Below are positions 1-64,000 of a stretch of 64,000 nt of DNA, piece after piece. The notes under the pieces are model-generated. The model had not been told where the DNA came from, did not search any database, and saw only the letters and a program-made list of their open reading frames with translations. Origin of the DNA: Bacteroidales bacterium (GTDB lineage Bacteria; Bacteroidota; Bacteroidia; Bacteroidales; P3); NCBI GenBank assembly GCA_017480225.1, contig JAFVBB010000006.1, forward strand, positions 62,001 to 126,000, given 5' to 3'. Each line of letters begins with the position of its first letter. The stretch's first letter is position 1. Both the position numbers and the translations under genes were made by a program.

Positions 1-121
1 ACGGCGAAGACCGCCCCGCAGAGTGAGGGGCAGGGCGCGCGGCACCATTTTTATCGGCGCCCTATCTGGCTTGTTATGAGAACCATTGGAACCCATCGTG
101 CCTCGAAGCGGCATTTTTTAT

Positions 122-152
122 TTTGCCGTTTGAACGTTTTTTGTTATCTTTG
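122..152 (+). promoter_or_regulatory. Bacteroidetes-type promoter for recQ
   Basis: TTTG at 122-125 and TATCTTTG at 145-152 are separated by 19 nt, matching the Bacteroidetes primary-sigma consensus. The predicted transcript starts near 158, about 45 nt before the recQ ATG. In bases 1-121 I see no gene that I can support. Confidence 0.75.
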
Positions 153-201
153 TAAATCAAAACGCATAACGCACCTCGCGGCTTGATTATTGCACGACAA
201 A

Positions 202-2406
202 ATGAAAGATTTACGCACATATCTGAAAGAAATATTCGGGTTCGACAAGTTCAAGGGCGACCAGGAGGCCATAATACAGAGCCTGCTCGACGGACACGAC
301 ACGTTTGTCATCATGCCCACCGGCGGCGGCAAGAGCATGTGCTACCAGCTGCCCGCCATGATACTTGAGGGCACCGCCATAGTGGTGTCGCCCCTCATTG
401 CGCTGATGAAGAACCAGGTCGACGCCGTGCGCTACACGTCGGGCACAAACGACGTGGCCCACTTTCTGAACTCGTCGCTCTCGCGCGTGCAGCAGAACGA
501 GGTGAAAGAGGCCCTGCTCGCGGGCGACACAAAGTTGCTCTACGTGGCGCCCGAGACCCTCTCGAAGGAAGAGACCGTCGAACTGCTGCGGCAAATCAAG
601 GTGTCGTTCTTCGCCATCGACGAGGCTCACTGCATATCGGAGTGGGGGCACGACTTCCGCCCCGAGTACCGCAGGCTGCGCGAGGCGATAAAGGCCATCA
701 ACGACGGCGTGCCGATACTCACCCTCACTGCCTCGGCCACGCCGAAGGTGCAGCAGGACATCATAAAGAACCTCGGCATGGAGAACGCAAACACCTTCGT
801 GTCGTCGTTCAACCGGCCCAACCTGTACTACGAGGTGCGCCCCAAGCCGTCGGACCCGATGGTGCTGCACAAGGAGATAATACGCTACATCAAGGAGAAC
901 CCCGGCAAGAGCGGCATAATCTACTGCCTGACGCGCAAGCGCGTGGAAGACCTGGCCGCGCTGCTGGCAATCAACGGCATCAACGCCCTGCCCTACCACG
1001 CCGGGCTCGACAACAAGGTGAGGGCCGAGAACCAGGACAAGTTCCTCACCGAGGAGGTGGACATCATTGTGGCCACCATAGCCTTCGGCATGGGCATAGA
1101 CAAGCCTGACGTGCGCTTCGTCATACACTACGACATACCCAAAAGCATCGAGGGCTACTATCAGGAGACCGGCCGCGCCGGGCGCGACGGCGGCGAGGGG
1201 CGCTGCATAGCCTTCTACAGCGAGCAGGACGTGGAGCGACTCTACAAGTTCTTCGCCGACAAGAACGCCGCCGAGCAGGAGATGGCCAGGCAGCTGGTGC
1301 AGGAGATGGTGGGCTACGCAGAAAGCTCGGCCTGCAGGCGACTGAACATACTGCGCTATTTCGGCGAGGACTACACCGCCCCCTACTGCGGCAACTGCGA
1401 CAACTGCCTGCACCCGCGTCCACGCGTGGAGGCAAAGGAGGAGATGGTGCTGGCGCTTGAGACAATAATGGCCATGAAGCAGGCCTTCAAGCCGAAAGAC
1501 ATCGTGGAGGTGCTGCTCGGCAAGCGGGGCTCGAACACCCGCACCTACAACCTGGACCGGCTGGAGCAGTTCGGTGCCGGCGCCGACCACAACGAGCTCT
1601 TCTGGAAAGCGGTGTTGCGGCAGTCGGTGTTCGAGGGGTTCACTCAGAAGGAGATTGAGCAATACGGGGTGCTGAAACTGACGCCGGCCGGCCACAAGTT
1701 CATCAAGAGCCCGCACAGCCTGACGGTCACACCCGACCACGACTACAGCGGCACCGCCGAGGAAGAGGATGAGGAGGTGATGGCCACCTCGGCGGCAGCC
1801 AGCGCGGCAGGCGACGAGGCCCTGTATGTGCAGCTGAAAAGCCTGCGCCGCTCCATTGCCACGCGCGAGAAGATACCGGCCTATGCCATATTCGAGGACA
1901 CCTCGCTGAAAGACATGACCCTGCAGTACCCCTGCAGCGTGGAAGAGTTGTCGCACTGCCAGGGCGTGGGCATCGCCAAGGCTCAGAAACACGGCAAGCC
2001 CTTTATCGACTTGATCAAACAATACGTCGAGGACAACGACATAGAACGCCCGCAGGACATCGTGGTGCGCTCGGCGGCAAACAAATCGGCCAACAAGGTG
2101 TACATTGTGCAGTCCATCGACCGCCGCAAAAACCTGGAGGACATAGCCGAAAGCAAAGGGCTGACGATGGACGAGTTGCTCACCGAGATGGAGCACATCA
2201 TCAGCAGCGGCACGAAACTTAACGTGGACTACTACATCGAGGAGAACATCGAACCCGATCACCAGGACGCGCTGATGGACTATTGGCGCGAAAGCGAAAG
2301 CGGTTCGCTGGACGAGGCATACGAGGAGTTCTCCGACGACCCGGATTACACCGAGGAGGAAATAAGGCTGATGCGCATCAAGTTCCTTGCCGACGTGGGG
2401 CACTAA
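202..2406 (+). CDS. recQ: ATP-dependent DNA helicase RecQ
   Basis: A 3'-5' superfamily 2 DNA helicase for recombination and fork repair. Visible parts in order are the Walker A motif TGGGKS (about residues 40-45), the DEAH box IDEAHCISEWGHDF, the helicase C-terminal motif GRAGRDGG, the RecQ zinc-binding cysteines (CRRLNILRYFG then CGNCDNC), an RQC region, and an HRDC domain around residues 535-610. An acidic tail of about 120 residues follows. The length (734 aa) suits the longer Bacteroidetes RecQ form. The frame is open from a TTG at 190, but the ATG at 202 gives the expected MKDLRTYLKEIFGF start. In many Bacteroidales recQ follows tig-clpP-clpX. Here clpP lies 43 kb away, so that linkage is broken. 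Recognition is confident. Confidence 0.97.
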   Translation: MKDLRTYLKEIFGFDKFKGDQEAIIQSLLDGHDTFVIMPTGGGKSMCYQLPAMILEGTAIVVSPLIALMKNQVDAVRYTSGTNDVAHFLNSSLSRVQQNEVKEALLAGDTKLLYVAPETLSKEETVELLRQIKVSFFAIDEAHCISEWGHDFRPEYRRLREAIKAINDGVPILTLTASATPKVQQDIIKNLGMENANTFVSSFNRPNLYYEVRPKPSDPMVLHKEIIRYIKENPGKSGIIYCLTRKRVEDLAALLAINGINALPYHAGLDNKVRAENQDKFLTEEVDIIVATIAFGMGIDKPDVRFVIHYDIPKSIEGYYQETGRAGRDGGEGRCIAFYSEQDVERLYKFFADKNAAEQEMARQLVQEMVGYAESSACRRLNILRYFGEDYTAPYCGNCDNCLHPRPRVEAKEEMVLALETIMAMKQAFKPKDIVEVLLGKRGSNTRTYNLDRLEQFGAGADHNELFWKAVLRQSVFEGFTQKEIEQYGVLKLTPAGHKFIKSPHSLTVTPDHDYSGTAEEEDEEVMATSAAASAAGDEALYVQLKSLRRSIATREKIPAYAIFEDTSLKDMTLQYPCSVEELSHCQGVGIAKAQKHGKPFIDLIKQYVEDNDIERPQDIVVRSAANKSANKVYIVQSIDRRKNLEDIAESKGLTMDELLTEMEHIISSGTKLNVDYYIEENIEPDHQDALMDYWRESESGSLDEAYEEFSDDPDYTEEEIRLMRIKFLADVGH

Positions 2407-2422
2407 GCATCCAAACGGCAGC

Positions 2423-2450
2423 AAAAAAAGCCAGGCACTCACTGCCTGGC
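2423..2450 (-). terminator. Intrinsic terminator (minus strand)
   Basis: GCCAGGCA (2430-2437) pairs with TGCCTGGC (2443-2450). Read on the minus strand the stem is followed by seven T, so it ends the operon that finishes at 2479. It also lies just after the recQ stop and may slow transcription from that side. Confidence 0.8.
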
Positions 2451-2478
2451 TTCCTGCCTTTCGGGGAGAGCCCACCAA

Positions 2479-3048
2479 TCAGAAGCGGTAGCTCACACCC
2501 AGACCAAGCTGGCTTCCGCTTTTGAACACAAACGGATTGCCACGGCGACCGAAGAGCATCTCACCCCACGCAGCTTGAGCATAGAAACCAAAGTTCTGCC
2601 ACGGATAGTAGGTTACCGTGAGCCCAACACTGTACTCTGTCTGTGGCATGAAATGGAATGAGAAGTAACTGCCAAGCATCCCATCAATGCTAACGTCCCA
2701 TTTGCTCGTACTATCGCAAATGGCAGCGAGAGTATGGCATCGCAGCACAACTCCGTAATGCATACCCATCGAATGCTTGATAGCAAATCTTCCGTTGTCG
2801 ACGCCTGTCTGATTGATGCCAGCACGCAAACCCATGCTGAAAGTTCTTGAGATTTGCCACAGGTCGGCATCAAAAGCTACAAGGTCTCCATGGTATGCCG
2901 AGTAATACTCGGCCATGTACATAAGGCCAGAATAACTCGCGACGCGTCCACCAAAAAAGTTGTACCCAACCTTGACACTACGCTGTTGAGCAACAGCAGC
3001 ACACATCATCACCAAAAAAGTAGCCGCAACTAATAATCTTTTCTTCAT
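2479..3048 (-). CDS. Small outer-membrane beta-barrel-like protein
   Basis: Secreted protein of 189 aa with a clear signal peptide (MKKRLLVAATFLVMMCAAVA, cut before QQ). It then shows alternating hydrophobic/aromatic strands and ends in ...GLGVSYRF, a terminal aromatic residue typical of outer-membrane barrels. I do not recognise a specific family. The closest general look is the porin-like 'outer membrane protein beta-barrel' group. The ATG at 3048 is chosen because it starts the signal peptide; the frame stays open further upstream through the preceding gene. It lies 35 bp downstream of the lipoprotein gene on the same strand, so the two are probably co-transcribed. Both genes look AT-richer than the surrounding recQ and ribosomal genes. 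Confidence 0.7.
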   Translation of the reverse strand: MKKRLLVAATFLVMMCAAVAQQRSVKVGYNFFGGRVASYSGLMYMAEYYSAYHGDLVAFDADLWQISRTFSMGLRAGINQTGVDNGRFAIKHSMGMHYGVVLRCHTLAAICDSTSKWDVSIDGMLGSYFSFHFMPQTEYSVGLTVTYYPWQNFGFYAQAAWGEMLFGRRGNPFVFKSGSQLGLGVSYRF

Positions 3049-3083
3049 ACCATTACAATGAATGTAGTTCAGGGTTTTGACGT

Positions 3084-4124
3084 TTATCGAACCAAATACG
3101 TATCGACGTGTCCAGGATAGGAGGCTTTTATGTTGTATGAAATATAGTGATGGTACTTTACACACCTGCATGGAAAAATAATATCCCAAAATGATGGATA
3201 AAAAGTACAGTTCATATCAGCAGCCTTAACCCACAAAACATCTGTAGACTTTGAATTGGCGAAGGAGAAGCGATGCTCACTCCATTCTCCATGAGAGTCG
3301 GCGGTATGCATTGTAAGTGTGCCGGAACACGACAGATTATGTTTGCTCTTAACCCAGGCAAAAAGAGCCTTGTGGAGATTATAGACCTTCACGTTAGTAT
3401 GAGACCAATGAATCGGCATGTCTAGATAGTACAAGTCGGTTTTCAATCGAATGAAAATCCTGTCTTTGGGGTCATCAGGAGAGTTCTCCCGTACATACTC
3501 ATAAGAGCACTCTTCATGGATATCATTGACGACCAATGGCATATCCGGCCCAGCACCGATGAATTCAGTGGGATCGAGCAGAGCCAGCTGGCTCTCTTCC
3601 AGGTTGCGCAGTTCTTCGGCATTCCGCCAGGGTGTGCCAACCAAGCCACGCCTGAAAATGCGGTAGACAATACTGTCTACAGCAAACATTCCCTCAGCGT
3701 TAGCCACGTAGCGCATAGGCTCTTCGAACCACTTTGGCACCAATGCCAGTTGCCCATCGTGCAGAATCATGGAATCAATGTAGATTCTGTGCTGCCGGTA
3801 GAAGGCAATTGGGTCAGTGACACTCTCCTCTGCCGTGGCAGAAAGGACAGAGTCGTAGTAGGCATCGGCAATACTGCCGATGGAGCGCCGCCCTCTCGCA
3901 AGCTCGTAGCGCACGATAGACTCGGTGCTCTCGAGGTCGTAGACGGTGTCGATGATGCTGTACACCTCTCGGAAGCTTGCGTAGGTGGGGATGGAGGTAC
4001 GCAATTCCTTCTTGTTGAAGACCGGGTCTGGCAACCCTGTCTCTGTGGCCTTCTCGCACGACACCGCTGTCAGTGTCGCAACCAGGGCGAAGGCCAACGT
4101 TCTTGATTTGATCTTTTTGACCAT
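3084..4124 (-). CDS. Putative lipoprotein, unknown function
   Basis: 346 aa. A short basic N-terminus, a hydrophobic stretch and a lipobox ending in TAVSC (Cys23) indicate export and lipidation. The mature part is mixed alpha/beta with many aromatics and no repeats, and I recognise no family. A Bacteroidales-specific DUF is likely. It is the first gene of a two-gene operon with the barrel-like protein 35 bp downstream, so the pair may work together at the outer membrane. A TAATTTTG -7 element lies about 90 bp upstream. The regulator gene at 4374 is divergent, which leaves open that it controls this operon. Confidence 0.7.
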   Translation of the reverse strand: MVKKIKSRTLAFALVATLTAVSCEKATETGLPDPVFNKKELRTSIPTYASFREVYSIIDTVYDLESTESIVRYELARGRRSIGSIADAYYDSVLSATAEESVTDPIAFYRQHRIYIDSMILHDGQLALVPKWFEEPMRYVANAEGMFAVDSIVYRIFRRGLVGTPWRNAEELRNLEESQLALLDPTEFIGAGPDMPLVVNDIHEECSYEYVRENSPDDPKDRIFIRLKTDLYYLDMPIHWSHTNVKVYNLHKALFAWVKSKHNLSCSGTLTMHTADSHGEWSEHRFSFANSKSTDVLWVKAADMNCTFYPSFWDIIFPCRCVKYHHYISYNIKASYPGHVDTYLVR

Positions 4125-4212
4125 TTTGTTTGTTAATTTGTTGTTTTTACTACCTGCTAACGCTTGTCTGTCAGCACTTTTTCAACAAGTGAGCTCATTC
4201 TTGTTTCGACCG

Positions 4213-4220
4213 CAAAATTA
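4213..4220 (-). promoter_or_regulatory. Candidate -7 box for the lipoprotein operon
   Basis: On the minus strand this reads TAATTTTG, a perfect TAnnTTTG -7 element about 90 bp before the lipoprotein start. No TTTG lies at the usual 19-21 nt; the nearest ones are 11 and 26 nt away. The call is therefore weak. Confidence 0.45.
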
Positions 4221-4292
4221 CAGAATGTCAACAAACTAACAGTTGTCAAAAAACAACATTCGATTGTCCGAAACAACTTTTTTACAGTCGTA

Positions 4293-4325
4293 TTTGACAA
4301 GCAAAGACTTTTTTTAGTATCTTCG
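4293..4325 (+). promoter_or_regulatory. Candidate promoter for the AraC-type gene
   Basis: TTTG at 4293-4296 and TATCTTCG at 4318-4325, with a 21-nt spacer. The -7 box has one mismatch to TAnnTTTG. It lies about 50 bp before the ATG at 4374. Confidence 0.5.
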
Positions 4326-4373
4326 CGCAGTTAATAGCACCTTTCTGTCGCCACAAAAACAACAAGATAGCAT

Positions 4374-5288
4374 ATGGAAGACAACATCAATCAAGAAATA
4401 TTCACGATTGACAACAACGTCAGGCTGAAAATGCGCATTCTGGACATTGACGTGGAGAACATCTTTCGTGACAGGCACTCCTTGATATTGGACTTCTCGC
4501 CCTACCGCAAGTACGTCAAATTCGGGAAAAAGATGCGCACGCAAGAAAACAGGCTCATTATCAACATAGGTGGCGAGGAAGAACTGATGGTGAACTCACA
4601 AAAGGTGCACTCCACCCCGGGCACAGCCATTCTGATACGGGAGGGGAGCATCATCTCTTCGCTTGCGCAATCGGACGACATACAGGTGCACACCCTGGCC
4701 TTTACGACCAACAACCCGGAACTGAAACGCTTAATCATGCAGGGCGCCGGGGTGTTCCGGCTCGACAAGGGCCAGTGCGGCATAATTGACATATACTATT
4801 CCCTCTTCAAGGTGCTGCTGGCCTCGCCGCAGACCGCAGAGAACAGCATTATTATCGACCACGCGCTGCTCTCCATGGTCCACCTGCTGGCCTTCTGGGC
4901 AGAAGAACGCAGGCAGCAGAAACCCACCAGCAGGGCGGAGAACCTGTGCGAGCAGTTTCTGCGCAACCTGTTCGGCGACAGCATACCAGAGCGGAGACCT
5001 GAGGTGCACGCAGAGCGCCTGCATGTCTCGAAAGGCTACCTGAACACGATTGTCAAGAAGGTCACCTCGCGGACAGTGATGGACTGGATAAACGAGCGGA
5101 TGCTGCTCGAGGCTGAGGTAATGCTGGGCGACCCGGAGGTCAAAATGGAGAGCATCGCCGACCGGCTGAGCATGAATTCGGCGGCGCAATTCTCCAAGTT
5201 CTACTCCCGTCTGCGCGGCGAGACGCCCACCACCTACCGCCGCAGGTGCTCGGACATCGACCCCATGCAGGACGAGTTCTGTGATTGA
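4374..5288 (+). CDS. AraC family transcriptional regulator
   Basis: 304 aa. The N-terminal ~180 residues form a sensing region of the type seen in one-component AraC regulators without a signal peptide. The C-terminal ~100 residues carry the double helix-turn-helix: LHVSKGYLNTIVKKVTSRTV, then INERMLLEAEVML, then IADRLSMNSAAQFSKFYSRL followed by GETPTTYRR, which matches the family's second helix-turn-helix. The effector is unknown. The gene is monocistronic: it has its own promoter and is followed by a strong hairpin at 5298. It is divergent from the lipoprotein operon, which is a plausible but unproven target. Confidence 0.88.
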   Translation: MEDNINQEIFTIDNNVRLKMRILDIDVENIFRDRHSLILDFSPYRKYVKFGKKMRTQENRLIINIGGEEELMVNSQKVHSTPGTAILIREGSIISSLAQSDDIQVHTLAFTTNNPELKRLIMQGAGVFRLDKGQCGIIDIYYSLFKVLLASPQTAENSIIIDHALLSMVHLLAFWAEERRQQKPTSRAENLCEQFLRNLFGDSIPERRPEVHAERLHVSKGYLNTIVKKVTSRTVMDWINERMLLEAEVMLGDPEVKMESIADRLSMNSAAQFSKFYSRLRGETPTTYRRRCSDIDPMQDEFCD

Positions 5289-5297
5289 GAAAAAGCA

Positions 5298-5326
5298 AAG
5301 GGCGGCCACAATGGCCGCCCTTTTTG
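5298..5326. terminator. Bidirectional intrinsic terminator
   Basis: GGGCGGCCA (5300-5308 region) pairs with TGGCCGCCC and is followed by TTTTTG on the plus strand. A-rich sequence on the other side gives a shorter T run on the minus strand. It separates the convergent AraC-type gene and tsf. Confidence 0.85.
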
Positions 5327-5352
5327 TTTGTGTTGCCGAGGCAACATGGGGT

Positions 5353-6339
5353 TTACGCACCAAGCTCGAGGCGCTTGAAGCCAACGCAGCGCAGGTCCTT
5401 GTCGGCCTTGGCGATGAACTCCTTCACCTTCACCTTGCTCTCCATGATGTACTCCTGCTCCATGAGGGTGTTCTCCTGGAAGAACTTGTTGAGGCGGCCA
5501 TTGGCAATCTGGTTGATCTGCTGCTCGCTGAGCTGGGCGGCCTTCTCGGCGGCCACCTTCTCCTTGATCTCGCGAGCCATGTTCACCTGAGCCTCGGTAA
5601 TCCAGCCCTTGCCCATGTTGGAGGCCATGTGCTCCTCGCTGTCGACGTGGGCGGGGTTGATGCCAGCCTTCTTGAGGGCGGCGTCGACGGCCTTGCCGAC
5701 GAGCTCTTCCTTGGTCTTCTCAACGGCGACGCGGAACTCCTGGTCCTTAATCTCCTGCGGCACGCTCTCGGCGTCGAGAGCCACCGGGCGCATAGCCACA
5801 ACCTGCATGGCTATGTCGTGGCCCACCTGGTCGAAGCCAGCCTTGTTGAGGCCGACGATGGAGGCCATGCGGTTGCCCGGATGCACATAGGCGTAGACCT
5901 TCTCGGCCTCGACGACCTCGAAGTGAGCCAGCTCGATTTTCTCGCCAATCTTGGCCACCTGGTCGGTGATGGCGTCGGCCACGCTGCAGCCGTTGAGATC
6001 CATGGCCAGCACCTCTTCCTTGGTGGCGAGGTGGTTCTGCATGGCGGTGTCAAGGATGCTGGTGGTGAAGTCGACAAAGCCGGCGTTGGTGGCGACGAAG
6101 TCGGTCTCGCAGCTCACCATGATGAGGGCGCCGTAGTTGCCCATGGTCTTTGCCAGCACGCAACCCTCGTTGGCGTCGCGGTCAGCGCGTTTGGCGGCCA
6201 TTTTCTGACCCTTCTGGCGCAGCAGCTCGATAGCCTTCTGCATGTCGCCGTCGGTCTCGACAAGAGCCTTCTTGCAATCCATCATGCCCACGCCGGTAAG
6301 TTTGCGGAGCTCGTTCACTTGTGATGCTGTAATTGCCAT
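5353..6339 (-). CDS. tsf: Elongation factor Ts
   Basis: Guanine nucleotide exchange factor for EF-Tu. The protein (328 aa from the ATG at 6339, MAITASQVNELRK) has the N-terminal UBA-like motif TGVGMMDCKKALVETDGD and the core dimerisation region with CETDFVA. The frame remains open to 6393, but that extension gives no EF-Ts-like sequence. Gene order rplM-rpsI-rpsB-tsf is the standard Bacteroidetes arrangement and tsf is last. About 96 bp separate it from rpsB. The terminator at 5298-5326 ends the operon. Confidence 0.97.
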   Translation of the reverse strand: MAITASQVNELRKLTGVGMMDCKKALVETDGDMQKAIELLRQKGQKMAAKRADRDANEGCVLAKTMGNYGALIMVSCETDFVATNAGFVDFTTSILDTAMQNHLATKEEVLAMDLNGCSVADAITDQVAKIGEKIELAHFEVVEAEKVYAYVHPGNRMASIVGLNKAGFDQVGHDIAMQVVAMRPVALDAESVPQEIKDQEFRVAVEKTKEELVGKAVDAALKKAGINPAHVDSEEHMASNMGKGWITEAQVNMAREIKEKVAAEKAAQLSEQQINQIANGRLNKFFQENTLMEQEYIMESKVKVKEFIAKADKDLRCVGFKRLELGA

Positions 6340-6435
6340 ATTCTGTTGTTCCTTTCTGTTAATTGTTGTTAGCGAAAAAGGCCAGCCGGACATGTCACGA
6401 CGCGTCCGACTAGCCTGACATTGTTTTCACACCCT

Positions 6436-7281
6436 TCACTCGGCCTTGGGAGCCTCGTCGGTCTTGGGCTCAGCGTCCTTGGGGGCATCGGCACGACGCT
6501 CGCCGCGTGGACGGCGCGGGCGGGTACGCTTCTCGGCGGGAGCCTCGCCCTCGGGGGCGGTCACCTCCTCCTCGGCCTGGGCGTCCTTGTCGAGCATACG
6601 CTCGTTCAGACCCTCCTGGATGGCCTCGCAGACATACTTGAGAATGGCGGCTATCGACTTCGACGCGTCATCGTTAGCGGGAATGGGGAAGTCGATGAGC
6701 TCGGGGTTGGTGTTGGTGTCGACAAGCGCAAACGTGGGGATGTTGAGCCTGCGGGCCTCGGCCACGGCGATGTGCTCCTTGTTGATGTCGACCACAAACA
6801 GCGCGCTTGGCAGGCGGGTGAGGTCGGCGATGGAGCCCAGGTTCTTGTCGAGCTTGGCACGCTCGCGCTGCACCTGCAGGCGCTCGCGCTTGGAGATGTT
6901 GTTGAAGTCCTTGTCGTGCATCAGCTGGTCAAGGCTGTTCATCTTCTTGACGGCCTTGCGGATGGTCTGGAAGTTGGTGAGCATACCGCCCGGCCAACGC
7001 TCGGTCACGAAGGGCATGTCCACACCCTTGGCCATCTCGGCAACCACCTCCTTGGCCTGCTTCTTGGTGGCCACGAAGAGCACCTTCTTGCCGCTGCGCG
7101 CCATCTGCTTCAGAGCCGACGCGGCCTCCTCGGCCTTGGCTATGGTCTTCTGCAGGTCGATGACGTGCACACCGTTGTGCTCCTTGAAGATGTAGGGAGC
7201 CATCTTGGGGTTCCACTTTCGCTTAAGGTGGCCGAAGTGGCAACCTGCCTCGAGCAGTTCTTCAAATTTCAGTTCGTTCAT
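6436..7281 (-). CDS. rpsB: 30S ribosomal protein S2
   Basis: 281 aa. It starts MNELKFEELLEAGCHFGHLKRKWNPKM, the S2 signature region. The middle contains WPGGMLTNFQTI and LPSALFVVDINKEHIAVAEA, and the body ends near NERMLDK. An acidic/basic tail of about 50 residues (rich in E, A, K, R) extends beyond the E. coli length, as often in Bacteroidetes. It lies 156 bp after rpsI and 96 bp before tsf in the same operon. Confidence 0.97.
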   Translation of the reverse strand: MNELKFEELLEAGCHFGHLKRKWNPKMAPYIFKEHNGVHVIDLQKTIAKAEEAASALKQMARSGKKVLFVATKKQAKEVVAEMAKGVDMPFVTERWPGGMLTNFQTIRKAVKKMNSLDQLMHDKDFNNISKRERLQVQRERAKLDKNLGSIADLTRLPSALFVVDINKEHIAVAEARRLNIPTFALVDTNTNPELIDFPIPANDDASKSIAAILKYVCEAIQEGLNERMLDKDAQAEEEVTAPEGEAPAEKRTRPRRPRGERRADAPKDAEPKTDEAPKAE

Positions 7282-7437
7282 TGCTTGTTTACTTTCCTTT
7301 TTGTTAATTCATTTTTCAACCAACCGTCAGGCAGACCTTCGGGCCGTGTTTTCCGGCAGGCCTATGCTGCGCGGAGTGTCAACACGGCGGTGCATCCGGG
7401 CGGTTTGGATACTAAACTCTCCCCGTGAGGTCCAAGG

Positions 7438-7827
7438 TTAGCGCTTGCTGAACTGGAAGCGCTTGCGGGCCTTGGGCTGGCCGGGTTTCTTGCGCTCGAC
7501 CATACGCGGGTCGCGCATGAGGAAGCCCTCCTTCTTCAGAGCCGGACGGTCTTCGATGTTGTTCTCGCAGAGAGCACGGGCGATAGCCATGCGCAGAGCC
7601 TGCGCCTGGCCGGTGATGCCGCCGCCGTCGAGGTTGGCCTTGACATCCCATTTGCCCTCGGCTCCGGCCACGGCGAAAGCCTGGCCGACGATGTACTGCA
7701 GCGGGCCGGTGGGGAAATACTCCTTGTAGTCGCGGCCGTTGACCTTGATTTCACCGTTGCCCGGGGTCATGTAGATGCGGGCCACGGCTGTCTTCCTTCT
7801 GCCGATTGTGTTGATAACTTCTGCCAT
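7438..7827 (-). CDS. rpsI: 30S ribosomal protein S9
   Basis: 129 aa, starting MAEVINTIGRRKTAVARIYM (the GRRKTAVAR signature of S9) and ending with the basic tail QPKARKRFQFSKR, whose arginine-rich end reaches the P-site tRNA in known ribosomes. It begins 9 bp after the rplM stop, the usual L13-S9 pair. Confidence 0.98.
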   Translation of the reverse strand: MAEVINTIGRRKTAVARIYMTPGNGEIKVNGRDYKEYFPTGPLQYIVGQAFAVAGAEGKWDVKANLDGGGITGQAQALRMAIARALCENNIEDRPALKKEGFLMRDPRMVERKKPGQPKARKRFQFSKR

Positions 7828-7836
7828 ATCTGATGC

Positions 7837-8292
7837 TTATCTTACTTCGTTAATATTGATGGCCCTGGGGTTCTGACCCTGGTGGGGATGCTCGCTGCCG
7901 GCATAGATGTGGAGGTTGCGGTAGAGGGCGTCGCCGAGGCGGTTCTTGGGGAGCATACCACGGATGGCGTGCTCGAGCACGCGCTCGGGGTGCGTGGCGA
8001 GAACCTTGGCAGGAGTGGTCTCGCGCTGGCCGCCGGGGTAGCCGGTGTAGCGCTGGTAAATCTTGTCGGTCATCTTCTTGCCGGTGAAGACAATCTTCTC
8101 GGCGTTGATGATGATCACATTGTCGCCGCAGTCGACATGCGGCGTGAAGTAGGGCTTGGTCTTGCCGCGCAGGATGTTGGCAACGCGCGTGGCCAGGCGG
8201 CCCACCGTCTGTCCCTCGGCGTCAACGAGCAGCCATTCCTTATTGACGGTCTGCTTGTTGGCCGAAACGGTCTTGTAGCTTAACGTATCCAT
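7837..8292 (-). CDS. rplM: 50S ribosomal protein L13
   Basis: 151 aa. Contains KEWLLVDAEGQTVGRLAT near the N-terminus, the HVDCGDNVIIINAEK core and VLEHAIRGMLPKNRLG, all diagnostic of L13. First gene of the rplM-rpsI-rpsB-tsf operon. A consensus promoter at 8459-8489 predicts an untranslated leader of about 160 nt. That is long enough for control, but I recognise no known leader motif in it. Confidence 0.98.
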   Translation of the reverse strand: MDTLSYKTVSANKQTVNKEWLLVDAEGQTVGRLATRVANILRGKTKPYFTPHVDCGDNVIIINAEKIVFTGKKMTDKIYQRYTGYPGGQRETTPAKVLATHPERVLEHAIRGMLPKNRLGDALYRNLHIYAGSEHPHQGQNPRAININEVR

Positions 8293-8458
8293 TTTTTATT
8301 TTACTAACGATGATGTTTCTACTCTTTTTTCATCCTTTCCTCCTCTGGAAGCCTCGCATTTTGCCACCTGACGGATAAGCGGCCAGAATACTTATCTCCC
8401 TGAACCAGCGCACCTTGAACGGGTAGGCAAGGTACAGCAAGCCCATTTTTAGAGACTG

Positions 8459-8489
8459 CAAAGTTAGCAACTTTTTTTCAACTGGCAAA
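8459..8489 (-). promoter_or_regulatory. Promoter of the rplM-rpsI-rpsB-tsf operon
   Basis: On the minus strand: TTTG (8489-8486), 19 nt, TAACTTTG (8466-8459). The spacer begins CCAGTTGA, the same as at the 24663 promoter. The predicted start is near 8452. A palindromic repeat starts 53 bp upstream of this promoter. Confidence 0.8.
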
Positions 8490-8542
8490 ATATATTTTCA
8501 AGTGGGGGCCGAAAAACCTGCAAAACAGCCCAAAGTCCGTGT

Positions 8543-8666
8543 CAGGGCCGTCTGTTCTTCGATTGTTCTCCGATTGTTCTTCGATTGTTCTTCGATTATA
8601 AATCGAAGAACAATCGAAGAACAATCGGAGAACAATCGAAGAACAGACGGTGTTTACATTGCCCTG
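8543..8666. repeat. Palindromic 11-nt-unit repeat, copy 1
   Basis: Two perfect 50-nt arms (8548-8597 and 8601-8650) flank a 3-nt loop. Each arm is CCGTCT followed by four 11-nt units of the type GTTCTTCGATT; the second unit has CC for TC. An outer CAGGGC (8543) and GCCCTG (8661) also pair, leaving a one-sided 10-nt bulge. The repeat lies between the end of the 800-residue lipoprotein gene and the ribosomal operon promoter. The gene-free stretch 8293-8783 holds only this repeat, the promoter and the leader. Confidence 0.95.
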
Positions 8667-8783
8667 AAGCGGAGAAAGAGGGGGCGCCACCACCCCGGCA
8701 GCCAGCCCGGACGGCAAAGGCATCGACCCCGCACCGGTGTGGGTGCGGGGTCGCTGCGCAGTTGTTCTCTGATATGGGTGAGG

Positions 8784-11186
8784 CTACAGGTCGAGCACAG
8801 GCAGATAGCCAGGCGCGTAGAGCCAGTCGGCGGCGCCGCTGATGGCGGCCTTGCCGGCGTCGAGATAGTCGTAGAGCGCCTGATAGTCGCCAGTGGGGCT
8901 CTCGGCTATGGTAGTGGGCGCGGAGAGGGTGGTGCCCACGATGAAGTTCTTGCCGTCGTCGACGGTGGCACCGGTCACCGAGCCCGCGAAGGGCATGAGG
9001 CTGTTGAGGCGGGCGTAGGAGTAGCAGTTCTCCACCGTGCCGCCCACTGCGCGGCCGACCGCGACACCGGCATGGCCATTGCCGCCGGAGACGTATATGT
9101 TCTGCAGCGCGGCGAAGCTGTTGTGCACCTCGCCGCCCACCAGCAGCGCCACCAGGCCGCCCGCCGCGCTGCCAGTCTCGGTGGCTGTGAAGTTGATGAC
9201 TCTCAGCGTGGCGTTGTAGGCGCAGTTCACCACGCGCGCCGACGAGCCCACCTGCAGGGCCACGATGCCGCCCACCACGGGGCCGGCAAGCTGGCCGGTC
9301 CCCTCTATCCAGCAGCCGTCGACCACGCCCTCGTTGCGGCACACTATGCCGCCTATGTGGCTCGAGGTGCTCGAGGCCTCGCTGCAGAGGAGGTTGTTGA
9401 AGTAGCACCCCTTGACGGTGCCGCCGGCCATGTTGCGGTAGACCACCCCACCCCACTTGGTGAGGCCTGTCGACGACTGGCTGGCGCCGTAGTAGCAATC
9501 CTGCACGGTGCCGTTGTTGTCGACACACACGCCGCCCGCGCCGGCGGGACCTGCATAAGCGCCCGGCGTCACCGAGAGCACGCTGTTGGCATGGCAGCCC
9601 TCCATGGTGCCGTTGTTGGCGCCGCACACGGGGCTGAAGAAGGCGCTGTTGCCGTTGCTTGAGGCGAAGACGAGCGAGCCGCTGCCTGAGCAGCCGGAAA
9701 GAGTGCCGTTGTTGGTGAGGCACACGCCGGCATAGGTGCTCGAGGCGGCGTTGTGGCGCAGGGTGACGGTGCCCTTGGTGCGGAAGGTGCAGTTAATCAT
9801 GGTGCCGTTGTTCACGTCGCAGAAGGGCGAGTAGGAGCCTATCTGCACGGAGCCGGTGTAGGCGGTGTCGAGCACGGCAATCTTCTCCACCGTGCCGTCG
9901 GGGCCGATGCTCTCGAAGAGCGGGTGGGTGGTGGTGTTGATGACGGCGTATTCGGAGCCCACGGTGTAGCCGCGCAGGTGGCCGGTGAAGTTCTGTATGC
10001 CGCCGTCCCAGGCTGAGGTGAGCCTCAACGGGTTGCGCATGATGCGGAACTGGGTGTTGGCCGTGACCAGCTGGCCGTTGATGTATACTTTGCCGCCCGC
10101 GCGGGGGTTGTTGAAGGCATCGCGCATGTAGATAAGCTCCTTCTCGGTGTAGATCTTGAAGGGGCGCATCTCGGTGCCGTTGCCCACCAGTCCCTGCTCG
10201 GCGGCAGAGCCGGTGGTCTTCCATTCGTCCACGCCCACGGCGCGGTTGAAGGTGATGGTGTGGCGGCGCGTGTGGACGGTGAGGTTGGCCGCGAAGCTGT
10301 TGCCCTCGGCGGTGAAGAGCTCGACGCGGAGGGCATAGTCGGTCGGCGTGGTGGCGCTTTCCGAGCCGTAGAGCGAGGGCAAGATCACATAGAAGCTGCG
10401 GAGGGAGTCGCTCTTGAACTCGAGGCCCCCATCGGTGGTGAGGGTGATCTGGTTGAGCGGTGCGGCCACAGCGTCGTCGCCCTTGTTGCCCAGCCCCTCG
10501 ACGCAGGGGTCGTCGGTGTGCTGGTCCTTCACGTTGAACATGCCCCACAGCTGCTTGCCGTCGGTGGCGGTGATGTCGATGTGGTCGATGGTCTGGTCGA
10601 CGGCGGTGTTGTTGAAGAACTGCAGCCTCACCAGCGCGGCCAGCGTCTTGAAGTTGAGGTTGTAGGGAGCCGACGAGGGGTCGTCGGGGTCGTACTCGGC
10701 GCCGAACCACGCCACCATGGGCAGCTGCTGCTTGGCGAAGGTGGAGTCGTTGCGCCACTTCTGCGCCTGCGGCACGAACACATGCACCTGGTCGAACTTG
10801 TTCGAGCTGCCGCCCACGGGCTTGATGCGGTTGTACTTCGAGTAAGGGTGCAGAGCCATGAAGTACTTCGAATCCTCGGCCATGTCGGCCAGGAAGACGC
10901 CGTTGTAGTTCTCGAAGCGACCCATGCCGCCGCGTTCGAGCCAGCCGGTCGACTCGTCGCCGACGTTGGTGTTCTGGCTGCTGAGGGTGATGGCATCGCC
11001 GAGCTCCCACATGATGAACTTCTCCTGCGAGAAGTAGACCTTGGTGTCGGTCGAGGCGAAAGGCTCGATGGTGCCGTTGAAAGTGAACCGGCGGGTCTCG
11101 ACTGGCGAGGGCTTGCAGCCTTGGAGCAGGGCAAGCAGAGCCGCGAGGAGCATCAGTGCCGGGGTGTGTCGTCTTGGTGTCGTCAT
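8784..11186 (-). CDS. Fimbrillin-like lipoprotein with GLUG repeats
   Basis: 800 aa. The ATG at 11186 begins a lipoprotein signal (hydrophobic LMLLAALLALLQGC, lipobox LQGC). Residues ~25-330 resemble the fimbrillin-like fold of Bacteroidales: a strand-rich start, ITLSSQN, a DLP-like middle and a LNFKTLAALVRLQFFN segment. Residues ~400-780 are GLUG-type repeats with NNGTMEGC, NNGTVQDCYY, GGIVCRNEGVVDGCW, VGGIVALQ and AGGLVALLVGG. Third gene of the operon led by the 4379-residue protein; 40 bp separate it from the 65-residue gene. By analogy it may be an outer-membrane or cell-surface adhesin subunit. The fimbrillin assignment is by appearance only. The palindrome at 8543 follows it by about 120 bp. 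Confidence 0.75.
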   Translation of the reverse strand: MTTPRRHTPALMLLAALLALLQGCKPSPVETRRFTFNGTIEPFASTDTKVYFSQEKFIMWELGDAITLSSQNTNVGDESTGWLERGGMGRFENYNGVFLADMAEDSKYFMALHPYSKYNRIKPVGGSSNKFDQVHVFVPQAQKWRNDSTFAKQQLPMVAWFGAEYDPDDPSSAPYNLNFKTLAALVRLQFFNNTAVDQTIDHIDITATDGKQLWGMFNVKDQHTDDPCVEGLGNKGDDAVAAPLNQITLTTDGGLEFKSDSLRSFYVILPSLYGSESATTPTDYALRVELFTAEGNSFAANLTVHTRRHTITFNRAVGVDEWKTTGSAAEQGLVGNGTEMRPFKIYTEKELIYMRDAFNNPRAGGKVYINGQLVTANTQFRIMRNPLRLTSAWDGGIQNFTGHLRGYTVGSEYAVINTTTHPLFESIGPDGTVEKIAVLDTAYTGSVQIGSYSPFCDVNNGTMINCTFRTKGTVTLRHNAASSTYAGVCLTNNGTLSGCSGSGSLVFASSNGNSAFFSPVCGANNGTMEGCHANSVLSVTPGAYAGPAGAGGVCVDNNGTVQDCYYGASQSSTGLTKWGGVVYRNMAGGTVKGCYFNNLLCSEASSTSSHIGGIVCRNEGVVDGCWIEGTGQLAGPVVGGIVALQVGSSARVVNCAYNATLRVINFTATETGSAAGGLVALLVGGEVHNSFAALQNIYVSGGNGHAGVAVGRAVGGTVENCYSYARLNSLMPFAGSVTGATVDDGKNFIVGTTLSAPTTIAESPTGDYQALYDYLDAGKAAISGAADWLYAPGYLPVLDL

Positions 11187-11226
11187 TCTTTCATTCAGTT
11201 GTGGTGGGAGGAGAGGCAGGTGCTGT

Positions 11227-11424
11227 TCAGAAATCCCATTCGCCGGTAGTGAATTCGCCATCCTCGATGTATTCCACATAGTTTTCGGGCGAGCGGAGGG
11301 TGGTGCCGTCGTTGCCCTCGATGAGCACATAGTCCTTGTGCAGGGCCACACGCGAGCCTTCGTAGCCGCGCTCGGGCAGGTAGGAGTAGGCCTCAAGCCG
11401 GGGTCTCAGATATGGGCGCTTCAT
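11227..11424 (-). CDS. 65-residue coupled small protein, unknown
   Basis: The ATG overlaps the stop of the 4379-residue gene as ATGA, so translation is probably coupled, which is strong support that this is real. The protein starts MKRPYLRPRLEAYSYLPERG. This resembles the 'MKK-Y-x-P-x-x-E' opening of many short Bacteroidales proteins found beside fimbrillin and surface-protein genes. The rest is acidic, ending EYIEDGEFTTGEWDF. No signal peptide, membrane segment or cysteine pair is visible. It lies between two exported proteins, so a role in folding or export of its partners, or in regulation, is possible but unsupported. Confidence 0.7.
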   Translation of the reverse strand: MKRPYLRPRLEAYSYLPERGYEGSRVALHKDYVLIEGNDGTTLRSPENYVEYIEDGEFTTGEWDF

Positions 11425-14400
11425 TGCTTGATCAGTTTCTGGATTATTACGTTGTCGGAAGTGTGCACACGCAGGTAGTAGGCGCCGGTGGCGTAATGGC
11501 TCACGTCGATGGTGAGCGAGCCCTCGTTGCGGGTGGTGTAGTCTTGCAGGCGGCGGCCCTCGCTGTCGTAGAGCTCGACGTGGCGCAGACCCTCAATCTC
11601 GACAGTCACACGCGAGGTGGCGGGGTTGGGGTAGACGCGCAGCTCGGCCAGGTGGATCTCGGCCGGTTGCTCGATGCCCTCGGTGCGGCGCACGGTGAGC
11701 GCCAGCGTGACGACACTGTCGCAGCCGTTGATGCCGACCAGGGTGTTGCTGAGGGTGAGCGTGGCGCTGCCCTGCTCGCTGATGGCCTGCTGCAGCATGG
11801 CGTACTCGGTGGGGGTCACATAGAAGCCATAGCCATTGTACTCCTCGCCGTTGCCAATGCTGTCGGCAAAATGGCTGGAGGAGGAATGGTGTATCACGAC
11901 GCGCAGGCGCGTGGTGCTGTCGACCATTGCCACAGAATCGATGAAGTGGTGCTCGGCCACGGCATCGGCGGTGTAGACCACACCACCCCACTCCAGACTG
12001 TCGCAACCGCTGACGAGCATAGTGTCGAAGACCGGGATGAGGTCGGGCTCGCCGAACACCGGGTAGCCTCCGTTGGCGCCCAGCATGTCGCTGCGCCAGG
12101 TGCGGTGGTTGCCGCTGTGTTTGCGCACCCAGATGTTGAGCGCGCGGGTGAGGTTCTTGACACCATAGCTGGCCTGTTCGAGCTCGACACCGTTGCCCTG
12201 GCCGTCGAACTGGCTGGTGGAGGTCACCGACGAGCCAGCACGCTGCTGACCCACAGCCTGGCCCACCGAGCCACTGGCGAAGTAGTTGTGCGAAGCCACG
12301 ACGCCGTCGTCGAGCACCGCGCCGACGGCACCCTCGGTGGCGCTGCCGCGCAGGTTGCCGTAGACGTAATTATTCTCAATCACGGTGTTGCTGGCATAGC
12401 CCACCAAGCCGCCCACACGCTGCTGGTTGCCGTCGGCGGAGTAGCGCACATAATTGTTGAGCACATAGGAGCGCGGCGACTTGCCGGTGGAGGTGAGGGG
12501 CTTGCCTGCGGGTGTGGGGGCGGGCACGAAGTAGGCCCCAAGGTTGGTGTCGCTGGTAACCGTGACAGAGCGAGGATTGTCTGTGTTTTGGTCAGACCAT
12601 TGCGCGAAGACATACTCGCTCTCGTCAGCCGATTGCACAGTGAAGACCACTACCGTGCCCTCGGCCACCTGCGCACCGTTGGACAGCTGCATTCCATCAG
12701 CCGTGTTGAGGTACACAAAGCCGGGGGCATAGGTCTCGCTGCCGCCATAGATGGTGGCGCTGACGGAGAAGTACTTCTGCTCGTCGTCGGACTTGCTCTT
12801 GAAGTAGGCGATGATGGTCTTGTCGGCGTCGACGACAACCATGCGGGTGCTGTCGGCCATGTTCTGCGAGTCGCTCCAATGGTCGAAAGCATAGCCTGCG
12901 AAGGCAGCCGCCGAGATTTGCACCACGGTGTCGGCCGGGAATGTGCCACCGCCAGCCACCTGACCCCAGTCGGCAGGACTTGCCTCAAGGGTAATGGTGT
13001 AGGTGGGGTTCTCAACGCGGGTGAAGTAGGCCGTGAGCATAGTGTCACCCGTCACGACAACGTAGTGCGGGTTGTCGTATGAGCCGTCGCTCCAATGGTC
13101 GAAGACCCAGGTGTTGTCGTAGGGGGTGGCGCTGACAATGGCCGTCTGCCCATAGCTGAAGCCCAGGTCGGAGCCATTGGTCACCACGGTCTCGCCACGC
13201 TGCTGGTCGGCGACGACGGTGACGTTGAAGCGCTGGTCCTCAACATCGGCGCTGCCGCGGAAGTTGGCCTGGTAGAGCTTGTCGGCTGTCACCACCACCT
13301 GCAGCACACGCGAGGTGTCGGCACCGACCCAGCCCTCGAAGTAGCAGCCCTCAAACGGTGTGGCCACGAGGGTGATGGTGGTACCGGCCGCATAGTAGCC
13401 GCCGCCGCTGACGCTGCCGAAGCGGGCATCATTGGCACGTACCTCAATGGAGTAGTACTCGGGCTCCTCGACCTGCGTGGTGTCGCTGCCGCCCTCAAGG
13501 CGTCCGGCCAGGCCACCCTCGTAGACCGCGCTCGACATGCGCTCGCGGTTGGCATTCCAGGCCACATTGTCCATCATGCTGGTGCTCTGCCCGTCGCCGA
13601 CAAGGCCGCCACTGTAGACGGCGTCGCCGACAAACTTGGTGCGGACAAACGAGTTGCGCACCTGGTCGGAGCTCGACTTGCCCAAGAGGCCGCCGCTGAC
13701 GTAGGAAGTGGAGAGGATGGAGGTGGAGTGGCGCTCCTCGGACATGTCGTTGAGGTCGCCGTCGACACCACAGTTGTCAATGCGCGAGTGGGTGGAGTTG
13801 GCTGCAAGCGCGCCCACATACTGGCCGCCGCGCACCATGGCACTCTCAAGCTTGACGGAACGGATGCGTGCAGTGTCGATATTGCCGAAGAAGCCCGCAT
13901 AGTAGGCCGAAGGCTCGTTGATGATAACATTCTTGATGACAACCGGCTGCACGGCAGGCACGGTGACACTGTCGCCATTCTCCACACCGATGAACCAGCC
14001 ACGGAAGGGGTGCTGCGCCGTGCCGACTGGAGTCCACAGGTGGGCGTGCATGTCGTAGGGAGCGTTGCCCGCCTTGCGGTGCAGGTAGACCTTCTGGAAG
14101 TAGTAGGTATGGGCAGCCACATTGTTGAGGCCGTTCACCTCGCTGATGAACCAGGCCAAGCCCTCCTCGTTGTAGATGTGCACGTCGCCCTCATAGGTCA
14201 CCACATAGCCGCTCTTCGGGCTCTTGCGGTTCACGTAGACGAACTCGTCGACCATCTCGATGCGACCCTTCTCCGGGGTACTGATGGTATCGACCCAATA
14301 CTTGCCGCTGCCGCCAGGGCCGTAGTAAGCCACAACGGTGTCACTGTGAGCTGGCACAATGTAGTCGGCAGGGTTGTTGTAGAAGGGGTCGAAGTCCCAC

Positions 14401-17400
14401 ATGATGAACTCGGCAGGCTCGTCGTTGTCGCTGAGCGGGAATGTGGGCGTGGTGGAAAGACGTATGTGCTCGCCCTCGCAGAAGAGAAGGTCGGCCACGT
14501 CGTGACGTCCGCTGACGGCGTCCTCGACGAAGACCGGGTCGCGCGGGGTGCCGTCCTCCGTGTAGACCTGTGTACCCACACGAAGGCTTACCGAGCCGTA
14601 GTTGCGGTCGGCCCACACCATGGGCGTAATCTGCACGGCACGGTAATAACGGTCGCCATTTGCCACATTCGCAGGCTGCGTGTTGACCGGTACCAACTCT
14701 GTCCACACCGCAGGATTGGCCATCACAAACTCCCTGCCTTCATCCACATTCTCGGCCTTCTCCTTGTGCATGGTGACGTGAAGTTTCTTGGTGAGAAGGC
14801 AGCCTGCAGCGTCGGAGGCGGTGACGGTGTAGTCCAGTTCCTTGGTGCGCTCCGTCAAGCCCATGGTGATGGGTTCGGTGTGGAGTGTGTCGGCCACGGC
14901 ACGGTTGTAGTTGGCCATATTGCCAGCCTCGACCTGGCTCATCATCAAGCTGTTGTTGAGGGAGTACTTGTTAACCTCGTCGCTGCTGCCACTCCATGTG
15001 TAGGTGTAGGGGAAGAAGCCGCCACGCACACTGTATACAATCTGGTCGGAGCCACTCGGACACGACACAGCCTTGTTGTCGAGGTACATCAGAGCATCCT
15101 GCCCCTGAGCGGTGAGGGTCGAGTATTCGTGCGTCTTGGTGTCGTAGACCATCAGGTCGTAGTCGCCAAGGGTCTGCTGGCGGAAGGTGGCGCAACGGTG
15201 CAGGTAGATATTGTTGCGCGAAATGCCCTCGTGGAACAGGGTGTCGATGGCGGGGTTGTCCGAGAAGAAGTTGCCGTGGTGGTAGGCCTCGCCGATAATG
15301 GAGAGGTCGCCGCCCGACTGGTAGACAATGCGGATAGTGTCGCGCTCGTCAATGCCCGGGAACCACTTGCTGACACCGATACGCGTGCCAGCGCTGACTT
15401 CGCTCGACACACGGATGACATCGGTCATGTCGTCAAGCATATTGTCACCAGAGGTCTTCTCGGTGCGGGTAAGGAAGACGTTGGCAAGGTCGGTCATGTC
15501 GTCCGGACGTTTGAAGGCATAGCGGACTGACATTCCATTCAACTTTCTCTCCTCCCAGAACTCACTGCCGCCGACGTTGATGTAGTTGTCACTGATATTG
15601 ATGGCCGACGCTTCGTGCGACTCGGCGAGGCTGACAGTGCCGTCCTTGACGAACACCGCGCCGTCGTAGGGTCGTGCCACGGCGTCTGCATCGCGAGCAG
15701 TGCCTGTCATGTTGTGGCGGATGGTCACACTGTTCATGAGCGACAGTTCTCCATGCTTGCCCACATTGATAGCGCCGCGCAAAGCGTCGTCGGAGGTGCT
15801 GTTCCAGTTGTTCTCTACAATGACGTCGTCCTCGAGGCTGATGGTGGTGAACTGCTGGTCATCATCGCCCACCACAGCAATCACCGGGCCGTAAGCCACG
15901 TTGGTGTCGGGGTGGTAATCGGCCTCGATGTTGTACTTCGCGGTGATGTTGTAGTTAGACTCCGAGCAGTTCTTCACGCCCGTGATGTTCTTGACCTTGC
16001 CCATACTGCTACCGTCGAAAGCAATGGCGCGGGCGGTGAACGAGGTGCGCGAGTTGTCGTCAATACGGGTCTTGCCGTCTACAACGATGGTTTCCTTGTG
16101 GCCGCCCTGCAGCTCGATCATGGTGCCACGATAGACGCTGCCCTCGCCCGGCAACTGGTGGTGGTGACCAAAGTAGCGGATAACGGGTATCTGCGCGTAT
16201 GCTGCGCCCTGGATGGTCACCTGGTCGCCGGGGGCGATGTCCACCTTGTCGATAATGGCGATGACGTCGCCCTCCTGGTAGATGTTTGCGTCGAGTGCGT
16301 CGCGGAACGTGCGCACGTATTTGTTGGGCTCCTTGCCGAGGTTGGTGCCACTCGGGTCGAGCCACAGGTCGTCGACAGTCAGCGTATTGCCGTCGTCGTC
16401 GAACCAGTGCGACTTGCCGGAGCCAAGGTCTTCTTTCGTGATGCCGTACAACTTGACGCTCTGCGCGACACCCCCGCATTCAACCTGCGTGCCATCGGCA
16501 TAGGTAAGGTCGCGCTCAAGCGTCTCGGCCGAGGCCAGGTAGATAGTGTCGCCATGCTCGCGCACCTTGACATAGACTGTCATGTCGAAATCACCCAGGC
16601 GCACACCCAGGGCGTTGTAGTAATCGAAGCCAAGGATAGCCTTGCCGACATAGCCTTTGCCTCCGCGCACCGGGTACACCTTCTCGCCATCGAAGGTCAG
16701 GTCTATCGACATTGCTGCCTCGCCGCGACCGTCAAGCTCGCCCACAAAGACACCTCGGCCGGGCAGTTCCTTGGTGTGGCCCGCGGCGTAACCAGCACCG
16801 TCGCCACTGGCGTCGACCTCCATGTCGTACCACTTGGCCTCACCGTCCACACGGCTCTGCGAGTAGAAGTCTATCGGCTCTTCCACCTTCGTGCCGCCGT
16901 CAGCCCAGCCACGGTATGTTGTAATGGTCGACGTGACATTGTCGGTCGGCAGTATCGACAGGGCGAAAGTGTTCGGATTGTCCTCGCCGATGACCACGCT
17001 CTCCTTGTCGGTGAGGAAGAAGAGCTGGTAGTCCTCGCTGGGATGGGTGTCCCTGCTGTAGTCGACACCGTTCTCGTCAGTCGGCATCCACACAATGCGT
17101 TTCAGGTAGAGCGAGCGGTTGGGATCCATTGTGGCTGGCAGCACAGCCTTGCGGCGGAAGAGGTTGGAGCGGCCCTCGTTATACATGGCCAGCACCTCGT
17201 ACTCTTGGTCAATGAAGTCCTCGACAATGGTGTTGATGGTAATCACCACGTCGACCGTGCCGACTATATCGCCCGCCTCATCGTGCTCCTCCAGCTGGAA
17301 CGACACGTTGCCGATCAGCGTGTTCGAGAAGTTGGTGTCGTAGGTCAGATAGAGCGTCATCTGCGGGTTGGAGTTGGCCATGTCGCCGCCAACCTTGCCC

Positions 17401-20400
17401 GAGCGGTAGCTCTGCTGTATGCTCACGTTGGGATTGCCGCTGATCAGCGTTGACCCATTCTCAGGCCAAAGCTCGCTGCCGGTCGGGTCAACGTATGTGT
17501 GGCTTTCGTGGCCTTCGAAGTTCTCGCCCGATGCCATCACCAGCCCGAATGTGGCTCCAGGGCGCGCGCCGATGTCGCCCGCACTGCTTATTATGCCGCT
17601 GGCGTCGCCGCCTCTCTCCCAGTGGCCATAATCCTCAACAGGTATGTCAGCCCACGTTTGGCCGCTGGTGAGCGTCTTGTACTTCATCGAGTTGGTGTCA
17701 ACCGGGTTCCATGCCTCATCAGAGAGGCGCATGGCCGAGTTGTCATCGCGTATGAGGATACCTGACGAGGAGATGGTGTAGTAGTGGCCGGGGACCGACG
17801 ACGGCAGGTCTAACTCGGATATTGCCACTGCATAGTTATACTCCTTGCCGTTGATGTCCTTCAGGTGGACGTGCTTGTTTATGCTGTCAAGCTTCGAAGG
17901 TTCGGCGTGAGCCCAAATGGTGGCATAGCGAGAGCGCATTCCCGAGCCGATGCTCCATATGCGGTAGCGGTCGAAGTAGTTGCCGTAGGGGAACTCGACG
18001 TCCGCGCCGCCGTCCTCGCTCCAATCGACCTCGTAGTCCGAGCTGTAGCTGTATGCCTTGTTTTCGTTCTGGCAGGCGCTCAGGAAGCCGCCGTAGCGGC
18101 CATTCTGCGCGTCGTCCTTGCTCTTGGCCATCGAGGCGATGATGGCATTGGTCTGCGGGGCTGCCATGAAGTAGGCAAATCCCTCCACTGTGCCGTACTT
18201 GCCGTCTTTCAGCACGTCGATGTTCACGCCGTTGTTCACCACCATGGCCGTGTGCCTGTTGTCAGCGAGCACAGCCAGCTTCTGACAAAGGTCGGTCACC
18301 TCGTCGCAGTTGGCCAGCATGTTTGCCGACGCCAGGTCGCCGATGGTGGAGAGGGTCATGTGCCTGCTGCTGGGTGTGGCAAGCTGGGTGAGCAGCTTGT
18401 CCTCGTAGTATTCCAGCTTGCCAATGTTGGTCATGAGGGCGTCGATTTCCACGATATTCCAGCCGCGGGCCTCGACCACGTCGATGCGGTTGATGGTGTA
18501 CTGCTGCGTGAGGTATGAGCTGATGGCGTCGATAGCGCCGGTGTAGCGTATGGCAGTGTTGTACAGCATCAGAGTGTCGGCGCGCTGTATGGAGCGCAGG
18601 TCGGGCGTGGCGTGACAGTTGTCTATGCCGCCATAGTTGCGCACATCGACGCGGCAGCGCACGTCGCCGCCCAGGGCAGAGGTGCCCGAGCCGATAATAG
18701 AGTGGGTGATGTGCATCGGGTTGAGCAGCGAGCCCTCCTCCGAGGCGGTGAGGTAGCCCTCACCGTCAACGCGTATCAGCGTCTCGCCACCGCCGAAGCC
18801 AGCCACGTTGAACGTACGCGAGCCGGTGTTGCTGCCCCAGTTGGCCCCGCCATAGACCGACGCTTTGATCTGCAGGTCGTTGTTGGCAAGCGCGGCGATG
18901 TGGCCGTCCTTCACGCCGGGCTTGAAGTTGCGGTAGAGGCTGTCGATGCCCGAAAGGTACTGCGACTTCCACACCTCCGACGAGTCGATGGCCTTCTCGC
19001 CCACGTTGACGTAAGTCGAACCATAGATTTTGCCCATATAGCCGCCACCGTAGACTGAGCCGCGTATCAAGCCGCCCGCCACGTTGACGATTGACGACGG
19101 CCTGCGCGTGGTCCTGGTGTCTATGTAGGCCAGGCTTGCCGCGTGGTCGGCCTGCTCCTTCAGTCCGCTAACCTGCTCCATGTCGATGGGCTGGCACTCC
19201 GAGCGGTAGCCGTCGTCGACGCGCTCGCTGCCGCCATAGACTGAACGCACCACCTCGCCGCCGTCGATGTTGAGCACCTTCAGGCCGTAGACCAGCTGTT
19301 CCTGGTCACCGGCCGCGCCGGCGTAGATGTTCTGGTTGAACAGGCCGTCGTGCACGTTGACTATGATGTGCGAGTACAGCTCGGGGTTGGTCAGCCTGGC
19401 GTTGCCCGACGTGAGCATGGCCAGGGTGATGGTGGTGTCGGGCTCTGCCAGCCACGGCTCATTGGTGTGGCGCTCGCCCTCGCTGTCCACAAGCACGCCC
19501 TGGCTGTCGCGGCGATAGGCGAAGGTGGTTCCCAGCTTGCCGCCGCCGTAGAGGTTCGAGTCGACAATGCAGGGGCCGTTGACGTTGACCTCCACATATT
19601 CGTTGTTTGGCGTGTAGAGCGTGCGGGTCACGTCCGAGCAGTCTTTCTGCTCACGCATCTCGGCGGTGTACATGCCGCTGGTGTTGCCGTAGCCGTTGCC
19701 CGCGCCGTAGATGGCGCCGTAGCGGCCGGAGTAGATGTTCACCTCGCTCATGTACACGTTGCCCGTGAAGTCGTTGCCGCCGAACACCGTCTCGGCGGTG
19801 CGCCCGCCGAGGGTGGTGTCGCCGTACATGTTCACGTGTGCCGTGCCGAAGACATTCGAGCCCCAGCAGCCGCCGTAGATGGCACGGAAGGGGCTGTCCC
19901 ACGTGTCGTAGGCAGTGATATTGGTGTTCACCACGTCGCCGCCCTTGCCTCCGCCGTAGGCCTGCGCCTTGGTCAGCTCCTCGGCATGGTGCAGGTGCAC
20001 GTGGGTGGCGGTGTATTTCGAATCCGACGAGGCGTCGGCCAGCACGTTGCCACGGTGCTCGCAAAGCAGGTGGTCCACGTCGCCCTCGCCGCCGCCGAAG
20101 AGGTCGCCGTTGATTATCAGCTTGCTCTCACTCTTTGCGGGGCAGAGCTGGTCGTTCACATAGAGGTAGGTGCTGCGGCAGTCGCCCATGCGCCCGCCAG
20201 CGAAGACATCGGTGGTGAGGGTGCCGCCCAGCAGGCGCACAGTGGTGGAGTCGACAAACGGGGCGCCGTCCGAGCTGGCGGCCACCAGGCTGTTGTCGTC
20301 GAGCGAGCGCACCTGGGTCAGGCCGTCGACGACCGGGTAGCTGTAGTATCCGTTGCCGCCGCCATAGATGTGTTCCACCGTGCCGCCGCTCACGTCGACG

Positions 20401-23400
20401 CGGGTGTTGCCGTACACACGGCCGCTGATGTCGTTGCCGCCGTACACGCTGCGCACCCTCGAGCTCAATATCTCCACGAAGGCCATGTTGTCCACGTCGG
20501 CCATGCGGCAACCGCCGAAGACGTTGCGGGTCACGATGACGTCGTCGGAGGTGATGCGCACATGGGTGCTCACATTGTCGACCGGGTCGCCGCACACGTC
20601 GAAGAACTCAGCCGAGCCGCCCATCGAGCCTGCGTTGCCGCCGCCGAACACGTCGCGCGCCGTGCCGCGGGTGAGCACTATGTTGGGCACGCACTGCGCC
20701 ATGTTGTCGCGGTTGTTGCCGCCGAAGATGGTGCCCACGAAGAGGCTGTCCTCACGGCTGGCATTGACGATGTCGGTGTTGTTGAGCAGCACGCGCACCG
20801 CGTCCTGCACACCCACGCCGTTGCCGCCGCCAAACACGGTGTCGATGAAGCCGCCACTGGTGTTGATGTCGATGAAGGCCGAGCCCTGGCGCGGACGGTT
20901 GTCGCGCCCGTCGACCATGCACACTGGCTCCACGTCAGAGTATTCCGGGCGCTCGGGGTTGTGGTAGTTGTAGGCTCCGTTGCCGCCGCCGTAGACGCTG
21001 TTGATGGTCGGGGTGCCGTCAATCAGCATGTAGGCCGTGAAGGCCCTGTTGCGCGAGCCGTCGGCCAGCAGGTCGTTGAGCGGGGTGTTGTCGCTGGCCA
21101 CATAGTTGGCCGCGTCCACGCCCGGACGGCTGTAGGCTCCGAAGGCATCGATGATGCCCAGGCAGTCGTTGGCCGCGAAGAGCGAGCCCTTGACCCTGGT
21201 GTTGCCCGTGACGTGCGAGTAGCTGAGGCCGTAGAGGTTCGACAGGTAGCCGCCGCCGTAGGCGTTGCCGTTGTTGTGGGCGGTGGTGGCCACGTCGGTG
21301 CCCACCGTGCCGCCAGCCATGGCGAAGTGTATGCTGCCCACCTGGTCGCCCACGGCGATGGTCTCGTAGGTCTCCCGGTCGCGCAGGTATATCTGCTTGG
21401 GCGAGCCCTGCAGGAAGCCGATGTCGGTCATCACGCCGCCGCCATAGGCCGAGTGCAGCACATTGCCGCCCTTGATGTAGAGGTTCGAGTTGTTCTGCGT
21501 CGGCACGAGCAGCCCCACATATTCGCCGTAGAGGTCCTGGTAGGCACGGCTCACGTTGTCGCGCAGCGTGTCGGCCGCGCCGTCGTCGAAGTAGGTGCCC
21601 GTGGCCTCGTTGTGGCAGTGGTAGTAGCCGTTGCTGCCGCCGTAGATGCTCTGCAGCACCAGCGCGCCGTCGAGCACCGCGTAGGTGCCCTCGTCAGCGG
21701 CCGAGCCCACGTCGCCGCTGATGTCGTTGCCGCCGTACACATAGCCGAAGGTGCCTCCCTCGAGCCACAGCATCGACGAGTGCCTCACGTTGGCCATGCG
21801 GCAGCCGGCGTAGATCTGCTCCACCATGACGCGCGAGTCGGCCGTCGAGTGCACCAGCGTGCCCAGAGTCTTGGGTTTCTCAAACTCCCAGCCCTCCAGG
21901 CACTGGTTGGCCACCAGGTCGGCCAGCGTGCTGTTGTCGGCCAGCGGCACCTCGTTGTTCATGTCGCCAGCGTTGCCGCCGCCATAGACGTTGCTGATGC
22001 CGCCCGACACCAGGTTGATGGCGCTCAGGGTGGTCATCGGGGCGCGGTTGTTGCCGCCGAAGAGGGTGCGAATGTTGTAGCGGCCTATGGCGCGCGCCAT
22101 CCGTCCGGGACGGTAGTCTTTCAAGGCCGCGTAGTTGGCCTCGTCCGAGAGCTCCTTCTGGCTGCCCAGCACCCCGTCGACCATGTCGTGGGTCACGCTG
22201 TCGTTGTCGAAGATGTAGTGCGCGCCGCGGCAGTCGACAACGCCGACCGGGTTCTGCACCGTGGCCATGTTGCCGCCCAGGTAGCAACTGTCTATCATGC
22301 CGCCTGTCACGTTGACCTCGGCGCGCGAGCTGTTCACCAGGTTGCCGCCGCCGAAGAGGTAGCGTATGCCATACTCGCGGCCATACTCGCGGAAGAAGCT
22401 GTTCTGTATGTCCTTCTTGCCGGCGGGCGCCAGCTTGGTGTCGTGCACGTTGACCTGCACGCGGCTGCCGTCGGCGAGCGAGCCGCCGTAGTTGTTGCCG
22501 CCAAAGAGGGCGTACACCGTGCCGCCATACACGTCGACGGTCGCCGCGCTGCCGTCGGCCACGCCGATGAAGGCATTCTCGGCACCGCCGAAGAGGGTGT
22601 CGACGAGCACGTGGTCGTTGTGCTGCGCGTAGTCGTAGCTGTCGCCCTCGCCGTCGGGGCCAATGCCCACGGCGATGCGCGAGCGCCTGACGTAGGGCAC
22701 CGTGCCGTTGCCGCCGTCGCCCCGCTCGGCGTCGCGCGAGGCGCTGGGCAGGTAATCGAAGGCGGTGGCCGTCACCCTGCCGCCCGCGCCCCAGTCGAGG
22801 CTGGCGGTGTCGTCGGCCCACACGCCCGAGGGCGCCGAGCCCTCTTTCCACACCGGGCGCGTGCCCCACTGGTAGACGCTGCCGCGGAACCAGTAGTTGG
22901 CGTCGGCCAGGCCGTAGGTGTAGCTGTCGGGGTCGTAGGGGTAGTCGTCGGCGTCGATGACCACGCCGGGATAGACGTAGAGGCCGCAGCCGCCGCCATA
23001 GACGCGGCCTATGCGCACCTCGTGGGCGTCGTCGGTGAGGGTGCTGCCCAGCTGCACCGTGGCGCCGGCCTCGCCCTGCACCCATCCTGCTATGTCGTTG
23101 CCGCCATAGACGGCGCCAATGCTGTCGGCATAGTGCACCGTGACGGCCGTGCCGCCCGCCACATTGGCCATGCGGCCTCCGCCGAACACCGAGCCCGCCA
23201 CCACCGGGGCGCCGTCGGGTTCGGGCATCTCGCGGCGGCCGTACTCGTCGGAGAGTGCCAGCTCCACCGAGTCGCGCAGCGTGATGCCTTCCTCAAAGTC
23301 GGCATACACCCTCACCTTCACCACCACGCCCTTCGGCGGCACATCCTTGCAGCGCAGCACGGCGCGCTTGGCGCTGCCCTCGCCCTCGACGGTCATCTCC

Positions 23401-24560
23401 ACATAGCGGTGGCTCTTGTTGTCGAGCTCGTAGCGCAGGGCACTGAACTTGAACTGGTGCGACTCGGCCACCGGCGCCACGTCGACAAACGACTCCTCGC
23501 CGTAGCTGTAGTACACCTTCGTCTCCCACACGCCGCTGTCGCCGTAACCGGCGCGGGGGCGCAGCCTGTAGTTGGGGTTGATGCCGTAGCGGAAGGTCTC
23601 CTCCTCGTACCTGGAGTAGGCCGGCATGACCTCCACCGTGCCGCCGTCGGCCACCGTGGCGGCCACCGTGGCAGCGTTCTTGTAGCCCAGGGCGTCGGCC
23701 CCGTCGTCGTAGCTCACCGCGAGCGACGCTATGCCCTTGCCTTCGGGCAGGCTCTTCACCGTGCGGGCATACGATGCCACCTCGACCGGCAGGTAGAGCG
23801 CCGGCCGGCCCGAAGGCTTCTGCACATCGGCGTCCGAGGGGTCGCAAAACTCATAGTTCTGGTTCGAGGCCAGGCCGGGGTTGGCCTTCGAGGGCGAGAG
23901 CGAGGCGTCGCCGAACTTGCGCGCGTCGGGACGCTGGTAGGTGTCGCCCGACATGCGCCAGGCGCCGTCGGCAAAGATGGCCCAGTGGTAGGCCTCGTTG
24001 CGCACACCGTTGCGGTAGGTCACGTCGGTGATGGCCGCGCCGAAGTCCCAGTTGTAGAACTGCGTGGCGTCCTCAAGCGGGGCGCCCACAGCGACGACAT
24101 AGACCCCCAGCCCCTTAGGCGTGCCCTTCAGGTAGTAGCGGTAGCCCGCGTGCTCCTGGTAGTAGAAGCCGGTGTAGCCGGTGCGCATCCACATGCAGTA
24201 CTCGTTCAGGCCAAGGCTGAAGTCGCGGCTGGCAACCACGGCCTTCGTGGGGTCCTCGCTGTCAATGCTCAGCGCCAGGTAGTGCTCGCCGTGCTCGGTC
24301 ACCAGGTTGTAGCTGGTGCTCAAGGTGTGCAGCTCGCTCCACGAGGTGCCGTTGAGGTGTATGGTGTCGTAGGCCGGGAGGAACGCACTGGCTCGCCAGT
24401 TTGCCTCGTCCCACTCGGCTCCCTCGTACCACAGGTGCTGGCCGTCGGTCAGCGTGAAGTAGCCCGACGCCTGCGAGGCGGCACGGTGGGGAAGCAAAGC
24501 CAGCAGCAGTATGGCCGCCAACGGCAGCCAGGAAGTGTTGCGTGAAGGTAGTCTATGCAT
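11421..24560 (-). CDS. Giant T9SS-secreted solenoid surface protein
   Basis: 4379 aa. The ATG at 24560 starts a signal peptide (hydrophobic core LAAILLLALLPHRAASQ). Residues ~30-450 are a non-repetitive head. Residues ~455-1920 are beta-solenoid-like repeats centred on VFGGGRMANV, VYGGNDISG and VYGGGNG, each followed by a short V-x-V-x-GG strand set. Residues ~1950-3450 are mixed and non-repetitive. GLUG-like motifs (GGLLGKSSSDQVRNSF, GGLVGDG, GGLAGRLEGG) follow near 3570-3700. Residues ~3700-4010 hold several divergent InlB-type repeats (GSVSGGGYYAAGTTITLVA, FDHWSD, VVTADK). The last ~75 residues are a T9SS type A sorting domain: RVYPNPATSRVTVE, then GAYYLRV, ending KLIKQ. T9SS cargo is exported through the outer membrane and often anchored at the surface. 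First gene of its operon. Confidence 0.9.
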   Translation of the reverse strand: MHRLPSRNTSWLPLAAILLLALLPHRAASQASGYFTLTDGQHLWYEGAEWDEANWRASAFLPAYDTIHLNGTSWSELHTLSTSYNLVTEHGEHYLALSIDSEDPTKAVVASRDFSLGLNEYCMWMRTGYTGFYYQEHAGYRYYLKGTPKGLGVYVVAVGAPLEDATQFYNWDFGAAITDVTYRNGVRNEAYHWAIFADGAWRMSGDTYQRPDARKFGDASLSPSKANPGLASNQNYEFCDPSDADVQKPSGRPALYLPVEVASYARTVKSLPEGKGIASLAVSYDDGADALGYKNAATVAATVADGGTVEVMPAYSRYEEETFRYGINPNYRLRPRAGYGDSGVWETKVYYSYGEESFVDVAPVAESHQFKFSALRYELDNKSHRYVEMTVEGEGSAKRAVLRCKDVPPKGVVVKVRVYADFEEGITLRDSVELALSDEYGRREMPEPDGAPVVAGSVFGGGRMANVAGGTAVTVHYADSIGAVYGGNDIAGWVQGEAGATVQLGSTLTDDAHEVRIGRVYGGGCGLYVYPGVVIDADDYPYDPDSYTYGLADANYWFRGSVYQWGTRPVWKEGSAPSGVWADDTASLDWGAGGRVTATAFDYLPSASRDAERGDGGNGTVPYVRRSRIAVGIGPDGEGDSYDYAQHNDHVLVDTLFGGAENAFIGVADGSAATVDVYGGTVYALFGGNNYGGSLADGSRVQVNVHDTKLAPAGKKDIQNSFFREYGREYGIRYLFGGGNLVNSSRAEVNVTGGMIDSCYLGGNMATVQNPVGVVDCRGAHYIFDNDSVTHDMVDGVLGSQKELSDEANYAALKDYRPGRMARAIGRYNIRTLFGGNNRAPMTTLSAINLVSGGISNVYGGGNAGDMNNEVPLADNSTLADLVANQCLEGWEFEKPKTLGTLVHSTADSRVMVEQIYAGCRMANVRHSSMLWLEGGTFGYVYGGNDISGDVGSAADEGTYAVLDGALVLQSIYGGSNGYYHCHNEATGTYFDDGAADTLRDNVSRAYQDLYGEYVGLLVPTQNNSNLYIKGGNVLHSAYGGGVMTDIGFLQGSPKQIYLRDRETYETIAVGDQVGSIHFAMAGGTVGTDVATTAHNNGNAYGGGYLSNLYGLSYSHVTGNTRVKGSLFAANDCLGIIDAFGAYSRPGVDAANYVASDNTPLNDLLADGSRNRAFTAYMLIDGTPTINSVYGGGNGAYNYHNPERPEYSDVEPVCMVDGRDNRPRQGSAFIDINTSGGFIDTVFGGGNGVGVQDAVRVLLNNTDIVNASREDSLFVGTIFGGNNRDNMAQCVPNIVLTRGTARDVFGGGNAGSMGGSAEFFDVCGDPVDNVSTHVRITSDDVIVTRNVFGGCRMADVDNMAFVEILSSRVRSVYGGNDISGRVYGNTRVDVSGGTVEHIYGGGNGYYSYPVVDGLTQVRSLDDNSLVAASSDGAPFVDSTTVRLLGGTLTTDVFAGGRMGDCRSTYLYVNDQLCPAKSESKLIINGDLFGGGEGDVDHLLCEHRGNVLADASSDSKYTATHVHLHHAEELTKAQAYGGGKGGDVVNTNITAYDTWDSPFRAIYGGCWGSNVFGTAHVNMYGDTTLGGRTAETVFGGNDFTGNVYMSEVNIYSGRYGAIYGAGNGYGNTSGMYTAEMREQKDCSDVTRTLYTPNNEYVEVNVNGPCIVDSNLYGGGKLGTTFAYRRDSQGVLVDSEGERHTNEPWLAEPDTTITLAMLTSGNARLTNPELYSHIIVNVHDGLFNQNIYAGAAGDQEQLVYGLKVLNIDGGEVVRSVYGGSERVDDGYRSECQPIDMEQVSGLKEQADHAASLAYIDTRTTRRPSSIVNVAGGLIRGSVYGGGYMGKIYGSTYVNVGEKAIDSSEVWKSQYLSGIDSLYRNFKPGVKDGHIAALANNDLQIKASVYGGANWGSNTGSRTFNVAGFGGGETLIRVDGEGYLTASEEGSLLNPMHITHSIIGSGTSALGGDVRCRVDVRNYGGIDNCHATPDLRSIQRADTLMLYNTAIRYTGAIDAISSYLTQQYTINRIDVVEARGWNIVEIDALMTNIGKLEYYEDKLLTQLATPSSRHMTLSTIGDLASANMLANCDEVTDLCQKLAVLADNRHTAMVVNNGVNIDVLKDGKYGTVEGFAYFMAAPQTNAIIASMAKSKDDAQNGRYGGFLSACQNENKAYSYSSDYEVDWSEDGGADVEFPYGNYFDRYRIWSIGSGMRSRYATIWAHAEPSKLDSINKHVHLKDINGKEYNYAVAISELDLPSSVPGHYYTISSSGILIRDDNSAMRLSDEAWNPVDTNSMKYKTLTSGQTWADIPVEDYGHWERGGDASGIISSAGDIGARPGATFGLVMASGENFEGHESHTYVDPTGSELWPENGSTLISGNPNVSIQQSYRSGKVGGDMANSNPQMTLYLTYDTNFSNTLIGNVSFQLEEHDEAGDIVGTVDVVITINTIVEDFIDQEYEVLAMYNEGRSNLFRRKAVLPATMDPNRSLYLKRIVWMPTDENGVDYSRDTHPSEDYQLFFLTDKESVVIGEDNPNTFALSILPTDNVTSTITTYRGWADGGTKVEEPIDFYSQSRVDGEAKWYDMEVDASGDGAGYAAGHTKELPGRGVFVGELDGRGEAAMSIDLTFDGEKVYPVRGGKGYVGKAILGFDYYNALGVRLGDFDMTVYVKVREHGDTIYLASAETLERDLTYADGTQVECGGVAQSVKLYGITKEDLGSGKSHWFDDDGNTLTVDDLWLDPSGTNLGKEPNKYVRTFRDALDANIYQEGDVIAIIDKVDIAPGDQVTIQGAAYAQIPVIRYFGHHHQLPGEGSVYRGTMIELQGGHKETIVVDGKTRIDDNSRTSFTARAIAFDGSSMGKVKNITGVKNCSESNYNITAKYNIEADYHPDTNVAYGPVIAVVGDDDQQFTTISLEDDVIVENNWNSTSDDALRGAINVGKHGELSLMNSVTIRHNMTGTARDADAVARPYDGAVFVKDGTVSLAESHEASAINISDNYINVGGSEFWEERKLNGMSVRYAFKRPDDMTDLANVFLTRTEKTSGDNMLDDMTDVIRVSSEVSAGTRIGVSKWFPGIDERDTIRIVYQSGGDLSIIGEAYHHGNFFSDNPAIDTLFHEGISRNNIYLHRCATFRQQTLGDYDLMVYDTKTHEYSTLTAQGQDALMYLDNKAVSCPSGSDQIVYSVRGGFFPYTYTWSGSSDEVNKYSLNNSLMMSQVEAGNMANYNRAVADTLHTEPITMGLTERTKELDYTVTASDAAGCLLTKKLHVTMHKEKAENVDEGREFVMANPAVWTELVPVNTQPANVANGDRYYRAVQITPMVWADRNYGSVSLRVGTQVYTEDGTPRDPVFVEDAVSGRHDVADLLFCEGEHIRLSTTPTFPLSDNDEPAEFIMWDFDPFYNNPADYIVPAHSDTVVAYYGPGGSGKYWVDTISTPEKGRIEMVDEFVYVNRKSPKSGYVVTYEGDVHIYNEEGLAWFISEVNGLNNVAAHTYYFQKVYLHRKAGNAPYDMHAHLWTPVGTAQHPFRGWFIGVENGDSVTVPAVQPVVIKNVIINEPSAYYAGFFGNIDTARIRSVKLESAMVRGGQYVGALAANSTHSRIDNCGVDGDLNDMSEERHSTSILSTSYVSGGLLGKSSSDQVRNSFVRTKFVGDAVYSGGLVGDGQSTSMMDNVAWNANRERMSSAVYEGGLAGRLEGGSDTTQVEEPEYYSIEVRANDARFGSVSGGGYYAAGTTITLVATPFEGCYFEGWVGADTSRVLQVVVTADKLYQANFRGSADVEDQRFNVTVVADQQRGETVVTNGSDLGFSYGQTAIVSATPYDNTWVFDHWSDGSYDNPHYVVVTGDTMLTAYFTRVENPTYTITLEASPADWGQVAGGGTFPADTVVQISAAAFAGYAFDHWSDSQNMADSTRMVVVDADKTIIAYFKSKSDDEQKYFSVSATIYGGSETYAPGFVYLNTADGMQLSNGAQVAEGTVVVFTVQSADESEYVFAQWSDQNTDNPRSVTVTSDTNLGAYFVPAPTPAGKPLTSTGKSPRSYVLNNYVRYSADGNQQRVGGLVGYASNTVIENNYVYGNLRGSATEGAVGAVLDDGVVASHNYFASGSVGQAVGQQRAGSSVTSTSQFDGQGNGVELEQASYGVKNLTRALNIWVRKHSGNHRTWRSDMLGANGGYPVFGEPDLIPVFDTMLVSGCDSLEWGGVVYTADAVAEHHFIDSVAMVDSTTRLRVVIHHSSSSHFADSIGNGEEYNGYGFYVTPTEYAMLQQAISEQGSATLTLSNTLVGINGCDSVVTLALTVRRTEGIEQPAEIHLAELRVYPNPATSRVTVEIEGLRHVELYDSEGRRLQDYTTRNEGSLTIDVSHYATGAYYLRVHTSDNVIIQKLIKQ

Positions 24561-24662
24561 TGTCTGTTCCTTTTTCTCTATATAATAACAACGGCGCATA
24601 TCCACAGCATACACCTGGTGCACAGCATGATGCACCAAGCAGCATATGGACAGTCCAAGCTG

Positions 24663-24693
24663 CAAATTTACACTATTTCCCTCAACTGGCAAA
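24663..24693 (-). promoter_or_regulatory. Promoter of the 4379-residue gene operon
   Basis: On the minus strand: TTTG (24693-24690), 19 nt, TAAATTTG (24670-24663), about 100 bp before the start at 24560. The spacer begins CCAGTTGA, as at the ribosomal promoter. A palindromic repeat begins 52 bp upstream. Confidence 0.8.
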
Positions 24694-24745
24694 AAAAAGT
24701 TTGCAGAGGGCAAAAAAAGTCGTATTCTCCCCCACCCCGGCGCCC

Positions 24746-24869
24746 CAGGGCCGCCTGTTTTCCGATTGATGTCCGATTGTTCTTCGATTGTTCTTCGATG
24801 CTAAATCGAAGAACAATCGAAGAACAATCGGAGAACAATCGAAGAACAGACGGTGTTGACATTGCCCTG
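24746..24869. repeat. Palindromic 11-nt-unit repeat, copy 2
   Basis: The right arm (to 24852) is identical to copies 1 and 3. The left arm carries several substitutions (for example CCGCCTGTTTTCCGATTGAT at its start) and the loop is GCT. The outer CAGGGC (24746) and GCCCTG (24864) match copy 1. It lies between the 3606-residue gene and the promoter of the 4379-residue gene. Confidence 0.93.
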
Positions 24870-25030
24870 GTGGCTTTTCAGGCTGGGTATCAACATATTG
24901 CAAGAACAATCCAATGTAATTAATTACAAATCAACAGATAGCGGCAGGTCCAGCCAAGCCCGGACGAGCCTTGCGATTATTGCGCAGCAGTAGCGGCGAA
25001 GCCCTGTGGCACAGCATATTGGACAATAGA

Positions 25031-25087
25031 ACAGCCCCACAGGTCCGGCAGAGGATGCTTTCAACTCTGCCGCCCCTGTGGGGCTGT
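25031..25087. terminator. Nested hairpin, possible terminator
   Basis: ACAGCCCCACAGG (25031-25043) pairs perfectly with its complement at 25075-25087. Inside it CGGCAGAG (25046-25053) pairs with CTCTGCCG (25065-25072). It lies 57 bp beyond the stop of the 3606-residue gene and is likely that operon's end, although the T run on the minus strand is poor (TGTTCTATTG). On the plus strand GTTTTTGG follows. Between it and copy 2 of the palindrome (24870-25030) I see no gene. Confidence 0.55.
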
Positions 25088-25143
25088 GTTTTTGGTTGCC
25101 GCCGCGCGCCTCACGCGGGCTGACGGAGGCGCTGGCCGGGGCG

Positions 25144-28100
25144 CTATTCGGCCGTGTAGGCCGTCACCGCCGACTTCTCGAAGCCTGCCCTTACGGCCAC
25201 GGCCCGCAGGGTGGCGCCAGCGGGCAGCGACACAGGCTCGCTGTAGAGCGCGCTTGCCTCGGTAGGCTCGCTGCCGTCGGTGGTGTAGCGTATCTGTGCG
25301 CCAGGGGTGAGCGAGCTCACCGCCACCTTGCCGTCGTCGCCGGACGCAGCCACTGGGGCGGCTGCCCTTCCGGCCTCGGCCACAGGCGAGTAGAAGCGGC
25401 TCTGCTCGTGGTAGGCCACGGCGCGCACCACCGTGCCGTCGGCGGCATCGAAAGGTGCGGTGTAGGGGGTGGAGCTGTTGTCGGGCACAGAGCCGTCGGT
25501 GGTGTAGAACAGCTTTGCGCCGTCGGAGAGGCTGGCCAGCACCACCTTGCCGTCGGCGTCGAGGGTGACGGTGGGCTGCACGGCGAGGCCGAAGGAGCCC
25601 ACCTGCACGTCGGTGTTGCCGTCGACGCGGGCCGAGTTGCCGCCGCCGTAGACGTTGTTGTAGACCTTGGTCTTGGCGCCGCGCACCACGACGGCCGTGT
25701 TGCCGTGCACCTCGGCACGGTTGCCGCCGCCGAAGACGTTGCCTTCCAGCTCGCCGGCACCCTTGCGCGAGGCGTTGCCCACGCGCACCGGGAGGTCGGC
25801 CACCGGGCTGTCAAGCGCGGTGCCGTCCATGCTGTGCTCGCGGTCGGCGCCGACCACCACGTAGGGGTTGGCCGTGACCACCGCGCCGCCGCCGAGTCCG
25901 CCGCCGAAGACGGCCACGTCGACCGTGCTCCAGTCGCCGCCGGGCTGCTGGTAGCCGTTGATGACGTTGACCCTCGGCGAGAGGAGCGAGGAGTAGGTGG
26001 GCGTGTAGGCCGCCTCGTTGCCGCCGCCGTAGACGTAGTCGAGCCGCTTGCCGTCGGGGCAGGTGTTCTCGTCGGTGTAGTCGATGTTGACGGTTATCTG
26101 GCCACTGATGTTGCCGCCCACGTTGTTGCCGCCGAAGAGCTGGCCGATGGTGCCGCCGTAGACGTTGACCTCGACGTTGCCGTCGATGTCGGCGTTCATG
26201 GCGCCGCCGAAGGCGCGGTCCATGACGCCGCCCAGGATGTTGAGCACCACGTTGCCGCGGAACGGAGCCTGGCGCGAGCAGCCGTAGACGTCGGTGAGGC
26301 CGGTGGTGCCGCAGGGCACGGTGACGATGATCTCGCCCTCGCCCTCGGCCTCGTTGCCGCCGCCGTAGACCTCCTCGACGAAGAGGGGGCACTCCTCGCT
26401 CTTGTCGAAGCCCACGGTGCTGATGCCGCGCACGATGCCCTTGCTGTTGGAGCCGCCGAAGGTCTGGTGCACAAGGCCGCCCTTGACGGTGACCGTGGCA
26501 TTGCCCATGCCCTCGGTGCCGTCGCCCACGAAGATGTTCTCCACGTTGGCGCCGGGGTTGCCGGGCACCTCGACGCTGCTGCCGTTGCCGCCCGCGTAGG
26601 CCTGGCTGATGTGGCCGCCCTCGATGATCACCTCGTTCTCCTTGGTGTTTGCCGCGCGGCCGCCGCCGTAGACGTACTCGATGGTGTTCTCCTGGCAGCC
26701 GTGCACATAGACCACCGACTTGCGGACCGGCGCCACCGGCCAGGCCTCGCTGTGGGCATACGACGACATGTAGTCGCTGCGGCGCACGCGCTGGGAAGTG
26801 TACTTGTACTGGCTGGAGGCTGGGGTGGCCGGGCTGTCGAAGGTGGCGTCGTAGTAGTCGCCGGCGTCGGTCTGCGCGTCGCCGGTGAGCACGCTGGCCT
26901 GGTTGCCGCCGCCATAGACGGCCTTGAGGGCGAAGCGCTCCGGGCTGTTGAGTGTGCGAAGCTGGTCGGCAGTGGGGGTCTCGCCCATGGCCTCAATCTC
27001 GGTGGCCGGGTAGGCGTTCTCGGCGGTGTGGGCAGTGTGCCACACGTCGACGCGCATGGTGCCCAGCGGCGAGGAGTTGGCATCGTTGCCAGCAAAGACC
27101 ATGCCGTTGATCACCACGGTGTTGCCGGCGGTCTGCTCCTCGGTGCCGATGTTGACCTGCGTGTTGCCGTCGACAATACCGGCCGAGGGCGAGCTGGCGC
27201 TGCCGCGGCCGCCGCCAAAGACGTTGCCGCGCACGGTGCCGTTGAGTATGTTGACGGTGGTGCCGCCGAAGTCGACGTGGCCGTTCTCGCCGCCGCCGTA
27301 GACGGAGCCGTGCACGGTGTGGCCCTCGGCGTCGATGTTCACCTCGGTGCGCACCACATAGGCCATGTCGCTATAGTCGTCGAGTGGGTTGTCCTCGAAG
27401 GTGTGGCTGGGGCTGAAGGTGTTGGCACGGCCACGGCTGGAGCCGTAGACGTTGCCGCCGTAGCTGTGGGCGGTCACATAATCGGCCACGCCCACGTCGC
27501 TCTTGATGTTGACCGTGGCCAGGCCGCCATGCTCCTCGAAAGCCTGGTCTTCGCGCCCAGCGACGTAGTCGTCCCAGCCACGCCAGTCGTCGCTGGAGCC
27601 GTCGAGGCCATAGTCGCCCACCATGGCCATGGAGCCGCCGCCATAGACGTTGTGGTAGACGGTGCCGCCAAGGATATTGACCTCGGTGTTGCCGCGCACA
27701 TAGCCCGCGTGGTAGGGGATGTGCTCACCCACGCGGTCCACGCCACGACCCGCGCCGTAGACGTTGCCCACGTAGGCCATGCGGGCCAGGACGTCGGCCG
27801 TGGGCGATGCGGGCAGGGCTGTGCCAACGGTGCCGCCAAGGATGGTGACCGTGGCGTTCTCCTGCACGTGGCCGTTCTCGCCGCCGCCGAAGACCGAGCC
27901 GTGGATGGCGGCGGTGCCCTCGACGGTGACCGATGTCTCGCGGAGGTAGGTGCGCGAGTCGAACTCGTCGCCAGCCACACCGCGGCCCGCGCCGAAGACG
28001 CGGCCCTCGTTGTAGCCCGTGGCGCCGACCTTGCCGCCGCTGACCACGACGGTGGCGCGGCCTGTGTTGTTGTCGGCATAGACGCCCTCGACGTCGAAGT

Positions 28101-31100
28101 AGTCGTCGTCGGTGTAGGGCACCTCGGCCGTGGGGCGCAGCTGCGGCGAGAAGGCCGCAGGCTCGGCACCGTCGGCCGCCTTGTAGAGGCGCGTACCCAC
28201 CGAGGCCAGTGAGCCGCCACCATAGACGTTGTGGCGTACCTCGCCGCCCACGATGAAGACGTTGGTGTTGCCGTAGACGTGGCCGGCCGTGTAGCTCATG
28301 ACTCCGGTGTTGCCGATGGGGTTGACGCCTCGGCCGCCGCCGTAGACATTGCCACGGTAGACGGTGCGGGCATCGACGCCCTCGGCGCTGGAGCTGGCCT
28401 CGCCCTCGGCAAGGGCAACCAGTGCGCCCGACTCGTCGTCGCGGTAGGGATAGGTGGCCTCGGAAGTGGTGGAGAGCGGGGCGCCGATGGTGCCGCCGCC
28501 AACAACCACCCTGGTATCGGCCAGCACGTGGCCGTTGGCGCCGCCGCCGAAGACCGAGCCGCGGATGTCGGCCACGCTGTCGGACACCAGGCGGACCACG
28601 GTGCCGTCGGCGAGCGTGGTGCCGCCGTCGGAGTCGGGACGGCAGCCGACGTAGACCGACGTGGTGTTGCAATAGGCCAGGTGAACCACCGACGAGGTGT
28701 GGCTGCCCGCGATGCCTCGGCCAGCGCCATAGATGTGGCCCTCGTTGATGCCGGTGAAGCCAAGCTGGCCTGCGGTCATCACAATCTGGATGTTGCCGTT
28801 GGAAGCGTACTCCTTCTTCTCGGCGGTGGCGGGGTTGAGGCCAAGGTATTCATAAGCCCACTCGTCAGGGCGCAGCTGCTTGGGGAAACCGATGTTTTCG
28901 CCGTCGGCATAATACTCGTAGTTGCCGACCGAAGCCAGCGAGCCACCGCCGTAGACGTGGTGGTAGATGTGGCCGCCCGTGATGTCGACGAAAGCATTGC
29001 CGTAGACACGGCCGGCCGAGGAGGAGTAGAAGTCGCGGTCGGTCTGCTGGCCGCCATGGTCGACACCACGACCGCCGCCATAGACGTTGCCGCGATAGAT
29101 GGTGCGGCCCGTGCCGGTCCAGTTCTCGCGCAGCTCGTCCTGGTCGAGCGAGGCCGCCGCGTCGTACTTCAGCGTGTGGCTGCCGCCGGTGGAGCCGAAG
29201 GGCACCACCTCCTCGGCAGCGAAGCCGGAGTAGGGCTCAAAGCTGGAGGTGCCGGTGGCATAGGGAGTGCCGCTGGCGTGCATGGGTATGCCGCCGATGG
29301 TTCCGCCCTTGATGTTGACGTGCGAGTCGAAGCGGACGTGGCCGTTCTCGCCGCCGCCGAAGACCGAGCCCACGATGAAGGCACCGTCCTCGATGTTGAC
29401 CTCCGACTCCTTGACGAAGGCCATCTCGGCATACTCCGCATTCTCGTCGTGTGTGTAGGCCACGCCGCGGCCGGAGCCGTAGACCGAGCCCTCGTTCTCG
29501 CCGAGGCAGAGGTAGCTGGCGTTGACATACTCGGGGAGGTTGGTGATGCCGTGGCCGGAGGAAGCGGCCTTGGCGTAGAAGTCGTCAGCAGAGGTATAGC
29601 GGTGGTCGCCCTCGCCGTCGGTGTAGACAAGCAGCACGGCGTCGTCGTCGGTGAAGCTCTCAAGGTCTTCGGCCTGCGGCCCAACGCGTCCGCCACGGAC
29701 GGTGACCGTGGCCTTGCCGGTGGGTCGACCCTCGCTCTCGCCGATATGCGGGCGGTAGCGGAAGACGTGAGCCCAATACTCGTCGTCGTCAGTCCAGCCG
29801 AAGCCGGGATTGTCGACCGTGCCCTTGCCGTAGTTCACAAGGTCGTAGGTGCCGACCGAAGCCAGCGAGCCGCCGCCATAGACGGCGTGGCGGATGGAGC
29901 CGCCCTCGACGACGACCTCGGTGTTGCCGTAGACGCGGCCTGCGGTCTGCGACAGGTGGCCTGCGTTGTCGTAGGGGTCGACGCCACGGCCGCCGCCATA
30001 GACATTGCCACGGTAGATGTGCTCGCCCATGCCGCCGTCGGTCTGGCGCTCGGCGATGGTGAGCTTGGCACCGATAGTGCCACCGCTGACGGTGACCTTG
30101 GTGTCGGTGAGCACGTGGCCGTTAGCGCCGCCGCCGAAGACCGAGCCGCGGATGTCGGCGTCGCCGCCAATCTGCACGTCGGTCTCGTTGCAATAGGCCA
30201 GGTGGGTGATCTGCGAAGTGTTGGCACCGGCCATGCCTCGCCCGGCGCCGTAGACCTGACCCTCGTTGTGTCCGGTGATGCCGATCTGGCCGCCGGTGAT
30301 GTGGGTCATGATGAGGCCGGTGGTGTAGTAGTAGATGTCGTCGACTATGTCGTCGTACTTGTCGACCACCGACTGCGCGTCGATGTCGGGGAGCACGTCC
30401 TTGCGTACAACCAGCATCTTCAGTTCGGGCAGATACTCATAGTCGGTCGGCTGGAAGGTTTTTTGAGGCTCGATGTTGTACTGGCGGCGCATCACCTTTG
30501 GCTGCCCCTCGTCGCCGAGGCCGGCAGCCACATCGGCCGCGTCGTAAAAGTCGTAGAAGCCCACCGAGGCCACCGAGCCGCCGCCGAAGACGTTGCGGTA
30601 GATCTTGCCGCCCGAGATGTTGAGCGACACCTTGCCGTAGACGCGTCCTGCCGAGGCGGAGAACTCCTTGTCGATGCCGCCCGACACGTCGTGGTCGACA
30701 CCACGGCCGCCACCGTAGACGTTGCCGCGCATGATGGAGCGACCCACGCCGTGGCTGTCCTCGCGAAGCTCGCTTTCGTCGAGGGAGACGTTGTCGGCGT
30801 CGTGGTGCAGGTGGACTACGATGTCCTTATAAAGGCCCTCGGGGATGGTGTAGGAGCCCGAGAAGGCGCCATGGTCGGCCGAGGTGCAGCCGTGCAGCGG
30901 AACACCGCCCACGATGCCGCCGTCGATGTAGACGTTGGTGTTGCCCTTCACATGGCCGTTCTCACCGCCGCCGAAGAGCGAGCCGACAACATTGGCATTG
31001 CCCTGCAGCACAACGACGGTGCGGCGCGTGAAGGCAGCCTCGCTGTAGTCGACATTGAGCTCGCCGTCGCCGAAAGCCGCGACACCGCGCCCGGAGCCGT

Positions 31101-34100
31101 AGACCATGCCCTCGTTGGCACCAAGGTACTTGAAGCAGGAGTCGTAGTAGACCTGCCGGCGCTCCTCAATGGGAAGGTCTGCGAAACCAGAGTTGCCGTG
31201 AGCCACCATGTAGGCGTCGAAGCTGGCCTGCTCCTCGTCGGAGAGGCTGTTCTCAACCTCCAAGTCGGAGCGCTTGGGGCCGATGACAGCGTCGCCGTCA
31301 ATGATGACGGTGGCGACGCCTGTGTTGCGGTGGTAGAGGTGCTTGAGGTCGGGGTTCTCCTGCGTACCCGCGTTGTAGAACTCATAGGTACCCACCGATG
31401 CCAGCGAACCGCCACCATAGACGGAGTGGCGCACCGTGCCGCCGCTGACGTGCACCTTGGTGTTGCCATAGACGCGGCCAGCGGTCTGACTGATGTGGTG
31501 GCTGTTGCTGATGGGGTCGACACCGCGGCCGCCACCGTAGATGTTGCCGCGATAGATGCGGTGCAGTGGCGCACCAGTGCCGTCGATGCGGCGCTCCTCG
31601 AATGAGAGCTTCGCGCCGACGGTGCCTGCCGTCATGTTGACTATGGCGTTCTCGGTGACGTGGCCGTTGGCGCCGCCGCCGAAGACGCACCCTCGAATGT
31701 CGGCCTCGGTGCCTGCGACATCGTCCTTGCCGATGTTGACGACAGTGTTGTGGCAGAAAGCCATGTGTGTGAATTGGCTGGTGGAGGAGCCCGCGATGCC
31801 TCGGCCGGAGCCGTAGACACGGCCCTCGTTGATGCCGTCGGTGCCAACCACGCCGCCTTTGACGTTGATGGTGACGATGCCTGTGCCGAAGAGAGCGTCG
31901 CCTATACGGTAGTCGCGCGTATCCTCGTAGGTCCAGTTGGTGTCCTGCAGTTGCTGGCCCATGTCGCGCGCGGCTGTGAGCCAATGGTGCCTGCCGTCGA
32001 GGAATTCCTTCACCCTGTCGTACTCGCCCTCGGGCATCGCCGCAGCCGATATGGGGGCGCCGTTGTGGTCGTAGACCTCACCCGACTTGCCGTTGCCCAC
32101 CTTGTAGCCGAGAATCTCGAAGATGTCGCCCTCCTTGATGTCGCCAGCGAACGACGGCAGGGCAGCCTTAACGGCCTCGTCGTCGTCCTTGAGGGCGATG
32201 ATGTGCACGGTGTCGCCCACCGAGGCCAGCGAGCCGCCACCATAGATGTGGTGGTAGACACGACCACCAAGCATGTTGACCGTGGCGTTGCCATAGACAC
32301 GGCCTGCCGTGGCGCTGTTGACCACCTTCTCGTCACCCGCCTTGTGGTCAACCTCATAGGGGATGTGGAAGCCGCCAATGATCACCGAGTCCTCACCGGC
32401 CGAATAGTCGCGGTCGAACTTGTCGGTGACGCGGCTCACACCACGTCCGCCGCCGTAAAGGTTGCCGTAGTAGACCGTCGGGCCCACGCCCGAAGTGTTC
32501 TCCCAGTGGTTGTAGGTGGAGTCAATCCTGTAGTAGTCGGCATCCGACATCTGCTCGGCGCCAGGGGTGTCCTTTGAGCAGATGGCGCCATCCTTGGCAT
32601 AAGGCAGTTCAGCCGGTTTCCACAACGGGGTGCCGATGAAGCCGCCGCGCATGTTGACGGTGGTGTTCTGGCGCACGTGGCCGTTCTCGCCACCACCGAA
32701 CACCGAGCCACGCACCACAGCGCCGTTTTCAATGTTGACCACCGAGTTGTTCGTGAACGACATCTCGGTGAACTGGCTGAGCGGCGAGCCTGCCTGGCCT
32801 CGGCCACTGCCGAACACGCGCCCCTCGTTGCGCCCAGCAAAGCGGCGGAAGTAGTAGCTCACATAGCGGTCGTCAACAGTCTCGTCGTCCCTGCCGCTGA
32901 CGCTCACCTGGCTCACATCAGGCACGTTGGCATGATATGTGCTGTAACCGAAGTCGACATCGACCAGCGGCTTGAAGTAAGCGGTCCTCACCGCATCGAA
33001 GTCGTCCTCGCCGAAGTGGCTCGCCATGTTGTCGGCGGTGAGGGTGTCGAGGCCGATAAATATCTTGCGGTCCGTTGGGGCAAACTCACTGCTGCCGATG
33101 GTGACCGTGGCAGATCCGATGCTGGTGTTGGAGGCCGAGCCCACCGAGGCCAGCGAGCCTCCGCCATAGACGTTGTGCGTCACACGGCCACTGAGCAACG
33201 TCACATAGGTGTTGCCCTCCACGCGGCCTGCAGTGAGGCTGTACTCATCCTCACCGTTTGTCTCGATGCCACGGCCTCCGCCATAGACGTTGCCGAAGTA
33301 GAGCTCGCGCGCGGTGCCGGTGGCAAAGTATTCGGAGAAGTAGTCCGCAGGCACAATGTTGCGTCCCACCACCGGGTAGTCGTCACCACTGCCGATGGTG
33401 ACCTTGGTGTCTCCCACCACATGGCCGTTCTCGCCGCCGCCGAACACCGAGCCGTCGAGGCTGGCGTTGCCGAGCACCTTGACCTCGGTGGAGCCGACGT
33501 ACGTGTAGCGGGCATATTCCTTGCCCACCATGCCCTTGCCTGCGCCGAAGACCATGCCCTCGGTCTCAAGCGCGTTGAGTTGGTCCTCACTGAAGGCTTT
33601 CACCATGGCCACCGTGAGCCTGCGACCCACGTGTGCATTGTCTTTCAGCGTGACGCTGGCCTCGCCACCAGTCACGCCGGTGCGGTCGGCACGCACCTCG
33701 TATGTATCTGAAGACTTGTCCTCAAGCACGTACGTGCCAGTCTCCACGTCGTATTCCATGTTGTACGTGCCATGGCTGCCGGTTGTCATTTTGTAGGTGA
33801 CGCCGTCGTTGTAGTTGCCCAACGAGGTCACACCCAGCGAGGCCACCTCGCCACCGCCATACACGTTGCGCCTCACCAGTGCGTCGCCCTCTATGACCAC
33901 ATCTGCCCTGCCTTCCACGCGGCCGGCAATATCGATAGGTGTCGACTTGGCGTCGGTTCCGACGACATACAGGTTGGCGGCCAGCTCGCTGCTGCCGTAG
34001 CCACCGCCATACACCGAGCCGTAGCAGTACATCGTCGTGCCGCCGCTCTTCACCTCGGTGCCCACCTCGGCCGTGCCGCCGACAGTCACCTTGCTGTTGC

Positions 34101-35964
34101 CTGCCTTCTCCTCGTCAGCACTGTTGTCGGCCACCGAGCCCAACTCGCCGCCGCCATACACATTGCCGCGCACCACGCCGCCGGTGATGTTCACCTCGGT
34201 GTTCTTGGCCAGCGCGAGTCGCGACCACAGGGGGTTGACAATATTCTCGTCAATCAGCGTGAAGCGACCCATCGAGCCGCCAAACACGTTGCCGCCCCTG
34301 GTGTGCGCCAGTGTGCCGTCGGCTGCAAACTCAGTGTAGGGTATCTTGGCCTTCGCGGACTCGTCGGGGCGATAAACAAACTCGGCTGTGTTGCCGATGG
34401 TGCCGCCCTTGACGTTGACAACGATGTAGCCATGGTCTGTGCCGTCCTGCTGCACACCGTAGCCGTCCTCCTCGTCGCCCGGCTGGGTGAAGCGAATGCC
34501 CACCGAAGCCAGTCGTCCGCCGCCATAGACGGAGCCCAGCACCGAGCCGTTGTTGATGTTCACCTCGGTGTTGCCGCCCACGCTGCCGGCCGTCAAGGCG
34601 TCGCCGCTGAAGCCGCGTCCGCCGCCGAAAACGTTGCCGTCGAGGTAGCTGTAGCCAAGAGTGCCTATCGTCACCTTCTCGCCCTCGGCGTTCAGGGTTC
34701 CCACATTCACTGTGGCCTTGTTCAGCACGTGGCCGTCCTCGCCGCCACCGAACACGGAGCCAAAGATGCGGGCGTTGCCGGTGAGGCTCACGGTCGAGTT
34801 CTGGTTGTTGGTCCACTGGTTGAAGAATATTCGCTGGTCGCCCTTGCCTGCGCCGAAGACCGAGCAGGTGACCGGGTGTGCCACAATCTGCTCCAGCGTG
34901 CGCGGCACGCCCACAGTTCCATCGGTAATCGAAATCTCGCAGTCGCCAAGCACGTCAGTCACCTCGCATCCACCATACACGCTCGTGAGGATGTGACCGC
35001 CGCTGACGACCACCTTTGTCTTGCCGCCGACGCGGCCTGCCGTGCGCAGCCACTCTTTGGGCGCGTAGGGCGAGTAGCCGCTGCCGCCGCCGAAGACGTT
35101 GCCGTAGAACGTGTGCCCGTCCGAGCCCTGCGGCCTGCCGTTCTCGGTCGACTCATAATTGCCATCGTCCATCTTGTAGTAGAACACCACCTCGCCGTCA
35201 TATGTCTGCTCGCTGTCGTATTCCACATAGTCGTCGCCGTCCTTCACATAGAGGGCGAACTTGTCGTAAGGCGAGTAGGGAGCCGCGAAAGGCCAGTGCG
35301 GGCACTCCGCAAGGCTCTCCTTCTCAAAGTCCTCGTCCGAGTATATGTCGTCGCCGCCCTGCCCGTCTTCACCGGCCACGCAGCCTATCTGGCCGCCCTT
35401 GATTTCCACATGCGTGTTCTGCAACACGTGCCCGTTCTCACTGCCGCCATAGACCGAGCCTTTCACCAGGCCGCCCTCCACAACTACCTCGGTGCGGCGT
35501 ACATTGTTCAGCTGCGGAATGTCGGCATACTCTGCCAGCGTGGTGTCGCGCACCACGCCCTTGCCGCCGCCAAACACGTGGCCGTAGAACTGGGGCATGG
35601 CGAGCTTGTCCGGGCCCACCGTGCCGCCGCTGATGACGACCGTGGCCTTGCCGCTGCTGTCGCTGCTCACCTCGTTCACCCCGCTGCCCACTGACGCCAT
35701 CTCGCCGCCGCCGTAGACATTCTGATACACGCGCCCGGCGCTCATCTCCACCTTCGAGTCGCCGCTCACCAGGGCGGTCTCCTTGTTGCTCTCCAGTCCG
35801 CGGCCTGCGCCGAATACCGAGCCGTGCACCTTCACCTGTGCCTCGGCGGGCATGGCCATGGCCGTCAGCAGCGCCAATGCCGCCGCGCAGCGGCGCAGGC
35901 TGCGTCCGGCCTTGCCGGTTGCGTTGTTCAGTGACATCCTTTTCATGTAGTTATGGCAGTTCAT
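25144..35964 (-). CDS. Giant modular beta-solenoid secreted protein
   Basis: 3606 aa from the ATG at 35964; ATGs at 35946 and 35937 are possible and all lead to the same signal peptide (CAAALALLTAMAMPAEAQ). The repeat region begins at once (VKVHGSVFGAGRG) and runs to about residue 3450. It holds about 11 modules of roughly 190-400 residues. Each has three boxes: GSVFGGGENGHV with a V-x-V-x-GGxIG strand, RGNVYGGGRGVD, and AGRVYGN...VYGGGSLASVG. The last ~135 residues hold two chitobiase/beta-hexosaminidase C-terminal-like (Fn3-associated) domains, with LFYTTDGSVPDNSSTPYTAP and IRYTTDGSEPTEASALYSEP. No T9SS C-terminal domain is visible at the end (...AVTAYTAE). It starts 10 bp after the 1687-residue gene, so the two form one operon. 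The function is unknown; a surface or matrix fibre is a reasonable inference. Confidence 0.88.
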   Translation of the reverse strand: MNCHNYMKRMSLNNATGKAGRSLRRCAAALALLTAMAMPAEAQVKVHGSVFGAGRGLESNKETALVSGDSKVEMSAGRVYQNVYGGGEMASVGSGVNEVSSDSSGKATVVISGGTVGPDKLAMPQFYGHVFGGGKGVVRDTTLAEYADIPQLNNVRRTEVVVEGGLVKGSVYGGSENGHVLQNTHVEIKGGQIGCVAGEDGQGGDDIYSDEDFEKESLAECPHWPFAAPYSPYDKFALYVKDGDDYVEYDSEQTYDGEVVFYYKMDDGNYESTENGRPQGSDGHTFYGNVFGGGSGYSPYAPKEWLRTAGRVGGKTKVVVSGGHILTSVYGGCEVTDVLGDCEISITDGTVGVPRTLEQIVAHPVTCSVFGAGKGDQRIFFNQWTNNQNSTVSLTGNARIFGSVFGGGEDGHVLNKATVNVGTLNAEGEKVTIGTLGYSYLDGNVFGGGRGFSGDALTAGSVGGNTEVNINNGSVLGSVYGGGRLASVGIRFTQPGDEEDGYGVQQDGTDHGYIVVNVKGGTIGNTAEFVYRPDESAKAKIPYTEFAADGTLAHTRGGNVFGGSMGRFTLIDENIVNPLWSRLALAKNTEVNITGGVVRGNVYGGGELGSVADNSADEEKAGNSKVTVGGTAEVGTEVKSGGTTMYCYGSVYGGGYGSSELAANLYVVGTDAKSTPIDIAGRVEGRADVVIEGDALVRRNVYGGGEVASLGVTSLGNYNDGVTYKMTTGSHGTYNMEYDVETGTYVLEDKSSDTYEVRADRTGVTGGEASVTLKDNAHVGRRLTVAMVKAFSEDQLNALETEGMVFGAGKGMVGKEYARYTYVGSTEVKVLGNASLDGSVFGGGENGHVVGDTKVTIGSGDDYPVVGRNIVPADYFSEYFATGTARELYFGNVYGGGRGIETNGEDEYSLTAGRVEGNTYVTLLSGRVTHNVYGGGSLASVGSASNTSIGSATVTIGSSEFAPTDRKIFIGLDTLTADNMASHFGEDDFDAVRTAYFKPLVDVDFGYSTYHANVPDVSQVSVSGRDDETVDDRYVSYYFRRFAGRNEGRVFGSGRGQAGSPLSQFTEMSFTNNSVVNIENGAVVRGSVFGGGENGHVRQNTTVNMRGGFIGTPLWKPAELPYAKDGAICSKDTPGAEQMSDADYYRIDSTYNHWENTSGVGPTVYYGNLYGGGRGVSRVTDKFDRDYSAGEDSVIIGGFHIPYEVDHKAGDEKVVNSATAGRVYGNATVNMLGGRVYHHIYGGGSLASVGDTVHIIALKDDDEAVKAALPSFAGDIKEGDIFEILGYKVGNGKSGEVYDHNGAPISAAAMPEGEYDRVKEFLDGRHHWLTAARDMGQQLQDTNWTYEDTRDYRIGDALFGTGIVTINVKGGVVGTDGINEGRVYGSGRGIAGSSTSQFTHMAFCHNTVVNIGKDDVAGTEADIRGCVFGGGANGHVTENAIVNMTAGTVGAKLSFEERRIDGTGAPLHRIYRGNIYGGGRGVDPISNSHHISQTAGRVYGNTKVHVSGGTVRHSVYGGGSLASVGTYEFYNAGTQENPDLKHLYHRNTGVATVIIDGDAVIGPKRSDLEVENSLSDEEQASFDAYMVAHGNSGFADLPIEERRQVYYDSCFKYLGANEGMVYGSGRGVAAFGDGELNVDYSEAAFTRRTVVVLQGNANVVGSLFGGGENGHVKGNTNVYIDGGIVGGVPLHGCTSADHGAFSGSYTIPEGLYKDIVVHLHHDADNVSLDESELREDSHGVGRSIMRGNVYGGGRGVDHDVSGGIDKEFSASAGRVYGKVSLNISGGKIYRNVFGGGSVASVGFYDFYDAADVAAGLGDEGQPKVMRRQYNIEPQKTFQPTDYEYLPELKMLVVRKDVLPDIDAQSVVDKYDDIVDDIYYYTTGLIMTHITGGQIGITGHNEGQVYGAGRGMAGANTSQITHLAYCNETDVQIGGDADIRGSVFGGGANGHVLTDTKVTVSGGTIGAKLTIAERQTDGGMGEHIYRGNVYGGGRGVDPYDNAGHLSQTAGRVYGNTEVVVEGGSIRHAVYGGGSLASVGTYDLVNYGKGTVDNPGFGWTDDDEYWAHVFRYRPHIGESEGRPTGKATVTVRGGRVGPQAEDLESFTDDDAVLLVYTDGEGDHRYTSADDFYAKAASSGHGITNLPEYVNASYLCLGENEGSVYGSGRGVAYTHDENAEYAEMAFVKESEVNIEDGAFIVGSVFGGGENGHVRFDSHVNIKGGTIGGIPMHASGTPYATGTSSFEPYSGFAAEEVVPFGSTGGSHTLKYDAAASLDQDELRENWTGTGRTIYRGNVYGGGRGVDHGGQQTDRDFYSSSAGRVYGNAFVDITGGHIYHHVYGGGSLASVGNYEYYADGENIGFPKQLRPDEWAYEYLGLNPATAEKKEYASNGNIQIVMTAGQLGFTGINEGHIYGAGRGIAGSHTSSVVHLAYCNTTSVYVGCRPDSDGGTTLADGTVVRLVSDSVADIRGSVFGGGANGHVLADTRVVVGGGTIGAPLSTTSEATYPYRDDESGALVALAEGEASSSAEGVDARTVYRGNVYGGGRGVNPIGNTGVMSYTAGHVYGNTNVFIVGGEVRHNVYGGGSLASVGTRLYKAADGAEPAAFSPQLRPTAEVPYTDDDYFDVEGVYADNNTGRATVVVSGGKVGATGYNEGRVFGAGRGVAGDEFDSRTYLRETSVTVEGTAAIHGSVFGGGENGHVQENATVTILGGTVGTALPASPTADVLARMAYVGNVYGAGRGVDRVGEHIPYHAGYVRGNTEVNILGGTVYHNVYGGGSMAMVGDYGLDGSSDDWRGWDDYVAGREDQAFEEHGGLATVNIKSDVGVADYVTAHSYGGNVYGSSRGRANTFSPSHTFEDNPLDDYSDMAYVVRTEVNIDAEGHTVHGSVYGGGENGHVDFGGTTVNILNGTVRGNVFGGGRGSASSPSAGIVDGNTQVNIGTEEQTAGNTVVINGMVFAGNDANSSPLGTMRVDVWHTAHTAENAYPATEIEAMGETPTADQLRTLNSPERFALKAVYGGGNQASVLTGDAQTDAGDYYDATFDSPATPASSQYKYTSQRVRRSDYMSSYAHSEAWPVAPVRKSVVYVHGCQENTIEYVYGGGRAANTKENEVIIEGGHISQAYAGGNGSSVEVPGNPGANVENIFVGDGTEGMGNATVTVKGGLVHQTFGGSNSKGIVRGISTVGFDKSEECPLFVEEVYGGGNEAEGEGEIIVTVPCGTTGLTDVYGCSRQAPFRGNVVLNILGGVMDRAFGGAMNADIDGNVEVNVYGGTIGQLFGGNNVGGNISGQITVNIDYTDENTCPDGKRLDYVYGGGNEAAYTPTYSSLLSPRVNVINGYQQPGGDWSTVDVAVFGGGLGGGAVVTANPYVVVGADREHSMDGTALDSPVADLPVRVGNASRKGAGELEGNVFGGGNRAEVHGNTAVVVRGAKTKVYNNVYGGGNSARVDGNTDVQVGSFGLAVQPTVTLDADGKVVLASLSDGAKLFYTTDGSVPDNSSTPYTAPFDAADGTVVRAVAYHEQSRFYSPVAEAGRAAAPVAASGDDGKVAVSSLTPGAQIRYTTDGSEPTEASALYSEPVSLPAGATLRAVAVRAGFEKSAVTAYTAE

Positions 35965-35974
35965 GTTGTTTTGT

Positions 35975-38900
35975 TTACTCTGTTATCTCTACAAATGTGT
36001 TGCCGCCCACGCTGGCCTTGTTGCCGCCGCCGTAGACGTTGCCCCTCACCTCGCCGTTGTCGCTGAGCACCACACGGCTGTCTATCTCCACGCGGCTTTC
36101 ATTGCCAGCGCCGAAGACGCTGCCCTTCACCAGCGTGTTGCCGTCGATGGCGATGGAGGTGGATCCGCTCACCGCGCCCAGGCCGAGCAGCGACAGGGTG
36201 GTGTAGCAGTACCATTTGCCGTCGGCCTCGAACACCGGGTTGTTCTGATTGACACCGGCAGGGGCATCCTCGTGTATCCAAGTGAAGTACACGTCTTTGC
36301 CGTCGACGTCGGTGAGGTAGTCCAGCACGCCGTTGTGGCAGACACCCGACCTGTCGCGGGTTGGATAGGTGACACTCCGGCGGTCGTGCACGCGGAACGA
36401 GGGTATGGCGGCCGAGAAGCCCCCGCCGTAGGCCGAGCCCTCTACGACACTGTTGCTCACCACCGACACCACGTCGCCGCTCACATTGCCCAGGTTGCCA
36501 CCGCCATAGTAGTCGCCCAGCACCAGGCAGCTGTCAAGCGTGTTGCTCACGCTGCCGGTCACCGTGGTGCCGAAGTCGGCAAACACATTGAACGTGCGCG
36601 CCACAGCGTCAGTACCTAATCCATTGGACTGGTTGAACACCTCGAACTCAAACTCGCAATGGTAACCTCTGCCCGACTCGTAGTTCACTCCCTCTCCAAA
36701 ATTGTTGACCGGTTTGAATTCACCAAACTTGTAGGTATCGCCGTTCCAGTCACTTGGACCCGGCATGTCAGACGGTGTCTGGTCAGTTATGTTCACACGC
36801 AGCAGGTTGGTGCCGCCGTTGCCGCCGCCATAGTATTCGCCGAAGGTGCTTCCCACCGCCGTGGTGGTCACCTTTTTGCCTGCGGCCATGCTGCCCACCT
36901 TGGGGCCTCCGCAGTATTTGCCCACCAGGCTGTGGTCAATGCTCACCGTGATGTCGCCGAGCACCGGCAGGGTGGAGTTGATGCCGCCGCCGTAAAACTC
37001 GTCGATGATGGCATGGTCTATCTGGAACGTGACGCTGCCGCGCACGCTCTCCATGCCCGCCCCTGTCAAGGTGCCGAAGTGCCCTCCGTTGATGAAGCAG
37101 TGGGGGTTGTCATCGTTAGCACGGCTTGCGTTGATGTCGTCGCGCCAAATGCCGGAAAGGTAGAACTCCGGATAGTCACCGCCCAGCACACTGATGGCAC
37201 AGTGGCGCACAGCGCATCTCTTGTTATTGCCCGAATGGGTGCCCGGAGTGAACCGTTTCATCCACACATTGCCGCCAAGCACAATGTTGCGGGTGTTGGA
37301 GAGTTTGCCATAGTTGCTTCCTGAAGCCACAATCTGCTCGAAATGGCCTCCATTCAATATCAACGCCTGCTGGTGGTTGACGCTCACATTGTCGTTGGTC
37401 GACATGTACTCGAACTGCGTGGTGTGCATGAACGAGGTCTCCGTGATCTCGAAATGGCCTTGCGGCACAAAGATGCCTATGGCGTAGGCGTATGAGTCGT
37501 GGCGGATGGCCGTGCCGAGTTCCACCACAGGCAGGAAGTCGAACCTCACAGGCAGAATGCCCGGGCGTTGCACATTGCCGCGCCACTGCAGCTCCCACAC
37601 GAAGTCGGGCTCATTGTCGAGGTCGAGGTCGGCACTCATGAAGGTCACGTGGCGCTCTTTGTATGCCAGGCTTATGTTGCTGCCGGCTCTCACCTGGAAG
37701 TTGCCGAGCAGCACGATGGCGCAGTCGTAGACGGTCAGTTTGCTGTTGGAGGGCACCGCCTGCACAACCGTGGCCAGGTCGTCGTACACGTGCATACCGT
37801 TGAATGTATCGTCCATGACGCCAGCCGGCGTGAAGCCATAGCCATAATAGCTGGTGGAGGTTGGAGGTTTGGTGACACTCACGCGGTCCACATAGTGACC
37901 ATTGCCGTGCAGGTAGAGGGCCTTGCCCCAGTAGGCCTCTATCGTGATGGCCTGCACCCCTTCGGGCACATAGTAGTAGCCTCCCTGGGCAAAGACGCGC
38001 CCGCAGGTGTCGTAGAGGTCCTTGCCGGTGCAGTGGCGGTCGGCATAGTTGTAGCCGTTCTCCCAGTTGGCCACGAATGAGTGCGTGCCGTGCTTGTCGA
38101 CAGCGGTTATCTTCCACCCCGTGACCACGCTGTCGGTGTAGTTCATGCCGTAGCGCTCATGGTGGTCGGCTGTGGCCGGGTTGCCGAACACCTCGTTGTA
38201 GTAGGGCAGCTGCACCTTGCAGTAGCCATAGTCGTGGTGGGTGGTGTCCATGTCGGTGGCCGGCAGGTTCAGCGTGACGGCCCCGGCGCCACGGTTGTGC
38301 GTGCCGGGCTTCACGGTCACCTCAATCCAGCCAAGCCGCTTGCCGCGGTAGCCTGCCGCCTGGCCGCGGTCGACCCACTGCGCCTGCCCGGCGTCCCACA
38401 CGCGGGCGGTGTCGGCGTTGATGACCGAGGGGTAGCGCCCCCAGCGCTTCAGCACCGGGTAGGGGGCTATGCTCTCGTCGAGCACCCACTTCCACACCAG
38501 CGCGGTGTCGGCGGCGGTCTGGTCGCCCACCTCGTGGCCCGTGATCCAGAAGGCGCAGAGGCGGCGGTTGCTGTTGAGAATGCTGCGATGGTATTCGAAG
38601 CGCGTCAGGTACTGCTCCTCGGCAGGCCACTGGAGGCGGTAGTTGTCCACGCTGGTGTAGCTGTCGTCGAAGAGGGCCTCGTCGCGGAAGTAGCAGTAGT
38701 TGTTCATCGACTTCTCACCGCCATTGGCGATGGTGTTTCCGCCGAACACTGGCGAGTAATTGGCCTGTGGCAGCGAGCCGTAGTCAAGCTCGCCGTAGAA
38801 CATGCAGTTCATCACCATGGTTGACTGGTTGTCCTGCGTAGAGGCGACGCTGTTGTAGCCCACGAGGCCGGCCAGCCAGGTGCCTCCGCCCACGGTGGCG

Positions 38901-41038
38901 AAGCTGTAGCAGTTCACCACATGGGCCGAGCCCTCAAGCCTGCCCACCAGGCCGCCCACGCTGCCCGTGCCGTCGCCCCTGACGGTGCTCTCGCCGCCGA
39001 GCACACCCACGTTGTACACCCGCGCCGTCGAACCTGCCACGCAGGCCACCGCGCCCACGTCGCCGCTGCCGCTCACAGCCACGCCGTCGAGCACCAGGTT
39101 GCGCACCGTACCGGTGAGTGTGCCTATCAGCGGCGTGGACAAGCCGCTGATGGTGTGGCCGTCGCCGTCGAGGCAACCGGTGAAGGTGGCCAGGGTCGTG
39201 TGGCCTAAGGCGTCGACGTCGCCCGAGAGCTTGTAGTAGCCGCCGGGGTCGGTAATCTCAGAAAGCGAGCTGATGGGCGTGAACTCCGACTCGTCGGGCA
39301 GCGCCTGGCTGGGGTAGATGTAGAAGACGACACTTTTCGCCGTCGACACTATCGAACTTTTCCTCGTGGCGTCCGAGTATGTCTTGGCCGTCACCGAGAA
39401 CGTGCCGCTCACAGTGGTGGAAGGCATGGTGTTGACGCGCACTATGTAGTGAGCCCTGCCGTCGTTCTTCACCTCCTCAAGCGTGGCGTAAGCGTTGAGG
39501 CCGGTCAGGCTGGCCGAGTACTTCACCGTGTCGGTATCCCAAGAGCCGCGGCACTCAAGGTCGCGGTTGTTCGCTGGCGACTTCTCTATGTTGCGCGAGT
39601 ATGCCGTCTGCCACCGCAGGTCGTAGCCGCCAATCTCCCGGGCGTAGGTCTGACCCCTCACAACACTGTCTGTCCGCAGGCGGTGCACCCATGTGTAGGG
39701 GTAGATGCGCCACCTGGCGTTGTCGCCGCCCTTCGCAAGCACCAGGTGCCCCACGCCATCGCTCTTCAGCGCAAAGCGCATTGAAGTGGGATAATCTCCA
39801 TTGCCACTGGCATGGAAGGCATAGCGGTAGTCGTAGGGCACGATGAATGTGCACCCGGAATGGATGTTGTCGGGCGCGTTGAAGAGGCGGAACTTGTAGC
39901 GATTGTCGTCGCCGGGCAGCGCGTCGGCGCCCAGCCGGGCGGTGCCCAGGTCGTCGAAGCGCCTGTCGGCGGTGTCAAAGTAGAGGTAGCGCCCCGTGGC
40001 CACACTGCGGAACGAGTAGTAGTCGCGTCCGTCGCGCTCCACCACCCAGCTGATGTTGTCGTTGCTCTCCGTCAGCTGGTCGTTGCCCACCATTGTCACA
40101 GCGTCGCCCTCGGCCATGCCGTCGTCGTCAGCGGGGAAGCACAGCGATGTGTTGTGCGTGTTGAAGAGCAAGTATTTGGTGGCATCGGCAGGCGTGAGGT
40201 GGCGCGCCTCGATGGCCAACGTCAGCACCTTCTCAACGGCCGGGTAGAGCTCGCGGGCTATGGGGTCAAGCGGCTCCACACTGCAATTCATTGTGATGCT
40301 GTTTTGCTTGCTGGCGGTGAGGTTGTATACCGTGCCGTCGGGGGTGATGTCCCACGACGTGCCCTTGCCCGCATGGGTGGTCGAGACAAACGTCAGGCGG
40401 CAGTAGAGGCGTTGGTCGGAGTTCTTGACGATGGCATTTTCCTTGCCGGTGTCGTCCTTTGCGAGAGTGATGTTGACCTTGCGGGTGAGGTAGGTGCGCA
40501 GATACGTGATCGGCTGCGGGCTGCGCACAGTGAACGTGAGGGCGTTGTAGGTCGTGGGGTGGGATGTCTCCTCCAGCGTGGCCTCACACGCCGTGTAGAC
40601 CTGGGACGGATTGGAAGCGAGCACCACTCCGCCACTGTATCCGAGCACCATGTCGGTGCCGTGCAGTTGGAAACGCTGCTTGCCGTCGACCTCCACAACG
40701 TCCCACTTTGAGAGCGGGCAGTCTGAAAGATAGAGCGTCGACCCAGAGGCGTTGAGGTAATAGAAGCAGTTCTGGAGGTATCCATCCGACGAATAGACCC
40801 ACAGCGAGTTGCCGTTGTCGTCGTAAGGGTTGCCGTAGAGGAACTTACCATCATTTGCCACCGCACCCTGTGCCTGCTTCAGCCAGCCTGTGCCATTGAT
40901 CTGCATGGCATAGTAGGTGTAGGTTGCCTGCGCCCTGACGGCCGCGGGCAGCAGCACCAGCAGCAAGGCAGCCAGCACGAGGACCGCCGCGCGGCGGCGC
41001 GCCTTGCGGGCGGGATTGTATGTCGCAGATGTCGTCAT
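35975..41038 (-). CDS. Secreted protein with GLUG and solenoid repeats
   Basis: 1687 aa. The ATG at 41038 starts a long signal peptide (basic ARKARRRAA, then VLVLAALLLVLLPAAVRAQ). Residues ~30-450 look like two ricin-type or lectin-like segments (TYTYYAMQINGTGWLKQAQG; DTADRRFDDLGTARLG). Residues ~600-740 are GLUG-type (GTVRNLVLDGVAVSG, VGGLVGRLEGSAHVVNCYSF, LAGLVGYN). The last ~350 residues carry solenoid repeats (EYYGGGNGG, GDYYGGGNLGNVSG, GSVFGAGNESRV). They end in a solenoid turn, VYGGGNKASVGGNTFVEITE, with no cap or sorting domain. The downstream 3606-residue protein begins straight after its signal peptide with the same kind of turn. The two may therefore be halves of one ancestral protein, or partners. 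First gene of the operon. Confidence 0.85.
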   Translation of the reverse strand: MTTSATYNPARKARRRAAVLVLAALLLVLLPAAVRAQATYTYYAMQINGTGWLKQAQGAVANDGKFLYGNPYDDNGNSLWVYSSDGYLQNCFYYLNASGSTLYLSDCPLSKWDVVEVDGKQRFQLHGTDMVLGYSGGVVLASNPSQVYTACEATLEETSHPTTYNALTFTVRSPQPITYLRTYLTRKVNITLAKDDTGKENAIVKNSDQRLYCRLTFVSTTHAGKGTSWDITPDGTVYNLTASKQNSITMNCSVEPLDPIARELYPAVEKVLTLAIEARHLTPADATKYLLFNTHNTSLCFPADDDGMAEGDAVTMVGNDQLTESNDNISWVVERDGRDYYSFRSVATGRYLYFDTADRRFDDLGTARLGADALPGDDNRYKFRLFNAPDNIHSGCTFIVPYDYRYAFHASGNGDYPTSMRFALKSDGVGHLVLAKGGDNARWRIYPYTWVHRLRTDSVVRGQTYAREIGGYDLRWQTAYSRNIEKSPANNRDLECRGSWDTDTVKYSASLTGLNAYATLEEVKNDGRAHYIVRVNTMPSTTVSGTFSVTAKTYSDATRKSSIVSTAKSVVFYIYPSQALPDESEFTPISSLSEITDPGGYYKLSGDVDALGHTTLATFTGCLDGDGHTISGLSTPLIGTLTGTVRNLVLDGVAVSGSGDVGAVACVAGSTARVYNVGVLGGESTVRGDGTGSVGGLVGRLEGSAHVVNCYSFATVGGGTWLAGLVGYNSVASTQDNQSTMVMNCMFYGELDYGSLPQANYSPVFGGNTIANGGEKSMNNYCYFRDEALFDDSYTSVDNYRLQWPAEEQYLTRFEYHRSILNSNRRLCAFWITGHEVGDQTAADTALVWKWVLDESIAPYPVLKRWGRYPSVINADTARVWDAGQAQWVDRGQAAGYRGKRLGWIEVTVKPGTHNRGAGAVTLNLPATDMDTTHHDYGYCKVQLPYYNEVFGNPATADHHERYGMNYTDSVVTGWKITAVDKHGTHSFVANWENGYNYADRHCTGKDLYDTCGRVFAQGGYYYVPEGVQAITIEAYWGKALYLHGNGHYVDRVSVTKPPTSTSYYGYGFTPAGVMDDTFNGMHVYDDLATVVQAVPSNSKLTVYDCAIVLLGNFQVRAGSNISLAYKERHVTFMSADLDLDNEPDFVWELQWRGNVQRPGILPVRFDFLPVVELGTAIRHDSYAYAIGIFVPQGHFEITETSFMHTTQFEYMSTNDNVSVNHQQALILNGGHFEQIVASGSNYGKLSNTRNIVLGGNVWMKRFTPGTHSGNNKRCAVRHCAISVLGGDYPEFYLSGIWRDDINASRANDDNPHCFINGGHFGTLTGAGMESVRGSVTFQIDHAIIDEFYGGGINSTLPVLGDITVSIDHSLVGKYCGGPKVGSMAAGKKVTTTAVGSTFGEYYGGGNGGTNLLRVNITDQTPSDMPGPSDWNGDTYKFGEFKPVNNFGEGVNYESGRGYHCEFEFEVFNQSNGLGTDAVARTFNVFADFGTTVTGSVSNTLDSCLVLGDYYGGGNLGNVSGDVVSVVSNSVVEGSAYGGGFSAAIPSFRVHDRRSVTYPTRDRSGVCHNGVLDYLTDVDGKDVYFTWIHEDAPAGVNQNNPVFEADGKWYCYTTLSLLGLGAVSGSTSIAIDGNTLVKGSVFGAGNESRVEIDSRVVLSDNGEVRGNVYGGGNKASVGGNTFVEITE

Positions 41039-41157
41039 TCTCTGTCTTAATTCAAAAAAGGCGCGCCAAAATGCCGCGGCGCACACACGGCCACACCGCA
41101 CCTACCAGCCTGTCGCATAATAAAATGCGCAGACATGGCAGTGTGCATTGCAAACTG

Positions 41158-41190
41158 CAAATATACAAAATTTCCACGACATGCAACAAA
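41158..41190 (-). promoter_or_regulatory. Promoter of the 1687/3606-residue gene operon
   Basis: On the minus strand: TTTG (41190-41187), 21 nt, TATATTTG (41165-41158). The predicted start is near 41151, about 113 nt before the ATG at 41038. The spacer contains GCATGTCGTGG, close to the GCCATGTCGCGG of the beta-galactosidase promoter. Confidence 0.75.
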
Positions 41191-41280
41191 AAAAAGCGCC
41201 GCGCCACACACACATGCACACGCCTCCACTCAACGATGTGCCGCAGCCGCAACGCCCTGGCGGCGGCATCAAGTCCGCCC

Positions 41281-41403
41281 CAAGGCCGTCTGTTCTTCGA
41301 TTATTCTCCGATTGTTCTTCGATTGTTCTCCGATATTAAATCGAAGAACAATCGAAGAACAATCGGAGAACAATCGAAGAACAGACGGTGTTGACACGGT
41401 GCC
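41281..41403. repeat. Palindromic 11-nt-unit repeat, copy 3
   Basis: Left arm CCGTCTGTTCTTCGATTATT and onward differs from copy 1 at a few bases. The right arm (41340-41390) is identical to copies 1 and 2, through CAGACGGTGTTGACA. The outer ends differ (CAAGGC and GGTGCC). It lies about 90 bp upstream of the promoter of the 1687/3606-residue operon. In 41404-41539, between it and the tnaA promoter, I see nothing further. Confidence 0.93.
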
Positions 41404-41539
41404 AGCGCGGGCTGCTGGCAGCCTCGGCACCGGGCCGGGCGAAGCGGCAGGCATGGACATATCGCCATGTAACACAGCGCATTGCACAGGATAGACTGTT
41501 TTTGTGCGGCAAATTTCCGGCCGTGTGGATTTTTTTTCG

Positions 41540-41547
41540 TATCTTTG
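41540..41547 (+). promoter_or_regulatory. -7 box of the tnaA transcript
   Basis: TATCTTTG fits TAnnTTTG. The best upstream partner is TTTC at 41514-41517 (22 nt), so the -33 element is imperfect. Transcription would start near 41553, giving a leader of about 210 nt before tnaA. Confidence 0.6.
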
Positions 41548-41557
41548 CAGCCGAGTT

Positions 41558-41638
41558 ATGACGGAATACAATCCATACATGGCCCTCCGCAAACTCTTCC
41601 TAAACATCAAGAAGAGGGACGTTTACGACTGCCGTTAG
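41558..41638 (+). CDS. Possible tnaA leader peptide (26 aa)
   Basis: A 26-codon ORF that begins about 5 nt after the predicted transcription start, so it would be read at the very 5' end of the tnaA mRNA. It opens MTEYNPYMALRKLF and ends KKRDVYDCR. It has three Tyr and no Trp, unlike E. coli TnaC. A GCGCC-TCGT-GGCGC hairpin (41648-41661) and a C-rich tract follow its stop. It could be a regulatory leader or chance. No homologue is known to me. Confidence 0.4.
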   Translation: MTEYNPYMALRKLFLNIKKRDVYDCR

Positions 41639-41766
41639 GCGGTCGTCGCGCCTCGTGGCGCACGCCCCTTCTCCCCCCCCGCATCACCACGGCCCCTGCC
41701 CGGCGCAGGCGGCGACGGTTGCAGAGAAACCAACAAATCAACAAACAATAAAAACATCATCAGTTT

Positions 41767-43143
41767 ATGGAACTACCATTTGCAGAAAGCTGGAAAATCA
41801 AGATGGTGGAGCCCATCAAGAAGAGCACCCGCGAGCAGCGTGAGAAGTGGCTCAACGAGGCCCACAACAATGTGTTCATGCTCAAGAGCGACTACGTCTA
41901 CATCGACCTGCTGACCGACAGCGGCACGGGCGCCATGAGCGACCGCCAGTGGGCGGCCATGATGCAGGGCGACGAGAGCTACGGCGGCGCGCGCTCATTC
42001 TTCCACATGAAGGACACCATCACCGAGCTCACCGGCTTCGAGTACGTCATACCGACCCACCAGGGCCGCGCGGCGGAAAACGTGCTGTTCAGCTACCTGG
42101 TGAAGCCCGGGCAGGTGATACCTGGCAACGCCCACTTCGACACCACCAAGGGCCACATCGAGAGCCGCAAGGCCTTCGCCGTCGACGTCACCGTCGACGA
42201 GGCCTACGACACCCAGCTCGAGGTGCCCTTCAAGGGCAACGTGTGCCTCAAGAAGCTCGAGAAGGTGCTCACCGAGAACAAGGGCAACGTGCCCTTCATG
42301 GTGCTCACCGTGACCAACAACACCGTGGGCGGCCAGCCGGTGTCGATGCAGAACATACGCGAGACCTGCGAGCTCTGCCACAAGCATGGCGTGCCCGTGG
42401 TGGTCGACAGCGCCCGCTTCATCGAAAACTGCTACTTCATCAAGACCCGCGAGCAGGGCTACGCCGACAAGAGCCTCCGCGAGATAGCGCGCGAGATGTA
42501 CTCCTACGCCGACGCCATGACCATGAGCGCCAAAAAGGACGCCCTGGTGAACATGGGCGGCTTCATAGCCACCAACAAGAAGGAGTGGTATGAGGGCGCC
42601 AAGCTCTTCTGCATACCCTTCGAGGGCTTCCTCACCTACGGCGGCATGAACGGCCGCGACATGGACGCGCTGGCGGTGGGCCTGAAGGAAAACATCGAGT
42701 TCGAGATGGTCGAGACCCGCATCAAGCAGGTGCAGTACCTGGCCGACAAGCTCGACGAGTACGGCATACCCTACCAGCGCCCCGCCGGCGGCCACGCCAT
42801 CTTCGTGGACGGCGACAAGGTGCTGAGCAACGTGCCCAAGGAGGAGTTCCCCGCCCAGACGCTGACCTGCGAGCTCTACCTCGAGGCCGGAATCCGTGCC
42901 TGCGAGATCGGCTACGTGCTGGCCGACCGCGACCCGGTGACCCGCGAGAACCGCTTCGGCGGCAACGACTTCGTGCGCCTCTGCATTCCGCGCCGCGTGT
43001 ACACCAACAACCACATGGATGTCATCGCCGCAGCCCTGAAGAATGTCTACGACCGTCGCGACACCATCAAGCGCGGCCTTGAGATTACCTGGGAGGCCGA
43101 GCTGATGCGCCACTTCACCTGCCAGTTCCGCCGCCTCGGCTGA
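41767..43143 (+). CDS. tnaA: Tryptophanase
   Basis: A pyridoxal-phosphate enzyme that splits tryptophan to indole, pyruvate and ammonia. The 458-aa protein has the family signatures DLLTDSGTGAMSDRQWAAMM, IPTHQGRAAENVLF, GGQPVSM, VVVDSARFIENCYFI and the lysine motif MSAKKDALV (Lys256/257). The close relative tyrosine phenol-lyase is less likely: the C-terminus reads RHFTCQF (His as in TnaA, not RFFTARF), and GIRACEIG matches TnaA's IRAVEIG rather than the VRSMERG of tyrosine phenol-lyase. Monocistronic: promoter at 41540, terminator at 43165. Indole made here would be a host and community signal in a gut setting, though that setting is inferred. Confidence 0.93.
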   Translation: MELPFAESWKIKMVEPIKKSTREQREKWLNEAHNNVFMLKSDYVYIDLLTDSGTGAMSDRQWAAMMQGDESYGGARSFFHMKDTITELTGFEYVIPTHQGRAAENVLFSYLVKPGQVIPGNAHFDTTKGHIESRKAFAVDVTVDEAYDTQLEVPFKGNVCLKKLEKVLTENKGNVPFMVLTVTNNTVGGQPVSMQNIRETCELCHKHGVPVVVDSARFIENCYFIKTREQGYADKSLREIAREMYSYADAMTMSAKKDALVNMGGFIATNKKEWYEGAKLFCIPFEGFLTYGGMNGRDMDALAVGLKENIEFEMVETRIKQVQYLADKLDEYGIPYQRPAGGHAIFVDGDKVLSNVPKEEFPAQTLTCELYLEAGIRACEIGYVLADRDPVTRENRFGGNDFVRLCIPRRVYTNNHMDVIAAALKNVYDRRDTIKRGLEITWEAELMRHFTCQFRRLG

Positions 43144-43164
43144 ACACCGCGCAGCACAAGCCAG

Positions 43165-43202
43165 AGCAGGCCGCCACACCGACGTGGCGGCCTGCTTTTT
43201 TG
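43165..43202 (+). terminator. Terminator after tnaA
   Basis: AGCAGGCCGCCAC (43165-43177) pairs perfectly with its complement at 43184-43196 and is followed by TTTTTT. Confidence 0.92.
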
Positions 43203-43277
43203 CCGCCGCCCGGCCACACCCGCGCCGACGCCAGCGGGCGCCCCGCGCCGGGCATAGGGCATTTTAACACTTTTTGT

Positions 43278-43308
43278 TTTGCCACGTCGCGGAAAATGCG
43301 TAAATTTG
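43278..43308 (+). promoter_or_regulatory. Promoter of the M23 peptidase-trmD-clpP operon
   Basis: TTTG (43278-43281), 19 nt, TAAATTTG (43301-43308). The spacer CCACGTCGCGGAAAATGCG is very similar to that of the beta-galactosidase promoter. Confidence 0.8.
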
Positions 43309-43346
43309 CAATTTGTTTCGCACAACCCGCAACTTAGACGACACTT

Positions 43347-44540
43347 ATGAGGAGAACTGCACATATAGCCCTGCTTTTCGGACTTTTGGCCCTGCCCGCC
43401 GTCGGGTCGGCGCAGGTGAAGACCACGCCGCAGAAGCAGGAAATAAAGGTCGACGACCTGGAAGTGATATACGACGAGGAGGAATACCAGGGCACGGTGG
43501 CCGAGCCGGAAGAGGAGAAGGACGAGGAAAACCTGATGTACCAGGTACCCTTCCTCCGCGAGAGCCAGGAGGAGCTGGACGAGGAGGAAGAGCAGCGCGA
43601 GACGTTCACCCTGACCGACGACGGCGCGTTCAGCGAGGAAGAGATACTCTTCGAGGGCTTCGACACGGCGGTGATACACCTGCCGAGGTTCGACGTGAGC
43701 AGCATCGGCGAGCCGATACTGGTGGAGCTGCCGGCCTTCACTTGGCCCACGCCGCACACGGCGCGCCCCACCAGCCACTACGGCCCGCGCAGGCGGCGCT
43801 TCCACTACGGCCTCGACCTGGCGCAGCCCACCGGCGAGCCCATCTACGCAGCCTTCGACGGCGTGGTGCGCGTGTCGCGCCTCAACCGCAGCTACGGCAA
43901 CCTGGTGATCATTCACCACGAAAACGGGCTGGAGACCTACTATGCCCACATGTCGAAGCGGCTGGTGCACGCCGGGCAGCACGTGCGCAGCGGCCAGCAG
44001 ATAGGCCTCTGCGGCAACACCGGGCGCAGCTACGGCAGCCACCTCCACTTCGAGATACGCTACAAGGGCAACGCCCTGAACCCGGAAAGCGTGGTCGACT
44101 GCCAGACGCACAGCCTCAAAAGCGGCACGCTGACGCTCACGCCGCAGTCGTTCCGCAAGACGGGCGGCAGCACGGCATCGGGCGGCGGCACGGCCAGCGG
44201 CGGATGGTACAGGGTGCGCCAGGGCGACACGCTTGAGAAGATAGCCCGCCGCAACGGCACCACCGTGAAGCGGCTGTGCCAGCTCAACGGCATAAAAGAG
44301 ACCAAGATACTTCACCCGGGCGACCGCCTGCGCGTGAGCGGCAACGCGGCCAGCGCGGCGCCGAAGAGCAGCGCCAGCAGCAGCAACAGCGGAGGCGCGG
44401 CCGTCTACACCGTGCGCAGCGGCGACACACTGAGCAAGATAGCCCGCGCCCACGGGACCACGGTGGCACGGCTGTGCCAGCTCAACGGCATCAGCCAGAA
44501 CAGCACGCTGCGCATAGGGCAAAAGATCAAACTGAAATGA
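43347..44540 (+). CDS. Exported M23 peptidase with two LysM domains
   Basis: 397 aa. Signal peptide (residues 1-22, ...[11 protein letters not shown]), then a very acidic linker (40-110). The M23 zinc-peptidase domain spans about 130-250 with ligands in HYGLDLA (His153, Asp157) and SHLHFE (His232, His234), plus the YYAH motif at His201. Two LysM peptidoglycan-binding domains follow at ~287-331 and ~353-396, joined by a Ser/Ala/Gly linker. All metal ligands are present, so it is probably an active cell-wall endopeptidase rather than an EnvC-like inactive regulator. Its stop overlaps the trmD start (ATGA). Operon with trmD and clpP. Confidence 0.93.
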
Positions 44541-45235
44541 GAGTAGACATACTGACACTCTTCCCCAACATGATGCGGATGTTCTTCGAGGAGAGCATCC
44601 TGAAGCGCGCGCAGAAGAAGGGGCTGGCCGAGGTGGTTTTCCACGACCTGCACGACTACTCGCTGACAAAGTACGGCTCGGTAGACGACTACCCCTACGG
44701 CGGCGGCGCAGGCATGGTGATGTGTGTGGAGCCGGTGGCCAACTGCATAGAGGGGCTGATGAAAGAGCGCCAATACGACGACATCATATACACCGCCCCC
44801 GACGGCGAGCAATTCTGCCAGCCGATGGCCAACCAACTGTCGTTGGCACGGAATTTGATGGTGTTGTGCGGGCACTACAAAGGAGTGGACGAGAGGATAC
44901 GCGAGCACTTCATCACCCGGGAAATATCGGTGGGCGACTATGTGCTCACCGGCGGCGAGCTGGCGGCGGCAGTGATATGCGACGCTGTGATACGTCTGGT
45001 GCCGGGGGTGATAGGCGACGAGCAGTCGGCTCTCGGCGACTCGTTCCAGGACGGCCTGGTGGCTCCGCCCGAGTACACCCGGCCGCCGGAGTTCAGGGGA
45101 TGGAAGGTGCCGGAGGTGCTGCTGAGCGGCGACCACGCCAAGATTGAGCAGTGGCGCATGGAGCAGGCCGTGAAACGCACCGGCGAGAGAAGACCCAACC
45201 TGTTGAAAAATAAACAAAACACAATAAAGGCATGA
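44537..45235 (+). CDS. trmD: tRNA (guanine37-N1)-methyltransferase
   Basis: Methylates G37 next to the anticodon using S-adenosylmethionine, preventing +1 frameshifts. The protein (232 aa from the ATG at 44537) contains [38 protein letters not shown] and the knot motif [13 protein letters not shown], all typical of SPOUT-class TrmD. The frame is open upstream through the peptidase gene, but that part has no TrmD sequence. Both ends overlap neighbours by 4 bp (ATGA), so it is co-translated with the peptidase and clpP. Confidence 0.96.
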
Positions 45236-45894
45236 CAGAATTCGAGAAATACGCCACCCGCCACCGTGGCATCAGCAGCACCACAATGGCCAAGTACACC
45301 TCGGCCATCAACGCGTCGCTCACCCCCTACATCGTTGAAGAGCGCCAACTGAACGTGGCGCAGATGGACGTGTTCAGCCGCCTGATGATGGATCGCATCA
45401 TCTTCCTCGGCACGGCCATAGACGACTACACGGCCAACGTCATTCAGGCGCAGCTGCTCTTCCTGGAGAGCGTAGACCCGACCAAGGACATACAGATATA
45501 CCTCAACTCGCCGGGAGGCTCGGTGTACGCCGGTCTGGGCATATACGACACGATGCAGTACATACAGCCGAAGGTGTCGACCATCTGCACCGGACTGGCA
45601 GCATCGATGGCAAGCGTGCTGCTCTGCGCCGGCGAGAAAGGCCGCCGCTGCGCCCTGCCCCACGCCCGCGTGATGATACACCAGCCCATGGGTGGTGCCG
45701 ACGGCCAGGCCACCGACATGGAAATCACCGTGCGCGAGATACTGAAGCTGAAGAAAGAGCTCTATGAGATCATAGCCAAACACAGCGGCCAGCCCTTCGA
45801 GCAAGTGGAGAAAGACAGCGACCGCGACCACTGGTTCACCGCCGAGGAGGCGCTGCAGTACGGCATGATAGACGAAGTGCTGACAAAGAAATAA
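45232..45894 (+). CDS. clpP: ATP-dependent Clp protease proteolytic subunit
   Basis: 220 aa. Catalytic Ser125 in [10 protein letters not shown] and His150 in VMIHQPMGG; the [15 protein letters not shown] oxyanion loop is intact. An N-terminal extension of about 25 residues precedes the core, as in other Bacteroidetes ClpP. The start overlaps the trmD stop by ATGA. clpX and tig, the usual neighbours, are not here. It would degrade proteins together with ClpX or ClpA from elsewhere. The gene ends at a strong terminator. Confidence 0.95.
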
Positions 45895-45913
45895 ACGAAA
45901 ACCCGAAGGGGAT

Positions 45914-45954
45914 GCGTCGCGGCAGCGTGGTTGCGCTGCCGCGACGCTGTTTTT
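45914..45954. terminator. Terminator shared by clpP and the convergent gene
   Basis: A 14-bp perfect stem, GCGTCGCGGCAGCG (45914-45927) with its complement at 45934-45947, followed by TGTTTTTC on the plus strand. It lies between two convergent genes. Confidence 0.85.
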
Positions 45955-47157
45955 CTACAGGTCGCCGCACGGCGGCTGCTCCACCCGCTCGCAGAGCAAG
46001 CCCACCCGCCTGCCGCCTGCCGTGGCCGCCACAACGAAGAGGTCGCCGCCCTCCTTCAGACCCAGCTCGCGCTGCAACGCTGCCGCCTCGCGGGGAAAGT
46101 TGCGCGTAACGACATGGGCTCGGCCTTCCGGCAGTGCGCCACGGACAGCCCTGGCGTCGAGCCGCAATGGCCGGACAACCCTCAGCACCCGGCCAGGGAA
46201 AGGCCTTGACGGCAGGACAGAGGAGGTGAAAAGCCGCGTGGACGGGTCGAGCTGGCACAGGCCGAACTGGCTGCCCAGCAGCCCGAAGCAGCCAGCCTTC
46301 ATAAGCGCGGCATTAGGGTCGAAAATATAATCCAACGGAACATCGGAAAGGCGCACAGGAGTCGCCGCCTCCTGACTGGGGGCAAACGAGAAGCTGAAGC
46401 GGTGGGAGGGAGCGAGGTCGACACAATGCACCGTAGGCTCGGCACTTCCGCCTCCACAGAGGAAGAGCAGTTCCCGGCACTCGCCGCCAACAGCCACAAC
46501 ATGCACCTCGTCGACACCCCCCAGCTGGCGGCACGCCTGCACAATGTCAATCATCGGCGAGGCCTTCACAAGCAGCCTGGAGGCAAAGGAGAGCAGCAAA
46601 GGGACGGAGGCCGTGATGTCGGGCGTGCAGTCCTCAAAAGCGGCCACCCGCCGCCCGGACTGCGAGCGGCGCGAAGGATCGATGTAAACCAAACCAAACG
46701 CCCCCTCGCCACACGACGCAAGCCAGCGCAGGCCGTCGTCGCAATGGCAGGACACATTGGACAGCCCCAACGCGAAGAAATTGCCTTCGGCCAAGGAGCA
46801 CAGGCTGGGATCGCGCTCCACATAGTCCACCCTACCAGCCACCGCTGCAAACGCCGCGCTGTCGACACCCATGCCCCCGGTAAGGTCGGCCACGCGCGCG
46901 CAGCCCCTGGCAAAAGAAGCCTTGTAGGCTGCCGTAGCTTCGGACGAGGCCTGCTCGCGGTTGACGCGCGGCGGATAGACAAAGCCTTCGCACCGCAGCA
47001 GCCCCGGCCACTTGCGCGCAGCGGTGCGAAGACCCTCAATCTGCTGGGCGGCCTGCTTCAAATCGACCCCTTCGGGTGCGCGGCCAAGCAGCAGGCGGGC
47101 TGTGTCGCTGTCGGAATGCTCCCTGGCAAAGGCCAGCGTGGCGGCATTCATCGCCAT
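45955..47157 (-). CDS. Class I SAM methyltransferase, PG_1098/THUMP-like
   Basis: 400 aa. The central class I methyltransferase fold has the glycine-rich motif I VADLTGGMGVDSAAFA and the motif IV-like VYIDPSRR. An N-terminal ferredoxin-like part and a C-terminal region with FDPNAALMKAG complete the layout of the Bacteroidetes PG_1098 family, described in Pfam as a THUMP-like methyltransferase. The substrate is probably RNA but is not established. The start ATG (47157) is directly adjacent to the stop of the upstream nucleotidyltransferase gene, so the two are one operon. It converges with clpP. Confidence 0.82.
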   Translation of the reverse strand: MAMNAATLAFAREHSDSDTARLLLGRAPEGVDLKQAAQQIEGLRTAARKWPGLLRCEGFVYPPRVNREQASSEATAAYKASFARGCARVADLTGGMGVDSAAFAAVAGRVDYVERDPSLCSLAEGNFFALGLSNVSCHCDDGLRWLASCGEGAFGLVYIDPSRRSQSGRRVAAFEDCTPDITASVPLLLSFASRLLVKASPMIDIVQACRQLGGVDEVHVVAVGGECRELLFLCGGGSAEPTVHCVDLAPSHRFSFSFAPSQEAATPVRLSDVPLDYIFDPNAALMKAGCFGLLGSQFGLCQLDPSTRLFTSSVLPSRPFPGRVLRVVRPLRLDARAVRGALPEGRAHVVTRNFPREAAALQRELGLKEGGDLFVVAATAGGRRVGLLCERVEQPPCGDL

Positions 47158-48051
47158 TCAATACACCCCTTCCTCGTGCAGACGGCGCAGACGCGCAACC
47201 ACCATGGGGCGATCCTCCTTGTACGTGACGCCAAACCAGCGGGCGGTGGTCTTGAGCACAGTCATGGTGGCCGAGCCGTCGGCAATGAAGGTGTTGACTG
47301 CAAACGGGATGTAATATTCGGACTTCATCTCTTGTCCATGCTGGCGGAGAAAGTCGACGAAAAGAGCCTCGCTTTTTGCGAAATAGTCGGGCGTGAAGCC
47401 GAAAAGGTTCATGCTGACGGTGGTGTCGGCATCCAATGGATGGAGAGAGCCGTCGGCGTCGCGGTAGACAATGCGGCCTTCATCGATGCGGCTGATGGCG
47501 GTACGCTCAGTCATGCCAAGCAGCAAGCCGTTGGCATCGGTACGGCACACACCACGGCTCACCGAGCCATTCTCGCTCAAAGTGTTCTCCAGGCGGTAGC
47601 CCACCATGCAGTATTGCCCTGCCTTGCCATCGAGCGAGCGCAAGTAGTCGGCCATCACCATAAAGGCGTCGCGGCCATAGAAATCGTCGGCATTAATGAT
47701 GGCAAAAGGCTCGTGCACCAAGTCTTTGGCCATGAGGATGGCATGATTGGTCCCCCACGGCTTCTCACGGCCTTCGGGCACGGAAAACCCTTCAGGCAGG
47801 CAGTCGAGCTCTTGATAGGCATACTCCACAGCAATACGGCCACCGAAGTGCTCGGCATTGATGCGGCTTTTGAACTCGTCAGCAAACGAATGGCGCACAA
47901 CGAACACCACCTTGCCAAAACCGGCACGGATAGCATCCTCGACACTATAATCCATTATTATCTGACCGTCGGGCCCCACTCCGTCGAGCTGCTTCAACCC
48001 ACCGTAGCGACTACCCATGCCAGCTGCAAGTACAAGTAATGTTGGTTTCAT
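47158..48051 (-). CDS. NDP-sugar nucleotidyltransferase-like protein
   Basis: 297 aa from the ATG at 48051. The N-terminus MKPTLLVLAAGMGSRYGGLK is the nucleotide-binding GxGxR...K loop of sugar-phosphate nucleotidyltransferases. FAIINADDFYG supplies the metal-binding Asp. The C-terminal part lacks an obvious left-handed helix acyltransferase domain. The sugar cannot be told from sequence. First gene of a two-gene operon with the methyltransferase; the gap is zero. It is divergent from the rubredoxin gene. Confidence 0.85.
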   Translation of the reverse strand: MKPTLLVLAAGMGSRYGGLKQLDGVGPDGQIIMDYSVEDAIRAGFGKVVFVVRHSFADEFKSRINAEHFGGRIAVEYAYQELDCLPEGFSVPEGREKPWGTNHAILMAKDLVHEPFAIINADDFYGRDAFMVMADYLRSLDGKAGQYCMVGYRLENTLSENGSVSRGVCRTDANGLLLGMTERTAISRIDEGRIVYRDADGSLHPLDADTTVSMNLFGFTPDYFAKSEALFVDFLRQHGQEMKSEYYIPFAVNTFIADGSATMTVLKTTARWFGVTYKEDRPMVVARLRRLHEEGVY

Positions 48052-48131
48052 ATTGAACTGATTATCATTTGGATTTTTTGAGGCCATAACGACAATGAAC
48101 AAAAAAAAGTATCATATTGCGACTTTTTTTG

Positions 48132-48139
48132 TAACTTTG
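48132..48139 (+). promoter_or_regulatory. -7 box before rubredoxin
   Basis: TAACTTTG, a perfect TAnnTTTG, about 46 bp before the rubredoxin start. No clear TTTG lies at the right distance. Confidence 0.5.
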
Positions 48140-48184
48140 CATTGATTACAATTCACCCAATAACAACCTAAACAACTGAAAACG

Positions 48185-48346
48185 ATGAAGAAGTATGTAT
48201 GCAAGGTGTGCGGTTACGTTTATGACCCCACCGTCGGCGACCCTGACAGCGGCATTGCACCGGGCACAGCATTTGAGGCCATTCCGGCCGACTGGGTGTG
48301 CCCTCTGTGTGGCGTTGGCAAAGACGACTTCGAGCCCGCCGAGTAA
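48185..48346 (+). CDS. Rubredoxin
   Basis: A 53-aa iron protein with both cysteine knuckles: [12 protein letters not shown] (Cys6, Cys9) and [13 protein letters not shown] (Cys39, Cys42). The G-Y-x-Y-D-P and PADWVCPxCG patterns and the length are standard for rubredoxin, a one-electron carrier in anaerobes, often used in oxygen or peroxide detoxification. Monocistronic, with its own -7 element and a terminator directly after. Confidence 0.97.
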
Positions 48347-48358
48347 GGAAAGAGAAGA

Positions 48359-48389
48359 AGACGCTGCAAGGTCAGCGTCTTTTCTTTTT
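48359..48389 (+). terminator. Terminator after rubredoxin
   Basis: AGACGCTG (48359-48366) pairs with CAGCGTCT (48373-48380) and runs into TTTTCTTTTT. It overlaps the last codons of the convergent tadA gene. Confidence 0.85.
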
Positions 48390-48812
48390 GAAGAAAGAGC
48401 TCATCAAAGCCTGGCATTCGCCAGCAAGAACCCCTCCCGTGACGTCGGTACGCGGGTGCAGTACAGGACCGGAAAGCAGGTGCATACCTCGCTTGGGGTC
48501 GGCAGCACCGTACACAATACGGCCAAGCTGTGTCCATCCTGCCGCACCTGCGCACATAGGGCACGGCTCGACAGTGACATAAAGGGTACAGTCGGCCAAG
48601 TATTTTCCGCCAACAGCCTCGCTTGCCGCAGTGAAAGCAAGCATTTCAGCATGGGCGGTCACGTCGTGCAACCTCTCCGTCTGGTTGTGAGCCCTGGCAA
48701 CGACCCTGCCTCCAGCCACAACCACAGCCCCGACGGGCACCTCGTCCTCATCCTCCGCACAGCGAGCTTCGCGCAAAGCCTCGCGCATGTAAAATTCGTC
48801 GTCTTTTTCCAT
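48372..48812 (-). CDS. tadA: tRNA-specific adenosine deaminase (TadA type)
   Basis: 146 aa. Zinc-dependent deaminase motifs are HAE (residues ~54-56) and PCPMC (~83-87). DEVPVGAVVV and RIVYGAADPKRG are typical of TadA, which converts the wobble adenosine of tRNA-Arg(ACG) to inosine. An in-frame TTG lies 6 bp upstream of the ATG at 48812; the ATG is preferred. It starts 6 bp after the preceding gene's stop and is last in an operon of four. A guanine deaminase is the main alternative but is less likely from the motif context. Confidence 0.88.
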   Translation of the reverse strand: MEKDDEFYMREALREARCAEDEDEVPVGAVVVAGGRVVARAHNQTERLHDVTAHAEMLAFTAASEAVGGKYLADCTLYVTVEPCPMCAGAAGWTQLGRIVYGAADPKRGMHLLSGPVLHPRTDVTGGVLAGECQALMSSFFKKKRR

Positions 48813-48818
48813 ATTCAA

Positions 48819-49553
48819 TCAGTCGCGGTTGAAGAGCAGGTTGTCGCGCGGCGCGAGGTGCGCCTCAGAGTGCAAGATTGTCACCACCCCTCCACGCTGA
48901 AAACTTTCCAGACTCGGAATGAGCATACCTCCAACAGACATGTACTCATGCTCGCACTTGTAGGCAATGGGGGGCTGCAACAACTCGTCGGGAGTCATAC
49001 GGTCATCCTCCGGACGGCTGCCACGCTCAATCACAAGCGACAGCAGGCCACTGTCAGGGTCGAAGTAATAGAAGCGCTGATAGCGCATTTTTTGGTCGGC
49101 ACGGACAACCTGAAACTGCTTTCCGTCGATTGTGACCACACCACGGTATGACAGCCTCACCCCCAGATGTTCCCACTGATAGAGAGGCCCGCGGAAATCG
49201 TATGGTTGCATAGCCAAAGCAAAATCATGCGGGGGCACATCCTCCCAACGATCCAGCAGATAGAAGAACTGGCGGTGGCGTGTAGAGCCATTGGTGCAGA
49301 AACCGTCGGTGAGCGTGTCACCGCGCCACACTTCGACACGAACCATGCCCCCTGCCTGACAATAGCGACGCATAAGGAGCGTGTCATCGCTGCCACGCAC
49401 CCTGATTGATGTGTTAATAACAAGAAGGCTGTCAGCATGTATGGCATCATGGTTGAGTGCGGCAAGATATCGCCCCACCACCGTAGCTGCGGTGTCTTGC
49501 GACCGTACAGGCAACGCTGCTGCCAGTAGCAATACAAGCAACAGACGCCTCAT
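48819..49553 (-). CDS. Exported LolA-fold-like protein, unknown
   Basis: 244 aa with a signal peptide (LLLVLLLAAALPVRSQ). The mature part has the pattern of outer-membrane lipoprotein-sorting-like proteins: repeated strands such as GGMVRVEVWRGDTLTDGF, GVVTIDGKQFQVVRAD and RFYYFDPDSGLLSLVIER. The exact family is not certain. The ATG overlaps the stop of the DUF4292 gene as ATGA, so it is translated with it. An envelope role with the other two exported proteins of the operon is likely. Confidence 0.7.
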   Translation of the reverse strand: MRRLLLVLLLAAALPVRSQDTAATVVGRYLAALNHDAIHADSLLVINTSIRVRGSDDTLLMRRYCQAGGMVRVEVWRGDTLTDGFCTNGSTRHRQFFYLLDRWEDVPPHDFALAMQPYDFRGPLYQWEHLGVRLSYRGVVTIDGKQFQVVRADQKMRYQRFYYFDPDSGLLSLVIERGSRPEDDRMTPDELLQPPIAYKCEHEYMSVGGMLIPSLESFQRGGVVTILHSEAHLAPRDNLLFNRD

Positions 49554-50068
49554 CGCGATGATGTTTTATTGTAGGGGAACGACAGACTCTCCACCTCGCG
49601 GCGCGAAGTAATATGCAAATCGATCGCAAAGCCCAGCTCCGCCGCCAGCGCTGCCACTCGTTGCTCTGCGTCAGTAGCCAGTACAGCCTGCTGAAGTGTT
49701 GAATAGTCAATCTTGCGCCCCAGACGACGGCTTGCGACAGAATAGTCAACGGAACGCACCATGTCGAAAAGAGGTGCATTGACGTAAACAGAATCAGCCA
49801 AAGCCAACGCACGCCCCACCTCAATAAACTTACTGACACTTACCCAGATTGCACTGTCCTGCGCCACGCGCATTTGCCCGCTCACACCGATGCCGGACAC
49901 ACTGGCGGTGAACTGTATCTGTGTATATGTGCGGTGCTTTGCCAGGGATACGGGGATGGAGGCAGGCTGCTCGTCCGTAACAGCCGAAACTGGTCTTGTA
50001 GTGCGACAGGCGGCAAAGATCCATACCACCGCCACAATGGCCAATACCGATATAAGTCGTCTGTTCAT
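49550..50068 (-). CDS. DUF4292-like lipoprotein (short form)
   Basis: 172 aa. Lipoprotein signal with the lipobox FAAC (Cys21). The core YTQIQFTASVSGIGVSGQMR and AIWVSVSKFIEVGRALAL fits the Bacteroidetes DUF4292 family, which sits beside a TPR gene in other genomes. Most members known to me are around 250 residues, so this copy is short. It ends SLSFPYNKTSSR with no frameshift seen. It overlaps both neighbours by ATGA (TPR gene upstream, LolA-like gene downstream). Confidence 0.75.
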   Translation of the reverse strand: MNRRLISVLAIVAVVWIFAACRTTRPVSAVTDEQPASIPVSLAKHRTYTQIQFTASVSGIGVSGQMRVAQDSAIWVSVSKFIEVGRALALADSVYVNAPLFDMVRSVDYSVASRRLGRKIDYSTLQQAVLATDAEQRVAALAAELGFAIDLHITSRREVESLSFPYNKTSSR

Positions 50069-51708
50069 TGCTTGCTTTTAATTACCTTGAGGTGACGTTG
50101 CAGAGTGTCACTGCCGGGGTCGATGGCAACCGCACGCTCCATATATGGCAGAGCCTCGGCATCACGTCCAGCCAGATGCAGCAACCAAGCAAAGGTATCC
50201 AAGATGCTGGCGTTATCTGGTTCCGCCTCTACGGTGCGTCGGCTCATCGACAGTGCATCATCAAGCTGCCCACCACTCTCCCCGAGGTAGTAGGCATAAT
50301 TGTTCATCATGCCCCAATCGTCGGGTCTCAATTTAAGGTAACGGTCGAAATGTTTCCAGGCTCTCTCGTACTGCCCCGTACGGTAACAAGCCTCGGCCAT
50401 CAACCCGACGCACTCGGCCTCGAGGTATCCATTGCTAAAGCCCCATTTGGATGCACGTTCCAGTAAAGCCACCGCGTCAGCATATCGTTCCTGCCTTGAG
50501 GCACACAGAGCCTGCAAATATATCGGCAGCGTGTGGGTCGGGAAAAGGCGTGAGGCTCTGACAGCCCGATCTTCAAGCCTTGCGTCCTCACCCGGCAGAC
50601 TGGCCAGGCTCACCAGCATGGCCTCCCACAAGACATACTGACTGCTGTCTTTCGCCAAAGCCAACTCCAGTTGGTCGACAGCCTCACCATACCGCTGCTG
50701 ACGCATTAGCACGTCGGCATAGAACGCGGCATACTCCGAGGGGTCATCGCTTTGACGAATTGTCATCTCAAGCAGCCGGAAACACACGCCACTGCGCGAG
50801 CCATAGAACTCTTCCTCGCTATAGAACTGCCCAAGCAGCTGCAACTTGGTCGACGCAGGCAGGCGACGGTTGGCGAAAGCACGCACCATCTCACTGTCGG
50901 CCTCAGACACATTGCCAATCTGCTTGTAATATTCGGCCAACTGGATATGGATATATTCATCATCAGGGTCAGAAGCAAGCACACGGTCATAGCACAGTTT
51001 GGCCTTGGCATACTTCCGCTGCTGCATGTACACCTGCGCCAGCATGGCTTGGTATCGCCTCTCGCCCGGCAGGGCATCACACAATGCCTCTAATTCGCGC
51101 TGCGCCTTGTCACTTTTGCCAGAGGCCTCCCACAGCTTTATTTTCTGCAACGACACCTCCTCGCTCACTCCCACCATACGCTCCACCCGGTTCAACACAG
51201 CCACTGCCCCCTGAAGGTCACCTGCGGCAATATGGGCATTGGATAATTCATAGTAGTATTCCAGCACGTTTGGTTTCAAGGCCACAATGCGCTCCCATGC
51301 GTTTATCATGCCCTCGGCGTTGCCGCGAACCTGATTCTGCCTGGCCTGTGCCAGCAGGTACCACTCATTGTCGGGACGAAGCGCCACAGCCCTGTCGGTG
51401 CACCGCAGCGCGCTATCCACCCATCCGCGCACAGCAAGCAGCTGTCCCTGCTCGTACCATGCTGCGGCCTCACCAGGGTCAGAGGCTGTTATAGAGGCGA
51501 ATGCACGCAACGCCTCGTCATTCCTGCCGCTATGTTTCAATGCCATGGCGTCTATCATCCGGGCATCGAGAGCCAACCGATCCTCGGTCACCTCGTGAAT
51601 TGGCTCACGCACAATACGCCCCTCAGCGGCAGGTTGCACTACCTCACGTTGACCCCTGCAGCCTACCAATGCCAAGGCCGCCAGCAGTAGGGTTATTCTG
51701 TTCTTCAT
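50065..51708 (-). CDS. TPR-repeat lipoprotein
   Basis: 547 aa from the ATG at 51708; an ATG 6 bp upstream is possible. Lipobox LVGC follows MKNRITLLLAALA. The rest is made of tetratricopeptide-type helices throughout, for example AAAWYEQGQLLAVRGWVDSA, AMLAQVYMQQRKYAKAKLCY, MAEACYRTGQYERAWKHFDR and DALPYMER-like ends. It is a scaffold protein facing the periplasm or outer membrane, and a conserved neighbour of DUF4292 genes in Bacteroidetes. First gene of the operon TPR, DUF4292, LolA-like, tadA, each junction overlapping or nearly so. I found no convincing promoter in 51709-51859. Confidence 0.85.
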   Translation of the reverse strand: MKNRITLLLAALALVGCRGQREVVQPAAEGRIVREPIHEVTEDRLALDARMIDAMALKHSGRNDEALRAFASITASDPGEAAAWYEQGQLLAVRGWVDSALRCTDRAVALRPDNEWYLLAQARQNQVRGNAEGMINAWERIVALKPNVLEYYYELSNAHIAAGDLQGAVAVLNRVERMVGVSEEVSLQKIKLWEASGKSDKAQRELEALCDALPGERRYQAMLAQVYMQQRKYAKAKLCYDRVLASDPDDEYIHIQLAEYYKQIGNVSEADSEMVRAFANRRLPASTKLQLLGQFYSEEEFYGSRSGVCFRLLEMTIRQSDDPSEYAAFYADVLMRQQRYGEAVDQLELALAKDSSQYVLWEAMLVSLASLPGEDARLEDRAVRASRLFPTHTLPIYLQALCASRQERYADAVALLERASKWGFSNGYLEAECVGLMAEACYRTGQYERAWKHFDRYLKLRPDDWGMMNNYAYYLGESGGQLDDALSMSRRTVEAEPDNASILDTFAWLLHLAGRDAEALPYMERAVAIDPGSDTLQRHLKVIKSKQ

Positions 51709-51859
51709 TCTCATTTCCGGTAAACATAACTGCCGCACGCCGTTTTTTATTGTCCTGCACACGCCCGAAAAACTCACTTTTACACATTCAGCAAAGTGCG
51801 CCGGCCGCAACATGGCGATCAGCGCACTTTTCTCACGTGAGGAAAAACCCAGCGAGGTG

Positions 51860-54433
51860 TCAGCTACACTTGCTCCAGCCGCACTCCTTGCAGCTTTTGC
51901 AGCCGTCTACATACACAAGTTTTCCACCGCAGTCGGGACACACCTCCTCCGCTTCAGTGCCATCCTTGATGTAGCGCTTCAGAGCACGAGCCACGCCACC
52001 TGCCCAGGTGGTGATACTGTCATTGTCGAAGTTGAGTTTGCCAATAAGCTCCACCACATTGGCTATTGGCATTCCGTGACGCAGTATGCCGGATATTAGC
52101 TTGGCGTAGTTCCAATACTCCTTGCGGAACATGCGCGACAAGCCCTCCATGGTGATATGGTAGCCGTCGTGGTCAAGGTACTGGAAATCGTAACGTGCAT
52201 GTTCGTCTCCTTTTTCCTTTACTCGAATTACCCAGCCTTTTTCCACCCACTTTGGCAGGAGAAAACTTTCGCTGCGTCCGGTAAAAATCTCGTATGGGCG
52301 TCCTTCGAACATGCCCACTACCGCAATCCAGTCTTCCTTCTCGTTGCGGAAACGCACCACCTCGGCCTCCAGCTTCTTGGGGCGCTTGGGTGCCTTGTTG
52401 TCGGCAAATAGAGGAGTGTCCTTCTTTGCCTCGCTTGTACTGACGAGCACACCTGTGCGCGAGCCATCACGATAGATGGTGCAGCCCTTGCAACCACTCT
52501 CCCAGGCGGTCTCATAGATACGGGCCACTGTTTCCTTGCTGGTTTCCTTCGGCACATTGACAGTGACAGAGATTGAGTGGTCCACCCACCGCTGTATCTC
52601 ACCCTGCATACGCACCTTGGCCACCCAGTCAATGTCGGCGCTTGTGGCATGGTGGTAGGGACTCTGCTCCACAAGGCTGCGCAGTGCGGCATCGTCCATG
52701 TTGCGCACCTCTTCGGGGTCGTGCCCGTTAGCCTCGGCCCAATCCATGAACTTGGGATGGAATACATTGTACTCCTCAAAATAGTCGCCGTTCTCGTCCT
52801 TGATGACATTGTGGCGGCTGCCGTCCTTGTCGCCGGGATTGATTTTCTTGCGACGCTTGTAACTCACAAGGAACACCGGCTCTATGCCGCTTGTGGTACG
52901 CGTGCAGATACTGACGGTTCCCGTCGGGGCAATTGTGAGCAGGGCAATGTTGCGGCGGCCATGCCTCACCATGTCGGCATACAGCTCCGGGGCGGCCTCG
53001 CGTATTCGGGCAATGAGAGGGTTGTTCTCCTCGCGCGCAGCATTGTAGATGGGGAACGAACCACGTTCCTTGGCAAGTTCCACGCTGGAGCCGTAGGCGG
53101 CCAGACAAAGCTCGCGGTGCACCCCGACGGCAAAGGCTGTGGCCTCATCACTGCCATAACGCAGTCCAAGTGCGGCCAGCATGTCTCCTTCAGCAGTGAT
53201 GCCGAAACCGCTGCGGCGACCCTCAAGGCACTTGAGTTTGATGTTGAGCCAGAGGTTGCGCTCCACTTGCTTTATCTCATCACCCTCGGGGTCGGAGTCT
53301 ATCTTGTGGAGTATCTGTTCAACCTTCTCGAGCTCAAGGTCTATCAAGTCGTCCATCAATCTCTGCCCTTTGCGTACATGTTCACGGAAAAGGGCGTAGT
53401 TGAACGAGGCCTGTGGGGTGAAGGGGTTGTCGACGTAGCTGTAAAGGTTGATGGCCTGCAGGCGGCAGCTGTCGTAGGGGCAGAGGGGTATCTCGCCGCA
53501 GGGGTTGGTGCTCACGGTGCGGTATCCATAGTCCGCATAGCAGTCGGGCACACTCTCGCGGATGATGGTGTCCCAAAACAGCACCCCGGGCTCGGCACTG
53601 CTCCAGGCATTCGCTATTATCTTGTTCCACAAAGCGCGCGCATCTACCTCTTTCCTCACTATGGGGTCAGCAGAATCAATGGGGTACTGCTGCACGAATG
53701 GCTGGCCGCTGCGCACGCACTGCATGAACTCGTCGGTAATCTTCACGCTGACATTTGCGCCGGTGACCTTGCCCTGTTCCAACTTGGCGTCTATGAAATG
53801 CTCGGCGTCCGGATGCTTGATGCTAATGGAGAGCATCAGAGCGCCTCGGCGCCCACCCTGTGCCACCTCGCGTGTGGTGTTGCTGTAGCGTTGCATGAAA
53901 GGCACAATACCGGTCGAGGTAAGCGCCGAGTTCTTCACCGGGCTTCCACCAGGACGTATGTGGCTCAAGTCGTGGCCCACACCGCCGCGACGCTTCATCA
54001 GCTGCACCTGTTCCTGATCTATCTTCATTATGCCGCCATAACTGTCACTCGCCCCTTGGTTGCCAATGACGAAGCAGTTGCTGAGCGACACTATCTGAAA
54101 CGAGTTGCCGATGCCGCTCATGGGGCTTCCCTGCGGCACAATGTAACGGAAATCCTTGAGCAGGCCATAGATTTCCTCCTCGTCCATAGGGTTGGGATAG
54201 CGTCGCTCTATGCGGGCATACTCCGCCGCAAGGCGGCGGTGCATCATGTCAGGGTTGAGCTCGAAAATATGACCCTCATCACGCAGGGCATACTTGTTCA
54301 TCCAAACGTTGGCTGCCAGCTCGTCGCCGTGGAAGTATTCCACGCTCGACTTCATTATCTCTTCCTGCGAGTACTCACTCAACTCGCGCCGGGGCTCTTG
54401 CGGTTCCATCCCCGAAAACAGGTCACCTTGCAT
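51860..54433 (-). CDS. nrdJ: B12-dependent (class II) ribonucleotide reductase
   Basis: 857 aa. Reduces ribonucleotides to deoxyribonucleotides using adenosylcobalamin, with no need of oxygen. SLSNCFVIG carries the first active-site cysteine, NPCGEIPLCPYDSC the thiyl-radical cysteine and catalytic Glu, and IAPTGTVSICTRTTSGIEP the phosphate loop. The C-terminus has a zinc-type cluster (CPDCGGKLVYVDGCKSCKECG) with the redox cysteines at the end. No small NrdB-type subunit lies nearby, as expected for class II. Monocistronic. I see no cobalamin riboswitch in the short leader, which is only about 65 nt if the promoter at 54506 is right. Confidence 0.95.
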   Translation of the reverse strand: MQGDLFSGMEPQEPRRELSEYSQEEIMKSSVEYFHGDELAANVWMNKYALRDEGHIFELNPDMMHRRLAAEYARIERRYPNPMDEEEIYGLLKDFRYIVPQGSPMSGIGNSFQIVSLSNCFVIGNQGASDSYGGIMKIDQEQVQLMKRRGGVGHDLSHIRPGGSPVKNSALTSTGIVPFMQRYSNTTREVAQGGRRGALMLSISIKHPDAEHFIDAKLEQGKVTGANVSVKITDEFMQCVRSGQPFVQQYPIDSADPIVRKEVDARALWNKIIANAWSSAEPGVLFWDTIIRESVPDCYADYGYRTVSTNPCGEIPLCPYDSCRLQAINLYSYVDNPFTPQASFNYALFREHVRKGQRLMDDLIDLELEKVEQILHKIDSDPEGDEIKQVERNLWLNIKLKCLEGRRSGFGITAEGDMLAALGLRYGSDEATAFAVGVHRELCLAAYGSSVELAKERGSFPIYNAAREENNPLIARIREAAPELYADMVRHGRRNIALLTIAPTGTVSICTRTTSGIEPVFLVSYKRRKKINPGDKDGSRHNVIKDENGDYFEEYNVFHPKFMDWAEANGHDPEEVRNMDDAALRSLVEQSPYHHATSADIDWVAKVRMQGEIQRWVDHSISVTVNVPKETSKETVARIYETAWESGCKGCTIYRDGSRTGVLVSTSEAKKDTPLFADNKAPKRPKKLEAEVVRFRNEKEDWIAVVGMFEGRPYEIFTGRSESFLLPKWVEKGWVIRVKEKGDEHARYDFQYLDHDGYHITMEGLSRMFRKEYWNYAKLISGILRHGMPIANVVELIGKLNFDNDSITTWAGGVARALKRYIKDGTEAEEVCPDCGGKLVYVDGCKSCKECGWSKCS

Positions 54434-54505
54434 TACGTAAGCTTTTAGTCTATATATCTATTCTTCAACTGCATTACATCGACTGCACGTCGACTTTTGG
54501 CACTG

Positions 54506-54539
54506 CTAAATTAGAAATAAAAACCATTCCGGCGGCAAA
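54506..54539 (-). promoter_or_regulatory. Weak candidate promoter for nrdJ
   Basis: On the minus strand: TTTG (54539-54536), 22 nt, TAATTTAG (54513-54506), one mismatch in the -7 box. In the rest of this gap (54540-54796) I see no gene. Confidence 0.4.
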
Positions 54540-54796
54540 TAGTTTTCAACACCGAAAACCCGCCACCGCACAAAAAGCTGTCCGCTTGCCGCTTTTGACG
54601 GTTGAAAACTCGGCCTGGCCATGTCTACGGCTTCGAAAAAGGGTCACCGGTCTCAGCTATGGCTGTCTTTTCGTCGCCCACAGGCAACGGTGGCAAGTTC
54701 AGTATTGTTTCCTGCAACCCACTAACAACAAGTACAGTCCGCCGCCAATTAAGATTTTTTAGGAATAAAGAAAGATGGTGGGCGGCAGAAAAGAAG

Positions 54797-54804
54797 TAAT
54801 TTTG
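54797..54804 (+). promoter_or_regulatory. -7 box for tRNA-Ala
   Basis: TAATTTTG, 17 bp before the tRNA 5' end. No TTTG at 19-21 nt is visible. Confidence 0.5.
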
Positions 54805-54821
54805 CACCTCGAAAAAAGAGA

Positions 54822-54894
54822 GGGGTATTAGCTCATTTGGTAGAGCGGTTGGTTCGCAATCAACAGGTAACGGGTTCGATTCCCGTATACTCCA
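54822..54894 (+). tRNA. tRNA-Ala, anticodon CGC
   Basis: A full cloverleaf can be drawn: acceptor GGGGTAT with ATACTCC, D-arm GCTC/GAGC, anticodon stem GTTGG/TCAAC with loop TTCGCAA (CGC at 54855-54857), T-arm ACGGG/CCCGT with TTCGATT, and discriminator A. The acceptor pair at position 3 is G-U, the alanine identity element, which agrees with the anticodon (codon GCG). CCA is not encoded. Confidence 0.93.
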
Positions 54895-54914
54895 CTTTCA
54901 TTCTAATTTTGATT

Positions 54915-54937
54915 GGCGGCAGTCTGCCGCCTTTTTT
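54915..54937 (+). terminator. Terminator after tRNA-Ala
   Basis: GGCGGCA (54915-54921) pairs with TGCCGCC (54925-54931), followed by TTTTTT. It ends the tRNA transcript just before the convergent marC gene. Confidence 0.85.
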
Positions 54938-54949
54938 ATTCGGCAGCAA

Positions 54950-55537
54950 TCACACTCCCTGGCTTCCGAATATTGCCATAATATTGCCGCCGAAAAGTTT
55001 AACGGCCATGGCCAAAAGTATAACGCCGAAGAACTTGCGAAGCACGTAGATTACACCGCCCCCAAGGCGGCTTGCCACCTTGTCAAGGTAGCGCAGCACG
55101 AAGTAGTCAAGCACTATGTTGAGCAGCAGGCCTATCATTATGTTGACCGTGGAATATTCGGCACGGAGCGATATAAAGGCCGTTATTGCGCCAGGACCCG
55201 CGATGAGAGGAAAGGCTATGGGCACAATGCTCGCGCCCGACGCGGGGCCGTCATTCTTGATGATGTCACGTCCCAGTATCATCTCCAGCGCCAGAATGAA
55301 CAGCACCAGTGAGCCCGCCACGGCAAACGACGGCGCGTCGATGCTGAAAAGACGCAGCAGTGCGTCGCCCACGAAGTAGAAGGCCACGAAGATGAGCAGC
55401 GCCGACCCCGCAGCCTGCATGGCCTTGATGTCCTTGCCCTGCTCGCGCATGGATATGAAAAGGGGAATGGAGCCGGTGATGTCGATGATGGCGAACATGA
55501 CCAGAAAAGTGCTGAAGATTTCGACCAGGCTAATCAT
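54950..55537 (-). CDS. MarC family inner membrane protein
   Basis: 195 aa with about six membrane helices. Conserved MarC/YchE/YhgN features are FAIIDITGSIPLFISM near the N-terminus and PIAFPLIAGPGAITA in the middle. The family is widespread, but its transported substrate, if any, is not established; the old link to multiple antibiotic resistance has not held. The start overlaps the end of rsgA by 8 bp, so the two form one operon. Confidence 0.9.
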   Translation of the reverse strand: MISLVEIFSTFLVMFAIIDITGSIPLFISMREQGKDIKAMQAAGSALLIFVAFYFVGDALLRLFSIDAPSFAVAGSLVLFILALEMILGRDIIKNDGPASGASIVPIAFPLIAGPGAITAFISLRAEYSTVNIMIGLLLNIVLDYFVLRYLDKVASRLGGGVIYVLRKFFGVILLAMAVKLFGGNIMAIFGSQGV

Positions 55538-56459
55538 AGTTGTTTGTATTAGTGTCCTCGATGATGTTCAAGTAGTTGTGGTAGCGTTCCATGCTTATTC
55601 GGCCTTCGTCCACAGCCTCCTTCACGGCGCACTGCGGCTCATGGCGATGGGTGCAGTTGGCGAAACGGCAGCCGTGCAGCACAGCTCGCATTTCCGGGAA
55701 GAAGTGCGACAGTTCCTGAGCCGTGAAGTCGACCATGCCGAACTCCTTTATGCCCGGCGTGTCGACCAGTCGCGTGCCTCCCTCGATGGGGAATATCTCG
55801 GCAAAGGTGGTGGTGTGGCGGCCTTTGAGGCTCCATTCGGAGAGCGCTCCCACACGCAGGTGCAGCCCAGGGCTTAGGGCGTTGAGCAGTGCGCTCTTCC
55901 CCACACCGCTGTGGCCACAGAAAAGAACGGTCCTGCCCGCCAGCGCGCGGCGCAGGTCGTCTATGCCGGTGCCTGTCAGCGCCGACACACGCATGGTGTT
56001 GTAGCCAGCTCCGTTGTAAATCCCCTCCATCTCGGCCTGCGCGGACATAAGGTCGTCGTCGGCCAAAAGGTCGCACTTGTTGAACACCACACAGGCCGGT
56101 ATGTGGTAGGCCTCGGCGGTGACCAGCAGACGGTCGATGAAACCAGTCGAAGTGCGCGGCAGGCCGAGGGTGGCCACGACGCAGAGAAGGTCGATGTTGG
56201 CGGCTATCACATGTGTTTGCTTTGAGAGCTTGGTGGCGCGGCGGACTATGCAGTTGCGGCGGTCGCAGACGTCATGGATGAGGCCTGTGCCGTCGGCCTG
56301 CGGCTCCAGCCTCACCCGGTCGCCCACCGCCACCGGGTTGGTCTGCTTCGAACCGCGCAGGCGGTAATTGCCACGCAGGCGGCAGTCCAGTTGACCGCCG
56401 TCGTCGAGCAGCGTCCTGTACCAGCTGCCCGTAGTCCTTATCACCAGCCCTTCCTGCAT
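55530..56459 (-). CDS. rsgA: Ribosome small subunit-dependent GTPase A
   Basis: 309 aa. A circularly permuted GTPase that helps late assembly of the 30S subunit. The order is OB-fold (residues ~1-70), G4 NKCD (127-130), G1 GHSGVGKS (182-189), G3 DTPG, then a C-terminal zinc motif HGCRFANCTHRHEPQC. This order is diagnostic. The first in-frame start is a TTG at 56465; the ATG at 56459 is preferred. First gene of the rsgA-marC operon. Confidence 0.96.
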   Translation of the reverse strand: MQEGLVIRTTGSWYRTLLDDGGQLDCRLRGNYRLRGSKQTNPVAVGDRVRLEPQADGTGLIHDVCDRRNCIVRRATKLSKQTHVIAANIDLLCVVATLGLPRTSTGFIDRLLVTAEAYHIPACVVFNKCDLLADDDLMSAQAEMEGIYNGAGYNTMRVSALTGTGIDDLRRALAGRTVLFCGHSGVGKSALLNALSPGLHLRVGALSEWSLKGRHTTTFAEIFPIEGGTRLVDTPGIKEFGMVDFTAQELSHFFPEMRAVLHGCRFANCTHRHEPQCAVKEAVDEGRISMERYHNYLNIIEDTNTNNYD

Positions 56460-56598
56460 CAGCAAACCATTATAGCGTTGTCTTTGTGAGGCTTTGGCCG
56501 AGCAGCCAAGCGACCCGGCCAGCGTGCAAAATTACACATTTTGCGCCACACGGCCAAATATTCTTCCCGGCGGTGCCATCGCGGAGGCCAAATTTTAT

Positions 56599-56629
56599 TT
56601 TGCCATGTCGCGGATTTGGTGTATTTTTG
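56599..56629 (+). promoter_or_regulatory. Promoter of the beta-galactosidase gene
   Basis: TTTG (56599-56602), 19 nt, TATTTTTG (56622-56629). The spacer CCATGTCGCGGATTTGGTG closely matches that of the promoter at 43278. Confidence 0.8.
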
Positions 56630-56679
56630 CAAGCCGAAATGACCACACAGGCAATGTTTTCCACCATGATGGTATGGCA

Positions 56680-59600
56680 ATGAAGAGACCTCTCCTCACC
56701 CTCGTTTTCGCGCTGCTTGCCGCTGCCGGCGCCACCGCCTCGGCGCAGCCCCACTGGAACAACCTCAAAGTGTACCGCACAGGCGCACTGCTGCCCCACG
56801 ACCGCGTGGTGCCCGAGGGCGACTGGCGGCGCTCGCTCGACGGGGTGTGGCGCTTCCGCTACTACCCCAACCCGGCGCAGGCCACCCTCCACCCCGACCG
56901 ATGGGACAGCATCCGCGTGCCGGGCAACATCGAGCTGCAGGGCTTCGGCGTGCCGGTCTACGTGAACATGAAGAACGAGTTTCCAAGCAACCCGCCATTC
57001 GTGCCGGCCGACGACAACCCCACAGGTGTCTACTCGCGCGACTTCACCCTGCCCCCCCACTGGCAGGGGCGGCGCACCATCGTCAAGTTCGGCGCTGTCA
57101 AGGCGGCCATGTACCTCTACGTCAACAACCGCGAGGTGGGCTACAGCGAGGACTCGAAGACACCACACGAGTGGGACATCACGCGTTTCCTCCATTCAGG
57201 GACAAACACCCTGGCGGTGAAGGTGCTGAGATGGTGCGACGGCAGCTACCTCGAGTGCCAGGACATGTGGCGCATGAGCGGCATCACCCGCAGCGTAGAG
57301 CTCTACAGCGTGCCCGCCACCTACATCAGCGACCTCAAGATCGTGGCCGACCTCGACACCGCCAGCTTCACCCACGGCACGCTCGACCTGCTGGTCGACT
57401 TGAGCGAGCGCGTGCAGGGCGGCAGCCTCGAGGCCGAGGTCTGCGGCGTCACCGCAAAGCGCAGGCTTGAACCGCGCGAGTGGTTCGCCTCGCTGGCCAT
57501 AGAGGCCGGCGCCGTGCAGTCCTGGAGCGACAGCACCCCGGTGCTCTACCCACTAACCGTCAGGTTCTTCGACGAGCATGGCCGACTGATTGAGACCATC
57601 GTCAAGCAGGTGGGCTTCCGCCATATAGACATCCGGGGCGGACAACTGCGCCTCAACGGCAGGCCCATGGAGATCAGGGGGGTGAACCGCCACGAGCACT
57701 CCATGCACGGCGGCCACTACGTGACCCCAGCCGAGATGCGGCACGACATAGCCTTGATGAAGGAGCTGGGAATAAACGCCGTGCGCACATCCCACTACCC
57801 CAACGACGAGCTGTGGTACGACCTCTGCGACTCGGCGGGCATCTACCTCTGGGACGAGGCCAACCTCGAAAGCCACGCCCAAGGCTACGGCGACCAGTCG
57901 CTCGCCAAGAACCCCGACTGGAAGGAGCCCATGCTCGACCGCGTGTACAACATGTACCGCCGCGACCGCAACCACCCCTCGGTCATTGCCTGGAGCCTTG
58001 GCAACGAGTGCGGCAACGGCATCTGCATGGAGGAGGCATACCGACACCTGAAGAACTACGACCCCACGCGTCCGGTCACCTACGAGCGAGCCGTGCTCGA
58101 CTGGAACACCGACATCGTGGAGGTGATGTACTCCTCGGCCAAAGAGATTGCCGATTATGCGCGCGACCCGCGCAACACGCGCCCCTTCATCATAGCCGAA
58201 TACTGCCACGCCATGGGCAACAGCATGGGCGGCCTGCAGGACTACTGGGACACCATCGACCGCTACCCGCAACTGCAGGGAGGCTTCATCTGGGACTGGG
58301 TCGACCAAGCCTTCGCCGCCACCGGCGGCCATCTGGCATCTGAGGCCACCGTGCGCCCGCCAGCCTCCTACTGGGCTGCCGGGGGCGACCTCGGCGAGCT
58401 GCCAGGGCTAAAGGACGACGACGCCTTCTGCGCCAACGGCCTGCTGGCCGCCGACCGCACCCCTCACCCGCACGCCGCCGAGGTCGAGGCCGTCTACACC
58501 CGCCGCCGGAGCAACATCACCCTGCCCCCGCCGCCCCCGGCCGACACGTTGCCGCACCGCCGCGCCTACCTGCGAGTGACCCACAACAAGCGCGGCATCA
58601 CCGTGCAGAACGCCGACTTCCAGATCGCCGTCGACCCCGGCGACGGCAGCATTGCCTCGTGGCGCGTCGGCGGACGCGAGCTGCTGGCCTCGCCGCTGCG
58701 CTGCAACTTCTGGCGCCCGCCAACCGAGAACGACCTGGTCGACCCCCTGGGGGCGCGCGCATGGCAGGGACTCGACCAGGCCGAGCGGCACGTGGTGAGC
58801 CTCAACGCCACCCTCAACCACTCGCGCGACACCGCCGAGGTCACAGCCCTGATACACCTCGTGTGCCCCGACGGCAACCGCCTGCGCGTGAAGCAGGTGC
58901 TGCAGGTGGCCGCCAACGGGCGCGCGCAGCTGGGTTGCCTCGTGTCGCCCGACGGCCAGTTCCGCACCCTGCCCAAGGTGGGCCTGCAGCTCGGACTCGA
59001 CACCGCCTACACCGCCTGCACCTTCTACGGCAACATACACGAGACCTACCCCGACCGTCGCGCGGCGCAACGCGTGGGGCTGTGGCACAAGAGCATGGCC
59101 GGGCTTGCCGAGCCGCAGTACGTGGTGCCGCAAGAGCAGGGCAACCGCGAGGCACGCTGGGTGCGCTTCGGCGCGCCGGGACGCCCGCCGCTCACCTTCA
59201 TCAGCCCGCAGGGGCAGGAGGCGCTGTGCTTCAGCGTGCGCCGCTGGAACGACACCATCCTCACCGCCGCCCGACGCTGGCGCGACCTGCCGCCCGACGG
59301 CCGCTACACCGTCAGCATCGACCACCGCAACGCCCCCCTCGGCACCGCCACCTGCGGCCCGGGCGCCGACCCGCGCCTGGCCATAAGCGGCGACAGCGTC
59401 TACCGCTTCCGCTTCATCATCGACCCCGTCCACGACGGCTCAGGCACGCCTCCCGAAGGCTTCGGGCCGCACCCCGACATCGAGCGGCTTCCACCACCGG
59501 CCGACGACGCCGCGCCCCGCCTTGTGGTGAGCGCCGTGGAAGGCTCGCTCCAGCCCGCCGGGCAGTACAGCGGCGGCTACCCGACACTGCTCACCGACAT

Positions 59601-60012
59601 GCGCCGCGCCGTGCCGGGCGACTACCAGCACGGCTGGGCAGGCTTCAGCGGAGCCGACACCCTCGTGCTCACACTGACGCTCGACCGCCCATCCTCCATC
59701 GGCGAGGTGCGAGCCTCGGCCTGCCACAGCCCCACCGACTGGGTGGTGCGCCCGCTCAGCGTCGAGGTGCAGTGGAGCGCCGACAGCCTGCGCTGGTCGG
59801 CATGGCAAAGCCTCGAGCTGCGCAATCCACCCACCGACCCCTTCACCGACAGCCGCCGCCTGCTCTACTCGCTCACGGCATCCAAGAACCGCAACATGTG
59901 CTTCGTGCGCCTGCGCTACATCTGCCGCCCCACCCTGCCGCCATGGCATCCCTACGCCGGCGAGCCAGCCTGGCTCATGATTGACGAGGTGGAGCTGCGC
60001 TCGCGCCAGTGA
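56680..60012 (+). CDS. Exported GH2 beta-galactosidase
   Basis: 1110 aa from the ATG at 56680; an ATG 6 bp upstream is possible. Signal peptide (LLTLVFALLAAAGATASAQ). LacZ-type GH2 layout: jelly-roll sugar-binding domain, Ig-like domain, TIM barrel with HRHEHS-like VNRHEHSMHGG, acid/base Glu443 in WSLGNECGNG and nucleophile Glu507 in IIAEYCHAMGNSMGG, then small beta domains. The last ~150 residues look like an F5/8 type C carbohydrate-binding domain (VRPLSVEVQWSADSLRWSAW). It is exported to the periplasm or outer membrane and acts on terminal beta-galactosides. It is not beside SusC/SusD genes, so it is not in an obvious polysaccharide utilisation locus. Confidence 0.94.
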   Translation: MKRPLLTLVFALLAAAGATASAQPHWNNLKVYRTGALLPHDRVVPEGDWRRSLDGVWRFRYYPNPAQATLHPDRWDSIRVPGNIELQGFGVPVYVNMKNEFPSNPPFVPADDNPTGVYSRDFTLPPHWQGRRTIVKFGAVKAAMYLYVNNREVGYSEDSKTPHEWDITRFLHSGTNTLAVKVLRWCDGSYLECQDMWRMSGITRSVELYSVPATYISDLKIVADLDTASFTHGTLDLLVDLSERVQGGSLEAEVCGVTAKRRLEPREWFASLAIEAGAVQSWSDSTPVLYPLTVRFFDEHGRLIETIVKQVGFRHIDIRGGQLRLNGRPMEIRGVNRHEHSMHGGHYVTPAEMRHDIALMKELGINAVRTSHYPNDELWYDLCDSAGIYLWDEANLESHAQGYGDQSLAKNPDWKEPMLDRVYNMYRRDRNHPSVIAWSLGNECGNGICMEEAYRHLKNYDPTRPVTYERAVLDWNTDIVEVMYSSAKEIADYARDPRNTRPFIIAEYCHAMGNSMGGLQDYWDTIDRYPQLQGGFIWDWVDQAFAATGGHLASEATVRPPASYWAAGGDLGELPGLKDDDAFCANGLLAADRTPHPHAAEVEAVYTRRRSNITLPPPPPADTLPHRRAYLRVTHNKRGITVQNADFQIAVDPGDGSIASWRVGGRELLASPLRCNFWRPPTENDLVDPLGARAWQGLDQAERHVVSLNATLNHSRDTAEVTALIHLVCPDGNRLRVKQVLQVAANGRAQLGCLVSPDGQFRTLPKVGLQLGLDTAYTACTFYGNIHETYPDRRAAQRVGLWHKSMAGLAEPQYVVPQEQGNREARWVRFGAPGRPPLTFISPQGQEALCFSVRRWNDTILTAARRWRDLPPDGRYTVSIDHRNAPLGTATCGPGADPRLAISGDSVYRFRFIIDPVHDGSGTPPEGFGPHPDIERLPPPADDAAPRLVVSAVEGSLQPAGQYSGGYPTLLTDMRRAVPGDYQHGWAGFSGADTLVLTLTLDRPSSIGEVRASACHSPTDWVVRPLSVEVQWSADSLRWSAWQSLELRNPPTDPFTDSRRLLYSLTASKNRNMCFVRLRYICRPTLPPWHPYAGEPAWLMIDEVELRSRQ

Positions 60013-60028
60013 CAGGAAGACACCAACA

Positions 60029-60136
60029 CCGTCTGTTCTTCGATTGTTCTCCGATTGTTCTTCGATTGTTTTTCGAATATAAATCGAAGAACAATCGAAG
60101 AACAATCGAAGAACAGACGGCCTTGACATTGCCTTG
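60029..60136. repeat. Palindromic 11-nt-unit repeat, copy 4
   Basis: The left arm (60029-60078) has four 11-nt units; the right arm (60082-60120) has three, so one unit, the one with CGG, is lost. The tail is CAGACGGCCTTGACATTGCC, matching copies 1 and 2 after the first bases. It begins 16 bp after the beta-galactosidase stop. In 60137-60281 I see no gene. Confidence 0.92.
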
Positions 60137-60281
60137 ACGCTCCTTTATGCTGACCTCCAGCACATTACAGCATCACACAGCCGCAAACAACTATAAATCA
60201 GAACTATAAGCAAGACATTCCCTCACACCTCCCACCCAGGCTCCGTGCGGCACCATTCCTGTGTGTTTTTTTCAAAAAAAA

Positions 60282-60312
60282 TTTCCACATATCAAGAAAA
60301 TGTGTATATTTG
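60282..60312 (+). promoter_or_regulatory. Promoter upstream of the small ORF and lipoprotein
   Basis: TTTC (60282-60285), 19 nt, TATATTTG (60305-60312). The -33 element has C for G. The predicted start is about 65 nt before the ATG at 60383. Confidence 0.6.
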
Positions 60313-60382
60313 CAATGTCGAGTACGGCGGTAGCCCCCCCCAACAACTCACTAAATATCAATCAATTAAAACCACAAACAAC

Positions 60383-60514
60383 ATGACAACACTATCAAAA
60401 ACTACATTAACCATGCCTGACGCCGACACAAAAGAGGGGCTGTGGCCGCATGTCGGCATCACCGAAGCCATGGTTGACGAGTTGTGCGACAACTATATCG
60501 GATTAGGATTCTAA
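60383..60514 (+). CDS. Small protein, 43 aa, unknown
   Basis: It starts MTTLSKTTLTMPDADTKEGL and ends in a short acidic helix (MVDELCDNYIGLGF). No signal peptide or known motif is visible. It is supported by a promoter upstream and by its position 20 bp before a lipoprotein gene with which it would be co-transcribed. It could also be a leader ORF or chance. Confidence 0.45.
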   Translation: MTTLSKTTLTMPDADTKEGLWPHVGITEAMVDELCDNYIGLGF

Positions 60515-60534
60515 ACCACAAAAATCAAGACAAC

Positions 60535-61026
60535 ATGAAAAAAATGCTCTTTCTTGCAGTAAGCGTTGTGTTACTGCTGGCATCGTGCATGATCGAAAGC
60601 TGCTTTGATGAGCCCGATCCACTTTACTCGATGCGTATCATCAACAACTCGAGCCACTACGTAGAACTGGAGCCGGTGCCCCCTTTCAATGGCACCATAT
60701 CCTTGAATCCGGGAGACACGCTCAACACTGTTGACTCCCTCGGCACCGCGGCTCTCCGTGGCTCATACCACCAAATCATGTATCCATTTCATGGAATGGT
60801 TGTTATCTGCTACGACAAAAAAATATATCAGAGTCATACACTCACATACAGAGACAGCGCAGACTTCAACACAATAATCATGACCCCAACAGACCACAAT
60901 TTTTTCAACCAAGAAGAGTGGACAGACTCTGTTGCAGGGTATACAGAGTTCCAGACCGAATGGCGCTTGCTTACATTCACGATTACCGACGACGACTACA
61001 GGGCGGCCCTGAAGGATCATGAATAG
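60535..61026 (+). CDS. Putative lipoprotein, unknown function
   Basis: 163 aa from the ATG at 60535. Signal KKMLFLAVSVVLLLASC gives a lipobox at LASC (Cys17). The mature part begins MIESCFDEPDPLYSMRIINN, with a second Cys nearby, then strand-rich sequence. I recognise no family. The region 60.1-61.3 kb is AT-richer than the flanking genes, which may mean it was acquired or is simply less constrained. Confidence 0.65.
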   Translation: MKKMLFLAVSVVLLLASCMIESCFDEPDPLYSMRIINNSSHYVELEPVPPFNGTISLNPGDTLNTVDSLGTAALRGSYHQIMYPFHGMVVICYDKKIYQSHTLTYRDSADFNTIIMTPTDHNFFNQEEWTDSVAGYTEFQTEWRLLTFTITDDDYRAALKDHE

Positions 61027-61049
61027 CATGGATGCGGGCTGAAAAAAAA

Positions 61050-61081
61050 TTTGGCCAGTTCGTGAAAAGTGTGTATCTTTG
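61050..61081 (+). promoter_or_regulatory. Promoter of the 45-residue gene
   Basis: TTTG (61050-61053), 20 nt, TATCTTTG (61074-61081). It begins shortly after the lipoprotein stop. Confidence 0.7.
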
Positions 61082-61158
61082 CGCCACGTTTGCATTGGGA
61101 TTACTCCATGCAAGACGCTGCGCGACAAGAATATAAACTACTAAACACAATACGCACA

Positions 61159-61296
61159 ATGGGTATTAACGCCAACAAAAAAGTGAAGAGAAGAAAAGTC
61201 CGCGTCAACGGCAACAAGAATTCCACCAACAACTGGGGCATCACCGCCGCAGGTTGGAACGCCGTCCACAAGGCCATCATCAACGCCGAGGACTGA
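61159..61296 (+). CDS. Small basic protein, 45 aa, unknown
   Basis: It starts MGINANKKVKRRKVRVNGNK (strongly basic) and ends with a helix, GWNAVHKAIINAED. It has its own consensus promoter and a strong terminator, so a discrete transcript is clear. The basic N-terminus suggests nucleic-acid or ribosome binding, but no family is recognised. The alternative is a small RNA whose ORF is incidental. Confidence 0.6.
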   Translation: MGINANKKVKRRKVRVNGNKNSTNNWGITAAGWNAVHKAIINAED

Positions 61297-61316
61297 CTTC
61301 ACGCCAAGCGAAAAGG

Positions 61317-61346
61317 AAGGCCGCGCGCAATAAGCGGCCTTTTTTG
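61317..61346 (+). terminator. Terminator after the 45-residue gene
   Basis: AAGGCCGC (61317-61324) pairs with GCGGCCTT (61334-61341), followed by TTTTTG. Confidence 0.88.
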
Positions 61347-61369
61347 TTGCACGCCAAAAGCAGCTCACA

Positions 61370-61864
61370 ATGAGGCAGACGACACTATGCTACCTTGACG
61401 ACGGCAGGCGGTACTTGATGCTGCACCGGGTGAAGAAAGAGCACGACCCAAGCCACGGCAAGTGGATTGGCGTGGGCGGAAAGTGCGAGGCAGAGGAGAG
61501 CATAGACGAATGCATGGTGCGCGAGGTGCGCGAGGAGACGGGGCTCACTGTGAGCCGCTGGCAGTACCGCGGCATTGTGACCTTCATCTCCGACACATGG
61601 GAGGATGAGTACATGCACCTTTTCACCGCCGACCGCTGGAGCGGCAGCCTGGCAGACAACTGCGACGAGGGCGAGCTGAGCTGGGTGGACAAGGACAAGG
61701 TGGGAGAGCTGTGCCTGTGGGACGGCGACCGCATATTCCTGTCGCTCATGGCCGACGCGTCACGACCCTACTTCTCGCTTAAGCTGGTGTATGCCGGCGA
61801 CAGGCTGACCAGCGCAAAGCTTGACGGAGTGGAACTTGACACCGGAAAAACAGACAAACTGTAG
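61370..61864 (+). CDS. Nudix hydrolase (MutT/8-oxo-dGTP type)
   Basis: 164 aa. The Nudix box is complete: Gly37, five residues, Glu43, seven residues, then REVREETGL (51-59). The sequence around it (MLHRVKKEHDPSHGKWIGVG) resembles MTH1-like 8-oxo-dGTP diphosphatases, which clean oxidised nucleotides. The exact substrate cannot be set from sequence. It lies 4 bp before the next gene, probably one operon with it and the SIMPL gene. Confidence 0.85.
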   Translation: MRQTTLCYLDDGRRYLMLHRVKKEHDPSHGKWIGVGGKCEAEESIDECMVREVREETGLTVSRWQYRGIVTFISDTWEDEYMHLFTADRWSGSLADNCDEGELSWVDKDKVGELCLWDGDRIFLSLMADASRPYFSLKLVYAGDRLTSAKLDGVELDTGKTDKL

Positions 61865-61868
61865 CCCC

Positions 61869-62996
61869 ATGCGACGCGCCGCCACATTACTGACGATAAT
61901 GATGCTGCTGCTGGCCGCGTCGGCCACAGCGCAGAGCCCGGCCAGGTCGTGGAAGCGTGGCCCACTGACAAAAAAGGACTTCGGAGCCGTGCCGACGCGC
62001 GGCAGCGACCGCAACAGCCACCTGCACTACGGCATAGTGTACAACACCAGCGGCGTGGGCGACGGACTGAACAGCTACATCTTCTGCAAGACGGCTGCAG
62101 TGATGTTCCCCGCCGACTCGTGGCTGGCCGACGGCCACGCCGACGAGCGCGAGATGAACTACAACCAGGCGGTGTTCGACCTGGTGGAGGTACACAGCCG
62201 CCAAATGCAGCGCGAGGCACAGATGCTGAACCGTGGCAGGCAGTATGACTTCCTGCTGGCAGCTACACTCGACCGACTGGAGCGCGAAATCCGTGCCCTC
62301 GACGCGGCCACAGGCCACGGACAGGACAGCCTGGCGCTGGAGCGCATGAGGCAGCAGAACCGCCGCTGGCTGGCAGAGAACCCCGCCACGCGCCCCAACT
62401 TTGAAAGAGAAGGGTGGTGGTGGCTGTTCGACCTGGGGCTGGGTGCCTGCGTGAACGGAATGGAACTGGGCAAATGGATCGGCCCCTCAATAGGATTGAT
62501 AGACTATGAGCTCGCCACCGGATACAAACGGCTGGAGTTTTCACTGCACTTCACACAGGCCAACAGCAAACTGAGAGAAAACGCAGACTACGAAGACTGG
62601 CCGACCGGCGAAGTGTGGAATCGGGAAGAGATACACGCAAGGCTGGGCTTCAGCGTGATTGACAAACCCACCTACAGCCTGACCCCGTTTGTAGGCGCAG
62701 GCTTCACCTCATTTTTCGAGCCATACATGGGGGAATACTATTCGGTGGCGCTTATGCCGACGATTACGCTCGGAGTGACGGGCAGGAGGCACATTCATCA
62801 CTGGCACTACGTGACCAATGGCCTGAAGCACAGGGCTGACCGGGTAACATCGTCGGTGAGCGCATCGCTGTACGGCTCGTACAGCACCAACAGTTTCTTC
62901 CCATTGCTCGCATCTGGGCACTTCCCAATGCTCACATTTGGGCTGAGGCTGGGAGTGTCGCTGCGCACAGAGCGCGAGACGGTGACCTGGCCTTGA
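61869..62996 (+). CDS. Exported protein, possible outer-membrane barrel
   Basis: 375 aa from the ATG at 61869. Signal peptide (LLTIMMLLLAASATAQ). Residues ~25-190 are mixed, with a helical part (VEVHSRQMQREAQMLNRGRQ). Residues ~195-375 alternate aromatic and polar residues as in outer-membrane strands (GACVNGMELGKWIGPSIGLI, VGAGFTSFFEPYMGEYYSVA). I recognise no family. It lies 4 bp after the Nudix gene and 38 bp before the SIMPL gene. Confidence 0.65.
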   Translation: MRRAATLLTIMMLLLAASATAQSPARSWKRGPLTKKDFGAVPTRGSDRNSHLHYGIVYNTSGVGDGLNSYIFCKTAAVMFPADSWLADGHADEREMNYNQAVFDLVEVHSRQMQREAQMLNRGRQYDFLLAATLDRLEREIRALDAATGHGQDSLALERMRQQNRRWLAENPATRPNFEREGWWWLFDLGLGACVNGMELGKWIGPSIGLIDYELATGYKRLEFSLHFTQANSKLRENADYEDWPTGEVWNREEIHARLGFSVIDKPTYSLTPFVGAGFTSFFEPYMGEYYSVALMPTITLGVTGRRHIHHWHYVTNGLKHRADRVTSSVSASLYGSYSTNSFFPLLASGHFPMLTFGLRLGVSLRTERETVTWP

Positions 62997-63034
62997 GCGA
63001 AACACAACAAACAACAAAACACCACATCAATATT

Positions 63035-63742
63035 ATGAAAGGCAAAAACATACCGTTCAAGAAGAACATGATACAGGGCGGAAGCATAGTGCTGGCGGCC
63101 CTGGTGCTGGGAGTGTTCATGGTGTGCACAGTGCGCACACTGAAATCGTATGACGACACGGTGAAGGTACGCGGCCTCTGCGAGAAGGAGGTGCCGGCCG
63201 ACCGTGTGGTGTGGCGCATCAGCTACAATGAGAAAGACAACTCGCTGGCCGACCTCCGCACAACCGTGCGCCAGTACAACGACATCATTGTGGGCAAGCT
63301 GCGCGAGGCTGGCTTCACCGACGACGAAGTGAAGGTGGCCAACGCCAACTACGAGGACCGCTACACATACAGCTACAACACCTCACAGGTGCCCTATCGC
63401 TATCAGGCCAGCCAGACGGTGACCGTCTTCACCAAGAACCTCGACCTGGTGCGCAAGCTGCAGCAGACGCTCGAGACCGACCTGGTGAACCACAACATAC
63501 TGGCCAGCAGTTGGGCCGACTACCAGTATCTGGGGCTCAACGACATCAAGCCGTCGATGATAGCCGAGAGTCTGGAGAACGCCCGCACGGCCGCCGACGA
63601 GTTCGCCAAGAACAGCCACAGCAAGATAGGCAAGATGCGCACAGCCTCGCAAGGCTACTTCGAGGTGGAAGACCTCGACGAGAACACGCCGCAGGTGAAG
63701 AAAGTGCGCGTGGTGACCACGGTGGAGTACTACCTGCGCTGA
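63035..63742 (+). CDS. SIMPL (DUF541) domain protein
   Basis: 235 aa from the ATG at 63035; the frame opens at a TTG at 62993. One N-terminal membrane segment (IVLAALVLGVFMVCTVRTL) anchors a periplasmic SIMPL/DUF541 domain (VRGLCEKEVPADRVVWRISY, then ...LENARTAADEFAKNSHSKIG and VRVVTTVEYYLR). Family members form oligomers at the envelope, with no known enzyme activity. It is last of three co-directional genes before queC. Confidence 0.85.
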   Translation: MKGKNIPFKKNMIQGGSIVLAALVLGVFMVCTVRTLKSYDDTVKVRGLCEKEVPADRVVWRISYNEKDNSLADLRTTVRQYNDIIVGKLREAGFTDDEVKVANANYEDRYTYSYNTSQVPYRYQASQTVTVFTKNLDLVRKLQQTLETDLVNHNILASSWADYQYLGLNDIKPSMIAESLENARTAADEFAKNSHSKIGKMRTASQGYFEVEDLDENTPQVKKVRVVTTVEYYLR

Positions 63743-63796
63743 ACGACGACAACCGCAAAGGGGTAGCTTGACAACCCCCTACAACAAAACAAGACA

Positions 63797-64000
63797 ATGA
63801 CCCACAAAGACTCGGCCATCATCTACTCGGGCGGGCTCGACTCGACGACCCTGCTCTACGACGAGCGCGAGCGCATAGCGCTGGCGGTGACTTTCGACTA
63901 CGGCAGCAACCATGCCGCGCGCGAAATGGAGTGCGCAGCCCGCCACTGCAAGAGGCTGGGCATAGAGCATATGGTGCTGCGGCTGGACTTCATCAAGCAA
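63797..64000 (+). CDS. queC: 7-cyano-7-deazaguanine synthase (5' part)
   Basis: Runs off the window after 68 codons. The PP-loop ATP motif YSGGLDSTTLLY lies at residues ~10-21, followed by LAVTFDYGSNHAAREM, which fits QueC. QueC makes preQ0 for queuosine. The rest of the protein, including its zinc cysteines, is outside the window. The leader 63743-63796 is short and shows no preQ1 riboswitch that I can support. Confidence 0.9.
   Translation, partial: MTHKDSAIIYSGGLDSTTLLYDERERIALAVTFDYGSNHAAREMECAARHCKRLGIEHMVLRLDFIKQ

Follow-up and report, generated by a model that had tools for sequence, protein, structure and literature searches.

The stretch of DNA analysed here, 64 kb in length and referred to below as the window, belongs to a genome of 2,053,254 bases in 22 contigs (97.63% complete), whose host, judged by its nearest named records, appears to be a rumen-type member of Bacteroidales close to 'bacterium P3' and Candidatus Colimorpha. 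All four palindromic copies that the original prediction had reported in the window were found (Table 1), and TRF gives a period of 11 nt in 8/8 of their arms, in accordance with the 11-nt units described there. Copy 1, which lies upstream of rplM (7837-8292, minus), has arms that are perfect complements, as claimed, and the right arm is indeed the same over about 50 nt in copies 1-3. The drift of the left arm of copy 2 and the short right arm of copy 4 were confirmed as well: in copy 2 the right arm (24804-24853), which faces the conserved dyad termed P1, is canonical and the distal, left one has drifted, while in copy 4 the right, P1-side arm has three units (3.1 by TRF) and the other arm four. 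Copy 3 is placed between divergent neighbours, 35975-40978 (minus) and tnaA (plus). P1 was recognized on the right side of copies 2 and 4; copies 1 and 3 are under the threshold.

Table 1. Palindromic copies of the window and the P1 dyads beside them (window coordinates).
Feature	Position	Strand	Arms	Arm complementarity	Remark
Copy 1, palindrome, 4+4 eleven-nt units	8548..8650	.	8548-8597/8601-8650 (50 nt each)	100%	P1 below threshold
Copy 2, palindrome	24751..24853	-	24751-24799/24805-24853	90%	
Copy 2, P1 dyad and outer 11-nt units	24854..24939	-			R1 match C16:86854-86939, E 7.0e-15
Copy 3, palindrome	41281..41393	.	41281-41334/41340-41393	93%	P1 below threshold
Copy 4, palindrome	60029..60121	-	called 60024-60074/60075-60125	88%	
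Copy 4, P1 dyad and outer 11-nt units	60122..60205	-			R1 match C16:122122-122205, E 6.6e-12

Folding of the RNA, proposed as a check of the original prediction, gave stems far above chance: plus-strand z-scores of copies 1-4 are -21.0, -12.8, -17.1 and -14.9, no shuffled sequence folded as well as the real one (0/200 for each copy) and the energies reach down to -94 kcal/mol. The four window copies lack a T-run after their arms, and the sole Rfam family at gathering score in the window is a tRNA, the palindromes matching no RNA family.

On the minus strand the window also holds three giant reading frames (11421-40978; about 4360, 3607 and 1668 codons), which are rich in repeated GCCGCCGCC-type segments and probably encode repetitive proteins. 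Where the end of the arm is preceded by G (e.g., window 8547-8554), its sequence, GCCGTCTG, is identical to the eight-letter core of the DNA uptake sequence of Neisseria; this likeness is probably a coincidence.

Copy number, anatomy and spacing

The pattern of two units, searched in the genome with up to two mismatches, gave 413+393 = 806 matches, and the reversed control pattern gave none. From 100 of 167 and 100 of 219 matches listed, plus four points, 137 distinct places were obtained and the sequence was read at all of them (133 fetched stretches and the four of the window). The arm is present in 137/137, and 134/137 also have its mirror image, two or more units long. The search with R1, a sequence-only model of P1 and the outer units, pointed to four more places, of which two were read, both with a palindrome, and the family therefore counts at least 139 copies read and at least 141 placed, two of them by the model only. 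On contigs C1-C3, where every exact two-unit match was listed, no additional copy appeared. A large number of intergenic copies, sharing a tail that is conserved in part, is the outcome by which the original prediction had hoped to recognize a repeat family.

The palindrome spans about 104 bp, ends in CCG/CGG and usually has four units per arm, read by column counts over 104 copies as CCG TCTGTTCTTCG ATTGTTCTCCG ATTGTTCTTCG ATTGTTCTTCG ATT. The arms are inverted around a loop, as had been described; its length is 4 nt in the frame of the family (134/137 copies) and not 3 nt. Units follow one another head to tail with no spacers between them (TRF), and the order of their T/C variants is preserved in about 88%. 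Among 104 copies there are 82 distinct 93-nt cores, the commonest seen 7 times, at different loci. Phasing of 11 nt persists more weakly outside the arm, which is preceded by outer units like TATCAACACCG or TGTCAACACCG and followed by CGG at intervals of about 11 nt, and conservation declines outward from the palindrome centre. Pairs in the flanks beyond the arms show no covariation (137 copies). General 11-nt periodicity of the organism's intergenic DNA was not seen in flanks outside the elements, in segments that still show period 3, so that some coding DNA is mixed in.

All of the 104 copies examined lie outside called genes. The genes were called with a simple caller of our own, trained on window genes, and for the 101 copies with both neighbours called the arrangement is divergent in 38, tandem in 52 and convergent in 11, while the 41 further gaps of 100 bp or more in these stretches are divergent in 11, tandem in 28 and convergent in 2. 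Copies avoid one another. Among the matches listed, the 141 placed copies leave 122 gaps (mean 14.2 kb, median 11.2 kb, minimum 3.39 kb), of which 2 are shorter than 4.4 kb vs about 34.6 expected at random, the lowest simulated value being 17; on contigs C1-C7, again among the matches listed but with more of them covered than elsewhere, these figures are 0/35 and 8.9 expected. The spacing was retested on two sets unaffected by the extent of the listing: 79 R1-defined sites have 0/63 gaps below 4.4 kb vs 12.5 expected (lowest of 20,000 simulations 2), and 19 copies on C1-C3 have 0/16 vs 3.4 expected (P 0.016). The coefficient of variation of the 122 gaps, 0.72, is by our arithmetic about the value of a plain 4.4-kb exclusion, so that true periodicity is absent.

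The P1 dyad and the asymmetry of the arms

P1 occupies about 55 nt on one side of the palindrome, further out than the outer units, and is a dyad of two inverted CTG-N5-CAG-type half-sites, the invariant columns of which are, in our reading of the alignment, mostly mirror-symmetric; RNAalifold gives no structure for it. The R1 model, built from 62 copies, has at least 80 matches in the genome at E <1e-5 (among the best 150 of 632 candidates scored). Of these, 76 adjoin a listed palindrome, 2 adjoin a further one that was read and 2 fall at unread places, and two of the 80 are the two sides of one copy. Scored alone, by a matrix derived from 62 copies that are themselves in the scored set, P1 passes the 99.5% random level in 85/137 copies and a stricter level in 58/137, so that 52/137 remain under the former.

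Orientation by arm identity, used for the column counts, the cores, the duplication test and the P1 identities, is biased, and was rechecked by P1 alone: of the copies oriented in this way, 71/85 have no deviation in the 33 loop-side nt of the P1-side arm and 16/85 have none in those of the distal arm (Wilcoxon p 2e-12). The motif at -40 together with four distal units served to pick a set of 52 copies, in which the mean identity between pairs is 0.99 in the P1-side arm, 0.91 in the distal arm, 0.65 in the inner P1 half (raised by this selection of copies), 0.40 in the outer half and 0.31 in the P1 centre, with far flanks at the chance level of 0.26-0.27. Positions -46 (1.00) and -66 (0.96), which lie outside the choosing motif, are nearly or fully invariant in the same set, and identity is close to chance (0.24-0.35) from -61 to -53 and from -44 to -42. 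The strand composition of P1 tracks that of the local flanks (r=0.61), by which the variable positions look resident and neutral. Invariant positions beside random ones fit long purifying selection at each site; P1 would then be old at each site, with its free positions randomized, and the arms young. The same 93-nt cores at separate loci suggest that arms are copied, and near-identical 50-nt arms with the order of variants kept look more like recent copying than like independent selection for binding.

Arrays in related species

The pattern of the own unit has matches in 13/99 genomes, own included, some of them single, and several genomes of the genus carry related units with different letters. 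Period-11 arrays were counted in stretches picked irrespective of arrays, a palindrome counting as two: 20 genomes of the genus gave 11 in 282 kb, and close relatives, sampled at 23 named loci in the neighbourhood of tsf, gave 13 in 375 kb, against a single one in 431 kb from other Bacteroidales and none in 666 kb from bacteria further removed, with periods 7-9 also raised. Other units form palindromic arrays as well, e.g., CGTTCCTATAT (L227), GTTGTCCAGTT (L244) and TTACGGTAGTA (L183), and at the loci examined the arrays of sister species G001 and G004 are of the single-arm kind. Arrays of periods 7, 8 or 9 were noticed in G014, G049, G002 and at L244; close relatives are rich in short minisatellites generally.

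R1 at E ≤0.001 matches 16/120 genus genomes, own included, and on 51 other stretches from relatives it gives two weak matches only. Of its 38 sister loci (L387-L424), 30 from 14 genomes were measured: L413, L416, L417, L418, L423 and L424 are outside the count, L399 and L407 were omitted as coding-looking, and L393, included, is possibly a coding repeat. Of the loci measured, 28/30 have a flanking array whose lag-11 identity exceeds 0.6, 11 is the best lag among 6-15 in 28/30, and mean lag-11 identity is 0.71 over the 30 loci vs 0.36 in controls; R1 includes outer units, and the array aided matching in many of these loci. It lies outside the R1-matched stretch in G056, G016, G048, G157 and at two G129 loci. 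To judge from these sequences, the layout of P1 and an 11-nt period is kept in the sister species and the sequence of the unit differs, which supports the original suggestion that a unit close to one helical turn matters. Units of the TATCAACACCG kind, found in G035, G002, G149 and others, are the outer unit of the own copies, and this resemblance gives ground for thinking that units are replaced in place, from the centre. A strong/weak base rule, NNTSWWSWYCG, devised after own and sister units had been viewed, was rejected as general, since at P ≤0.05 it holds for 2/11 P1-linked and 3/22 TRF units.

The possibility that sites are common to the species was rejected too, as they are mostly not shared: orthologues of the genes adjacent to own elements stand by 13/67 array-bearing gaps vs 30/312 other gaps, and 4 of the 13 are the rplM site, which is over-represented because the set was chosen around tsf. 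In the gap upstream of rplM itself (L158-L176), 11-nt arrays were seen by eye in 6/19 sister loci (G108, G022, G118, G049, G132, G012); they are unrelated in sequence and near the place of window copy 1.

Several observations concern P1 half-sites elsewhere. At L388, L403 and L411 (G035), L390 (G002) and L398 (G055) an extra hairpin is found between or beside two half-sites, with a stem that varies in sequence and a nearly constant loop (CCTCTGG or similar). The half-site motif TGATTWTCAGTNNGTTAYAA, with 1 mismatch, was matched in 89/295 Bacteroidales genomes (about 11 for the reversed control) and has no match at 1 mismatch in the own genome; G093 has 43 matches, several as direct pairs 157-158 nt apart. 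Among viral contigs, 106 stretches contain an exact match to the half-site pattern, 80 of them listed (L455-L534), a count taken without a chance control.

Known systems and possible readings

The nearest known layout is that of BrickBuilt, a MITE of Porphyromonas gingivalis with a 23-nt unit, 19 copies, IS5-like ends and putative target duplications in 3/4 testable copies (PMC4596501). Both families are intergenic, belong to Bacteroidales and have many dispersed copies of tandem short units beside a conserved leader; BrickBuilt, however, is not a palindrome of units, and the accessible part of its description gives no spacing rule or turnover of units between species (PMC4596501). A BrickBuilt-type MITE was rejected by its unit, 23 nt and not 11 nt, and terminal inverted repeats of that type at both ends were not found: most P1 copies have a conserved box where it is expected on the chosen side, on the opposite side only 8/104 reach 9 of 13 letters, and the far 3' side is at chance identity. 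REPs, of 20-40 bp and GTAG-tagged, also form high-copy intergenic palindromes, some families being species-specific, and REP/REPIN work with RAYT transposases (PMC3733652). The palindromes described here differ in being about 104 bp long, composed of 11-nt units and often accompanied by P1, and a REP/REPIN-RAYT system was rejected on the tag (CCG/CGG ends here), the size and the Y1 transposase (PMC3733652). CRISPR was discarded on the head-to-tail units with no unique spacers. Titles and abstract beginnings, a partial coverage of the literature, yielded no description of 11-nt-unit palindromes in this group. The family belongs to none of the described repeat families tested, which agrees with the original remark that no named family has this layout.

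The original prediction had also offered a non-autonomous mobile hairpin. In its present form, an element made of P1 and the palindrome would be moved by an unrecognised transposase or recombinase, and target immunity, a known behaviour of mobile elements, would keep its copies apart. Well over 100 dispersed near-identical arms, identical cores at separate loci, intergenic placement with an exclusion zone, sites mostly unshared with sister species and the transposon-end-like inversion of the two half-sites speak for such an element. We regard it as the chief competitor of the reading preferred below, but nevertheless as rather unlikely, and its mobility as not established: the flank check that had been advised was run for target duplications of 3-9 nt and no length stood out clearly vs flank-shuffled pairs over many boundaries in 137 copies, the boundaries being uncertain and old copies possibly having lost their duplications. 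The Y1 transposase of RAYT type (PF01797), present in 73/119 genus genomes, has no match in the own genome, nor in G056. Moreover, the conserved flank is on one side only, and P1 positions randomized beside uniform arms make the whole unit unlike a recent copy. One exact two-to-three-unit pattern had no match in viral contigs, and the copy-2 region had no plasmid match and phage matches of 37 nt only, at E 0.7.

A functionless by-product that homogenises itself is somewhat less probable still, and we consider it unlikely. Here palindromes would be tolerated without SbcD, spread and equalised by recombination, and close pairs would be lost because recombination between them deletes genes. SbcCD, the nuclease of which SbcD is a part, reportedly acts on palindromes in E. 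coli (e.g., PMC3315005, PMC4245961); the SbcD model TIGR00619 has no match in the own genome vs matches in 13/14 control genomes, Bacteroides included (8 over the cut-off), and this absence may let long palindromes be tolerated. The wealth of short tandem arrays in close relatives and the outward fall in conservation agree with it as well, but the invariant positions of P1, its linkage to arrays across species and the constant 11-nt period with changing sequence are left unexplained. SbcCD break-driven conversion as the copying engine was dropped, as SbcD was not found. Least probable, and in our opinion very much so, is a role in RNA, with the hairpin as terminator, attenuator or stabiliser of mRNA. 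The folding energies and the intergenic position near gene ends and starts favour it, but an intrinsic terminator was rejected on the missing T-runs in the window copies and on the preponderance of divergent and tandem over convergent neighbours; also, distal-arm columns vary while P1-side columns are constant, flank pairs do not covary, and two relatives have single-arm arrays.

The reading that we prefer, tentatively and at somewhat less than even confidence, is that of intergenic nucleoprotein sites which stay in situ and are homogenised by copying between sites. The P1 dyad would be bound by a putative cellular DNA-binding protein, and the 11-bp units, one per helical turn and mirrored about the 4-nt centre, are predicted to hold several copies of the protein on the same face of the helix. 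A comparable seat for a protein array, in which short repeats in direct orientation recur about once per helical turn, is known from the parC/ParR plasmid centromere, e.g., the 11-bp iterons of plasmid R1; there, however, each plasmid has a single site, next to its par genes, and here there are about 140 chromosomal sites. Rarely close to one another, these may serve as nodes in organising the chromosome or insulate transcription units from each other. The sequence of the unit would be renewed species by species, a new arm being copied into one site after another through ectopic gene conversion or some process like it; introduced at the palindrome centre and using P1-side homology, it would leave the P1-side arm uniform and the distal arm varied, with the outermost units as remnants of an older unit. 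Binding, organising role, and the process and direction of copying are all inferred. The near-identical arms, which look recently copied, the copies with P1 below the random level and the sites mostly unshared between species count against this nucleoprotein reading. Exclusion spacing also fits target immunity or recombinational loss of close pairs, and by itself does not separate the three readings.

The original prediction is thus partly supported, and P1, the exclusion spacing and the turnover of units between species are additions to it. A wider form of the nucleoprotein reading, in which chromosome-organising sites are genus-wide, kilobases apart, each with a conserved dyad anchoring a phased array whose unit is renewed per species, is possible, if doubtful. 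The specificity of the protein and about 140 sites would have to change together, and copying from site to site would allow that. If the mobile reading is true instead, the family would consist of elements whose target immunity spans several kb and for which no transposase is recognised. The lack of SbcD is a simple possible reason for the tolerance of many long palindromes. If the sites are in situ, period and anchor would be kept while the sequence turns over across all of them, a clean case of concerted evolution among dispersed DNA sites. One may ask, in view of the exclusion spacing, if there are sequence-defined, self-spaced nodes on bacterial chromosomes?
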